64,000 bases of DNA from Nymphaea colorata. Its lineage: Eukaryota; Streptophyta; Magnoliopsida; Nymphaeales; Nymphaeaceae. The notes beneath the pieces were generated by a model. It searched no databases and was not told the origin of the DNA. It was given only the letters and a program-made list of their open reading frames with translations. Location: positions 2,978,001-3,042,000 of the forward strand of contig NC_045148.1 of assembly GCF_008831285.2 (NCBI RefSeq), written 5' to 3'. A program made the position numbers and the translations under genes. Shown piece by piece: positions 1 to 64,000 of the stretch (position 1 is the stretch's first letter; every line of letters starts with the position of its first letter).

Positions 1-2299
1 ACAACTAAGAGGGCACCAAATATCAAACCTCAGGAGTTATGATTGTCATGTATTGATCCAATAGTTCATTTTGTTGGCCTTACGTATGAAATCACCCAAA
101 AGAGTTAGTATTGTAATAGCTAAATTGTGTGTTTTTTAGAAAGTTATATTTGAACGCTCTAACAAATCACTCATTGCTACAAATGGAAGAAAAAATTGCA
201 CTCACACTTTGTGAATTAGAGACAATATCTCCACCATCATTTTTGACATCATGATACATCTGTCAATCCATTTAGCTCATGAAGTTTGTTTGAGTGGACT
301 TATGCACTATTGTTGGAAGTATACTATTGAAAGTTGTGTAATTATACTATTTCATTTTGATAATTTGTGGTTAATTACATCTGGCATGTTCTTGCATTAT
401 ATTTTGTAGGTACTTAGTTCTTGCATTATATTTTGTAGGTACTTACTGCAACTTAAGAGTTGCATATGTAATAAAAGTCAACCAAAAGGTTCCATTATAG
501 AAAGATATTTGTCGATGAGTGTATGACATTTTGTTCAACATATTTTTGTGATATTGAGAAAAATTCAATAAACCTAAAGGAACAGCGAAAACATTATTGT
601 GCATTCAGAACATAAATCTTGTTTGACTCGAGTATGAGATGTCATAGTGATAACTTTGGACGCTTTAATACATTAACAAGTACATGCATATATACTATTC
701 AATCATAAGGCAATGGAATAATATTTTATGTAATTATTTCCTTAGGGATTTGAATACGTTCATTATTTTGATATATATGTATATATACATTATCTTTCCT
801 TTAATGTGTACGTATTTGTGTAGGCATCACCTTAGATTAGTCAGACATCAATGCTCTAAAAGGCCCCACGATGTTGAACATGTTCATAAAGAAACATTTT
901 CAGATTGATTTCAAAATCACTTATGTATTGGTAATATAGAAGTCTATCTAGGTCATTCCTCAAAAAATCAGTCTACTACATCTAACGTTCATGGTTTTGT
1001 ATGTGACAGATTCATTGAAAACGTGACCAGCAATGTGTCAATATAGTAGAATATGTTGTATGGTTGTCTCAATTTCCTAAAAAAATTGCACTATGATTTT
1101 AAGTCACATCCAATGGCTTTAGATTTCATACAAGGAACAAAGAAATGAACATAAAGTACCAAAATAGTAGTGTACTTGTACTTGCACAGACTCTAGTTTC
1201 TCGAGTTCTATGGATATGTCATGGACATGTATGGAGGTCACCTATACAAGTATTCTAAAGTATAGATGTCACCTACATGATGGATATGTCACAGACATTA
1301 TAAAGGTCACACGGTCATAGCATTAAATGAAATAAATTCCGATTCACTTGCATCAACATCAACTTCAGACGTTTGAAAGACAAAGCTTTCAGCTTATCAT
1401 CACAAGCGCAACAAGTTTTTTACGTAGAAGACCCGCTAAAAAGTAATTTTATGTTGCTATTAAAACAAGATCTAGAGATATGTATGACATTTTAGGAAGA
1501 GAAGTGGATGACAGTAATGATGACTGTAACATAGATCTAGACTTGCATAATGTGCCGGTTGCTGATTATGATAATGTGACTTGTGGTGATGTGCTCTCCC
1601 AAGTGATGGGAGAAGATAGTTATGGTCGGGTACGTGCATTGAGAATACTAGATGTGAAATGTTCTTAGTTTTCTACTAAAAGCACAAGGGTCAAATTGAA
1701 GCACAAAATTCAACATTAAAAGAATAAGTCAGTACTTTGCTAAGAAAGTCATGCTTGAGGAGAAATAAGTATGATATCATAAACTCAAAGAAACATGTGC
1801 TAGAGTATCTGAGTTCGAGGCAACCTATGGTAAGGTCTCTAATATAGAGGCTAAATGTGCAAGAGTGAATATGCTCGAAGATCGAAGAAATCAAATTATG
1901 ACTTCGCTTTCGAAATTATTAAGTTAAATTTCAGTATATTATGTGTTCAACTGTCTTCTTCATTTTTTCTAACATTGTCAACACCTTTCAACTTCTCTCA
2001 TTGATGCATGTCAACCAAAGTTGAAGGCTAAAATATTTGTACTTCTTTTATATATTCAATGTCATGTACAAGTGCCATGTTAATATGAAAGATGAACTAA
2101 AATTATCCAAAACATTGTTTATTTTATTTCAGTTTAAATGAAGACAGGAATTGTGGTTTTTGCTGTTATGTTTATTGCAGGGGTTTGAATTGCATTCTCA
2201 TTATTTGGGGTGTGCAAATATAATGTAATATTTTAAAAAAATTACATTATTTTTACTGAAGATATCAAGCCATCAATAAAAATTGACTTATTGTTGGCA
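1..2299. other. Non-coding stretch, no gene seen
   Basis: AT-rich DNA with only short unrelated open frames. Apart from the 29-bp duplication at 388-445 I see no domain, splice pattern or repeat structure. Confidence 0.5.
388..445. repeat. 29-bp tandem duplication
   Basis: The segment beginning GTTCTTGCATTATATTTTG occurs twice head-to-tail with a 29-bp period and almost no difference. It is a simple local duplication in non-coding DNA. Confidence 0.8.
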
Positions 2300-2656
2300 T
2301 CTTCACGTCAACAAAAGAGGAGGTTTACTGATGGAAAACCTTAATGTAATGGACCTACCATGATGGGCAAGAGCTGCCAGTAAATATAATATTTATTGAC
2401 GTACTCATTAGTAAATATCTAGGATTTACTGATATTCTACAATGGACGGTTAGCAAAGGTTCGGATTTTATTGACATGCTTTTCTGTCAGTAAACATGCA
2501 AGTATACTAACGTTCTTCACATCCATCATTGGAAGTTTCAGGGACACTGTTTTATACTGACGGAATGCAACTTCTATCAGTGATACTTATACTGACGGTT
2601 TGGTCTTTTTATTGGCACTTACATCCCGTCAGTAAATCTTCTTTTTTTGTAGTGTC
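2300..2656. mobile_element. CACTA-like DNA transposon end (fragment)
   Basis: The right border reads TTTTTTTGTAGTG, the inverse of the CACTACAAAAA terminus of CACTA (En/Spm) transposons. Inside it are repeated subterminal-like motifs ACTGACGG/CCGTCAGT in both orientations (near 2,489, 2,557, 2,593 and 2,627). No matching left terminus or transposase is visible, so this is a fragment or small non-autonomous relic. Confidence 0.5.
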
Positions 2657-4985
2657 TCTAACATCAAATACTTGTATATGAGATCCTCAACAATGTCAGA
2701 TCACCTTCGGTCTCAAACTATGCTCCAATAACATGCAATCTTCTGACTTGTAATCTCTTTAACAATCTGCAGGTGTCCAACTCGTGCTGAATCATCCTTC
2801 ATTCCAGCACCTTCCAACTCTGGTTCTGATGTCCTTCACACATGCATGCGACAATCCAGAAAGGAAAATACTAACTATGCAGTAGAATACCTAAGCAGAG
2901 TCTTTCCAAAATTTCATTTAAATTTTTAATTAAGCTATCTTTTTTGAAAAAAAAAACTGTTTAAAAACTGAAATTATGAACTAAATAACTAAAAGCCAAT
3001 TAAAATGCATGAAAGAGGAAGAAAATAAAGTACCTATAGAACATGTTACCCTTATTCCTAGACAACATTTCAAAAGCTTATTTATGAAAGCATATCTGAG
3101 GGTATTCAAAATCTAGAGGTAACTAAAAAATGCTTAATCAAACTTGGGAGACAAAGATACTGCGACCTGATCTAGAAAAATAGAGAAAAAAAACTTCAAA
3201 TTTGTCACGCAGAGACAATTTACTGTCATGCAAAGACAATGTATTTTATATCATTATCACAAATATCGAGTCTTTTTCAAAAAATACCAGATATTTATGT
3301 TAGAGATGATGAAAACTAAAAAACCAATTTTCTGCTTTTTTTGGAAAAAACACCAAAATGAATTTAACACCTACTTTTCGCACTTTGATTTCTTTCTATG
3401 ACATTATTGTTGCCTTAATTTTACTTTAAAGTTTAAAATTTGCCGAAAAATGCCCAAGAAAAACCTTGCCCTTTAAAACCTCAGACCACTATTTATGGCA
3501 ACGCTTTACATATCCAAAAACATTCAATAAAAAATCTTTAAGTTTAAAACACAGAATATGCTACCTAAGCTCCTTATATCCTAAATCTAATTCCAAATTT
3601 CTTCTGGGATTGTCTAGCCCAAAAATTTCAGGAAAAACTACACTTCTGAGATGGACAAAGGTCTGGCTGAACTAGGTAGGATGACGTAGTTCTTAAATTG
3701 ATTTTCCTAATTGGATTTTGAGTATCAACCACGGATTCTTGACAATATCACTAGCGCTATATAAAGGTCAGAAGCTAAAGTTTCTAAAAAGATAATAATT
3801 CATCGACCTTTAATAATTAAAACAATGAAAATCAAGTAAGGCCACAAGTGGGTGGAGAGATCTACACCTTATGCCACCCTAATTTACTAAAAAAAAAACT
3901 CTGAATATACTCATTAAATCATACTTTTCTACATTAATTATGCATGAAACATAAAAGAAAAAAATTCTACCTAGTTCATCGTTGAAGAAGATGGTATTAT
4001 GAATGTCTTGGCTAGAGCTTCCTCTAGTGACACCATTATACCCCTTGCAATATTTTTTTAGAAACTTCTGGCAGTTTTATCTTCATGGTAGGAAGTGCGC
4101 AGTTTGGGGGAAAATAAAGGAAGGAGAAAGAAAGAAGAAGATGAAGGAGGACAAGACGAGGGCAAGGAATATTTTGGAGGAAAAAGAAAAAGAGAGGCCA
4201 TAAAAAAACCCCTAAGGGAAGTGGGAACTTGGGATTTTATGGGGCTCTAAAGGCTAAACTGGTTATATGTGTCATATTGGTGCTGGTGTATGAAATTTCG
4301 TGCATTAATATAGTTAACAATGAAAGTAACCCCAGTCTATAAAAAAAAGGAGTTTTTGTAAGAACAAAAATAAAGATCTAAAAAAATAAAAAGATTAGAA
4401 GGACATTCTTTTATAAAATTGCCAAAATGTCTCCTCTGCTCTTACATGCTTACGTAAAACTCACTCCGCTCTACAGGGGCTTTTGTAAATGGACAGGAAA
4501 GGGGATTTATGGCTTAATTATTTTTGCTAGGGAAGGGGAGAGAGAGAGGAGAGGGGAGAAGACATGATGCCGTCAACGGTGGACATTAGCACAAAAGTTT
4601 TTTCTTCATTTATATTTACATATCTGAATACTTATACATATTGAGGGGCACAAACATACTTCATGAAAAAGGTCCCCTAAAACAAGGACACAAACAAGAT
4701 GGTAGTAGCAACATGTATCTAGCAGAATCTCCCCCACTCCTCGAACTGGCACCTCGATCTATGGGCCCGATTGTCTGCCTGACAAGAAGAACGATATACT
4801 AAACCTAGGTATCCTAAATTGAAGAAATTGGATAAGAAGACAAGTGTGGCTGGGGTAATGCATGAATAAAGTAATCACTTTGACCTAGACAAGTTTTTAA
4901 GTGCTCTCCAACTGAAGTTCATTGATGTTCTTCAACCGCTTTTCAAATGATGGACTTCTCCAATTTTTGGAGCAACAGTGACATT
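2657..4985. other. Non-coding stretch, no gene seen
   Basis: AT-rich sequence with poly-A and poly-T tracts, a purine-rich GA stretch near 4,535-4,560, and no supported coding region. The last 250 bases may belong to the degraded gag of the next element, but I cannot show it. Confidence 0.4.
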
Positions 4986-7640
4986 TATATCATCAACTAA
5001 GTACTCTTAGATATTTGATTCCGGAGCTTCATTTCATATGATCTCTTGTAGTTCACTACTTATTGAATGTACTAAGGAAGAATCATGCCCTTTTGTTAAA
5101 ACCACCAATGAAACTCCTCTTAAAATCAAATGTACTGGGAATATTGATCAAAATTTAATTCAAAAGTTTTCAAAATACCAAAAGTTAGATTTATTCTCAA
5201 ACTTAGCTTGAATTTCTTGTCAGTTTCTCAAATAACCAATCATGGATGTGATATTGTCTTCTTACAAAATAAATTTTTGATACATGACCATCTTTCCAAG
5301 AAGACGATTGGTGAAGATTCTAGGAAAAATGATCTCTACTATATTGATTATTTGGATCTTTTTAACCCTACTTGCAATGTTGTCAAGAAGAGTGACATTC
5401 AAATTTGGCATAGAAAACTTAGACATTCAAGTTTAGAAAAAATATCTTGCGTCCCATTTTCGAAGAGAAATGTAAAGAAATGATTTCTTGTGATGATTGT
5501 ATTGAAGCCAAAATTAAGGCTTTACCTTTTGGTAATAGAAACTTTATTGCAAAAGCACCCTTTAAATTAGTGTATTTGGATGTATGGGGGTTCACTCTTA
5601 TTATGTCTAAAGGTGGTTTGCTATATTATATTATTTTGGTGGATGATTACCCTTGATAAGCTTGGGTTTATTTTTTTAAACACAAATTGAAAGTCTTTAT
5701 GAATTTCAAAAACTTTTACAAGATGATTAAAACACAATTTGATGCCAACTTAAAAAATTTTAAAAGTGATTTTGGGGGAAAATTCATTTCCAATGAATTT
5801 AAAGAATTTTTAAAGGAAAAATGAATTATACATCAAAAGTCTTGTTTCAAAACCCCCAAACAAAATGGAGTTGCTGAAAGAAAACATAGACATATTCTTG
5901 AAATAGCAAGAGCTTTTCTTATATCAAAAAATATTCCAAAAAAACTTTTGGGCAAAAAACATTTTAACATCCATTTATTTAATTAATAAAATGTCTTCTA
6001 AGGTTGTAGAAAACATTTCACATTTTCAAAAACTTTTTAATTTGAAGCAATTTGTAAACGATTTAAAGTCTTTAGTTGCAAGTGTTATATTATAAATGAC
6101 AAAAATATCAAACTTTCATCTAAGGCTATTCAATATGTCTCTATTGGCTATTCTGAAACTCAAAAAGGATATAGATGCTATGTCATTGAAAAAGATAAAG
6201 TGTATGTTTCAAAAAATGTGATATTTTTTTCGAAGAAGAAAATGACTTTGAAGCAAATGAACCTAGCGTGAAGAATAAATATTTTTTCATATGGATAAAA
6301 GATAATGATGATGATGATGTTTGACATTCTTCATATGATGGTTCTTTGAATGAGATTGATAGCATTTCTTTTGATAATAGACCACCAAGAGAAATTATAG
6401 TCTATAAGAGAAAGCCTCAAGAAAACGCATAAGGGTCTCAACCTACTCTTAAGAAATCTCAATGAGATAGAAATCCACCTCAAAAGTTTGTCTCATACGA
6501 GTCTTTCTCCCCAAAGCATAGGTCTTACTTATTAGCTATTTATTCCTTTGATGAACTTTCATCCTATCTTGAAGCCAAAACTAACCCACTTTGGATTGAA
6601 GCTATGAACAATGAATTTAGAACCCTTGAAGACAATAAAACTTGGAACATTGTTTCTCTTCTTATAAAAAAAAAGACAATAGGATGTAGGTGAGTATATA
6701 AAGTTAAGACTATAAGTGATGGATCACTTGAAAGGTGTAAGCTAAATTAACTGTTAAAGGGTATACTCAAAAATATAACATGGACTATGAAGAGACCTTT
6801 GCTCCTTTTACTAGAATGACATCTATTAGGACCCTAATGACTGTTGCAACCATCAAGCAATAGTCTATATATCAAATGGATGTCAAGAATGCTTTTTTGA
6901 ATAGTTACTTCAATGAGGACGTGTACATGGACTTACCCCCTGGGCTTGATTTACCTAAAAGAAAAGTTCTTCATCTTAAAAAGACACTATATAACTTGAA
7001 ACAAGCTCCAAAAGCTTAGTTTAACATGTTTAACAATGCTATATTTAAACAAAGTTTTAAATCATGTTATTCTGATACTGCTATGCTTGTTAAAATACTA
7101 TTGTAAGTATAATTGTGTTGCTTTTATATGTAGATTATTTGATTATTATAGGTAATGACGCCAACAGAATTATGCAAGTAAAGGATTTCCTAACTAATGA
7201 ATTTGAAATTACTAATTTAGGTAACTTAAACACACTATCACTAAGGGGCTTTTTCTATCCTCATCTAATTAAATATGATTGTCAGATTCTAACAATAGGC
7301 ATTTCATGTGTTTTTCTATGTGACTCTTATTTCTTGAAGGCATGAAAAACAAAATAAAGTCTCTCTATCTTTAACCAAAACGGAGATTGTATAGTTGAAA
7401 AGTTTATTAAAGGACATTGGAATTGACTTCACTGAAGCCACTAAAGCCCTATTGCAACAATAAAAACGTCATCTACATTGCTAGCAATCATACTTTTCAT
7501 GAAAGGACAAAACATATTGAAATTGATTGTCACTATGTGAGAGAAGAATGTCTTAGCCAAACAATTAACATATCTTATGTTCCTTCAAAATATCAACTTG
7601 AAAATTTCTTCACCAAGGCACTTGCTTCAACATGATTTCA
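4986..7640 (+). pseudogene. Decayed Ty1/Copia pol
   Basis: Plus-strand remains of one Copia polyprotein, broken by many stops and frameshifts. In order: protease motif FDSGASFHM near 5,019, the gag-pre-integrase box IWHRKLRHSSLEK near 5,402, integrase (VYLDVWG near 5,575 and [17 protein letters not shown] near 5,858), reverse transcriptase (MDVKNAFLN near 6,875, LLYVDYLIIIGN near 7,118) and RNase H with [16 protein letters not shown] near 7,500, ending FFTKALAS. It looks like a different, older lineage from the intronic elements of the kinase gene. Coding for a working protein is excluded. Confidence 0.85.
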
Positions 7641-7697
7641 GTTTCTTCTTGGCAAACTTTTGGTGATCACACTATAAGTTTGTAAGTTTGAGGAAAG

Positions 7698-8218
7698 TGT
7701 TAGAATTTAAGGTTTAGACATCATGTAAGTATACATACGTGCATTTTACTGTCATATATCAAATACTCTCGTTAGTTTGATGTATGATTTATGTATATAA
7801 ATATATCTGTATGCATAGACTTTTTATGCATTTATTTTCTCTCTTTTTTTTTGTATTTATTTTCTCTTTTTCTTTGTATTTTTCGTATCTTTTTATCTTC
7901 TTTTTTTATCAGCTAAGAGAGCTAGTTGTTGGCTGCTCCCAATGGCTAGATTTCTAGCTTTTGGAGCATTCCCAACAACTAGTTCCTTTAACCCCTTCTT
8001 CTTTCCCTTTCTTCTACAAATAAGGGACTTGGGTCCCTTGCTTGGTAAGGGCTTTAAGGGCCTGATTTTATGTATCATTTGAGATTTTATACAAGTTCTT
8101 TTCACCTCTAGTTTGACGTTTCTCCTTGTGTGACTTCTTAGAGTGGTTGGTATCTTGAAGAGTGTAAGTCTTGAAGTGTTTCTATCATCAGGTTTGGGCC
8201 TGGTTTACAGATTTCACA
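7698..8218 (+). mobile_element. Probable 3' LTR of the decayed Copia
   Basis: It begins TGTTAGAATT just after a purine-rich AGGAAAG tract downstream of the RNase H end, holds a TATAAATATA-like motif near 7,797, and can be ended at TTTCACA. No 5' copy was found, so the right border is a guess. Confidence 0.4.
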
Positions 8219-8908
8219 CTCTCTACTTTAGAACACACCATGGCCATCAGAGGAAAGGCTTGCTTCAAATATTTTTACCAGCTTAAACTACAATACTTTA
8301 GCTTTATAATCACAAGTAATCACAATTAACTCCATACCCACAAAGATACACATTTTCTTCTCATTTGGCAAAATTCAGTTCATACCAAGGAACTATTACA
8401 ATCTTCTATATTTCATTCCTTCTCATTAAAAGAACAAGCTAATATGACTTTTTTTTATTACAACTTAAACTTTCTTGCTCTAGATTTGAAATGAAATAGG
8501 AATCATGCACCAAAAGTGCCTCTTCACGGGATTATGAATGGTTTTGCCTATATGGCTTTACCAATTAGGTGTCTTGTTTTCATTGGAATGAGGTTTTTAT
8601 GGTCATTGATCTATAAAGCCAAACTAGGGAGGGGAAATGGTCCTAGCTTTTACTAGGAACAGCACAGCGGGGGAGGGATATGTGCTTCAACTAATCATGG
8701 TTTATTGGTTCCATAGAAAAAAAGGTCTTAGTTTCTGCTGTGTTGTGATTTGGAAGTAGCATCTGTTAATTATACATGAACTGTTTTAACTTTCAATGGT
8801 AGTCTGTAGGAGGAAATCTTCAGTTGAATTCATGTGAAAAAACCTCTTCATCCAGTCTCCATAGTCACTGATGGTATGCTTCTGGTGCTACATTCTTGTT
8901 TGCTACAG
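8219..8908. other. Non-coding stretch
   Basis: No reading frame or repeat that I recognise. It may be intron or upstream sequence of the candidate exons that begin at 8,909. Confidence 0.4.
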
Positions 8909-9845
8909 GTCTTCCTGAAACATGTCCAAGGACAGGTACATATGCAATGGTGAGCTTTCTCCATCCCTTTCAGCCATCTTTTTGTGGATTTTTTAACTCT
9001 ACTATTAGCTCCATTGAACTTCATGCATGAACGAATGTTGCTTATTCAGAGCAACCGTTAGTATGCGATTTGAGGCCCATTTCAATGACCTTGGAATCTT
9101 AGATATCCTGAATTATATGTACTTGAAGGTCTTTTTTTCCTTTCCTCTCAAACTGTCACTTTTTGGAACATCACATCCTCCCACGTTTTTTTCCCATGTT
9201 GTATTGACCTTTTGTTGACCATGTGTATAGACTTTTGGTTCAGTTCTCTTAGCGAAACGTGGTGATTTTACCTTCATAACTGAGCCTGAAGTTATGGGGT
9301 AAATGGTTAATTTGACGCTGCTCTTAAATTCAATCCGTTTAAATTTGGTGCATAGGAAACAAACGATTGCTCAAGCACATTGATCTCTCATATTACCATA
9401 TCTGGTCAGCTGAGAAGATATTTCCAGGCAAGAACTTTGCTTGATTTGTTAATATTTTTGGCATGCAACCAGTGTTTTTGGGATAATTTGCATTTCTTCA
9501 TTCTAGCTCTTTATTCATTTGTCATTTTTGTCATTAAGTTTTAGTACATTAATATAGATTTAGTTAGCTGCCTCGTTAGATATGAATTCCCAGGTGGCCT
9601 ATTTCTGATATCTAAAAAGATCATATAGCAGGTTCTGTTCAGCTGCCACTGTGATAGCGAAAGATCACAAGTGGTTTATTGATAAATTTAGGAAGGTAAC
9701 CAGGCTTCTGGTTATTTCAATAAAGCTACACCTTTTTCAAAATATGAAGCTAATATTAGACTACTATTTGGCCTGAGGTTTATTTCTACTCTAAGAGGTT
9801 CCAGGTGGCAGGTGTTCATGGAAATTTCAATTGTGTCTTTTGATA
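8909..9845 (+). pseudogene. Candidate spliced exons of an unrecognised plant gene or gene relic
   Basis: Several short blocks look like exons: 8,909-8,949 (LPETCPRTGTYAM, then GTGAGC), about 9,050-9,129 (RFEAHFNDLGILDILNYMYL), 9,240-9,299 (LAKRGDFTFITEPEVMG, then GTAAAT), about 9,353-9,427 (KRLLKHIDLSYYHIWSAEKI, then GCAAGA), about 9,633-9,697 (SAATVIAKDHKWFIDKFRK, then GTAACC) and 9,807 onward (VAGVHGNF). All lie on the plus strand, most have AG before and GT or GC after, and the peptides look protein-like. I do not recognise the family and could not prove a joint reading frame. No start, stop or full-length frame is visible, so a gene fragment is as likely as a live gene. It is convergent with the kinase gene, whose stop lies about 0.85 kb to the right. 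Confidence 0.35.
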
Positions 9846-9849
9846 GGAA

Positions 9850-10690
9850 GCTTGGCAATCACCTTAAAGATCCCATACTTTGGTTTTTTCAAATCGTTAT
9901 TTGTATGTGCCACCTGCAGAAGACCTTTAGAGAGATGATTTAGTGAACTGATGACGTAAAAACAATACAGTAGAGAACAGATTTTAAGGGTGAACATATT
10001 TTCACTTTTCACGACAGAGATGTTAAAAATAGATCTAGTTCTTCTCATATCAGTCAAGGTCTATGTATGTCCTCCTTATTCTAATACGTTTTCACTTAGT
10101 TTGTAGTTTTAGCCCTTGTAAGTGGGGTCAGTCTTTTATTAACTGAGGGTAGTCTTATATTTTACCGTCTTTAGTAGAGTATTAGTTAGAACTTTGTTCC
10201 CTATTGCATGCTCTATTAAGAAAAAAACTCAAGTGGTTTGGTTAGCCCGAATAAAGCACCAAGAGTGGATGAGAATATTAAGCATCATGCCAACAAGTTG
10301 AGTTTCATTTCTATTTCACATCTTTCTAAAAAAGGCTAAGCTTAAAAAAGGATTTGAAAATTTCATTTTTTCCCAAGAAATATTGGAGACATTCATACGC
10401 TTCCCACTGCAAATTTAAGTTGTACCTAAACACATGCAAAAACAACAATGCTAAACTTATGTAACTTGGTCTGGGCTGCATTTTCCCATCTTTGTCAGCA
10501 ATTGCAACTACCATTCAAGATTTTACTATATATTTTGCGAAACCTATCATAAAGTTATAGCACATATTATCAGATGAGGATAACATTCAGCTGAAAATGC
10601 TTTTACTAAAAAACTAAAAAAGGAAAACACAAAATTCAAAGTATGCATGATAATACATTCTGATCAATCTACACCTAAGGAAAGAAACTA
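9850..10690. other. Intergenic stretch downstream of the RLK stop
   Basis: AT-rich sequence that must include the RLK 3' untranslated region at its right end. No other gene is evident. Confidence 0.5.
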
Positions 10691-11083
10691 TCATCTTCCA
10701 TCTCCAACAAGATCATGCAGGGCAGCCTGCTCATCAGTAAGGGGCACATAATGTGACACTCCCGCGTCTGATGTTGTAATTGATTGAGTGTGACCATCTT
10801 CAAGTTTAGAAGTTGCAGAAGTAGAAGTGACATTGCTGATGAAGTTGCTTGTGTCATCGAAATCCCAATCAGTCAAATATCCAGGTCTTGACATCACTGG
10901 GTTTACGTCTATGTCACCTGATATCATGGCTACCACACGGGACATGGGTGGTCGAAGTCCTGGAGATGCTTGTGTGCACAGTAATGCAACTCCAATCAAT
11001 CTAAGAGCTTCTTTCTCATTAAAATCTGTAAGAAACTTGTCCACCAAGTCCAACTCAGAGTTGCTTTCATGTAAATGCCAGGC
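10691..11083 (-). CDS. RLK exon 22: kinase end and C-terminal tail
   Basis: 393-nt terminal exon after ATGCCAG, encoding [28 protein letters not shown] (subdomain XI), RVVAMISGD and a Ser/Thr-rich tail ending at TGA (10,693-10,691). Confidence 0.95.
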   Translation of the reverse strand, partial: AWHLHESNSELDLVDKFLTDFNEKEALRLIGVALLCTQASPGLRPPMSRVVAMISGDIDVNPVMSRPGYLTDWDFDDTSNFISNVTSTSATSKLEDGHTQSITTSDAGVSHYVPLTDEQAALHDLVGDGR

Positions 11084-14000
11084 CTGGCATGTTAAAAGAG
11101 AGGGTTAGATCTAACAGGAGATGACCTCACAAATGCACTTCATAAATGTTTAGTTGGAAACAAGAAGAGCAAAGATCATTGTGGATCCACTATCCTGGAT
11201 TAAATTTGATTTTACAGCTAACAACTTCTGTATAAACTATGAGAAGTACATATCTCCATATTTCTATTTATATCCATATAGTTGTGAAAAATGTTCAACA
11301 TCATCTGCACATTGGCAACAATTCTATCAATCTTAGGAACAAAAGAGTCTCAAATGGTAATATAACCTATTTCATATAATTTTCAAGCATTATATTTTTA
11401 CCCATTCTAGTAAATAAATCTTGCTTCTATCCAAGCTTGTGTCTGCATTGGGCCTTCCACTGAGGATTTCAAGCATGACAACACCAAATCCAAAAACGTC
11501 TGCTTTCTCTGTTAGGTGCCCACGCATTGCATACTCTGGTGCAAGATATCCACTACAAAAGGTTCCCAGTAACCAGGTATCATGAGTTTTGAGAAATTCT
11601 ACATCCAGAATTTAGAATAGAGAGCTGAATATTGTGAAAGAAAAACTTACATCGTTCCAGCAACTCTTGTACTAATATGAGTCTTCTTATCATCATAGAG
11701 CTTTGCTAAACCAAAATCAGAGATCTTTGGGCTAAGCTCGGCATCAAGCAGTATATTACTTGCTTTCACATCTCTGTGCACAATCCTTATCCTTGACTCT
11801 TCATGAAGATAAGCAAGCCCCTGAGCTGTGCCCAGGCAGATTTCATAGCGAGTAGGCCAATCAAGGTTAAGTCCACTTTTTCCTACAAGAAAGTATATTG
11901 ACGCTTATTACAGAGGCAAGTCTCTGGTGATGTAGCAACACACATATCTCTTAGTTCTGGACCGGCCTCATAGTCCTTATGAAGTCTCCAGCACATTTTC
12001 CAGGTAAACCAAAAACAGAGCTAAAGATGATGGTCACATCTCAAGAAGAGCTTGTATTGCTAGGTTTTAAGATACAGAAAGTTAGTTCCCAGGCCAACTT
12101 ATAGTTCTAGTCTTTGGATTAGTTCAATAGATTTGGTAATTTCTTTTTAGAAAATTCATTAAGAATCTCATAGCGTCATGCTGTAAACCCTTAAATAAAC
12201 AAGCAACTGGACATACTGGTGCACTTACATTATGTTCTTCTAGTACATAACCATTAACCTGCCTAAACACATTAAAACACCCAAAGAACCCCCAACCTTA
12301 ATGACAATATGTTATTTATACTGTCTTATCTTTCTGGATTGGATCCCAATGTCTAACTCCTGTCAGACCAAAACTCTAATAGCTCACCATCCTAATTGTC
12401 CTGGAAGTCCTTTGGCTCACACAAGTTACTCAAACTATGTAAAGGCATTGAGTAGAGGCTAGGATATCTTAATCAAGATGTCAAAAGATACATGTAACCA
12501 ACATTTCATGGGGGTGTGTCAGAAAGCTTGAGTGAAAATAAGATCTTTTCATTTTTCTTCAATCACAAACCTGAAAGGTCAGGCAGCATAGTTTGGCTGC
12601 CATTAAGCAGACTGACCAAAAGAGCTCTTCGAAGTAATCATGCCAAAAGCTAATAGTAAAGGAAAAGGGCAAAGGGAGTAAGAGAAAGAAACTCAAATTT
12701 TTAAGCTTCTGATCAGGCTATGGTTGCCCAGCTACACAGCATCAAAAAGAGGACGTACCAAAAAGTGCTTGGTCCAGGCTTTTGTTTTCAAGATACTCAT
12801 ACACCAAAAGACGTTGATCTCCCTCAAGGCAGCATCCGTACAATTTTACAAGATTCCGGTGCTGCACTGCAGATATGGCAGCAATCTCTGTAAGAAACTG
12901 ACTCCTTCCCTGTTGAGATGCAGCCGAGAGACGCTTTACAGCAACTACCTTCCCATCAGCAAGAGAGCCCTACACAAGGTATTCTGCGATGAAGGCCTTC
13001 GTTTCTTTGTTTAAATGCACAAAGATCAATTTCAGGCATGGGAACTAAGAGTTAAATTGTTTACAATCCTCAATGTTTCCATTTCTCAGGCAATAGAAGA
13101 ATAGGAAGTACATAACAAGCTTCTATAACTAGACAAGAAAGTTATTTCTTCATAATTGTTATGACCAGAGAAAGAGAGCGTAAAAACATATCATTAACTT
13201 TACCCTGATCTCAAAATTAAAAGTGATTATGGTTGGCAGTAACAAAAATTAAAATATCAGTCCAAATAAAATAAGATATCCTTTAAAAACACACACTCTA
13301 ACTTCCTAATATTGCAGAAAGACTTTAAGTGACAGTTAAAGATATTTAACACTCCCCCTCAAGCTGGAGCATAGATGTCAGTCATGCTCAACTTGTTACA
13401 TCCTTTCAAGAAATCGCCTATGGGAAGGGCCTTGGTAAAAATATCAGTTGCATGATCTTCATATGAGACATGAATAGTACTATTACTCCTTCCTGTACCA
13501 AGTCTTGAACATAATGACAATCCACTTCAATGTGTTCTATTCTCTCATGAAAAACAGGGTTGTTGGCAATATAGGTGGTTGCCCTGTTGTCACAATGCAT
13601 CTTCATTGGGAGATTCACTGACATACCCAAATATAAAAGCATTGATCTGACCCATGACATTTCAACTGTATTTTGGCCCTGATGGTTCAATTGAACGGTT
13701 CAAGGCATGTCTTGTCGCTGAAGGATATACTCAAACTTATGGTGTTGACTTTTTTGAAACTTTCTCACCTGTGGCTTGGTTGAGCACTATCCGATTGATT
13801 ATATCCCTTGTTGTCCAGCGATAGTGGCCTCTATTTCAACAGGATGTGAAAAATGTTTTTCTGTATGGAGACCTTTTCAAAACCGTCTATATGCAGCAAC
13901 CACCTGATTTTGAGCGACAGGGGGAGTGTTTCAAAGTATGCAAATTAAAGAAGGCTATTTATGGACTTAAACAAAGTTCTCGTGCATGGTTCCAGAAGCT

Positions 14001-17000
14001 AACTAAGGTTTTATCTATGTGTGGATTTCGATGATCCCAGCTTGATCACTCGTTGTTTATCAAGTGAGGCACATCTGGTATAGTGATATTGATTGTATAC
14101 GTGGATGATATTGTTCTCAATGGAGAAAGTAATCAAGAGATAGCTCAGACAAAGGAGTTTTTACAGCAACGCTTTGTCACAAAAGACCTTGGACAACTCT
14201 GTTATTTTCTTGGTATTGAGGTGACTCGTAGTAGTAAAAGAGTTGTAGTGTCTCAAAGAAAATATGTTCTTGATCTTATGCAGGAAACAGGTTTATTGGG
14301 AGCTAAACCTGCCATACTTCCCATGAATCCCCGCATTCATATACATGATGATGAATCAGAGCCTTTTGACTCTAGATCTTACAGATTTCTGATAAGGATA
14401 CTGTTATATTTGACTGTCACTCGCCCCGACATTAACTTTGTTGTGAATAAGCTAAGTCAGTTTATGGAAAAACCCAAAAAGGTTCATTGGGACGCCGCTC
14501 TAATGATTGTCAGATACTTGAAATCAGCCCCGAGAAAAGGGTTATGGTTCAAAAAGGGAGAAGGTGTTGACATCGAAACGTATATTGATGCTGATTATGC
14601 AGGGTCTAGATGACAGAAAGTCTACTACAGGTTTTTGTGTCTTTGTGGAAGGTAATCTTATTTCTTGGAGGAGCAAGAAGCAGAATGTGGTGGCTCGATC
14701 TAGTGCTCAATCGGAATATAAGGCCATGGCTCAAACTGTGACTGAAATGTCATGGGTCAAATCATTGCTTCTAGAGTTGGGTGTTTCAGTGGATCTCCCA
14801 GTGAAAATGTATTGTGACAACAAGGTAACTATCTATATTGCTAAAAATCATGTCCATGAGAAGACGAAACACATTAAAGTTGATTGCCACTATGTTCGGA
14901 ACCTAGTTCAAGAAGGAATTGTTAGCACTATTCATGTCTCTTCAAAAGATCAGGTAGCTAATATCTTCACCAAAGCTCTTCCCATAGGAGATTTCCTGAA
15001 AGCTTGTAACAAGCTGAGCATGATTGATATATATGCTCCAGCTTGAGGGGGAGTGTTAAAAAGTGTTTCTGCAATATTAGAAAGTTAGATAGAAGGTCTT
15101 TAAATATTTTCTTATACTTGTTGAACTGTTTTTGTAAATTTTGTATCGTCAGCCCTAATCTCTTTTAACTTGAGATTAGGGTTACTATCATTATTTTGGG
15201 CTCTCTCTCTCTCCCATCGTAACAGGCATTAGGGAGACCTCCGCTCTGATACCATGTTATGACCAGAGAGAGAGAGAGCGTAAAAACATATCATTAACTT
15301 TACCCTAATCTCAAAGTTAAAAGAGATTAGGGCTGGTGGTAACAAAAATTATCATCTCAGTCCAAATAAAATAAGATATCCTTCAAAAACACACACTCTA
15401 ACTTCCTATTATTTGCAAAAAGACTCTAAATGACAACTAAAGATATTTAACAATAACAACTGAGAGCTTCTGTTGACTTGTATACAAGACATGATCGAGA
15501 GAAGAATTTAAAAAGAAATATTGGTCAAGCCACTGTAGCTGATAAGCCAATATCAAAGTCATGCAGATAGAAAGACATATCAATTAATTAACAAGGGAAA
15601 ATATAAAAGAATAATTTTAATGAGGCAAGCATTAGGGACCAAAACTGGCAACATGAAAGAGTAAATCTGCTTTCATAAGAATGCCAACAAACGGTGTGTT
15701 TCTCTGTGTCTTAATGGGCATGTGCAGGATACCTTATAAACTGTTCCAAAACCCCCTTGTCCCAATTTATTTGCAGGGTTGAAGTCTTCAGTTGCGGTCT
15801 TCAGTTCAGCATAGCTAAATGTGTTTGGTCTTGCACCCGTTACCAAAAGCTCTGTATTTTCAAACAAAGCATACTTACAATTATGATGAATGATTTAATC
15901 AAATAAAAAGCATTTTACCATGCAACATTTACAACAGCTAAACTTGGAATCAGCACCAGCAATGCAATTATGTTCTATTAACCAGAGGTCATTGAATATA
16001 TATGGTACTTCTTTTTCAATCATCTCAAAAAGATTTCATCACCTTCATCTGCAGATGCCAAGAGGAGTTTTTTCTTTCTTTGCTTTAGAAAAAGAACTGA
16101 AATGATGACCGTGATTCCAATTGCCACTATGACAGCCGCAACAGTCCCAACAACTAGTCCAGTTCTGCTCTTTTGGGGGGGAGGATTTGATGAGGGGCTA
16201 CTTTCTGGTATAAAGTCTGGATGCCCGAGCAAATAATCAGTCACATAGTCCTGCTTTGTAATTTCTGGCAGATAATTAATCTATTGTTTGAAGTTTTCCT
16301 GAATTTTAAATGAGGGTAATACCTGGGGTTACACTAATTGCTGAAACAGTTGGTCCATAAGTGCCTGCTACTGGAATACAACAAGTTCCTTTTCCAGCCC
16401 AGAAGAAGTGGATTTCAAGGAAATTTTGAGATACATTTGCCGTGTAGTTCAATGAAACAGATCTTAAATAGGTACCGCCTGCTTGCTTTGTTATGTCAAA
16501 GTCTTTCTTTGCCAGGTTACCCTACAGAAGTGTAGGCCCAAATTGTTTAACCTTATGATAATTTTTCCCACTTCTATTAGATATACGATGATAGATAGCA
16601 CAACTATTCCAATGAAGTGTGTCGGGCAACTTGCCTGAATGTGGATGTCAAAAAGACGCCTGCCAACAGAACCTTGGATAGTTGTCTCAGCAAATTCTAG
16701 CTGTACCGTATAGTTCCCATTTTCAAGACCCAGGCCATAGTATCGCAATGATCCAGGCGATGCCCTTGCCGTTTGGAATAACTCAGAGTCTAAAGTGTTG
16801 GTAAACTGTGACTGGCTGTTTAGGATATATTGAGGATTGTCGATGTCAATAAACACCCCATTGCTACTGACAGCCCACTTCTTTGTCTCAGTAGTAAAAT
16901 AGGATGAAGCATTTAGAGATGCATTGTCTCTTTCAAATAGTGTGCCCAGAGTCCCGGATTTAATGTCAAGGCCACCACAATTTACTGCAAAGGAAGAATC

Positions 17001-20000
17001 TGTAAAATAGAGAAAGGCAATCACCACCTAACTCACATTTCCTTTTTGATCATGAATACTTGCATTTCATACATGCATGACAATTTGAACACAAGTTTCC
17101 ATTCATATTTGATGATTTCGATTAAAACTCTATTGCCTGTCGTAAAAAAGGAAGCATACAACCACATACCAAGCATACAGTGTGTAATACAAATCAACCC
17201 TGAATTTTCTCGCTACTTTTACCAACACATCCAAAAGAGATTTGTGCTTTTACATATCATCACAGTAACACATTTTCCTGATATCTTCGTAGTGTCTTTA
17301 TCATGAGGAGAAAGCAATCTAAAAGCAAAAATCTCACAAGCTGTTGAATATACAAGACATGTATTTACAACACTATGATACTATTACAATATTATAAAGA
17401 AAATTTTGTTTATTTGGTTAATAAATAACTTTCAATTTTTTTTCCAGTTTTTTATGAGTTCCCAGTTCCTAAGAATTATCAGAAAAATGTCAAGATCATA
17501 ATATTATCCCTGTCGAGATATTGAATCCAGAACTGAAACTATGACCAAGATTCTCCTTTTTCAATTGGGGATAAGCCCCAATCACCAAGACTAGCAAGGA
17601 AAACATTATGAAAAAGCCTAGGCAACACAATGGCAGGTTGAGAGTTGATCCAGAGTCTCCAATTTGACACCTTCAACATTATCCTCCTACCACTTGCAAT
17701 TCTGGTGGTTTACGATTATGATTGCCATGAAGGTAGCTTGCACACTACATGACAGGTTGCTGAGGAAATTCAATGAAGGTTGTTCTACTTGTTAACGATG
17801 CAGGATCTATACTTAGGTGGTTATGCATTTGTTAGAAACAACTTTATTCTCTTTCTATGTCCTTCCCTTATTTGTTTTTCTGTATTTTTCCTGAACTTCC
17901 TTTTTATGAATTTTTCTGTTACCTTTCCTTTTTGTGCTTTATTGGGGACTCCAATGGCTAGAATTTATAGCCATTGGGTCTCCAACAGCCCTTTCTTATG
18001 CTCTATTTAGGGTACCATTTGGCCCCATTCAAGGTAACCTTCCTTGAAGTTATTTTTTAGTGAACTCTTTAATACCTTAAGTGCACTGCTTTTCCTCATC
18101 TTGTGAGGTACACTTTGTGTGAGAAATGTAACTTTCATATTTATATTTGTTTCTTAAGTGGATTGAGTATTCTTAATCTAAATAATGCGTCTGAGAGAAC
18201 ATGATAACATATCACTATTTCAGCAACTACATAACACTGAAACCAATTATGATAGGTTTAAGGTTTTTGGCTGCAAATGATACACATTGGATGATAAAGC
18301 TGTTCCTTTAAACACTAACTTTTGCTCCTTGGTTGTAACAGCAACAAAAGAAAAGGATTCACGTCTGGGTTATCATTTTCCCTTGTCAGATCTCTATATT
18401 TGCATGTTGTTGAGTCATTGACTGCTGATTAAGTCCTTTCTTCCTTTCAGTCTCAAGTCATACTTTCTTGGCCTTAAATTCTTCCTTGTCCTTTATGGAT
18501 TCCTCTACTCATACTGGGTTTTCCTCAAATTTCATGATTCAACTTTTTTCTTTTTTCTTTTTTGAAAACTTAGCCCAATTTTTTGAGTTGGAAGATGCAA
18601 ATAATCCCTTTTATAAGAAGTCATGATTTGTTTGGCCATCTGGATGGTTCCATTCTAGTCTCACCACAGTTTAGTTTGCAGGAAATAGAGGATGAGAAGG
18701 GATTGCCTGTAGACTATGTTGTTAAGACCTCGCCCAGCCGTGGACTAAGTGTGAGTGCACACCCGTCGCCTACGTCCACCACTTAGGCGACGGGATATAT
18801 GTTGGCGCTTAGGCTGGTGCCTAAGCTCGCCTAGGGTGGCATAGGCTCCAACACGCCTATGTTAAATAACATTAGTAGCATGAGAATACGTCTTCTTCAG
18901 GAAAGACCACATATCTTTAGCTTTGGTGTAATATGCAATTTTTGGAGCTATACGGGACTCTACACTGTTCACAATCCATGCCATTACAATGTCATTATCT
19001 TCAACCCATGCAGCATATTTCCCTTTTTCCTCAAGGGGTTTGTCTTCTTCAATAATATATTTCTTTCTATGACCAGCCACAGACATCATAAATACCTTCA
19101 TAATTCGAACCATCAAGTTTGATTGTGGTTCCATAAGAAAAAGAGTTCCCAGCCATCTTGTATTCATTAGGCCCTTCTGACCTACTACCGTCAGCCATAG
19201 TAGGAAACCAATGTAATAGAACACGATTACCACAGCCAAAGGACGTGCAGGCAGCATTTTAATTTTTTTTCAGACGACGGCAACAAACAGCAATTTCAGA
19301 TATAAATTGCAGGCAGTAAACATACACAGGTCTAGCAGTAAATCTCAACACAACATGTTAGCTCCACTCAACTTCAACTATGTTGTAACTGTTAAGTCTG
19401 TACGTATAAGTGTAAGGGGATCGGGTCTCTTCAGACCCGATCCACTTTGTTTTTATGTCTTCACGTCTAAGTGGTGGCATCTCTTGTAATTACTTCATGT
19501 TTTATTCCTCTTTTTGTTGTAACCTAATTAGGTTTATGTTTTAATAATAGAGATCAAGCATCGTGTGGCTGCATTGGCCGACGGTTCTCTTACCTTCATT
19601 GCTTTCTTCTATTCTCTATTTTCCATCCTCCTTATTTTCAGACGGAGAGACGTGATTCGGTGGTGTTTTAGTGAAGATTCTCACATGGTATCAGAGCCAG
19701 GTTACATCGTCCTCCGGTGAGTGATTTCTGCTTGGAGTATTCTGCCATAAATCTTATTTTCTGTCGTGGTTATCCCCAAACTCTGTTTCTGCCCTTAATC
19801 CCACGATTTGCCCTAATTTCTGTTGCCCTAAATTCTGTTTTTTGCCCTAAGTCACACGGTTTTCCCTAATTTGCCCTAATTTCTGTCGTGACCTTTAAAA
19901 TTCTGCCCCAATCGTCTGTTCTAATCCTCTCTTTCAATCATGGACCAGCCGACTCCCTCTCTTCTATCTTCTAGTTTTCTCTCACAACTCATCTCTCAAA

Positions 20001-23000
20001 AACTGAACCATAGTAATTATTTGACTTGGAAACGTCAAATTGTCCCATTTATTAAGAGCCATAGACTGTATGGGCACATCGATGGGACTACTCCAGCACC
20101 TCCAAAGTATGTTAACCGTGAAATAAAGAAGACAGTCGTGGGAGATAAAGGTGTTGGGGCCTCGGCTGGAAGTGAAATCAGTTTTGAATATGAAACTCTT
20201 CCTGAGAGCAATCCCGAATATGAAGTTTGGCTGGCTCACGACCAGTCTCTTGTTGCTTATATCACTTCTACCTTGTCAGAGGAGGTATTGGGAGGTATTG
20301 ATGATGATTTAACTGCCCTAGAGTTGTGGTCTACCCTTGCCACAACATATTCTCAAGTCTCGGAAGCACGTTTTCTACAATTAAGAAGGCAATTTCAGGA
20401 TATCAAGCGTGGGACGCGTACAGTTTTGGAGTATTTGAATGAAATCAAGAGTGTTAGTGATCAGCTTGCTGCAATTGGACATCCCGTCAGCGACAAGGAC
20501 AAAGTCCAACAAGCCTTGAGTGGACTGGGAACAGAATTTGATATTTTTTGCACAGCCTTGGAAGTCTTACCTGTTCTCCCATCTTTTGAAGATCTAAAGG
20601 CCAAGCTTTTTCAACATGAAGCTAGTCGAGTTCAACGACATAATCTGGTTCCTTCCAACAGCCACAATGTACTGATCACAGGAACTCACGCACTGCAAGG
20701 AAATCGCACTCGTTCTTGGACTCCTCAGGCAGGCATGGGAAGAGGGATTCTCCCAACACCGCCAAGCATGAATACTACCTCTGCCACATCTAGAAGAATC
20801 CCAACATGCTTCTATTGCAACAAGAAGGGGCATGTAAAATCAGAATGTTGGCACAATCCTCAGAACAAGAATAGTCAGGTCAGGCGCGAGAACAGGACAG
20901 CAGTGGGGTCAGCTCCATCCTCATCTGGATCAAATCCAACTTCAAAGGTTTCAGCAGACGTGCAGCAACTTCTAATGACAGTCTTATCCAAACTTAACTT
21001 GAAGCAAAATGAGCAAGGAGAGTGGTATGTGGACTCTGTAAGAATCTTTGCTTATGCACGTCTCTCCGTCTGAAATCTGCTAGAATGAGAAGAAGAAGTA
21101 GAAGAGAAGACAAATGGAGAAAGAGAGTCACCGGCAGTTTCCTTTTTTTTTTTAGCCGTGTGATCCTTAAGCTATATTAAAGAATAAACCTAATCAGGTT
21201 ATAACAAAATGTACACAAATTATATAACATTTACAGATGTGCCACCGCCTAGTATGTTTAGGCGTGTGGATTAGAAAACAAGTGGATCGGGTCTGAATAG
21301 ACCCGAACCTCCATACGCTAACAGCCCCCCTCAAGTTGTGCATGAGATTTGACCATGCATAACTTGTTCTTCAAGTCCCAAAAATGCTGCCCTGTGAGTC
21401 CTTTAGTAAAGATATCAGCTATCCGTTCACTGGTGGATATATAAGTAGGCACGATCTCGGCTTCTTCAACCTTCTGACGGATGAAGTGTTGATCAATCTC
21501 TATGTGTTTGGTACGATTATGCAAAATGGGATTGAAGGCAATTTTTATTGCACTTTGATTGTCACATAGTAATGATGATTGGGCAATAGGAAGATTAAGC
21601 TCTCCAAGCAAATGTCGTAACCATGATGCTTCAGCGGTCCCTGCAGCCATTGCTCTATACTCTGCCTCAGTGCTGGATCGTGCAACAGCACGCTGCTTTT
21701 TACTGCTCCAACAGATGAGATTAGAATCAAGAAAAAGACAGAAGCCTGAAACTGATCGTCGATCATCGGGATCGCCTGCCCAGTCTGCATCAGTATATGT
21801 ATATATGCTATGTCCAAGAGAAAGATTGGGGCATTTTGTGTAGACTAGTCCATCTCCAAGAAAAGCTTTGAGATACCGCAATATCCGCTTAGCGGCATCC
21901 ATATGTCCTTCGGTGGGGGCATGCATGAACTGAGAAATCTGATTTACAGCATATACTATGTCTGGGCGAGTAAAAGTGAGGTATTGTAACATACCAACAA
22001 TGCTGCGATAGAATGTAGGATCGGAATATGCTGCAGTTCCATCAGATGAAGTCAACTTAGTGTTTAGAACACTAGGAGTAGTTATGGGTTTGCAATTAGT
22101 CATGCCTGCCCTGTCCAAAACATCTAGGGTATACTTGTGCTGCGTAAGAGTCAATCTATCATTTGTCCTGTCAAGCTCAACACCCAAAAAATACCGTAAT
22201 TCGCCGAGATCCTTCATCTTGAATTCTTGCTTCAACATATTTTTAACATAGGATATATGTGATGTCGAGTTCCCAGTGATAACAATATCATCAACATATA
22301 TAAGCAACCAAGTGGTAGCTTCTCCGGAATGATAGATAAACAAAGAGTGATCGAGAGAGCTTCGGAGAAAACCAACTTGTTGTATATGATGAGAAAAACG
22401 ATCGAACCATGATCTAGAAGCTTGCTTCAACCCATATAGAGATTTTTGTAATTTACAAACCCATTGTTGAGGATCATGAGTAGTATAGCCAGGGGGTTGC
22501 TCCATGTAGACCTCCTCCTTAAGAATCCCATGAAGAAATGCATTTTTAACATCTAACTGATAAAGAGGCCACCCATATGAGACTGCAAGAGAAATAATCA
22601 CGCGTATTGTTCCCATCTTGATGACTGGACTGAATATTTCATCATAATCTTCCCCATATTGTTGAGTGAACCCGCGTGCCACAAGACGCGCCTTATGTCG
22701 ATCAATGCTACCGTCTGGCTTATATTTCAGCTTGTAAACCCACTTAGAACCTACAACATTCTTAGTATTTGGACGAGGAACAATCTGCCAAGTTTGACAT
22801 TCATGTAAGGCTGCCATTTCCTCATTCATAGCTTCAACCCAACATTTTTCCTTACTCGCATGGTGATAAGATTTTGGTTCCACCTTTTTGTTGACTTCTG
22901 TCATAAACAACTGAAAATCCAAAGAAAAAGTATTATAGCTCACCCATCTATCAATAGGATGTCTCACGCGTTGTGACTGGCGTGGAACTGCGGTAGGTTC

Positions 23001-26000
23001 TGCCGTAGGAACCGATCGCCTAGAATACACCAGGCCTGAAAATCGATTATATGGAGGTGGATCATTGGGTTGAGGAAATGGAGGCACGCTGTCCAAGGAG
23101 CTACTGACAGGTGTTTCGGGTTCATTAACAGCTTGCTCCTTGTGTTCATTCAACTTTTCCGCCCCTTGTCTTAAGATTTCAGCATGTAACCAAGTATCAT
23201 AAACCTCATTTTTGTCCTTGAGTGTTAGAGAAGTTGCCTTGGAGTCCTGTAACCTGCTTTCATCAAAAACAACATGCCGTGAAATATGTACACGCCCAGT
23301 TTTAGGGTTGTAACACCTATAACCCTTGTAATTTTCTGCATACCCTATAAATCTGCACAAAACAGCACGATCTTGAAATTTGTTTCGTAAGGAAACATCA
23401 ACATGGACATAGCACACACATCTAAAAACACGTAAATCTTCATAACACGGTTGTTCTTGATGTAATAGAAAAAATGGAGATTTTCCATCAAGCAAAGCCA
23501 ATGGCAGTCGATTTATAGCATGAACAGCTGTATGAAAAGCCTCGGTCCACAATGTCATAGGTAAGTCTGTGTCATGCATCATGCTAAGGGCGCTTTCAAC
23601 AATATGTCTATGTTTCCTTTCAGCAATTCCGTTTTGCTGAGGTGTATGTGGGCATGAAGTTTGTCTAGTGATCCCATTATCTAGTAGATACTCAGTAAAT
23701 TCATTAGAAATAAATTCACCACCACCATCACATTGAAAATGCACAATATTGCTGGAATATTTGTTCCGAACCAAAGCATGAAATTGAGTAAACAGGCGGA
23801 AGACTTCTGATTTGTGTTTGATGAAGTGAATCCAAGTATATCGGGAATATGAATCAATAAAAATAACATAATATCTACTCCCAGAAGAAGAAGGAATTGG
23901 AGCAGGCCCCCAAACATCGGAATGTATAGTGTCAAAAACCTTTGAAGCTCTTTTATTTATTAATTGAAAAGGAAGGGCATGGCTCTTACAGAGATGACAA
24001 CTCGAGCACATGCTGGACTCACTGACTGAACTCAGACTGGACTTATCTAAGCGCCCGTCTGCAACAAGACTTCGAACAAAAGACTGACTACAATGAGCTA
24101 ACCGACCATGCCAAATGGATGGCTTATTATATTCTGCGACATTGATTTCACTATGAATTGAAAAGGATGGATCTGAAGGGTGAGATTTTGACAACTTTGG
24201 AGCTTCTTCAAGAACATACATGTCGCCTTTGCGAGTGCCCTCAGCGAACGTCCTCTTGGTTCGAGCATCCTTGACATAAACAGAAGACGGTGTAAATTCA
24301 ACAGAGGAGTGAGTATCATCAATCAGTTTGGACACTGAGATAATATTTTTCTTGACACTTGGAACAACAAGGACATCCTTTAATGGAATGGAAGAGGAAC
24401 CCATAGATATTTGTGCATTTCCAATGTGCGATATTGTGTGATGGGAACCATCTCCCGTGACAACTGAGCCTTGATCTAAATAAGGGAAAACACTAGATAA
24501 AGTACCTGTGTCACCAGTAACATGAGCTGCTGCTCCAGAGTCCACATACCACTCTCCTTGCTCATTTTGCTTCAAGTGGAGCTTAGATAAGGCTGTCATA
24601 AGAAGTTGTTGCACCTCTGATGAAACATTTGATGTTGGATTTGAGCTAGATGAGGATGAAACGGACCCTGCTGCTGCCTTGTTTTCACGCCTGACTTGAT
24701 TATTCTTATTCTGAGGATTGTGCCAACATTCTGATTTCACATGTCCCCTCTTATTACAATAAAAGCAAGTTGGAACCCTTCTAGATGTGGCAGCAGTAGT
24801 ATTCATGCCTGGTGGTGTCGGGAGAATCCCTCTTCCCATTCCTGCCTGAGGAGTCCAAGGTCGAGTACGATTCCCTTGCAATGCATGTGTTCCTGTGATC
24901 AATACATTGTGGCTGTTGGGAGAAGTCAAATTCTGTCGCTGGACACGACTAGCTTCGTGTTGAAATAACTTGGCTTTCAGATCTTCAAAAGATGGGAGGA
25001 TAGGTAAAACCTCCAAGGCTGTGCAAAAAATATCAAACTCTGTTCCCAGGCCACTCAAGGCTTGTTGCACTTTGTCTTTATCGCTGACAGGATGTCCAAT
25101 GGCAGCAAGTTGATCACTTACGTTTTTGATTTCATTCAGATATTCCAAAACTGTACGCGTCCCACGCTTGATATCCTGAAATTGTCTTCTTAATTGCAGT
25201 AACCGTGCTTCCGATACTTGAGAATACGTTGTGGCAAGGGTAGACCACAATTCTAAGGCTGTCAAATCATCATCAATGCCTCCTAATACCTCCTCTGACA
25301 AGGTAGAAGTAATATATGCGACAAGTGACTGGTCGTGGGCCAGCCAAACATCATATTCAGGATTACTTTCCGTAAGAGTATCATATTCAATGCTAGTTTC
25401 ACTTCCAGCCGAAGCCCCAATAGCTTGATCTCCCACTACGGTCTTCTTCACTTCACGGTAAATATATTTTGGAGGTGCTGGAGTAGTGCCATCGATATGC
25501 CCATAGAGTCTATGACTTTTAATAAATGGAACAATTTGACGTTTCCAAGTCAAATAGTTACTATGATTCAATTTTTGGGAAATAAGTTGGGAGAGAAAGC
25601 TGGAGGATAGAAGAGAGGGCGTCGGCTGATCCATGACTGAATAAAGATGATTAGGGCAGACAACGTGAGGCAGAAAACAGAATTAGGGCAAAAACGGACC
25701 GGAATTAGGGCAGAAAACAGAATTGAGGCAGAAAACAGAATTAGGGCAAAAACGGACTGAAATTAGGGCAAATGGATTTAGGGCAAATCACACAAGATTC
25801 AAGGCAGAAACGGAAATGAGGGATATCCACGCCAGAAATGAGTACTTAGGGCAGATTAGGGATAATCACGTCAAACTGAAACCACTCACCGGAGGACGAG
25901 GGAACCTGGCTCTGATACCATGTAAGAATCTTTGCTTATGCACGTCTCTCCGTCTGAAATCTGCTAGAATGAGAAGAAGAAGTAGAAGAGAAGACAAATG

Positions 26001-29000
26001 GAGAATGAGAGTCACCGGCAGTTTCTTTTTTTTTTTTAGCCGTGTGATCCTTAAGCTATATTAAAGAATAAACCTAATCAGGTTATAACAAAATGTACAC
26101 AAATTATATAACATTTACAGATGTGCCACCGCCTAGTATGTTTAGGCGTGTGGATTAGAAAACAAGTGGATCGGGTCTGAATAGACCCGAACCTCCATAC
26201 GCTAACAGACTCTGGAGCAGCAGCCCACGTTACTGGTAACACAGGTAATCTTTCTAGTGTTTCCCCTTATTTAGATCAAGGCTCAGTAGTCACGGGAGAT
26301 GGTTCCCATCACATAATATCGCACATTGGAAATGCACAAATATCCATGGGTTCTTCTTCCATTCCATTAAAGAATGGCCTTGTTGTTCCAAGTGTCAAGA
26401 AAAATATTATCTCAGTGTCCAAACTTATTGATGATACTCACTCCTCCGTTGAATTCACACCATCTTCTGTTTATGTCAAGGATGCTCAAACCAAGAAGAC
26501 ATTCGCTGAGGGCACTCGCAAAGGAGATATGTATGTCCTTGAAGAAGCTCCAAAGTTGTCCAAACCTCACCCTCCAGATTCATGTTCTTCAAGTCATAAT
26601 GAAGTCAATGTCGCAGAATATAATAAGACATCCATTTGGCATGGTCGGTTAGCTCATTGTAGTCAGTCTTTTGTTCGAAGTCTTGTTGCAGACGGACTCT
26701 TAAATAAGTCCAGTCTGAGTTCAGTCAGTGAGTCCAGCATGTGCTCAAGTTATCATCTTTGTAAGAGCCATGCCCTTCCTTTTCAGTCAATTAATAAAAG
26801 AGCTTCAAGGATTTTTGACACCATATATTCTGATGTTTGGGGCCCTGCTCCAATTCCCTCTTCTTCTGGGAGTAGGTACTATGTCATTTTTATAGATTCA
26901 TATTCCCGACATACTTGGATACACTTCATGAACCACAAATCTGAAGTTTTCCATTTGTTTACTCAATTCCATGCCTTGCTTTGAAATAAATACTCCAGTA
27001 ATATTGTGCATTTTCAATGTGATGGTGGTGGTGAATTTATTTCTAATGAATTTACTGAGTATCTACTAGATAATGGGATCATTAGACAGATTTCATGCCC
27101 ACATACTCCTCAGCAAAATGGAATTGCTGAACGGAAACATAAACATATTGTTGAAAGCGCGCTCAGCATGATGCATGACACAGATTTACCCATGACATTG
27201 TGGACTGAGGCTTTTCATACGGTTGTCCATGTTATAAATCGACTGTCATTGGCTTTGCTTGATGGCAAATCCCCATATTTTTTATTACATCAAGAGCAGC
27301 CACGCTATGAGGAATTGCGTGTTTTTGGATGTGTTTGCTATGTGCATGTTGATGTTTCCTTACGTAACAAGTTTCAAGATCGTGCTCTTTTGTGCAGATT
27401 CATAGGGTATGCAGAAAACTACAAGGGTTATAGATGTTACAACCCTAAAACTGGGCATGTTCATATTTCACGGCATGTTGTTTTTGATGAAAACAGGTTA
27501 CAAGATCCCAAGGTTACTTGCATGGCACTCAAGGATAAAAATGAGGTTTATGATACTTGGCTGCATGCTGAAATCCTAAGACAAGGGGCTGACCGTTTGA
27601 TTGAGCACGAGGAGCAAGATGTTAATGAGCCTGAGACACTTCTGAGCGATTCCTTGGACAACATGCCCTCATCCTCACAACCCCATGATTCACCTATACA
27701 TAGTCGGTTCTCAGGCCTTGTGTACTCTAGGCGATCAGCTCCTACTGCAGCCCCACGTCAGTCCCAACGTGTGCGACATCCCATTGATCGGTGGGTAAGT
27801 TATAACTTTTCTTTAGATTTTCAGTTGTTTATGACAGAAGTCAGCAAGAAGGTCGAACCAAAATCCTATCACTATGCAAGTAAGGAAAAATGTTAGGTTG
27901 AAGCTATGAATGAGGAAATGGCAGCATTGCATGAGTGTCAGACTTGGAAGATTGTCCCTCGTCCAACTGATAAGAATGTTGTGGGCTCCAAATGGATCTA
28001 CAAACTGAAATATAAGCCAGATGGTAGCATTGATCGACATAAAGTACGTCTTGTGGCGTGCGGTTTCACACAACAATATGGAGAAGATTATGATGAAACA
28101 TTCAGTCCGGTTATCAAGATGGGCACCATACGTGTGATTATTTCTCTTGCAGTCTCATATGGGTGGCCTCTTTATCAGTTAGATGTCAAAAATGTTTTTC
28201 TATATGGGATTCTTAAGGAAGAGGTATACATGGAGCAACCTCCCGGCTACAATACTCATGATCCTCAAAAATGGGTTTGTAAGTTACACAAGTCTTTATA
28301 TGGGCTGAAGCAAGCTTCTAGATCATGGTTCGATCGGTTTTCTCATCATATACAACAAGCTGGTTTTCTACGAAGCTCTCTAGATCATTCCTTGTTTATG
28401 TATCATACCGAAGAAACTACTACTTGGTTACTTATCTATGTAGATGATATTGTTATAACTGGGAATTCTTCTTCTCATATATCTTATGTTAAGGATTTGT
28501 TGCAGCAAGAATTCAAGATGAAAGATCTCGACGAACTTCAGTACTTCTTGGGTGTTGAACTTGACAGGGCAAATGATCGATTGACTCTTACGCAACATAA
28601 GTATACTCTTGATATTTTGGACAGGGCAGGTATGATTCATTGCAAACCCGTAACTACTCCTAATGTTCTAAACACTAAATTGGCTGCCTCTGATGGAACC
28701 GCTGCCTATTCAAATCCTACCTTCTATCGCAGCATTGTTGGTATGTTACAATACCTTACCTTTACCCGCCCAGACATAGTCTATGTTGTAAATCAGATCT
28801 CTCAATTTATGCATGCACCCACAGAAGGTCATATGGATGCCGCTAAGCGGATCTTACGGTATCTCAAAGCTACTCTTGGGGATGGATTGATCTATACAAA
28901 GTGTCCCAATGTTTCTCTTGGACATAGCATATATACTTATACTGATGCAGACTGGGCAGGAGATTCTGATGACCGACGCTCAGTTTCAGGTTTCTGCCTT

Positions 29001-29586
29001 TTTCTTGATTCTAATCTCATTTGTTGGAGCAGTAAAAAGCAGCGTGCAGTTGCACGATCTAGCACTGAGGCAGAGTATAGAGCAATGGCTGCAGGGACAG
29101 CTGAGGCATCATGGTTACGACATTTGCTTGGAGAGCTTCATCTACCTATTGTTCAGTCCTCATTGCTATGCGACAATCAAAGCGCCATCAAAATTGCCTT
29201 CAACCCCATTTTGCATAATCGTACCAAGTGTTAAAATATAAAGCCTTCACCAGCACGTTGAAGAGGAGTCTCTTAGGATTTCACCTCCTTGTAGAATGTG
29301 TTAAAATATTTAATGTCCTTGTAACATGTGAAGAGTCTCCTAGGATTCTATGTTATAGTTAATATCCTTGTTATATGGGAAATCTCCTAGGATTCTATGT
29401 TGTAGTTAATATCCTTGTAATATGTGAAGTCTCTTAGGTTTCTATGATGTAATTAATGTCCTTGGAGCTTGTGAAATCTCTTAGGATTCTACGATTGGAG
29501 ACTCTTAGAATTCTGAAAATGAGATTATAAATAGAGGCCGTGCAAACCATTTTGGCTACGGCTTCTTCTCCTCAGTTTCTTCTTGT

Positions 29587-29623
<37 letters not shown>

Positions 29624-32600
29624 CTCTATCTTCCTGCGTGAGTGCTGTTTTCGGGTTACAGATATTGGTGCTACATTTCTATCATGGTATCAGAGCGCCA
29701 GGTTACGTTATCTCTACCAAACGAAATGCCCAAACAGGTCTGATCTGGTTAGAACTCTTTTCTCATCTTGTCTCTATCCTGAATTTACTTGTCTCTTGCG
29801 CAATTCTTGTTCCTTTTTCTTCTTGCTTACCAAGGACACATCTTGTTATATCGTGTCTTCTTTCCCTCTCATCTTCTACCTATATACCATTCCTTTCTGC
29901 TGTCATGGAAAACCTTTCGCATTCTGGCATGTCCTCAAGTTTTCTTCCTCACCTTATTACCGAAAAACTCAACCATGAGAATTATCTGATCTGGAAAAGG
30001 CAAATCATGCCTTTCATAAGAAGTCAAGGCCTCTTTGGACATCTCGATGGTTCAACAAAGGCTCCACCAATATCCGTCTTACAGGAAATAAAAAATGAGG
30101 CAGGAGAAGTTATTGCTGTTCATGAAGACAACAATCCTGAACATGCTATGTGGATGAGACGTGATCAAAGTCTGGTTGCGTATATTTTGTCCACTTTATC
30201 TCAACAAGTGTTACTTTCAGTTTCTGATGATTGTACTGCAGAAGAATTATGGGAAACCCTTGCTGATACCTTTTCCCAAATATCAGAAGCTCGAATTATG
30301 TACTTAAAGAAAGAATTTCAGAATTTGAGCAAAGGTTCAACGTCTATCATGGATTATTTGGGGCGTATTAAGGCCGTTGCAGACCAACTTGCTGCCTCAG
30401 GGAATAACATTTCTGATAAGGAAAAGGTGCAGCAAACCTTGAATGGACTTAGACATGATTATCATGCTTTTATTACAGCTCTTGAGGTCCTTCCTGTTCT
30501 GCCTTCCTTCAACGAACTACAAGGTAAACTTCTCCAACATGAAATGAATATGAAAAGAGTCATTGAAAGGACTGATCAAGGGAACTCCCAAAATGTGTTG
30601 GCTATGAATGTAAAGTTTGGTAAGAGCCATGGGAACTCCAACCATGGTGGTCGTGGCATTCTACCAACACCACATAACCAAGGTATGTCTCCTTTGGATA
30701 CTTCAAGAAAAATACCAATTTGTTTTCAGTGCAACAAGAAAGGACACATGAAGGCACAATGTTGGTTTAATCCTCAAAATAAAAACAAAGGGGTAAGACA
30801 TGATTATAAACAAGGAGGACAAAGTTCTAAATCCACCGCTGAAGATATGCAACAGCTATTGATGGCCGCATTCTCAAAGATGACTATAAAGCAAAATGAG
30901 CAGGGAGAATGGTTCTTGGATTCAGGTGCAGCTACCCATGTGACAGGAAATGCAGGTAAATTGACTAACTTATCCCCTCATTACGGTAGAAGTTGCATTA
31001 TAACAGGTGATGGAAAATCTCATCCTATTACACATATTGGAAATGCACATATTCCATTGTCATCCTCGTCTCTATCACTGTCTAATGTTGTTCTTGCTCC
31101 CATATCAAAAAGAACATCATATCCATTTCTAAACTCATTGATGATACAAGCTCTTCTGTTGAATTCACACCTTCTTCTGTCTATGTCAAGGACCTCCAAA
31201 CGAAGAAAATGTTCGCTAGAGGGGAGCGTCAAGGGAATATGTACGTCCTCAAGGAATGTCTACCCAAGGATTCATCCACTTTTGATATAGGATTGAAGAC
31301 ATTTTCTCTTTCTCATAATGCGTCATCAGTGCCAAGTTCTTGCCATTTTCAATCAAAAGTAAGGGGCCCTAACCAATTTTTGGAGTCTGATTTGTGGCAT
31401 AGTCGGCTAGGACACTGTGGTCGACATTTCATTGAAAAACTTGTCACAGATAGTCTCATTCCAAGATCAAGTTTACCTCTTACTTCAAGTGTCAAAAAAT
31501 GTTCAAGTTGTGGACTTTGTAAGAGTCATGTTTTACATTTCCATAATATAAATCAAAGGGCTTCCAAACCTTTTGAAACTATTTTTTCTGATGTATGGGG
31601 GCCAGCCCCTATTGATTCCATGTCTGGGTCAAGATATTATGTCTTATTCATTGACTCTTACTCACGTTTCACCTGGATTTACTTCATGAAACACAAATCA
31701 GAAGTACCTCACATATTTCGAAACTTCTATGCCATGATTCAAACTAAATTTTCATCCAATGTGGTGCATTTTCAATGTGATGGAGGGGGAGAATATTCCT
31801 CGCTTGATTTTATTGAATTTCTACGTGAAAAAGGGATAACTAGACAAATTTCCTGCCCTTACACACCACAACAAAATGGTGTAGTTGAGCGGAAACATCG
31901 ACATATAGTTGAAAGCGCCATGAGCATGATGCATGATACTAATGTGCCCATTTCCTTGTGGACTGAAGCCTTCCATACTGCTGTATACATAATAAATTGT
32001 TTGCCTATGACACTCTTGATGTCTAAATCGCCATATTTTACACTCTTAGGCAAACAACCTGATTACAAGAACTTGAAGGTTTTTGGTTGTGTATGCTATG
32101 TTCACGTTGATGCTGCCTTGAGGAACAAGTTTCAAGACAAAGCTATTCAATGTAGATTCGTTGGATATGCTGATGAATATAAAGGTTTTCGATGCTATGA
32201 TCCAACAACTAAACGTATCAAAACTTCAAGAAATGTCATTTTTGATGAACATAGTTTTGATAATACAAATGAAATGCCTATGACCATTGAATCTTATGAT
32301 CCCTGGACCAGTACACAGTTATTCAATGCAGATCCTGTTATAGAAAATGATGTGCCTCAAAGTGAAGATTCAGAGAGAGCAATGCAACCGTCGGATATGG
32401 CTCAAAGTGAAAATCAAGAAGATCCAACACAGTCATTAAGTCATCACGAAAACAATAATGAACAGAGCAACGATGCACATCGGTATTCGGGTCTTATCTA
32501 CAGTCGACGACTAAGGGACAGAGATGCTCACAGTGAAGAAGACAACATGCCCCACCTTAGAAGATCCCAACGCATTCGTCATCCCATTCACAGGTGGGTT

Positions 32601-34572
32601 AGCTATGATTCTATATCACTTGATTTTCAGTTATTCATGGCAAAAGTTGGCAAGGAGGAAGAACCTACTTCATTTGATGAAGCATCAAAATCACATCATT
32701 GGAGAAAGGCTATGAAAGAAGAAATGGATGCCTTGCATGAATGTGGAACATGGGAGATCGTTCCGAGGCCACACGAAAAGAACATAGTGGGCTCCAAATG
32801 GGTATACAAAATTAAATACAAACCTGACGGCAGCATAGAAAGACACAAAGCAAGGTTAGTAGCAAAAGGGTTTACACAACAATATGGAGAAGATTATGAT
32901 GAGACATTCAGCCCTGTGATCAAAATGGGAACAATTCGCGTGATTATATCATTGGCAGTTGAATATGGATGGAGACTACATCAAATGGACGTGAAGAATG
33001 CTTTTCTTCATGGTGATTTAAGGGAGGAAGTATATATGGAACAACCTCCAGGATACACGAAAGGAGACTCTCATGCATGGGTTTGCAAACTAAGAAAATC
33101 TATTTATGGACTTAAACAGGCCTCACGTTCGTGGTTTGACAGTTTCTCTTGCAAGATTCAAGAATGTGGTTTTCGGAGATGTCCTCTAGATCACTCTCTT
33201 TTCATTTATCGAAAGGAAAACATATTTACTTTACTTCTTATATATGTTGATGATATTGTTATCACAGGCAATTCAGAAAAACACATAGAAGAAGCTAAAG
33301 TTTTGATGATGCAAAACTTCAAAATGAAAGAGCTTGGTGATTTACGATTCTTTCTTGGAGTGGAGATTGATAGGCACAATAATCGCCTCACATTGACACA
33401 ACAGAAATACACGTTGGATTTGTTGAAAAAGTCAGGTATGTCTGATTGTAAGCCTGTTGGAACTCCTAGTGTTCTAAAGCAAAGACTAAGTGCTCAAGAT
33501 GGGGAGTTATATGAAGATCCTACGCAATATCGAAGTATTGTTGGGGCACTTCAATATCTTACATTTACTAGACCAGATATTATATATGCTGTGAATCAAG
33601 TATCCCAATTTATGCATGCACCTAGAGATACTCACATGGATGCTGTCAAAAGAATATTAAGATATCTTAAAGGGACAGCAGGAGATGGCTTAGTTTATGG
33701 TAAGAGTGAAAATATAACTACTGGACATCAACTTATGACATTCACAGATGCAGATTGGGCTGGAGATCCCGATCAAAGAAAGTCCATTTCTGGTTTTTGT
33801 ATTTTCATTGGACGTAATCTTGTGTCTTGGAGTTGTCGAAAGCAAAAGGCAGTAGCAAGATCCAGCACTGAAGCTGAATACAGATGCATGGCTGCAGGTA
33901 CTGCTGAAGTTACATGGGTTAGACATTTGCTAGAAGACATTGGAGAAAAGATTAAAACATCAATGTTAATGTGCGATAATCAAAGCGCTATTAACATTGC
34001 TTTTAATCCCGTACAACATGGTCGAACAAAGCACATTAAGATTGATCAACACTTTGTTAGACAAAAGGTGGAAGACAAGGAAATTCAGCCTATTTATGTT
34101 CGTACAGATGAACAAGTTGCAGACTTATTTACAAAAGGATTAACAAAGGAACGATTCTGGTTTCTAAAAGGCAAGTTGTACATGGTGCAAAACCATGCAC
34201 AACTTGAGGGAGGGTGTTAAAATATAAAGCCTTCACCAGCACGTTGAAGAGGAGTCTCTTAGGATTTCACCTCCTTGTAGAATGTGTTAAAATATTTAAT
34301 GTCCTTGTAACATGTGAAGAGTCTCCTAGGATTCTATGTTATAGTTAATATCCTTGTTATATGGGAAGTCTCCTAGGATTCTATGTTGTAGTTAATATCC
34401 TTGTAATATGTGAAGTCTCTTAGGTTTCTATGATGTAATTAATGTCCTTGGAGCTTGTGAAATCTCTTAGGATTCTACGATTGGAGACTCTTAGAATTCT
34501 GAAAATGAGATTATAAATAGAGGCCGTGCAAACCATTTTGGCTACGGCTTCTTCTCCTCAGTTTCTTCTTGT

Positions 34573-34611
<39 letters not shown>

Positions 34612-37600
34612 ATCTTCCTGCGTGAGTGCTGTTTTCGGGTTACAGATATTGGTGCTACATTTCTATCACCAAGCACATTGAGATTGATCAACACTTCATT
34701 CGTCAGAAGGTTGAAGAAGCCGAGATCTTGCCTACTTATATATCCACCAGTGAACAGATAGCAGATCTTTTTACTAAAGGTCTTACAGGGCAGCACTTTT
34801 GGGATTTGAAAAACAAGTTGTGCATGATCAAATCTCATGCACAACTTGAGGGGGGTGTTAAGTCTGTACGTATAAGTGTAAGGGGATCGGGTCTGGATCG
34901 AGTCTGTTCAGACCCGATCCACTTTGTTTTTATGTCTTCACGTCTAAGTGGTGGCATCTCTTGTAATTACTTCATGTTTTATTCCTCTTTTTGTTGTAAC
35001 CTAATTAGGTTTATGTTTTAATAATAGAGATCAAGCATCGTGTGGCTGCATTGGCCGACGGTTCTCTTACCTTCATTGCTTTCTTCTATTCTCTATTCTC
35101 CATCCTCCTTATTTTCAGACGGAGAGACGTGATTCGATGGTGTTTTAGTGAAGATTGTCACAGTAACTCCATACGATTTCAAACCTGCCAATACGACATA
35201 CCTTTGCCTATTAGGATCCACCAGGTACCACACAACCAAGCAGATTTGAATGTCCTAGCCGATCAGACATTCTCTGGTCTGACCTTCTTCCACGGCAACA
35301 AATAAGTCAAATCTGATACAATCTGATCTGATCCACCATTCAGCAACTTTATACTTTATCTGGCTAAACTTCTTCAGCATTTAGATCTGAACGACGACAT
35401 CAGGTCTGTTTTTTTTTTTTTTTTATCCAGCAATTTAATGACTCCAAGAGCGACACAAGGGTGCTAATCACGTTTCTACATGTTAAACGTGATTAGCCCC
35501 TTTCCACCAAACAGTTTACTTGCTTCTCTTGTAATTAGCAGAGATTGTAGACGTGAACCCTAACTTGGAGGAAGAGATGAGAGATAAGGGAAGGAACGTG
35601 AAACCCTAGATAGCACAGTCCTAGACCTAGGGCTCTGATACCATGTTGCAGATTGAAGGGAGGAGGAGACGAAAGAGAGAGAGAGAACTTTTTTCTTCTT
35701 TGATCACGTAACCCTAATCTCATATTAAAAGAGATTAGGGTGTCGACAATATATATTTACAATTTCAATCCACTAAAAATAAGAAAATAATAAATAGACC
35801 CATTTCCACTTTCTAATACTTCAAAAAGACTCTAGAAAACTTTAACAACTATATTATGTCTTTCTTTAAGTACAAACGGATTGGAGCCTTCTTGTGGATT
35901 TACATTCCTTCTGACAAAATAAAAAAAGAAGATAAAGCTGAGCTGAAAGAGAGCTAGTTCCAAGAGCACAAAAAATAGCCATTGGAGCTATAGGCTATCT
36001 CCAACGTGGTCAAGGACTTGACGAGGTTACAGCAGCAGAATAAAAAGTAAAAAAATAGCACAAAAAATTACATAGTCAGCCCAGTCTACCATTTAGGCCA
36101 AGCCTAGATGGTTGGACCCTGCTGCTGTAGAGGTGATCTGAGATATCTCAAAAGGCTTCACTGCATGTTACCCTTGGTCTATCTAGACCATCTAATGAAG
36201 ATTGGTTATGTTCTGCCTATGTTTGTACCACAAAGATTTTCTGTTGTTGTTTGTCACTATGATTATGATTGATGGCCATTAAACTGTCGGTGTAACTCGT
36301 AACCCATGTAACCCAGGATGGATCTTGTTGGTTCACTACCATAGCGTAAGGCCTATGGTTCATGAGGACAGTCGGGAGATATATACATTGTTTTGATTTG
36401 ATATGTTTGTATGTATACTTTGTTAAACTATGTTACACTGATGGTTGGGTATTTCCATACTCACAGCAACCTGATCCCTTTTATATCTACAGGTAGCTCT
36501 TGACTGAATATCGGCTTCTAGATGGACTCCCTAAGTTTTGCAATGGACTGGCATTGGCAATCTAGGCATTGAGCAGACAAGGGTCTCTTGTGGCTGTGTT
36601 GTCACTTGAGTTGATGTAGTCTTTTGTTTGGGCTCTACCTGGATCCTTGTGACGTTGTCCTTCTTTGTTTTTGGATCTGTTTTGCTTTCATCATTACTCA
36701 GGATTTGATTTGATTTTTATGACTCAATGTTCATTTTCATCATATCTATGAAAAAAAAAAGTTCGCTGTCAAAACTTGGATCATGATAGTCATACATCGT
36801 TTCGGTGATATATTCATGTATTGTAAGACTGACTGTTTCTTGTGGAATTATTGATTATAACCTTGAGATATTTTTTGTAGGCTGAAAATTTGAATTCCTA
36901 CAATTTTTTTATTCTCTTACTTACAGGGATGTCATGGATATCCAACAAGCTATTATGGGTACTCAGTTCCCAATGATACTCAGTTAAGATACCACAAATA
37001 TAGTGGAACCTCAGAACAATGGGTATGTATGAGATCGGTTGGTGATAGATTTACATCCATAATCAACAAAAAGGTCTATATTGAACATGTGACTAGCTTG
37101 AAAGTAGCACAAGTAATCTTGAGAGACTATCATGAAGAAGAATCATCAGCCAGATGCATCCACAAAGAAATGGTTGCAACAATGGACTGTTTCATTAGGA
37201 ATTCATGTGCATTTTGGAACTCTTTAGCCAAAAAATGAAGTCACAGATAACCATGTTTAAATTGCCTATACATGTCACAAAGAAATGGATAATGTACTCC
37301 TGCAGAACTCACTCATCAAACTCAGTGTGAATAGTTGTTCTGCTCACAAGATGTGTATAAATTCTCTTCATAACAGAAAACATTATTTATCTGATGCTAT
37401 TTTATCATTCTAATTCAATAAAATCCAAAATTGGTTACACTAGACCTATCTAGGATAAACTTTATTTATCTTAAAATCAAGTTAGAAGACATAAAGAGAT
37501 ATAAAGGTCTCGTATCTTACAGGGAGGGTTTATGTGACATGGGAAGCTCTTCTGAAGACAGTACAAACCTGAAGGCAGGCCACTGGATGTACAACAAATA

Positions 37601-40600
37601 TGTAAGTTTTATGAACATTAAAATTGAATACTATTAATGAAAATCATAATCAGTAACTAGAAGTATTGCTTATCTGTAGTCCACCTGATATTAGAACTAA
37701 AAGAATTGCCCACCAAATTTCTGTATAACAAGGCCCTTGTTAGGCTATTGAATGCAGGATGTCAAAGCCCATGAAAGGTGAAACGTTTGGCCCAAAGTAT
37801 CATGACTTACACTTGCAAATTTGTTTGATTAAACCAAGAAGGTAAGCTTCCCGTCATATTGTTGTACGACAAGTCACTGGAAGTAAAATGGAGAAAAAGT
37901 GTATAACTCATAAACATGACCAACAACTATAGTAGAACATTAAAGGACAACATTAGATAAGAGTTGATTCATAAGAATTATAGAGTAAAGCTCCCTAAAG
38001 TTGCAGCATGAATTTATTCAATAAACCATGATCTAACTACCATTTAAGAAGATATCTGCTTCTTTAGAAGCAGGTAACAACAGCACCGAAGGTTAAAATT
38101 CCAACATAGGGAATTTTCCTGTGTTAGCTTCATAGCTAGATATGTCCTGTTTGCATTGGAACAGCAAGCATGTCAATCTTATTCGTCTGCATCGGGGCAA
38201 GGAACACACAGAAATCTGTTTTTGAAATAAAAAGCAAGGTAATAAAATTGTGCATAGTTACTTAATTAGGTTAAGAAAAGGACAAGGTAGTTATGATTTC
38301 ACTGTTTTGGAGCTTTTTTACTAAATGACCATGTCACGCCTGCCTGGTGGAGATATCCGGACATACTTTATTGCCAAAAAGTAGGGCAGTACAGAAAAGC
38401 AAACAAGAAAAAACGAAAGAGTCCCTAAGCACAGGAAACTCCACTGTGCATATCAACATAGATAAGCCTGTTACAACTTACAACTAACATTAGGAAGCCT
38501 GAAAAAAATACTGTTCCACGTTGCTAGCTTGGAAAAGTAGAAAATAATACTTACAAATTGATCAGCACAACTTAGAAGCTGAACTGATCAGTTTCTTAGT
38601 TCCTACTTTTAAGAACAAGGAGTTTCAAATTTTTTCATGTTTTCCCCTGAATTTCATTAATATGTCTCATGCTTTCTTTGGGAAAGAAAATAGAAATCCT
38701 AAATGGAGAAAATGGAGAACATCAACACATTTTCCAAGTTAAACATACATACATGTTCAGCAGAGATGAACTTTTTTGTGAAGGCACAGAACCAGATAAC
38801 AGATTGTTCCCCAAGAACCTGCACAATGTACAAGATTATCCATGAATATCACCATTCTTCATACTTTAGCAATCGTAAGTACTGATAAATGAATGTGTAC
38901 TGCTGCAGTTACATACAAGTGAGAAAGTGAACTCATACTGAAGAGGGAAGATGGCAGCTGACCAGTAAAGCTGTTGAAGCTTAAGTCTCTGCAAAAGGCA
39001 CGTCGACCATTTGATAAGTGTGAATTAGTAAACCGATAACATCTATTATTGCATCAACGTATCATAGATTGGAAATATTACACAAAAGGATCAATGTGTC
39101 ATGGAATTATTGATGGCTTTGGGAGTTGAGATTGAAAGCATAAAAATGGAGTTTTGCATCGTTAAAATCTGCCTTCATTAGTCCAAACAGTTTCTAAACT
39201 TATGGCTGAAGAGACTAAAATAAGTCTCTTCATGGGAAGGCAATAGAAGACTTAGTCCTGACAGTGACTTAGACCTTTTGTCGGAAATGAGGGAATGGCA
39301 AAATGTTTGGAAAGAGAAGGGATATGAATAGAGAACGGATATGAATAATATTCAATGTAATTATTGTAAGGAATTGGGGCATATGAAGTTTAACTATCCC
39401 AGACCATTTAGGTCAAGAACAAAAACCAAGCTACTTAGATTTATAATTAAAGTACTTTTAAGTTTTAACAAAACATGAATGTTAAAATACTCGAGTCAAA
39501 CAGCCCCTTTCTCAGTCAAAGTCAATTTTACCGTTTTACCCCTTCTAAATGAGGGCACCTAAGTATTTTATCTCTTTTTGCTATATCTTAAGTTATGGTT
39601 TCAGCCCCTAGTTAGTGTACGGTTCTTGCCTTCTCTATTGTATTAGCTGGTTTTTGCTATTGCCATAGAGCAACTTGAAGATTAATGAAGATATGACTTT
39701 GAAAGCTACGATTTCTGTTCAATCTTGGTTTTGGGTTTGATTTTTGAAAATGGCATCAGAGCTTGAGCATATGATCTGACCAAGGTATGTTGGATTTTGC
39801 TTCATTTTGGAAGTGATTGTATGTATTCCATCTTGAAGTTGAACTGTCTGAAGCTGCATTGCACTCTGTAGTCTGTACTCTGTAGTATATAGATCTGTTT
39901 TGGGTCAGTCTTGGGTTTGGTATGAGTTGCTCGCAGGTTGTTTAAGGGTATATCCCAGTGTTGCTGGTTCTGTTTCTATGGTTTCCTGAGAGGAAACGTA
40001 AAGTTGGGAAGGCAAGAACTGATCTTGTTATAGGAAAGTTGTACATTTACAGCTCGACCTTGTTGTGAATCTTGCTGGGCGTTTAATTGTTTATCATTGA
40101 TCTAGTCTATTTTTCTATTGTGGTAGAGCACGATTTTGATGGTGTGAGGTTGAAGGACATTATTATTGTGGGAAATCTCATACCCACAGTTTGCTATTCA
40201 CTCAAATTATAGTCAGCTTTCTATCATACACACTGTCTATGTCAGTCTTTGCATAGACTGTGTGTTGATTATTGATCTAAGCTGGATATATTATCTATTG
40301 ACTGCTGAATCTTAGAAATATGGACAAGAAAGATCTTGTGCAAGTGACTGCTATAAAATTTGATGGGTCAAACTATGTAAATTGGGTTGAATACATGAAG
40401 GCAATTCTAAAGGGACTTGGACATTGGGAGTATGTTAAGGGCTTTAAGAGAAAGCCCAAAGATGATGATGAAGACTTTGAGACAACATTTGGTGAATGGG
40501 ATAAAAATAACTCTAAAGTGAAGTTACGGTTACTTGGAGATATGGAAACTGATATAGCTCTAAGCATAATCAATTTTGAAGATGAAGTGATACTTGGGAA

Positions 40601-43600
40601 TATCTCAAATTGATGTATGTGCTGTCAAATTGGGCAAAACGGTATCAGTTGGCACATAATTTGAGAAGTAAAAGGCAAAGAAATGAGTCCATTCAAATAT
40701 CTTTTGTAAAATTTATGCAAAATTCATATAACCTTGCTATGATGCTGCCTAATGTAAGATGTGTTAAATGTAAAGAATGTTTAGAATGCAAGAACTTAGA
40801 ATCAGATGTAAAGAACAGTAATATGTCATAGATTTTTTGATGGCGTTGAGGACAGAGTTCGAGAGTATAAGAAGGAGAATCTTACACCACCAAAGTACTC
40901 TCTTTGGTACAAGCAGTTTCTAAATCTATGGTTCAAGAAACAAAGAAGAAGTCTCTAGGAGGAAAAAGTATAGAAGAATCAGTGCTTGTGGTGACTAAAC
41001 CCTATGGTGAAAAAAGGAGATAGCTGGAGGTTTCTTAATAGAAAAAAAGATACAAGAAACATATAATGTAACTTTTTGAAGCAATGTCAGAGATTGGGTT
41101 CCAAAGATCTCCATCTGATCATTCTCTTTTTGTAAAAAGAAGCCCTCAAGGTATTGTGGTTGTGGTGGTACACGACATTATCTTAACAAGTGATAGTAAA
41201 ATTGATATCCAGGAAACCAAGAAATATTTACAACAGAATTTCATTACAAAAGATCTTGGTCTTCTCAGATATTTCTTAGGAATAGAAGTTGCAAGAAATA
41301 AAAAAGACATTGTATTGTCTCAAAGAAAGTATATCATGGATCTTTTATAAGAGACAGGGATGTTAGGGGCAAGACCTGCACTTATTCCTATGAATCTTAA
41401 AGTTCACCTACATGATGATCATTCAAATCATGTAGATAGCAAATCATATTGGTCTCTGATAGATAAGCTCTTATATGCTACTGCACACAATATATCTACC
41501 AATTGGACAGCTAAGTCAGTTTATGGACAAACCACAAAAAGTCCATTGGGAGGCTGCTATGATGGTGCTCAAATGCTTAAAATCTTGTCTTGGCAAGGGC
41601 CTTCTTCCTTTACTGATGCTGACTGTGCAGAATCAGTTGATGATAGAACATCCACTGCTAGTTTTTGTGTGTTTGTTGAAGGAAACTTGATATCGTGAAG
41701 AAGTAAGAAACAAGGAGTAATAGCTAGCTCAAGTGCAGAATCTGAATATAAATCTATGGCACAAACTGCCATAAAGATGACATGGGTAAAATCACTACTT
41801 GCATGCTTGGGAATTCAGGTTTCCTTGCCCATGAAGATGTTATGTGATAATAAATCAGCTACATATATTGCTAATAATCTAGTTTTTCACAAAAGAAAGC
41901 ATATCTAAGTAGATTGTCACTACATCAGGAAGATTGGAGTTGGCCATGAGAAAGGTGAGTTATTGATGTGTTCCCAACAAAGATCGCATCCGAAACGCCT
42001 CCTCGATGCTCAGCCATGGGGAGCCGAGCCTTCTTTTTTCCTCATCACCCTTACCATGAGTCATCTTCTGGCTGGACAACTACCATTCACCTAGGTTCCA
42101 CTAACAAGGGTCCAAGCCCTTCTCGTACTCTCGGAGTTCTCGATTGCCCAGGGCAGGAAAGCCGGTGACCTGCTGGACCATGGTATCCTAGCCAAGTTCA
42201 TGCTGGCCACATAGGCTGGATCAAGCCCAACCATGCTGGCCCTATCCTGGCCGGACATAGTAGCTAAGCCTGCCCGACCATTGTGGCCGAAATAGGGCCA
42301 GCCATTGAGGCCGAACCGTGGCCAGCCATCATGGTCGACTATGGCTGGCCATCATGGCTGAGTGACGGCCATCCATCCTGGCTGAGCCCAACCCGACCAT
42401 ACTTGCCTTGCCTAGTCCGCTCTTCCTAGTCGAGCCCGGCCTGGCCTTTCTGGCCGAGTCAGGTCCAGTCTAACTGCTAAACCTGGCTGAGCCACGTTTG
42501 ATGCTAACACACTGGCTATGGAGCCATCCACTGCACGACCACTTTAGCCAAATAGTGGCTGACCACCCTAGCCAGGTTGTGGCATCTTCGGCAAGGCTGG
42601 GCATGGGTGACCCGACCCGGACCCAAGAGGTCTTTGGGCAATGCACCCAGCCCAAGCTTGGATCAGAGTCCAGTCCAGCCCGACCCCCATGCGAAGACAC
42701 TGGCTAGCCATGTCATACCCCGACTTTTAACCCCCAAATTTGTTTTCTTTCAACATAACTCGCCGGGGTGCGATGATACAACAAAATTAATGGAGCTATG
42801 CAAATCAAATAACAGTGGGGCGAATAATTCATTTTTGCATCAAAATCAGTTCACACAAAATGACTTGACATTTATCAATGACACTCATGAAAAAAGTGCC
42901 CCCAAAACAAAACATCGATGTCTAAACCACCTACTTCAAGATGTGGATACCAACATTCAACAAGTCAATATGTTCCTCCATAGAAATGACCATCCATATT
43001 TTGATTATTTCTCAACAAATTTCACATGGTTCCACCACTACACAAGTGTGTACTGGATCATATAGGAATCAGGCACATGTTAAGGAGAGCTCATCCTTGA
43101 CATTATGGTGGAGAAAAGGAACCTGATTTATTCAAATGAACTGGAGCCAGAGACAAATTCTCTGGAGAAACACTTCAAGGACAAAACATGTTAAACACAA
43201 AGGAACTGAATTCTTCTTCAAAACCCAAAATGATGAAACACGCCTATACTTCTCATCTTTTCCATCAAAGAAGGTTTATATTCACTCAAAAAATATTAAT
43301 TATATTTATAATGCATAAAACATTTGAACAAATGGACACTGTGACTGTTGTCACTTCATAAAGTGAAAAAGGTAAAAGCTCAGAATTCTAAGGAAAGGTC
43401 TGACACTAATTTGGGCTCACATTCATGACACAGAAATCAAACACTCTCTATCTGCATTGACAACATTGATCATCAATTACTAAAGAAACCAAATAACTGA
43501 TGAGGTGAAAGGAACAACTATGAAAAACATTGAAACTGAAGTAGCATGCTCGTTAAATATAGAGCATGCTCGTTAAATATAGAGCATGAAGAAAATCAGG

Positions 43601-46600
43601 TACACATACTTATTCTCTAGAATTTTTTGTTTTCAATATATACAAGCTTGCCAATAGAGAAAAATATGCAACATTAGTTGTAGCACAATAATGATAACAA
43701 AATAACATCAAAAAAATCAACTTACAGGATCCGTAAGTTTTGAAGATCCCAAATATCAGCAGGAAAAGTACCAGACATCATATTATTTCTCAAAACCCTG
43801 TATGAAATAGGAAATCCAAGTTTACATTATTTTTACTTCTAACCAATCGATGTCAGACAAAAGAGATTGATAGTCATGAATACTTACAGTGTCTTTAACG
43901 ACTTCATATTTTTGATGAATGACAAAGAAGAACTACCATTTGATAATTCACTTATCCGCCTACGTGATTTTATGAGAAGCATGAATTAGGAGAAAGATAA
44001 CATTATGAGCAACAAAATCACACCAGAGGGACTCACAGGTCAGCCATTGAAGTCAAATTTGAAAAGCTAGAAGGTATTGGACCTTCGAAAGAATTCCCTT
44101 GCAGCCTCCTGCAGTGACTTATGGAGATGTCAAAAGCATCTGGTATCACTTCAACAAACATCAAAGTAATCATTCTTATTTCAAGTTTCTTCTTGTGAAC
44201 TCAACAAATGAAGCATAAACCAGACTTATGCTGCTGGTAAATTATCTTCAAAGGACCACTATTAATGTAGGAATTCAGCTACATTAAAATGGATAATGGC
44301 TTATGTGAATTCATATAAAGTTACACATATTTGTGAATGTTGTATGCCAGGCACATATCCCACAGGAATATGAGAGTTGTCAACCAAATGATGGACCTCT
44401 CAATCAATATGAATGAATAGTTAACTAAGAGTGCGACATGTACTTGTTAGAATCTGTGTAAATACTTAAATATTTACCCTGTGCATATACATGTTAATTT
44501 GTGTGTGTGTTTAGTCCTTTATATATTTATTATTTTATGATATACATACTGGTTAGATTATTTAGTCTATATAGGTTAGTATACAAAGTCGTTTTCATTT
44601 AGCATTTCTTGTGCTTTTTTCTGTTCTTTTCCCGTTTCGATTTTGAAATTTGTTGTAATGGTCAAATTTAGTCCTTGACCATATTTGGCCCTAAATGGAG
44701 TCAATTGGCCTCAGCCAGTCATCAGTGCAGCTCATTTGTCTATATATTGAGGAACTATTCCTTTTTGAGGCTTATGCTTTTCTAAGAATTATATTTCAAT
44801 AGTAGGTTTCATTTTGTATGTTTTTGTATCATAGAAAACCCTCGACACGACGAGAAAACCACAATGTTGGAGATGATTCCGGCGCTCACCAGCTTCCGGT
44901 CACTCTCTTCCTTAATTTTCATTAACACTCCAAAATAGGGTTACATAGGTTACTTAGATAAGACTCAACATGGACTGCGGAATGGATAGTGTCTAGACCT
45001 GGACCTAGACAAACATAACACGTCAACACTCCCCCTCAACTTGGGCATACAGGTCAAACATGCCCAACTTGGGTACATTTTTCTAAAATGAAGTAGATGG
45101 CAAGGCGTTGGTCAGTGCAGCTGTCTGATCTTCGGACTTCATATAGGGTAGGACAAGCTCTTTAGCATCAATTCTCTCTTGAATGAAATAACGGTCAATC
45201 TCCACATGCTTTGTTCTATCATGTAACACCGATTGTTGACCAAGTTAACTGCAGACTTCTTACCACAGTACATCTTCATTGCACCCTCAGTTTTGATTTT
45301 GATGTCAGCCAATAGCACTTTCAACCACAACAGTTCATGCAATCTCATGGCCATAGCCCTATATTCAGCCTCAGCATTGGAGCGGGAGCAAACGTCTTGT
45401 CTCTTACTTCTCCACACCACGAGATTTCCTCTCAAGTAAATACAGTAATCTGAGGTGAATCTTCTAGTATCCACACATCTTGCCTAGTCAGCATCTAAAT
45501 AACCTTCAATCTCAAGACAGTCTACTTAACATACAAGAGACCCTTGCCAGGACTCCTCTTTAAGTAACATGAAATCCTGTCAGCTGCCATTAAGTAAACA
45601 TTTGTTGGTGCATGCATAAATTGGCTCGTCACATTCACAACAAGGATAATATCAGGTCTAGTAAGATGGGATAAATCAACTTCCCAACAAGACATTGATA
45701 TCTTCCCTTGGCTTATTCACAAAGGGGCTCCCCATCTCTAAGGCTAAGTTTGTTTTCAGCATCTATGGGAGTAGAAGCAGGTCTACACCCAAGTGTTTCG
45801 GTCACCTTTAATAAATCTAGAATGTACTTTCTTTAATTTAACACAAGGCTTGCGTCTAACAAATTCAATGCCAAGAAAATATTTTAACTTTCTAAGGTCC
45901 TTGAGATCAAACTCGATAGTCAACAGTTTCTTTCACTTCATTATTTCATCTTCATCATTACTAGTGACAATCATATCATCAACATATACCAACATAAGAG
46001 TTATCAGTGTTCCTTTCTCTTTACAAAGAGAGTGTGATCCTCATTCCCTTAATGATATTCATATTGTCTCATTACAAGTCTAAGTCGTACAAACCCCGCC
46101 CTGAGAGATTGCTTGAGTCCATACAAGGCTTTCTTCAACCTGCAGCATTTTCCAAGTTCTTCATAATCTGGAGGCATGCACATATATACTTCCTAGAAAA
46201 ATGTCCTTAACATCTAGTTGGTACATCTTTTTACGACTGCTAAGGAGATGATAACTCTAATAGTTTTCATCTTTACAACAGGAGTAGATGTTTCCAAGTA
46301 GTCAGTCCCATATTCCTCAAAATGGGGTTGTTGAATGAAAGAATCAGCAGTTGCTACATGTCACCAGAGCTCTTCTGTTCCAAAGACATCTTCCAAAGAA
46401 GTATTGGGGGGGATGTTGAGCTAACCAGTGCACATTTGATTAACTGTATGCCTAGTCATGTGTTGAATGGATGTACGTCTCATTCTATTTTAGCAGGGAG
46501 TCATGAACATTTTTCTCTCCCACCTCGGGTTTTTGGTTGTCTGTTCTATCCACAATCACAGTCCCAATATCAAAAAACTTGACCGCAGGTCGATTAAGTG

Positions 46601-49600
46601 TGTGTTGCTTGGTTATTCTCCTACTCAAAAAGGATATAAGTGTCTAGACCCTTCCACTGGTCGTGTACATGTAACCACAAACGTCTCCTTCCTAGAACAT
46701 GTTTCCTATTTTGGTGAGAATTCTCTTAAGGGGGAGAGGTCCAAAAAAAGGGAAGAATATTCTCAAAATCAAGAGATTCAGTTTGCAAACTTTCTGAGAG
46801 TACAAAAAGGAATTTACAGAATTTCTGAAGCACAAAAAGGATGATGATTGCTCAACTGGAAATGAGGAGGATCGTGATTGCTTGTTTAGGCAGGTTTATT
46901 CCAAGAGAAGATCGATTGTCACTGAGCTAGTTGGTGAATTGACTGGTGATATTGATCCCAATCCTAATCTCACACCTTCCTTGGATGACCCAAGGCGTGG
47001 CCGTGAGATGTCAATTGAGGGTAGGCAAACATAAGCTGAAATTGAAGAGTTACCCATTGCTCTCAGAAAGGGTATAAGGTCATGTAGTCAACACCATATT
47101 GGTGATTTCATATATATTCTAAATTGAGCAAGAACTACAAATGTTTCATATTTTCTCTTTCTATAGCTATGATTCCCAGGACTGTTACTGAGGCTCGGAG
47201 TAATCCAAAATGGGTTCATGCGATGCAAGAAAAAATGGAAGCATTGAAGAAAAATAGAACATGGGAGATGGTAAATGTCCCTCAAACGGCCCATCTTGTA
47301 GGATCCAAGTGGGTCTACACCATCAAATATAAGTCAAACGGAAGTGTGGAAAGGTACAAAGCTCGTTTGGTTGTCAAGGGGTTTAGTTAGAAATATATGA
47401 TTAACTGCTTGGAAACATTGCTCATGTTGCAAAGATGAAATCTGTTAGAATTATCCTCTCCTTAACAGTCGTAAAGGAGTGGAAGATTTACCAACTAAAT
47501 GTTAAGAACGCTTTCCTAAATGGAGACCTCGAAAAGGAAGTATATATGTGCATGCCTCCAGGATATGAGGAACTTGGAAAATGCTGCAGGTTGAAGAAAG
47601 CCTTGTATGGGCTCAAGCAATCCCCCCAGGCATGGTTTGAACGACTCAGACTTGTGTTGAGTCGACATGGATATCATCAAGGGTATGGAGATCACACTCT
47701 CTTCGTAAAGAGAAATAAGCACAAGGTGACTCTTATGTTGGTATATGTTGATGATATGATTGTCATAGGTAATGATGAAGATGAAATAACGAAGTTAAAG
47801 AAACTATTGGCTATCGAGTTTGACCTCAAGGGCCTTGGCAAGTTGAAATATTTTCTTTGCATTGAAATTGCTAGGTCAGGCACAACTGTCGTGTCAAATC
47901 AAAGAAAGTACCATCTAGATTTATTAAAGGAGACTGAGAAACTTGGATGTAGACCTGCTTCTATTCCTATAGATGTTGGACACAAACATAGCTTCAGAGA
48001 TGGAGAGCCCCTTTGTGAAGAAGCCAATGGAACAACGTCATATTGGGAAGTTGATTTATCTCACTCTTACTAGACCTGATATTACCTTTGTTGTGAATGT
48101 GATGAGTAGTTTATGCATGCACCCGTGGATGCTCACTTATTAAAGGCACTTGATAGGATTTTATGTTACTCGAAGAGGAGCCCTGATAAGGGTCGCTTGT
48201 ATGTTAAGCGAGACTCTCTTGAGATCGAAGGTTATTCATATGCTGTTGGGCAAGATGTGTGGATACTAGGAGATCCACCTCAGGTTACTGTATTTACTTG
48301 GGAGGAAATCTCATGGTGTGGAGAAGTAAGAGACAGGGTTGCTCCCACTCCAGTGCTGAGGCTGAATATAGGGTTGTGGCCATGGGGGTGTCTGAGCTGC
48401 TGTGGCTGAAAGTGATATTGGCAAACATCGGAATCAAAATTGAGGGACAATGAAAATGTAGTGATAACAAGCCTGCAATCAACTTGGTCAACAATTCAGT
48501 GTTATATGATAGAACGAAGCATGTGGAGATTGACCATCCTTTCATTTGGGAGAGAATTGATGCTAAAGAGTTTGTCCTTCCCTGCATGAAGTTCAAAGAT
48601 CAGACAGCTAATGCACTAACCAAGGCCTTGCCATCTACTTCATTTGGGAGAAATGTATCCATGTTGGGCATGTTCGACCTGTATGCCCAACTTGGGGGGG
48701 AGTTTGACATGTTATGTATGTATGGGTCCAGGTCTGGACGCTATCTGACCCATAGTCCATGTTGAGTTCTATTTAAGTAACCTTTGTAACCCTAATTGAA
48801 AGTGTTAATGAAAATAAAGTGTCAAAGAGACTGGCAGATGGTGAGCGCCGGAATCATCTCCAACATCGTGGTTTTTTCCCTCGTGTTGAGGGGTTTCTAT
48901 GTTATATTTGTGTTCTTTGTGTGTTTTACAATTCAACACTCTGTATATATCATTTCGTTATAATAAATGTAAGGGTCTAACCCCCAACAAGCTTCATTGC
49001 AACAAGGTCTTTATCCCTATATCTTCACAAGCAGTTGAACCTGTACTCATCTCATCAAAATGCTTTCCAGTTCTGGAGAATATGACAGGCTATTAAATTT
49101 AAAAGAACACCTCCTTATGGTTATTATTTGATTTCCTAGTACTGTTATGCCCTTACATGGACTTGTCACATTTCTAGCATAGATAAACCACAAATATTCA
49201 TAAATTATCATAATATCAGAAGAGTTCCATTTTTTCATACAAGAGTAAATGGTGTGAAGCACATAACCATGCTTAAGTTGCTAAAGATAGAACCTGATAT
49301 CAGCAAATATGAACAGGAAGTGTACTTACAACGTGGTAAGTTTTGTCCACTTGCCAATGAAATCAGGTATCTTTCCAGTGAATTGGTTGTCAAATGCCCA
49401 CCTAAAAGAAAAAAATATGTGCATGATTATCATCCCACCAATGATACAAATGCTCTCTGAATGAAAGAAAAGGGGGGAGAAAATGGAACTCTTACAATGT
49501 CTGCATGTTCTGCAGTTTAATGAAAGTTGAAGGAATTGGACCACTAACTCCAGCACTATCAATGTATCTGCCACATCAAAAGATTGGTGATGAAAGAAAT

Positions 49601-51355
49601 TTAAATGCACATGATAAATAACATAATATCTGTAACCATGAATAAATAAGACACAATGTCAACAAATGAACCTTGAAAAGTGACAAAAAAAAAAGCCTTT
49701 TCAAAAATCGTCAGACCTCTTCTTTGTAGATTTTTCAGTCAAGTTTTCCAATCTAACTGCATGCACTGACTGTAAGGACCCTAAAAATGGAACAAAAAGA
49801 TGATTGGCCTTCTCTGTTAATCTCATGGTGAAAATAAAAGAGGAGTTTTGATAAAATTTATACCTGTACAGTTTCATTTTTCTCACCATATCAATTAGGA
49901 ATATAACTGATTTGTGGAAAAAGCACATCCATACAGTTAAAGCTTCTATCAAGTTGCTCACTTATGACAGCTAGCTCAGACTGTTGAGTTATGGAAGACT
50001 AGCTAGAAAGATTAGACTGGGAGACAATGGACTAAAATGTATTACCAATTTGGTTTCACTTATTCAGTGTAAAAATGTGAATGTTGCATTAGTTGTAAAT
50101 GGTTTTTAATAATTGCTGCTTTGGGGTGCACAGTTATGGAAGGGACATCCTTTTTACATTGCATCAACATAGGAATGCAATAACTCTTACCTCTTCAAAA
50201 TGGGAATATTAATGAAGGAAACCTTTTCAGTGCTGTTTCATGAAAGCGGCCTTCTAATTCTTGCATTCTAGAGCATAATAGATAAATATCTAGTGACCCT
50301 GATCTACCAATCATAGCAAAACCATTGGAATATATATAGCCTGTATGACCCAAGGTCCAAATTTTCAAGCAGCTGATCTTTGAAAGGAAACAGTGAAAGG
50401 TTATTTCACCAGCTTAAGACTGGGCAATATGACATTTATAGTTGAAGAGATATGACGGTTGTTGAATAATATTTGTATTAGGTGGTGTTTTGAATATTTA
50501 AGAGTTTTAGGAACAACTCTTTACAAATAAATGTTCTAGTAGTGGACTAATCTTGTAATTTGTTATCTTACCCTAATTCTCATTTAACGTGAGAAAAGGG
50601 CCGACTATTGGAACAACAAACAATTTTCTCGCTCTCTCTCTTTCTCTCTCGCTCTCAAACTCTTCTCCTTTCCCTTCTTGCTTCCAGCAACATGGTATCA
50701 GAGCCCAACAATTCTTGGGACTGACACCTATTTCTCTCCCTCGTCATCTTACCCATCTTCTTCCTCTTCTTATGTTATCGTTGTGGATTTTGTGGGTAAA
50801 ACTTGTGGATCGTGCATGTTGGGGCTCAATCTAGGGTTTTCTTAACAAAAGATGAAAACCCTAGATCGATGCCTTGTTGAAGTGGATGTGGTTGCAAAAT
50901 AGCTAATGGTCCTTGTTGCTGGTCACTTCTACTAAGTGTGGGAACAGCAGAGTATTTTTCATTGATGCTGGTCACTTTTGCTAAGCGTGGGAACAGCAGA
51001 GTGTTCTTCCTTGTCGCTGGTAACTTCAGCTAAGCTTGGGAACATCTTCAAGTTGTGGCGTGGCGTGGATGTTAGGACTGATACATGTGAAGTTAAACAA
51101 GGCATGGAAAAGATACCTACGATAATCTGCTTCTTGTCTGCCGTGGACCAGCTCTCTATGTTATAAAGTGAAATTTTTTTTTTCAGCAGAAAGCTTCTTA
51201 TCAACTGTGTTGAAGAGTGTTTCTGCAATACTAGAAAGTTGGAGAGTAGGTCTTTAAATATTTTCTTATATTTAGTGGACTAAATCTGTAATTGTTATAT
51301 TGTCAACCCTAATCTCTTTTAATATGAGATTAGGGTTACGTGAATGAGATAGAAA

Positions 51356-51396
<41 letters not shown>

Positions 51397-54300
51397 CCCT
51401 TCTTCCTCTAATATTCAACATGGTATCAGAGCCACAGACCTAGGGTTGTGTGATCTATGGTTTCACGCCTAGGGTTCCCTCCTTCTCTCATTTCTCTTCT
51501 CTTCCTCCGAACTAGGGTTTCACACCTAGGGTTCCTGCTGTTTACAAAACAAGCAAGTTGATTGGTTGGTTGGATAGGGGCTAATCACGTTTAACATGTA
51601 AAAATGTGATTAGCACCTTTGTGTTGTTGTTTTTGTCGTGAAGTTGCTGAAAGTTGTTGCCGTTGAAGCAGATCACGTCGCTGAAATGGTGAATCAGATC
51701 AGACCTAGCTAGAACATTACATCTAACTCAAGTGCAGCCGTGGAAGATGTTCAGGCCAAAGAACGTCGAATCTACTAGGGCAGTCTAATCTGTTTAGTCG
51801 TGTGGTGCCTGGTGGATTCCCACAGGCAAAGGTACGTCATGTTGGCAGGTTCAGTTTCTGCATCGTTAAAGTGAGACAAGTTTGAAATTGTATGGAGTAG
51901 GCAGATTTCTGGTTTCTCTCTGCATCGTTGAAGTGAGACAGTTTTTCTCCTCTGTCAAACCTGTGCTTGTTTGCTACCTACTATCAACATCTGAAAGTGT
52001 TGCCTGCTATCCACGTCTGCCAATTTGTTTTGTATTTATGTTCAACCTGATCCTTAAGTGGATCTCGTGGAGGTTACTACGGCTGTAATCAGATTTGTAT
52101 GTTGACCGTGTGGGGCAGAGTCAATCTGCTGTTTGTGGATGTAATTTGACGTGAGGAGCAAAATGACCTACAGATCGTGGATGTGAAATCTATAAGTTGA
52201 GGTCTCATTAGTTGTGGACTGTTGTTGATTGTAAAGTTTTTGCTTGTGTTGCAGTCATCAGCTGAAACTATTTTATTGAGTTGCTACCTGAGTTTCTGCC
52301 TATGTTGCTGCCTGTTTTAGTGAATTTCTGATTTGATGGTTGGAGCCATAAGTGTGTTCCAGATTCTTCTGTGTTGTCGTGCCTTGATTGAAGTTGACTA
52401 TTGCACCTTATACATACATATTGTGAGTACAATTCTAGTTGGAATTTTACTATGGCTAATGGTAATGTGCCTGAGGGTTCCAATAACTACAAGATGGCTG
52501 GAAATTCCTTCTAATATGCCAACACTATTGTAATAGACTCTTCCTTCTCTGTTGGTGCTCCTACCGATGACCGAGATATGATGTGGATGATAGATTTTGG
52601 CGCCTCCAGACAATGTTGTAATCAACCAATATTTTTTCATCATTAGTCAGATTCTCTCCACCACAGCATGTCAAACTGACTGATGGCAAGCTATCTCCTG
52701 TGATGGGCAGCGGTGATATTTATCTCCCACATTTAGGCACTATTACCCACGTGTTCTATGCTCCGTAGTTTCCTATTAATTTGTTATTTGTTAAACAGTT
52801 GGCTATTGATTTAAAGTGTAGAGTCATCTTTTACCCTAGTTCATGTTCTTTTCAGGACTTACTAACTAGGAAGATGATTGGTGGCGGCCATGAACATGAG
52901 GGTCTCTATTACCTGTCTGTCCCAGTAAATGTTGTTGCATCTTCATTCTCCTCGAAGCCTTCTCTTTTTCAGTGTCCACTCAAACTGGGTCATCCTTCAG
53001 TGTCCAAACTTCGTCACATGCTTCCAGGTATTATTGTATCAGAGTCCTTATGTGATGTTTGCCAGTTAGGCAAACATACATGGAGTAGCTATCCTTCGAG
53101 TCAAGAACCATCTAGTCAAAGTCCATTTGATCTCATTCGTGTGGATGTGTGGGGTCCTAGTCGGGTTCCTTTTCACTCTCGTTTTCGGTATTATCTTGTT
53201 TTGGTTGATGATTTTACTCGAGTCAGTTGGGTATTCTTGTTACGGGAAAGATCTGAAGTCATATGTATTCTTCCTAAATTTGTCAAGGAAATAAAAACTC
53301 AATTTGGTTTCATTATCAAAAATATTCACACTGATAATGCTCTTGAATTCAAATCTTCCGTTCTACTTCAATTTTATGTCAATCATGGAGTTCGACCTCA
53401 ATATATTTGTCCATACACATCCCAACAAAATGGTGTTGTCGAACGCAAACATCGGCAACTCCTAAATGTGGCACGTACTGTATACCTACTTTTGGGGGAT
53501 GCTATTCTTACCGCATGTTATATCATTAACAGATTACCCTCGTCAGCCATCCAAGAACGTATTCTCATTCAACTTTTATATCTAAGTCGACCACTATTTC
53601 ATATACCTCCCAAAGTATTTGGATGCACTTGTTTTGCACACATCCTAGGCCCAGACAAAAACAAATTTGCTGCCCAAGCCATCAAATGTGTATTTATTGG
53701 ATACTCTGCCAATCAAAAATGATAAAGTGCTTTGATCCCCAGACCAAGAAAGAGATTATCAGTGCGGATGTTACATTTTTTGAGTCTCGTCCTTATTTTT
53801 CCCCTTCGAGTCCTCCTCCGTCTGAGATGCCTATACATGTTCCTCTTCCTATTCCACCATTGTCACTTGAGTCATTCCCGCCATCTCAACCTATGTCACA
53901 TGAACGTTTCCCTGATCTTCCATTGGTTTACACTCGTCGTCTTGGTCCCTCTCCCAACCGCCCACCAGTGTCTTCCCAAGAGGTAAGCTCCACTGATCAG
54001 ACTGATTCAGATTTAAATGATGAACACTATACAAATGATCTCTCTATTGCTATTTGTAAGGGCAAGCGACAGTGCACACTACACCCGATTTCTAATTCTA
54101 TCTCTACTGATCATTTGAGTACAAGTTTGGTGCAGTTTGATCGAGCTCTGTCTAGTCACATGATCCCTTCTTCTCACCATCAATCCCTATTAGATTCACA
54201 GTGGCGGCATGCCATGCAGGAGGAAATGGATGCTCTTATCTCTCAAGAGACTTGGGAATTGGTGGATCCACGAGGGACTGTGATGTGGTTGGCTCCAAGT

Positions 54301-56090
54301 GGGTGTTCACCATCAAGTATCATTCTGATGGTTCAGTTGAACGGTTCAAGGCACGTCTTATTGCTAAAGGATATACACAGACTTATGGTGTCAACTTCTT
54401 TGAGACTTTTTCTCCCGTGGCTCGATTGGGCTCTTTCGACTTATTATATCTCTTGCTGCCCAGCGACAATGGCCTTTATTTCAACTGGACCTGAAAAATG
54501 TTTTTCTATATAGAGATCTTTCTAAAACTGTCTACATGCAGCAACCACCTAGTTTTGAGCGACAGGGAGAGTGTTCCAAGGTATGCAAATTAAAGAAGGC
54601 TATTTATGAGCTTAAACAAAGTCTCAATGCATGGTTTCATAAGCTATCTGAGGTCTTATTTAAATGTGGCTTTCGTCGATCTGATTATGTTCATTCTATT
54701 AAAGCTTAACAGAGAGCCAATTTCTCTGCTTTTGGTGATTATTGGTGTTGACTTGATCCAGTTTGTACATGTTTATCATGTAGCGTTGAAAAAAGATTGC
54801 AATACTTTCAGTCTGGAGTGCTAGAAAATATTAAAGAAGGAGAATTAGGCACAGGCGCAGAACTATCTTACTTCAAGAGATAATGGCATCAAGATTTGAT
54901 CTTTAGGTCAATTAGGGCAACCATTTTTACTAAAATTTCCAGTTTCGACTTTTTCATTTTCAATAAGAAAGTTTTATCTTTCAAAGTTTCCCTAGTCTAG
55001 CGACTGATCAAAACCTAAAATGTAAATCTGAATTCTCATCAAACTTATGATTTGTGAAGAATTTCATGAAAAAACAACTGTTCTGACATATATGTGGTTC
55101 ATTGTTGTTGGTTGAGAAACAAGAAGCCACCAACAGAAACAAGATTTAGACTTTTTGTTATTTTTCTCAATAAATCTAAAATCAATGAAGTCTCCAAATC
55201 TTGGATTACTTTTTGATTCACATAGCTGTTTTAGAAGAGTTGGGTTTCAACCAAATTGTACAAATAATAAACCCAAAATGAAAATAAAATTGATAACCAA
55301 TTTTACTCTTGTGCACATGAAATTGCAAATCTCAGAGAAAAACTTACAGCTCCTGCAGATTAAGTAAGTTCCCGAGTTCAGACGGTAGGCTGCCAGAAAA
55401 ACTGTTTGGGCCAAGTCTCCTGAAAATTCAATGCAAAACTTCAATAACCACATTCATTTGCCTTAGGGAAGATTTGAAACTTAGGTTCAAATTTTTTAGA
55501 AATAAATGAAAATATATTTAAGTTTTCCAAGTTCCTTTGGAACTGTCCCAGAGAGGGAATTAATACTAAAAGCTCTGGCAATAATCAAGAAAATGAAAGG
55601 ATCACAAGAAATTTCCAGATAAATGGTAAAAGCAAAAAAGAAAAAAGAAAAACAGATCAAACTATCAGAACTCAGAACTATCGAAGAATTGAGTCACAAA
55701 CTATACAGGGACTGCATGGACGTTAAATTCCCAATCGATGGAGACAACGTCCCTGTTAACATATTCTGACCCAGATTCCTGCAAAGCATGAAACACACAT
55801 TATGGCTGATGGCGATGCGTTAGCAACTAAATGGATGATAAATCAGCGAAAATAAGAGTAATATACAGATAACTCAGGGCAGTAAGGTTCCACAGGGCTT
55901 CCGGTATACTGCTATTCACACTCTCACCGAAAACTTTCCTGCAAAAGGAGAGGAAATGAATGACTACATAATATAAGATGTAAAACCTATAAATCAAAAC
56001 CTTATATTTACAAATCAATTGCCACTGAAAGTTACTCAATTCCGCCAGATATCGAGTACTTGGAAATCAAAATGTGTGTATGAGTTGTGC

Positions 56091-56144
<54 letters not shown>

Positions 56145-56833
56145 ATTTAGTTATACGGCAAATGGTGCCGTTATTAACGCTGCAGTTACACTTGATTGCA
56201 TAGTTGCCCAGCCCGCTCTCTATGTCAGTGGAATCGACGGCAGTCCCGGTGCATGGTTCGGTTAGATTCCACGAAGCAGAGGATTGAAGACTCCATTGTC
56301 GTGATATGCTTCTAAAAGCACTAGCTGTTCATCCCAAAAGTACTTAGCTTGTTAGTATCATCTTTTCAAACGTCTAGCAACGGAAAAGAAGAAAGCGTTT
56401 CTCACATAAGAAATGGAGAATTAGATTAGGTGTTAACTGGAACGAGATCGATTTGTAGAGCTAGAACAGCAAAATAGAATCTACCCAGTTGCTTATCCAC
56501 AAATTCGGCAAATAAAAAGCTTTTAGTTGAAGAGATGGGGGGTGAATCAAATGGAAACATCAGAGCCCCAAATTTTTTGGAATGTGGTAACTGTTCTTTG
56601 CTTTTCCTACTAAAACTAGGTAAAAGAGTTCAACGATAATGCAGATGAAGAACAATCAAAGGAGAGCAATTTCTCATCATTTAAGCAACAAGATGAAGAT
56701 TACCATCAGCTGGGTCAGTGCTCGTGGTAGCTTGAGCTTGGACACCCTTGCCAACCAACACAAAGCAGACAAAACCGTGAAATGTTAAAAGAAACAAAAT
56801 CCGCAGAGACCAACCAAAATTAAACACCTCCAT
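10691..56833 (-). CDS. LRR-malectin receptor-like serine/threonine kinase (LRR-VIII-2 type), whole gene, 22 coding exons
   Basis: Plasma-membrane receptor kinase: an extracellular LRR plus malectin-like ectodomain would sense a ligand or cell-wall carbohydrate and signal through a cytoplasmic Ser/Thr kinase. Joined minus-strand exons give 2,997 nt, 998 aa. Seen in order: signal peptide (about 1-34), Cys-containing N-terminal region (about 45-103), LRRs (about 104-364), malectin domain with VNCGG (about 385-565), transmembrane helix (about 592-616), kinase with [14 protein letters not shown] lysine (about 682), HRDVKASN (about 776), DFG (about 796) and APE (about 822). Length matches the family's roughly 1,000 residues. 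The order and the run of 72-nt LRR exons match Arabidopsis At1g56130/At1g56140-type genes. The ATG at 56,833 is the first in the transcript; no ATG lies in the short stretch upstream. One LRR exon is lost (55,503-55,574) and one intron is GC-AG. The ligand cannot be told from sequence. Gene identity is very sure; exon ends were read by eye. Confidence 0.93.
11402..11552 (-). CDS. RLK exon 21: kinase C-lobe with APE
   Basis: 151-nt exon between TTGTAG and GTAAAA, encoding [20 protein letters not shown] and [16 protein letters not shown]. Confidence 0.95.
11651..11882 (-). CDS. RLK exon 20: kinase catalytic and activation segments
   Basis: 232-nt exon between CTTGTAG and GTAAGT, encoding the catalytic loop [13 protein letters not shown] (RD kinase), DFG in [12 protein letters not shown], and [10 protein letters not shown] of the activation segment. 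Confidence 0.95.
11883..12758 (-). other. RLK intron without a recognisable insertion
   Basis: This 876-nt intron between exons 19 and 20 shows no transposon protein or repeat that I can identify. Confidence 0.6.
12759..12969 (-). CDS. RLK exon 19: kinase N-lobe, catalytic lysine
   Basis: 211-nt exon between GTGTAG and GTACGT, encoding VVAVKRLS with the ATP-anchoring lysine, [18 protein letters not shown] with the helix-C glutamate, and [17 protein letters not shown] in the hinge. Confidence 0.95.
13418..13672 (-). pseudogene. Copia RNase H C-terminus (minus arm)
   Basis: Minus-strand peptide with [40 protein letters not shown] and EVDCHYVQD, the end of a Copia RNase H. It breaks at about 13,672, where plus-strand coding begins. 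Homologous to 14,738-14,995 in the opposite orientation. Confidence 0.85.
13672..15046 (+). pseudogene. Copia reverse transcriptase and RNase H (plus arm)
   Basis: Plus-strand half polyprotein beginning at [19 protein letters not shown] and running through [49 protein letters not shown] and RYFLGIEV-like sequence to RNase H ([50 protein letters not shown]). A stop near 13,822, another near 14,032 and a frameshift near 14,610 break it. Gag, protease and integrase are absent. Confidence 0.9.
15054..15224 (+). mobile_element. Plus-oriented third LTR inside the rearranged Copia
   Basis: Starts TGTTAAAAAG right after the polypurine tract GAGGGGGAG and ends CGTAACA. It shares the TTTGTA-CCCTAATCTCTTTTAA-TGAGATTAGGG core with the other LTRs of the family, in the opposite orientation to the outer pair. 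A 19-bp spacer separates it from the inverted primer-binding site. Confidence 0.75.
15733..15851 (-). CDS. RLK exon 18: kinase N-lobe, glycine loop
   Basis: 119-nt exon between ATACAG and GTATCC, encoding [20 protein letters not shown] and the loop [10 protein letters not shown]. The next intron (12,970-15,732) holds a rearranged Copia. Confidence 0.94.
16043..16216 (-). CDS. RLK exon 17: transmembrane segment
   Basis: 174-nt exon encoding a Ser/Pro-rich juxtamembrane stretch, the hydrophobic helix [20 protein letters not shown], then a basic stop-transfer KQRKKK. Donor AAG|GTGATG joins in frame to exon 18 (E|ELLVTG). Confidence 0.88.
16323..16521 (-). CDS. RLK exon 16: malectin domain, second part
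   Basis: 199-nt exon between TCTGTAG and GTATTA, encoding [34 protein letters not shown] and [14 protein letters not shown], the conserved end of the malectin-like domain. It ends in phase 1. Confidence 0.94.
16635..16999 (-). CDS. RLK exon 15: malectin domain, first part
   Basis: 365-nt exon after TTTTACAG, encoding [43 protein letters not shown] and RRLFDIHIQ. The 121 full codons stay open. The donor is GC (CAG|GCAAGT), the strong-consensus form used by GC-AG introns. Reading on without splicing leaves the family sequence at once, so the GC donor is needed. Confidence 0.92.
17000..17779 (-). other. RLK intron sequence without recognised features
   Basis: Start (in plus coordinates) of the 20.5-kb intron. 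AT-rich; no transposon protein seen. Confidence 0.5.
17800..18190 (+). mobile_element. Possible LTR remnant related to the 7.7-8.2 kb LTR
   Basis: Shares with 7,698-8,218 the order pyrimidine-rich tract, CCAATGGCTAGA-TTT-TAGCC, CCTTG-AAGG, then CTTGTG near the end. Similarity is patchy and the borders are unclear. Confidence 0.3.
18496..18724 (+). pseudogene. Copia gag N-terminal fragment
   Basis: Plus-strand remains resembling the start of the gag at 29,905: [14 protein letters not shown], then after frameshifts [25 protein letters not shown] and [10 protein letters not shown]. It is cut at about 18,724. Confidence 0.7.
18725..18860. repeat. GC-rich GCCTAGGCG-type repeat
   Basis: A 136-bp block of GCCTAGGCGA/CGCCTACG-like words lies exactly between a plus gag fragment and a minus gag fragment. 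It resembles a dispersed plant repeat; the family is not identified. Confidence 0.4.
18862..19200 (-). pseudogene. Copia gag N-terminus (outermost element)
   Basis: Minus strand: [20 protein letters not shown], then [10 protein letters not shown], a frameshift, and [20 protein letters not shown] with [19 protein letters not shown], the UBN2-type capsid start of Copia gag. Truncated on its 3' side. Confidence 0.75.
19390..19685 (+). repeat. 5' LTR of the plus-strand host Copia
   Basis: 296 bp, TGTTAAG...TCACA, followed at once by the initiator-Met primer-binding site (19,686 onward). It contains a short palindrome around GATCGGGTCTCTTCAGACC. Confidence 0.95.
19940..21036 (+). pseudogene. Copia gag and protease start of the host element
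   Basis: Open from [12 protein letters not shown] through the UBN2 capsid region and zinc knuckle [14 protein letters not shown] to EWYVDS, the first residues of the protease active site. There the next insertion cuts it. The following codons GAAAHVTG resume at 26,213. The frame itself is intact; the gene is broken by the insertion and by later stops. Confidence 0.95.
21037..21323 (-). repeat. 3' LTR of the intact minus Copia
   Basis: 287 bp. Preceded by target duplication GACTC and followed by the inverted polypurine tract. Confidence 0.96.
21318..25634 (-). CDS. Copia gag-pol polyprotein, intact, 1,438 aa
   Basis: A single open frame from MDQPTPSL to its stop. Domains by approximate residue: UBN2 capsid 20-230; zinc knuckle [14 protein letters not shown] near 288; aspartic protease [10 protein letters not shown] near 365; gag-pre-integrase WHGRLAHCS near 508; integrase core with [10 protein letters not shown] near 568, QCDGGGEF and [16 protein letters not shown] near 665; reverse transcriptase with DVKNAFLHG and the catalytic [12 protein letters not shown] near 1,115; RNase H with [19 protein letters not shown] near 1,283, [17 protein letters not shown] and [15 protein letters not shown]. 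It would make capsid and the enzymes for cDNA synthesis and integration. No stop or frameshift was seen. It lies antisense to its host Copia and in the same orientation as the kinase gene. Confidence 0.97.
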   Translation of the reverse strand: MDQPTPSLLSSSFLSQLISQKLNHSNYLTWKRQIVPFIKSHRLYGHIDGTTPAPPKYIYREVKKTVVGDQAIGASAGSETSIEYDTLTESNPEYDVWLAHDQSLVAYITSTLSEEVLGGIDDDLTALELWSTLATTYSQVSEARLLQLRRQFQDIKRGTRTVLEYLNEIKNVSDQLAAIGHPVSDKDKVQQALSGLGTEFDIFCTALEVLPILPSFEDLKAKLFQHEASRVQRQNLTSPNSHNVLITGTHALQGNRTRPWTPQAGMGRGILPTPPGMNTTAATSRRVPTCFYCNKRGHVKSECWHNPQNKNNQVRRENKAAAGSVSSSSSSNPTSNVSSEVQQLLMTALSKLHLKQNEQGEWYVDSGAAAHVTGDTGTLSSVFPYLDQGSVVTGDGSHHTISHIGNAQISMGSSSIPLKDVLVVPSVKKNIISVSKLIDDTHSSVEFTPSSVYVKDARTKRTFAEGTRKGDMYVLEEAPKLSKSHPSDPSFSIHSEINVAEYNKPSIWHGRLAHCSQSFVRSLVADGRLDKSSLSSVSESSMCSSCHLCKSHALPFQLINKRASKVFDTIHSDVWGPAPIPSSSGSRYYVIFIDSYSRYTWIHFIKHKSEVFRLFTQFHALVRNKYSSNIVHFQCDGGGEFISNEFTEYLLDNGITRQTSCPHTPQQNGIAERKHRHIVESALSMMHDTDLPMTLWTEAFHTAVHAINRLPLALLDGKSPFFLLHQEQPCYEDLRVFRCVCYVHVDVSLRNKFQDRAVLCRFIGYAENYKGYRCYNPKTGRVHISRHVVFDESRLQDSKATSLTLKDKNEVYDTWLHAEILRQGAEKLNEHKEQAVNEPETPVSSSLDSVPPFPQPNDPPPYNRFSGLVYSRRSVPTAEPTAVPRQSQRVRHPIDRWVSYNTFSLDFQLFMTEVNKKVEPKSYHHASKEKCWVEAMNEEMAALHECQTWQIVPRPNTKNVVGSKWVYKLKYKPDGSIDRHKARLVARGFTQQYGEDYDEIFSPVIKMGTIRVIISLAVSYGWPLYQLDVKNAFLHGILKEEVYMEQPPGYTTHDPQQWVCKLQKSLYGLKQASRSWFDRFSHHIQQVGFLRSSLDHSLFIYHSGEATTWLLIYVDDIVITGNSTSHISYVKNMLKQEFKMKDLGELRYFLGVELDRTNDRLTLTQHKYTLDVLDRAGMTNCKPITTPSVLNTKLTSSDGTAAYSDPTFYRSIVGMLQYLTFTRPDIVYAVNQISQFMHAPTEGHMDAAKRILRYLKAFLGDGLVYTKCPNLSLGHSIYTYTDADWAGDPDDRRSVSGFCLFLDSNLICWSSKKQRAVARSSTEAEYRAMAAGTAEASWLRHLLGELNLPIAQSSLLCDNQSAIKIAFNPILHNRTKHIEIDQHFIRQKVEEAEIVPTYISTSERIADIFTKGLTGQHFWDLKNKLCMVKSHAQLEGGC
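25668..25800 (-). repeat. Degenerate tandem repeat in the Copia leader
   Basis: Between gag start and primer-binding site the sequence repeats CAGAAAACAGAATTAGGGCA and AAAACGGAC-GAAATTAGGGC words about two to four times. The plus-strand host element has the same style of leader (TTGCCCTAATTTCTG words, 19,795-19,910). Confidence 0.7.
25921..26207 (-). repeat. 5' LTR of the intact minus Copia
   Basis: 287 bp, adjoining the inverted primer-binding site on its left and the second GACTC on its right. Confidence 0.96.
26213..29228 (+). pseudogene. Copia pol of the host element, two nonsense codons
   Basis: Continues the protease ([11 protein letters not shown]) through gag-pre-integrase, integrase, reverse transcriptase ([12 protein letters not shown] near 28,430) and RNase H ([19 protein letters not shown]) to LHNRTK at 29,228, where the next element inserts. 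In-frame TGA at about 26,982 and TAG at about 27,894 break it; the intact copy has Arg and Trp there. Otherwise the frame is closely similar to the intact element. Confidence 0.93.
29229..29684 (+). repeat. 5' LTR of the nested plus Copia
   Basis: 456 bp. Contains several copies of an internal motif like CTCCTAGGATTCTATGTT-GTAGTTAATATCCTTGTAATATG, a TATAAATAG TATA-like box at 29,526-29,534 and a (CT)n tract near 29,593-29,620. Confidence 0.95.
29905..34220 (+). pseudogene. Copia gag-pol with one frameshift
   Basis: Gag starts at [12 protein letters not shown] (29,905), with zinc knuckle [14 protein letters not shown] near 30,721 and protease [11 protein letters not shown] near 30,920. At about 31,105-31,115, within an A-run, one base is missing compared with relatives (ISK-KNIIS), and the frame shifts. 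The remaining pol is open to its stop at 34,220: gag-pre-integrase [10 protein letters not shown], integrase [16 protein letters not shown], reverse transcriptase [12 protein letters not shown] near 33,236, and RNase [20 protein letters not shown] near 33,745. The shift lies inside the protease to pre-integrase linker, where no programmed slip is known in this group, so I call it a mutation. It could also be a read error. Confidence 0.92.
34215..34668 (+). repeat. 3' LTR of the nested plus Copia
   Basis: 454 bp, near-identical to the 5' LTR, including the repeated AGTCTCTTAGGATTCTA words and the (CT)n tract. Confidence 0.95.
34674..34855 (+). pseudogene. RNase H C-terminus of the host Copia
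   Basis: Resumes [17 protein letters not shown] to [14 protein letters not shown] and HAQLEGG, then the polypurine tract and 3' LTR. It completes the host pol interrupted at 29,228. Confidence 0.93.
34856..35162 (+). repeat. 3' LTR of the plus-strand host Copia
   Basis: 307 bp. Matches 19,390-19,685 except for an 11-bp insertion in the GGGTCT palindrome and a few substitutions. Followed by GTAAC. Confidence 0.95.
35644..35847 (-). repeat. 5' LTR of the outermost minus Copia
   Basis: TGTTGCAGATTG...CTTTAACA on the plus strand, next to the inverted primer-binding site. Shares the CCCTAATCTCATATTAAAAG-AGATTAGGG core with the LTRs at 13.2, 15.1, 15.3 and 51.2 kb. Confidence 0.85.
35848..37520 (-). 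other. Intron sequence, mostly featureless
   Basis: Right end of the 20.5-kb intron. 35,900-36,030 has words resembling the 17.8-kb LTR remnant in inverse orientation (AGCCATTGGAGCTATA). I see no coding in the rest. Confidence 0.4.
37521..37582 (-). CDS. RLK exon 14: linker from LRR to malectin
   Basis: 62-nt exon between CATCCAG and GTAAGA, encoding [20 protein letters not shown], the conserved CLQ-FPC linker before the malectin domain. It ends in phase 1. The 20.5-kb retroelement nest follows as its downstream intron (17,000-37,520). Confidence 0.88.
37811..37876 (-). CDS. RLK exon 13: LRR end
   Basis: 66-nt phase 2-2 exon between CTTCCAG and GTAAGT, encoding [20 protein letters not shown], the last LRR unit. 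Confidence 0.92.
37877..38752 (-). other. RLK intron without a recognisable insertion
   Basis: This 876-nt intron separates exons 12 and 13. No element or conserved frame seen. Confidence 0.6.
38753..38818 (-). CDS. RLK exon 12: LRR
   Basis: 66-nt phase 2-2 exon between GTGCAG and GTATGT, encoding [20 protein letters not shown] tandem GTATGT gives two nested candidate donors; the first keeps the frame. Confidence 0.9.
38917..38988 (-). CDS. RLK exon 11: LRR
   Basis: 72-nt phase 2-2 LRR exon between TTTTGCAG and GTATGT, encoding [18 protein letters not shown]. The intron upstream of it in the transcript (38,989-43,725) holds Copia fragments and a GC-rich repeat block. Confidence 0.92.
39090..39415 (+). 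pseudogene. Copia gag fragment with broken zinc knuckle
   Basis: Plus strand, homologous to 40,830-41,060. Ends with [18 protein letters not shown], a CCHC knuckle whose last cysteine has become tyrosine. It lies left of the LTR at 39,480 and so belongs to a different copy from the one that follows. Confidence 0.65.
40320..40830 (+). pseudogene. Copia gag (DUF4219/UBN2-like) remnant
   Basis: Starts [20 protein letters not shown], with [19 protein letters not shown] and EFGEWDKNN-like capsid sequence. A stop near 40,613 and frameshifts follow. Confidence 0.8.
41078..41945 (+). pseudogene. Copia reverse transcriptase and RNase H remnant
   Basis: Fragments [29 protein letters not shown] (the catalytic YVDD motif is replaced by VVHD), [21 protein letters not shown]-stop, then RNase [21 protein letters not shown] and [12 protein letters not shown]. 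Many lesions. Confidence 0.85.
41960..42715. repeat. GC-rich degenerate repeat block
   Basis: A sharp rise in GC over about 750 bases built from words such as GGCTGGCCATCATGGC, GCCGAACC, CCAGCCAT and TGGCTGAGCC in irregular succession, in an otherwise AT-rich intron. Several open frames here are by-products of base composition. It could be the LTR of an unrelated element or a foreign repeat; I cannot name it. Confidence 0.55.
42716..43540. other. Intron stretch, possible repeat tail
   Basis: Begins ATGTCATACCCCGACTTTTA, reminiscent of Gypsy LTR starts, and continues to the RLK exon region with no recognised protein. Confidence 0.3.
43544..43588. repeat. 22-bp tandem duplication
   Basis: GCATGCTCGTTAAATATAGA occurs twice head-to-tail, followed by a third partial GCATG. 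Intronic. Confidence 0.75.
43726..43797 (-). CDS. RLK exon 10: LRR
   Basis: 72-nt phase 2-2 LRR exon between CATACAG and GTAAGT, encoding [18 protein letters not shown]. Confidence 0.93.
43888..43959 (-). CDS. RLK exon 9: LRR
   Basis: 72-nt phase 2-2 LRR exon between CACGTAG and GTAAGT, encoding [18 protein letters not shown]. Confidence 0.93.
44037..44108 (-). CDS. RLK exon 8: LRR
   Basis: 72-nt phase 2-2 LRR exon between CACTGCAG and GTGAGT, encoding [18 protein letters not shown]. The intron upstream of it in the transcript (44,109-49,329) holds the inverted Copia pair. Confidence 0.93.
44457..44818 (+). mobile_element. Probable solo or truncated LTR
   Basis: Starts TGTTAGAATCTGTGTAAATA, resembling the 7,698 LTR start. 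It carries TATATATTGAGGAACTATTC as a TATA-like region near 44,742 and abuts the minus LTR at 44,819. Confidence 0.4.
44819..45028 (-). repeat. LTR of the left arm
   Basis: Minus-oriented, ends CGTCAACA on the plus strand next to the inverted polypurine tract. The inverse of 48,702-48,938. Confidence 0.75.
45060..46320 (-). pseudogene. Copia reverse transcriptase and RNase H (left, minus arm)
   Basis: Minus strand from [19 protein letters not shown] at 46,315 to the RNase H peptide [31 protein letters not shown] and the end before 45,060. Several frameshifts, and the catalytic region is only partly readable. Confidence 0.85.
46300..48690 (+). pseudogene. Copia integrase, reverse transcriptase and RNase H (right, plus arm)
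   Basis: Plus strand: HIPQNGVVE near 46,305, [38 protein letters not shown] near 46,590, then reverse transcriptase [65 protein letters not shown] near 47,735, and RNase H up to [19 protein letters not shown]. Multiple frameshifts and stops. Confidence 0.9.
48702..48938 (+). repeat. LTR of the right arm
   Basis: Follows TTGGGGGGGAG. Shares GTCCAGGTCT-GAC-CTATC, GTGAGCGCCGGAATCATCTC and TTGAGGG-TTTCTATG with the inverted left LTR 44,819-45,028. Ends TTCAACA. Confidence 0.75.
49330..49401 (-). CDS. RLK exon 7: LRR
   Basis: 72-nt phase 2-2 LRR exon between TTTTAG and GTAAGT, encoding [18 protein letters not shown]. Confidence 0.93.
49496..49567 (-). CDS. RLK exon 6: LRR
   Basis: 72-nt phase 2-2 LRR exon between GTGGCAG and GTAAGA, encoding [18 protein letters not shown]. 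Confidence 0.93.
49568..50459 (-). other. RLK intron flank, nothing recognised
   Basis: AT-rich sequence between exon 6 and the first LTR of the 50.5-kb element. Confidence 0.5.
50460..50692 (+). repeat. First 5' LTR
   Basis: TGTTGAATAAT...CAGCAACA, followed by a primer-binding site. Related to but clearly diverged from the second LTR. Confidence 0.75.
50918..51045 (+). repeat. Three tandem 49-bp units in the leader
   Basis: Units start at 50,918, 50,967 and 51,016 with GCTGGTCACTT-CTAAG-GTGGGAACAGCA. The third is partial and more diverged. Confidence 0.8.
51208..51420 (+). repeat. Second 5' LTR
   Basis: TGTTGAAGAGTG...ATTCAACA with an internal (CT)n tract (51,357-51,393), followed at once by TGGTATCAGAGCC. 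Confidence 0.85.
52453..54840 (+). pseudogene. Copia gag start, protease, integrase and partial reverse transcriptase
   Basis: [19 protein letters not shown] at 52,453 runs into a frame with [14 protein letters not shown], in which the protease DSGAS has become DFGAS. Integrase from 52,781 has [26 protein letters not shown] and [16 protein letters not shown] near 53,410. Then [20 protein letters not shown] and reverse transcriptase [20 protein letters not shown] and [14 protein letters not shown] near 54,400, decaying by 54,840. Confidence 0.9.
54841..55347 (-). other. RLK intron flank, nothing recognised
   Basis: Non-coding AT-rich sequence between the truncated Copia and exon 5. Confidence 0.5.
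55348..55419 (-). CDS. RLK exon 5: LRR
   Basis: 72-nt phase 2-2 LRR exon between TTTTCAG and GTAAGT, encoding [18 protein letters not shown]. The next intron downstream (49,568-55,347) holds a Copia element. Confidence 0.93.
55503..55574 (-). pseudogene. Vestigial RLK LRR exon with no 5' splice site
   Basis: After a good acceptor (TGCCAG) the frame reads [18 protein letters not shown], clearly the LRR the family carries between the repeats of exons 4 and 5. The expected last seven codons are replaced by an AT-rich tail (KYIFIYF, then stop). No GT, or GC in donor context, lies at or near the expected 72-nt boundary. I take the exon as skipped; exons 4 and 5 share phase 2, so skipping keeps the frame. 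Confidence 0.8.
55707..55778 (-). CDS. RLK exon 4: LRR
   Basis: 72-nt phase 2-2 LRR exon between TTTGCAG and GTATAG, encoding [18 protein letters not shown]. Confidence 0.93.
55867..55938 (-). CDS. RLK exon 3: LRR
   Basis: 72-nt phase 2-2 LRR exon between TTTTGCAG and GTATAT, encoding [18 protein letters not shown] and the start of the next repeat. Confidence 0.92.
56094..56141. repeat. (GA)n microsatellite at an RLK splice donor
   Basis: An uninterrupted GA run of more than 40 bases on the plus strand (CT on the gene strand). It directly adjoins the exon 2 donor, whose GTCTCT consists of the donor GT plus the first repeat unit. Confidence 0.9.
56144..56324 (-). CDS. RLK exon 2: N-terminal cysteine domain
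   Basis: Acceptor AACAG, then [23 protein letters not shown] and [16 protein letters not shown], the conserved cap of this RLK subfamily. The 181-nt exon ends in phase 2 at a weak GTCTCT donor that is the first unit of a (CT)n run on this strand. The following exon joins in frame (KL|KVFGE). Confidence 0.88.
56704..56833 (-). CDS. RLK exon 1: start codon and signal peptide
   Basis: ATG at 56,833-56,831 opens a peptide beginning MEVFNFGW, followed by a Leu/Phe-rich hydrophobic stretch and a likely signal-peptidase site after VQAQA, then the family's TTSTDPAD-like mature N-terminus. It ends in phase 1 at a GGTAATC-type donor. Length 130 nt. Confidence 0.9.
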
Positions 56834-57033
56834 TGACAAGGGTTCTGTTATCTCCGGCTTATGCACAGCTCTCCAACGCAAAACTTCTCAAAATCCGCAG
56901 AAGGTTCTGAGATCAACGCCTATCTCCAGGGAGATGTTTTGGGTACAACTTTCTTTTTCCTGTCATTATATGCTGTCAACTGGGCGGAGCGGAGGAAAAG
57001 TCAGCAAGGATGAGAGGGGGGCAATGAACTTTG

Positions 57034-57040
57034 TTATATA
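57034..57040 (-). promoter_or_regulatory. Candidate TATA box of the RLK gene
   Basis: TATATAA on the minus strand about 200 nt upstream of the RLK ATG, in an otherwise unremarkable flank, at a distance giving a short leader. Its position fits a core promoter; there is no direct evidence of transcription start. Confidence 0.35.
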
Positions 57041-57059
57041 ATATTACAGTTACAATATG

Positions 57060-60000
57060 CAAGCTTTTCTTGAGAATATCATTTTTTTTCGCTTCTTCAA
57101 ATTCATTTGCTGCGATTTCATGGCCGCCACAAGGCCGCCAATAATGCAGGCAGAGATGGCGGTGGGGCCAGGATGTTGCTTGGCAGAAAAGAACGACTCA
57201 GTCGGTTTGCTCAATACATTACCAGCCGTCGTTTTATGAATACCGACGTTTTAGATTTTAGGACCTCGTTTTTAAGGATTCAACATTTTGCAGTCATCAC
57301 CCTTTCAATGTCAATGAATCGGACTTTTTCTATTTTGAATATGAACAAGTTTATATTAGATTTGGCATTAGAGACATGAGTTGGATGAGCATAAGCACTT
57401 GGAAATCTAATAGCAAGCTAGCTCGAAGTTTTTGTGTAGATATAATGAGTAGGAAGATTATTTTATTTTATAGTTCAGAAAAGATTATTTTAGAAAAGTA
57501 CTGAAGCTTCCATCCAATGTAAAAGATATTGAGCAACTTTGGGTGTTTTGGGATACCGCCTCCAACGTGCCATAATTTTCATGTTAATAAGTACAAGAGT
57601 GTTGAGTGGCCAATATATAAACAACCCCTAACCCTTCTCCCTAACAGTACAATGGCAAAGGTAAAAATTTTTGGTTGAGGAGCACTCAAGTCACCAGCTC
57701 AGATTTAGTGGAGCTGCTGCCCGTATCAACCCCAGTATATCTCTGCCACGGTTCCCCAACCTACTAAGTCTGACGGATGCCACATGGCCAGCACGTATCC
57801 AATAGGCCTTTGTGCACCATCTCTTGGCCAAGCCGAGAGCTCCACCTACATTTTTTTTTTTCCTTCAGAAAATAATATTAATGATAACTAGCACCTAACT
57901 GCATCTTTTTATTGTCTTATATCATTTCAATTTTCAAGAAAGAATATGAGTGATAATTTTCTTGCCAAGGGATGACAAACCGTAGCTGCAAGCATAACCA
58001 TCATAGGGCATTGATTCGGGGTTGAAAAGCTTCAAAAATCATATTCAAAAGGAAACTTGTATCCCCTTTGCTTAATCAATATTGATTTGGTGCAGATGGT
58101 ATCAAGATAAAATACCTAACATGAAAGCGTTGACGGACTCCAATATTGTCAATTTCAGCTCTAATTCTCATAGATGGAAAAAGTAGCAGAATTTGCCGTC
58201 CAGATTCAATGTCATCTCCTTTAGTTTTTCTTCTTTCTGGTTACCCTTGTTATGAGGAATTAATCAAAAGACATCGTTCGAGAGTTCCTCCATCTAGGGG
58301 CTTGCCATTTGCACCATCGAAAGAGCAAGGAGGTCAAATTGGGAAATCAAGTGTGGAGTCAATTTTTTTCTTTTTTTTTTCATGGGATACTCAATATATA
58401 GTTAAGGAATTTTCAATTGATCATGTGATAGCGACCCAGATCTGATCGGATGAAACTGCCCTATATAACTGAAGTTAGGTCCACTCAAATTCAACACTGA
58501 ATGCTCCCAATCTAAATCTACCCCTACAAGAAACACTACAGCTCAGGCCGTGGTAAGGCATATGATGTGGTGCCACCAAACACGTACGTATTACTCATAT
58601 TTCATGGTATAGCGGAGTGATTTTTTTTTTGTTTGGCCTGCCTAGTTGCCGCTTGGCTCAACTTATGTTAAGGCACAACATAATAATCGTTTATGTAATT
58701 TGGTGCATGACACAGTCTGTCCTAAGCAATTAATGTGTTCTAATCTATTATGCTTCCGATTAATATGTCAGTGGATGCTATGATTATACATCTTTAAGAA
58801 TTAATGCATTAATTAACATTGATAGTGCATCATATGTGCTAGAGGTTAACAAATTATGTGCCACAGGCTGAATCATGGGGGTTCTAATTACATGGTACAA
58901 ACTTCGAAGATAGTGATTAAATTAAAAATGCCGATGGTTGCTACTCTCTCAAGGTCTCCCTGTTTCTAGACAGATGTCCCGTCTCATGGATATGATCACT
59001 TGCTCCGAGGACACCTGAAAGAGAGAAAATATTAAAATGTCAGTACAATAACCGAGAACGATACAATTTTTAGGTTCTCACACAATTAAATGGAGACTCG
59101 ATGTGATCCTCCAATTAAGGGACTAAATGGAAATCAGTGGTACAGTATATAGTAAAGATCAATCGTGCAATGTATAATGGAGATGAATCATGCAGTGTAA
59201 TTTCTGGGTTCTCTCTCTCTTCTCGGTAAGGTCCACTCACCCTTATGCTGCCCAACACTGCCTTATCTTTTTTTTTAGTAGGCTTAACTGACTTTAGTTG
59301 GTAAAGTCCGTTCGTGGTAAAGCGGGCCTTCGGCTATTGCCGATGCTGTAAACGTGTTGAGGTCATGCATTTGCATAGAATAAACAACAAAACATCATAC
59401 ATGGAAAAATGCTGGTCACGAATAAGAGGAGATAGCAAATATCGGACATGAAACCAACAACACAGTACTGCTTGCTTACTGCAATTCAGATCTCTAGACA
59501 ATATATCAAGATCATAGTCCATTCAACTCTTGTTCGAGCTAGCGGATGAGTTGTGCCATATCTTACATCAGCATCTGAAATCATCTGCACATAAGTGAAT
59601 CCCAGGGCCTATATCTGATATTAATTATCATCAGGCATTACTCATCATATGCTATCGTAGCCATACGTCGTACTAGGGCCGTGCCCTCCATTTATTCAAG
59701 TTATACCAGTCTTTAGATATCTGATAATAAATAAATCACGAATGTAGTAAGAAATGTGTGTTTGGACCTGATTTGGTTCCTAATTTATCCAATTTCTTGC
59801 CAGTAACATGATAATCTAGTCGCGAGAGCATGATATGTATAAGCAATTTCTTGCCAAGGCATCCGACTAAAATTTAATTGAACCTTGAAACTGGAACCAA
59901 TCTCGGCATACAATCTCAATAGTTAAAGATGTTTTTTGTGATTCCAAACCATGGGATGGTGTTACGCATGCAGAAAGCGCGATTCATGACAAGAAACGTG

Positions 60001-60670
60001 AGTTCTAATTGTCAACTCATTGTAATCTTCGAATGAATAGAAGAAAAACCCCACAAAGTGGACTGCGTCCAGCTCGACTTCTTCCCCGATCTCCCGCGCC
60101 CCGTCCCCGTTTTAACATTGTTGGTGGATTCTTGACCCTGTCCAGGTCTAGATCCAATTCATGATTTGTATCCAATTGATTAATGTTAGTATTTGCAATT
60201 AATTATTAATTAATTGTGGTTTAACTAATTTAATTAATTATTAGTGAACTTAAGCGGTCATTAGCATGTGCTTAAGATGTCCTAATTCTGATTAATTTCC
60301 TTATTCTATCATTTACCTAGCAATCAGTTTACCTTAATCCCGATTTAGTGTCACTAATCCTATTATTATTAAATGTCTAATCCACCCCAGTATTTTACTT
60401 AAATATCACCCATGTTTCTAGTGTTGTTAATTATGATTAATTAGGGTTTCGGCGGTGGATTTATTGACTTAATCGGGTAATTAGCAACTTAATCCACAAA
60501 CTAGGTAATTAAGAAACAGTAGCCTTATTAGTATCCTTAATCTCATAATTAACAATTGACCATTCTGCCCCTGAATCTCTTTAAAATCACATCCATGCCC
60601 CTTCCTCATCTACATATTTGCCCTCGATCTTTGTGATATAGTTGGATAGAGGACCAATTCTGATTGAGCA
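57060..60670. other. Upstream intergenic sequence, no gene seen
   Basis: No coding frame with recognisable motifs and no consistent exon pattern. Poly-T and TTAATTAA-like AT-rich runs around 60,180-60,250. Confidence 0.45.
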
Positions 60671-60865
60671 GGGGGCAGTACCAGGATTTTTTTTAGGGAG
60701 GACCGAACAATCCAACTTTTGAATCCGGGTAGGGCCAAACTGAATTTGAATCCAAATAATACATGACGCAACTAAAAATTTTAATTTTTTCAATGTAATT
60801 TTTTTTTTCAATTGGCTGGGTGGGGCCATGGCCTAGGCGGGCCCCCGCTTCCCTCCGCCCTGAGT
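60670..60865. repeat. Dispersed plant repeat (CAGGATTTTTT...GGGGCCATGGC type)
   Basis: Begins GGGGGCAGTACCAGGATTTT and ends GGCGGGCCCCCGCTTCCCTC-GCCC, the layout of a common short plant repeat whose ends read like a garbled GGCGGAGCCAGG and its inverse. Family not established. Confidence 0.4.
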
Positions 60866-60957
60866 CTAAACTAGGGTTACAAAGTCCACTTTTTCTCCCA
60901 AGTTGAACCACCGGCTAGCTAAGAATTCTTCTATAGGACTTTTACTTGTCAGCAAAC

Positions 60958-61103
60958 ACACAAATATGTGGGAAAGCCAACCGATAGAGTCTGGGTCTCC
61001 AAAATCACTTCAAGGACTCAGTAAAGTCAGACACAAATATGTGGGAAAGCCAACCGATAGAGTCTGGGTCTCCAAGATCACTTCAAAGACTCAGTAAAGT
61101 CAG
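60958..61103. repeat. 73-bp tandem duplication
   Basis: Two adjacent copies beginning ACACAAATATGTGGGAAAGC, at 60,958 and 61,031. They differ at very few positions, so the duplication is recent. Confidence 0.88.
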
Positions 61104-62820
61104 GTTTGGGTAGCGTTGAAAGGCAGGATGTTTGATCATTTTCAAATTTTGCACCTTAACATTTTTCTTTCCTTTTTTTTTTTTGCCCAATATTCTTGAC
61201 CAAAGGAGCACCAAATTCATATGCCATGATGCCATCTTGTAAAATTGGCCACAGCACAAGCGTTGGCCTCTCGCTCACCTTTTAGCGAAAACTCACTTCC
61301 GACTCTGCACATGTGGCCGTAGGCGAGGTATCTTCAAAAACAAAAAAGAATTATTTTTTCCCTTATATTTTTATTTTGTTCTAAGAAGAAGAAGAGTTAT
61401 TGCTTTTGGAAGAGTGTTACGCTTTTGATTATGAAAGATGTTATTGTCATAAAAGTCATAAAAGTCCATTTCTATTTTCGGGTAACCTACTTCATCAAAC
61501 AAGAATTCTTTCTTCCGATGGTGGTGACAGGCACACATTTTTTTACAAAACCTTTTCACTAGTAATTAGTCTAGTGCACCTTCACTGTTCAACGAGACTT
61601 CCTCCTTGTAACATGAAGGGTCCACTTCAAAATTTCCAAAAAAAAAAAAACTTTATTTAACACGTATAATGATTTTTAAAAATTATATTTTGGTCGTTAT
61701 TAAAAATTTGAAATTATAATTCAACCCCTTTAATAAAAAAAATTTGTGGCTCAATCCCTACTTGTTCGTCGAATACTAACTCTATGCGCAGTCAATTGTA
61801 GGCATCACTTCCAAGTATCAGTGATACTTGGGGGAGCCCAAGTACCCGTACCGGGATTAGGTATGTTTGGATCGCGAAATCACAAAAAAAACATTGTCTT
61901 TTGTTTTTTAGAATTAAAAAAATAAAATTATCACCGTACCGCCATATTAAGATTGGTGAAAACATCGTACCCGTATCTGTTTTTTGGTACCAAACCAGCA
62001 CCATACCCGTACCTACGTGACATAGTATAATTTTCAAACTTATAAGTTGCGGTGGGCGTTTTGATTGTTTAGAAACACTTCTCCGAACTCCAAAGCAAAG
62101 CAAAATGTAGTACACTATTTTCCTGGCGCTGAGAATGTCCCAGGATCACGTGCAACGCAAAGCCTTTCTACTTTCTAGTTCCTTCTACGGGAGCAGTCCA
62201 TAACGGCATGCGGTTGACGCAGAGACACCATGGTCCATCGATTGGAACATGCCTTTTGAGGGGCCAACTTTTGCTTTCTTATGTCAGAACAAATGCATTC
62301 CGTTTAGCATGCATCCGGCTTGGTAGGCATTCACTCGCTGGCCGTTAGCAAATGGCCATCACAGTGTGATTATGTTATTGCCAATGAGTTAAAATGATAA
62401 GGGGACTTAAATGGCCCACCAAGTTGGTCGATATAAGGTCTTTGGATTGAATTCGGTTTTGAATATAAAAGTGATCTTTGGATTGGATTCGGTTGCGAAT
62501 TTTTTTGAAAATTAGATTCAATTGTTGATTTGACTCGGAATAGGATGTGGCATAGACTTTTCTCTTTTGAATCTGAATTTAAATTTGGATATATGTCTGA
62601 TAAATAGAGCACGGTAAAAGGGTACATCTGATTTGATTTGAGTTCGATCCATTGGCATCCTTTACCCATCACATTATATTAGTTAACGTGGTCTTCTATT
62701 AGCTGATCTATTAATAAACTAATAACGATAATCAACAACTTTTTATTTGTAACTTCATGCATCTTCTTTCAGTTTTGTCCTGTATGAGACCACATCGGAT
62801 GCTTACAATACTGGTTGCAT
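61104..62820. other. Intergenic sequence, no gene seen
   Basis: Only short, unsupported open frames and homopolymer runs. Confidence 0.45.
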
Positions 62821-62824
62821 TGAT

Positions 62825-63115
62825 GGTAGGCCTGGGCAAGTGGGCATCGGAGAGTGGGGCTTGGGTTCAATACCTGAAACTCGAGCCCGAGCCTGACTTG
62901 ACAACTAAAGCCTAAGCCCAAGCCCGGCTCGGTTAAATTAAAAAATATATATTTAATATACAATAATATATAACTATAATTAATCTTAATAAAATATTAT
63001 AATTATATATAAAAATCAAGAAAATTTAAATTAAAAAAATTATCATGCCTAACCAGGTTTAGTCGGGCCCACCCGGTGCTTTTTTTTTTTTTGGTTTGAC
63101 TGAGTGAGGCTGTGT
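62825..63115. repeat. Dispersed GCCTGGGC/GAGCCCGAGCC-type repeat
   Basis: The block AGGCCTGGGCAAG...AACTCGAGCCCGAGCCTGAC, an AT-rich core, then AGTCGGGCCCACCCGG. Words of this type recur in plant genomes as short non-autonomous elements. Assignment is uncertain. Confidence 0.35.
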
Positions 63116-63192
63116 ACCCAGTTCGATGTCCAAGTTTAATTGAGGATGGAGCTAAATTTTTTTTAAGAGTGAGACTGAATTATACTTTCAAA

Positions 63193-63290
63193 ACTTTAAC
63201 AAGGGCCGAAATACATTCAAAGTTGATCTCGATTGGGTACCACTTTAACAAGGGCCGAAATACATTCAAAGTTTATCTCGATTGGGTACC
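63193..63290. repeat. 49-bp tandem duplication
   Basis: ACTTTAACAAGGGCCGAAAT starts at 63,193 and again at 63,242. The copies are nearly identical. Confidence 0.88.
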
Positions 63291-63479
63291 ACTCTTGCAG
63301 CCTGTAGTGAAACAATGTTTTACCTCTAAATGCTCATAATCTTGTAGTGTGTCCAATCAACTGCTGAGCTTCAATGTTTTTTTTGAAGAGAACCAGTTAC
63401 TCTGAGTTCGAGTGGCATTTCACCTCTAACCACAAACCATCCACTGATTCTACATCAGTTGGTTTAAACCTCCAGTTAA

Positions 63480-64000
63480 TTTCACTTAAGCTTCATTGTG
63501 GCCAAGAATAGATGACCCAAGTTTGGGTCCATAAGTAATCGTCCTCTGAGGTATACCACAGATCATAGGACCAAGTCATTCACTTTAAAATTTCTCTCAA
63601 TAACTAACTTGGCAAATTGTCTAGCCACCCTTTGGCGATAGGCTTCAGCATGCTTAGCCACTTTTAGTCACTTCTCATTTAGCAAATCGAGCTGCGTTAG
63701 CCTCTTTTGTTGATATTGAGTTAGGGAAAGCTCTATGAGAGAAGTAAACTTCAAAGCGGCTTTCAACAAATGTAATGTAAAACCACTTTCATTCTGTAGA
63801 CTAGCTCTACTGGAGTTGCATTCATTGGTGTTCTCATAATGGTGTGATAGAGCGTCATGCAACTTTTCGTACCAGTCTCTTCCAATTTCTACTGTCCACT
63901 CCAAGATGCAGATCTGGATCTTGTTGGTGGCTTCTGCTTGCCCATTACCATGTGGGTAATAAGGAGCTGAAAAATTATGCATGATATGGTATTTGCTTCA
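63480..64000 (-). pseudogene. Ty3/Gypsy integrase C-terminal fragment, runs off the window
   Basis: Minus strand: FSAPYYPHGNGQAEATNKI at about 63,965, WYEKLHDALSHHYENTNECN, then HAEAYRQRVARQFAKLVIER, FKVNDLVL and PNLGHLF towards 63,490. This is the end of the integrase core plus the region joining it to the C-terminal domain of plant Gypsy pol. Internal stops and a decayed second half mark it as a relic, or as an edge of a larger element beyond 64,000. Confidence 0.82.

Follow-up and report, generated by a model that had tools for sequence, protein, structure and literature searches.

The question raised by this locus is whether a receptor-like kinase gene that runs on the minus strand for ~46 kb, from an ATG at 56,833 to a stop codon at 10,691, and that has retrotransposons in its introns, is one gene and, if it is, whether it is complete. 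(The window, here and below, is the whole 64-kb stretch of Nymphaea colorata contig NC_045148.1, positions 2,978,001 to 3,042,000 in a 408-Mb genome, that was analysed, and on which the exon borders were located.) A sequence-only reading had described a complete gene of 22 exons. We consider it likely that the locus is a single LRR-malectin receptor-like kinase gene of 24-exon ancestry, that five of its introns are loaded with Copia sequence, and that it is compromised by the state of its exon 2 and exon 5 donors.

Exon chain and identity of the gene

Omission of exons 5 and 15 (Table 1) returns precisely the 22-exon chain of that reading, with its 2,997 nt, consistent phases and open frame throughout, and the exon ends at 37,521, 16,999, 55,348 and 49,567 are found where that reading had placed them. 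It is the word "complete" that does not survive: both omitted exons are exons of the relatives, one of them has no donor, and the donor of exon 2 is eroded. Exon 15, left out of the first model, belongs in the gene: its acceptor and donor are usable (U1 duplex energy, -7.6 kcal/mol), and an equivalent exon of 45 nt is present in both paralogues with a worked-out exon layout, C14A and C14B. Adding exon 15 and omitting exon 5 yields 3,033 nt and 1,010 amino acids, with neither stop nor frameshift. When both exons are included the chain amounts to 24 exons and 3,105 nt, and a stop arises at the exon 5 junction. C14A has the identical exon order, with 24 of 24 exons present, and can be read for 1,050 codons without a stop (its own final stop codon left out of the count). 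The borders, which had been called correct, are so for the most part: 21 of the 23 donors in the 24-exon chain are GT, but one of these (exon 2) is very weak, exon 17 has GC, and in exon 5 the donor is absent. At the exon 17 donor the counterpart is GT in C14A, C14B and L001-L003; the GC of the window gene stands in a strong context, and the change is probably harmless.

A Pfam scan of the 1,010-residue exon-5-skipped translation finds LRR, malectin (PF11721, E 5.7e-39) and protein kinase domains, in that order, and this order within one protein is that of the LRR-VIII-2 (LRR-MD-PK) group. The gene is an LRR-malectin receptor-like kinase (LRR-VIII-2, CORK1/At1g56140-like), of a known kind and splice-damaged; its family kinship is based on sequence identities. 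The number of introns is large, 23 in the ancestral chain, one of them without a donor. For poplar LRR-MD-PK genes, a passage of PMC7783096 gives clade maxima of 23-26 introns, with numbers that varied within clades; the 23 found here fit, whereas the 21 of the 22-exon model fall just below. Not every exon that the nearest relatives have can be spliced in the window gene, since its exon 5 lacks the GT donor that 5 of 5 C14 paralogues have. This lowers the completeness of the gene and not its kinship to LRR-VIII-2.

Table 1. Exons of the receptor kinase gene and Copia sequences in its introns (window positions; a slash marks the end of an exon)
Feature	Position	Strand	Description
Exon 1	56704..56833	-	ATG, hydrophobic N-terminus; putative signal peptide by reading; aligns with the first exon of C14 paralogues
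Exon 2	56144..56324	-	donor ATT/GTCTCTCT running into perfect (CT)n array
Exon 3	55867..55938	-	72 nt, phase 2-2
Exon 4	55707..55778	-	LRR
Exon 5	55503..55574	-	one 72-nt LRR; acceptor intact, GT of the donor lost, 3' end different from that of relatives
Exon 6	55348..55419	-	LRR
Exon 7	49496..49567	-	LRR
Exon 8	49330..49401	-	LRR
Exon 9	44037..44108	-	LRR
Exon 10	43888..43959	-	LRR region
Exon 11	43726..43797	-	LRR
Exon 12	38917..38988	-	LRR
Exon 13	38753..38818	-	LRR
Exon 14	37811..37876	-	LRR
Exon 15	37685..37720	-	36 nt, usable splice sites
Exon 16	37521..37582	-	cysteine-containing segment ahead of malectin
Exon 17	16635..16999	-	malectin part 1; GC donor CAG/GCAAGT; 5-residue loop deletion
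Exon 18	16323..16521	-	malectin part 2
Exon 19	16043..16216	-	hydrophobic segment; putative membrane span by reading
Exon 20	15733..15851	-	kinase glycine-rich loop
Exon 21	12759..12969	-	kinase
Exon 22	11651..11882	-	kinase (HRD, DFG)
Exon 23	11402..11552	-	kinase (APE)
Exon 24	10691..11083	-	kinase end, tail, stop
Copia element A	19390..35162	+ (antisense to gene)	intron 16; 5-bp duplication GTAAC; interrupted by B and C
Copia element B	21037..26207	- (sense to gene)	inside A; 5-bp duplication GACTC; open frame 21318-25682
Copia element C	29229..34668	+ (antisense)	inside A; 5-bp duplication CCAAG
Copia remnants	13478..15052		intron 20; 13478-13672 minus, 13627-15052 plus
Two gag-region Copia fragments	18577..19269		intron 16; 18577-18690 plus (tblastn), 18865-19269 minus (Pfam)
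Copia remnant	41084..41932	+	intron 11; tblastn
Copia remnants in inverted order	45119..48699		intron 8; 45119-46348 minus, 46318-48699 plus
Copia remnant	52799..54700	+	intron 6

One gene or two

Intron 16, with its 20.5 kb and the LTR elements that it contains, is what would favor two separate genes, an LRR-only gene on the 5' side and a malectin-kinase gene on the 3' side. Yet the end of exon 16 and the start of exon 17 are both in phase 1, family sequence runs across the junction between them, the single chain of PDB 9hhu also extends across it, and the same junction is found in C14A (over 2.5 kb) and in C14B (over 6.2 kb). The two-gene model is rejected on the phase match and on the presence of this junction in both paralogues, and is very improbable. 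The anatomy of the locus supports what had been proposed, a single receptor kinase gene that extends across 46 kb and has Copia insertions in its introns.

Judging by the positions of matches, the nearest relatives in the same genome are likewise long genes: exons 5 and 17 are 38.6 kb apart in the window gene and 17.3, 22.2, 23.1, 26.0 and 30.2 kb apart in five C14 genes. (In L001 and L002, which are more distant relatives, the LRR matches lie ~3-4 kb from malectin.) Five tandem paralogues of the window gene occupy G000:C14:11566984-11762209. Three of these five (L010-L012) have 91-100% peptide identity per exon, over exons 1-5, to the L010 query, and are therefore recent duplicates.

Splice lesions

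The acceptor of exon 5 is intact, and its donor position reads TTA/TTTCTAAA; in all five C14 paralogues the exon is kept with a CT/GTAAA donor. In comparison with C14A, the first 54 nt of exon 5 are identical at 46 positions and the last 18 nt at only 4 (a split picked after reading the alignment). The 46/54 of the front part exceeds the whole-exon identity to C14A of every one of the other 23 exons (0.47-0.81). The sharpness with which identity to C14A breaks off suggests that one deletion removed the end of exon 5, its donor and part of intron 5, and the high identity of the remaining 54 nt suggests that this loss is recent. Exon coordinates put the length of intron 5 at 83 nt in the window gene, ~2.0 kb in C14A and ~8.4 kb in C14B. 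Inspection by eye of the printed sequence in and after exon 5 disclosed neither another in-frame donor nor a U12-type site.

The lesion might instead be an error of assembly or base calling, for a single assembly covers the locus, and the exon 5 search lists one place for the window gene, with no second copy for comparison. At least 18 nt are replaced, however, and with a sharp edge, which is unlike a single-base error, and we regard this explanation as improbable.

The exon 2 donor passes into a dinucleotide repeat that is perfect over 24.5 units (56094-56142), and its counterpart is GTGTG in 5 of 5 C14 paralogues. It has eroded into a CT microsatellite that is predicted to pair poorly with U1. 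The computed energy of the U1 duplex is +0.7 kcal/mol for exon 2 and +1.2 for exon 5, with the remaining 21 donors of the window gene at -1.9 to -7.6 and those of C14A at -1.6 to -9.7 (21 scored, exons 15 and 19 being left out and exon 16 entered one base off); such energies indicate the strength of a donor only roughly, in that three C14A donors lie at -1.6 to -1.9 and window exons 3 and 4 at -1.9.

On translation, retention of intron 2 leads to a stop at residue 121, and read-through from exon 5 across intron 5 into exon 6 to a stop at residue 178. The 1,010-residue receptor is encoded only by an mRNA that uses the exon 2 donor and skips exon 5. Because exons 3-14 are symmetrical (each starts and ends in phase 2, and is 66 or 72 nt long), skipping of exon 5 would hold the frame and the predicted product is a 1,010-residue receptor minus one LRR, made by way of the weak exon 2 donor and perhaps with reduced efficiency. 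That product would sit in the plasma membrane and, like its relatives, sense fragments of cell-wall glucans (as putative ligand). An open in-frame chain can thus conceal a lost exon: where the LRR exons are symmetrical, a dead one is passed over unnoticed by reader and gene finder alike.

Copia elements and intron size

Five of the 23 introns exceed 1 kb (intron 6, 5,780 nt; intron 8, 5,221; intron 11, 4,737; intron 16, 20,521; intron 20, 2,763). Across these five lie 11 Copia coding units, grouped by eye, of which 10 were located in tblastn searches that used parts of two Copia frames as queries and one, a gag fragment, by a Pfam scan; the sequence-only reading had counted at least eight copies or fragments, and that count stands. 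Intron sequence totals 43.0 kb, and the Copia footprint takes up 24.2 kb of this. Element B, which lies in sense orientation to the gene, has the longest Copia frame without interruption (1,454 amino acids). The 5-bp duplication of element A was found by scanning candidate ends. K2P distances between LTRs are 0.014 for A (0.019 on the common stretch), 0.007 for B and 0.002 for C; the LTR clock of 7e-9 substitutions per site per year makes these elements, roughly, ~1.0-1.35, 0.5 and 0.16 My old.

An antisense orientation of the copies had been put forward as a protective pattern, but the counts do not bear this out: 7 intronic units are antisense and 4 sense (two-sided p = 0.55, not significant), and the units longer than 1 kb divide 5 to 2 (p = 0.45). 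That the longer plus-strand copies are mostly antisense is true by definition for a minus-strand gene, and shows no bias.

Intron 11 of C14A contains a near-twin of element C, with 98.1% identity over 5.5 kb. A single young Copia family has inserted into two members of this receptor family. Insertions that the window gene might have in common with the two C14 genes compared with it were rejected: exons and Copia sequence alone align at E 1e-10, and the near-twin of element C occupies a different intron (11 in C14A, 16 here).

Some of the intronic Copia sequence is arranged as inverted repeats. The inverted-order fragments of intron 8 form a long imperfect palindrome (44852-48878) with arms that are 80-94% complementary, and elements A and B form another in intron 16, with arms of 1.1-1.5 kb that are 87-89% complementary. 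A further Copia remnant (5489-7668, plus strand) lies beyond the 3' end of the gene, outside the 11 intronic units. Other repeats are short and tandem, at 50913-51044 (49 bp period, intron 6), 60958-61103 (73 bp) and 63193-63293 (49 bp). The G+C-richer segment at 42001-44000 (0.42) extends into intron 11 and has a 24-bp tandem repeat at 42278-42329; a 169-residue frame at 42556-43062 has no Pfam match. In the 64-kb window, no known non-coding RNA family reaches its Rfam gathering score, and ARAGORN, in bacterial mode, finds no tRNA.

Selection and the fate of the gene

A codon model for three sequences (the window gene, C14A and C14B; 984 codons, exon 5 left out) gives an omega of 0.173 on the window branch, which includes the C14 stem and has a length of ~1.2 neutral substitutions per site. 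A fit with omega = 1 is rejected (2dlnL = 329). With two C1 relatives as outgroups (455 codons of malectin and kinase), omega on the window terminal branch is 0.154 and 2dlnL against omega = 1 just 4.1, on a tree whose outgroup stem is very long (2.97) and in which the window branch is poorly separable from the C14 stem. Given this long stem and the 2dlnL of 4.1, the three-sequence result is not assignable to the recent past. The coding parts had been said to remain under selection: the three-sequence model upholds this for the past, but the outgroup run does not extend it to the present. The 1,010 codons free of stops limit any neutral period to at most ~0.024-0.027 substitutions per site (95%). 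These results show long and strong purifying selection on the coding sequence in the past, with which recent death is compatible.

The gene is compromised: it specifies, at best, a shortened receptor, and it may be an incipient pseudogene. That it is a working gene, in which the loss of exon 5 is tolerated and the exon 2 donor is used enough for receptor lacking one LRR to be made at a normal level, has a little less than an even chance. The open chain, with the limit that it sets on neutral time, the preservation of frame on skipping and the omega of 0.173 all argue for this, but the 5' half carries two splice lesions, at donors that 5 of 5 C14 paralogues have kept, and a recent death would give the identical picture.

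Incipient pseudogenization would mean that transcripts are mostly truncated or degraded, through failure of the donors of exons 2 and 5 and through premature polyadenylation, invited by the several LTRs within 43 kb of intron. The splice lesions and the stops encountered on retention are consistent with it, as is the extent of the Copia footprint. Transcription through young LTR elements could favor premature polyadenylation. There is precedent at RPP7/COPIA-R7, where, according to a passage of PMC7529245, the LTR can end transcripts and EDM2 suppresses this. Against it, the coding exons and the first 54 nt of exon 5 are otherwise well conserved and the rest of the chain is without stop or frameshift; we hold this reading tentatively, as short of an even chance.

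A quite different proposal is that the lesion is an adaptation. Exon 5 would be skipped in every transcript, which together with the malectin loop deletion would generate a structurally altered glucan receptor, and at the same time the inverted Copia pairs (A/B in intron 16, and the pair in intron 8) would fold into long pre-mRNA hairpins and give rise to small RNAs that silence these Copia families at other loci, the C14 paralogues among them. This combination is very improbable.

If transcripts confirm the skip, the locus provides a natural receptor minus one repeat, useful on the number of LRRs that a glucan receptor needs; otherwise it represents an early stage in the death of a receptor gene that is loaded with young retrotransposons. 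A literature search on LRR exon skipping found nothing, and one on intronic Copia in receptor-like kinases with pseudogenization found nothing on this case in titles and the opening lines of abstracts (neither of which shows that there is nothing in print).

Relation to known systems

Going by the traits of the family and by 9hhu, the window gene probably belongs to the clade of CORK1, which is among its presumed Arabidopsis relatives. Like the CORK1/At1g56145 relatives, it is ordered LRR - malectin - hydrophobic segment - kinase, and its kinase exons contain the HRD, DFG and APE motifs. It differs from them in having one donorless LRR exon, a 5-residue loop deletion and a span of 46 kb. Its role would be that of a membrane receptor for cell-wall glucans, the putative ligand.

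A passage of PMC9563578 reports that CORK1 is needed for the response to cellotriose and that two malectin phenylalanines matter. Both are present in exon 17 of the window gene, where a 19-residue spacing (PMC9563578; also 9hhu) equates them with F520/F539. That they are the CORK1 pair is probable on this spacing. Between the two, the window gene has an in-frame deletion of five residues relative to C14A, C14B, L001-L003 and 9hhu.

Chain A of PDB 9hhu/9hhx ("non-specific serine/threonine protein kinase") is a homologue of the ectodomain (phmmer, E = 5.2e-190). It differs in having the repeat that corresponds to exon 5, as well as those residues of the malectin loop that are missing from the window gene; at the point where the exon-5-skipped protein is without the repeat, the phmmer alignment to 9hhu is broken in two, with an overlap between the pieces.

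The intronic setting also has counterparts. RPP7 with its intronic COPIA-R7, as described in a passage of PMC7529245, is likewise a receptor gene with Copia in an intron, but it is an NLR gene with one named element, and the window gene is an LRR-malectin receptor-like kinase. The introns of grapevine (PMC3058033) are enlarged by transposable elements and have recent LTR elements, as here; that is a genome survey, and this is one gene. Gene and setting are thus both of kinds already known, and what is new is the dead LRR exon that an in-frame model steps over.
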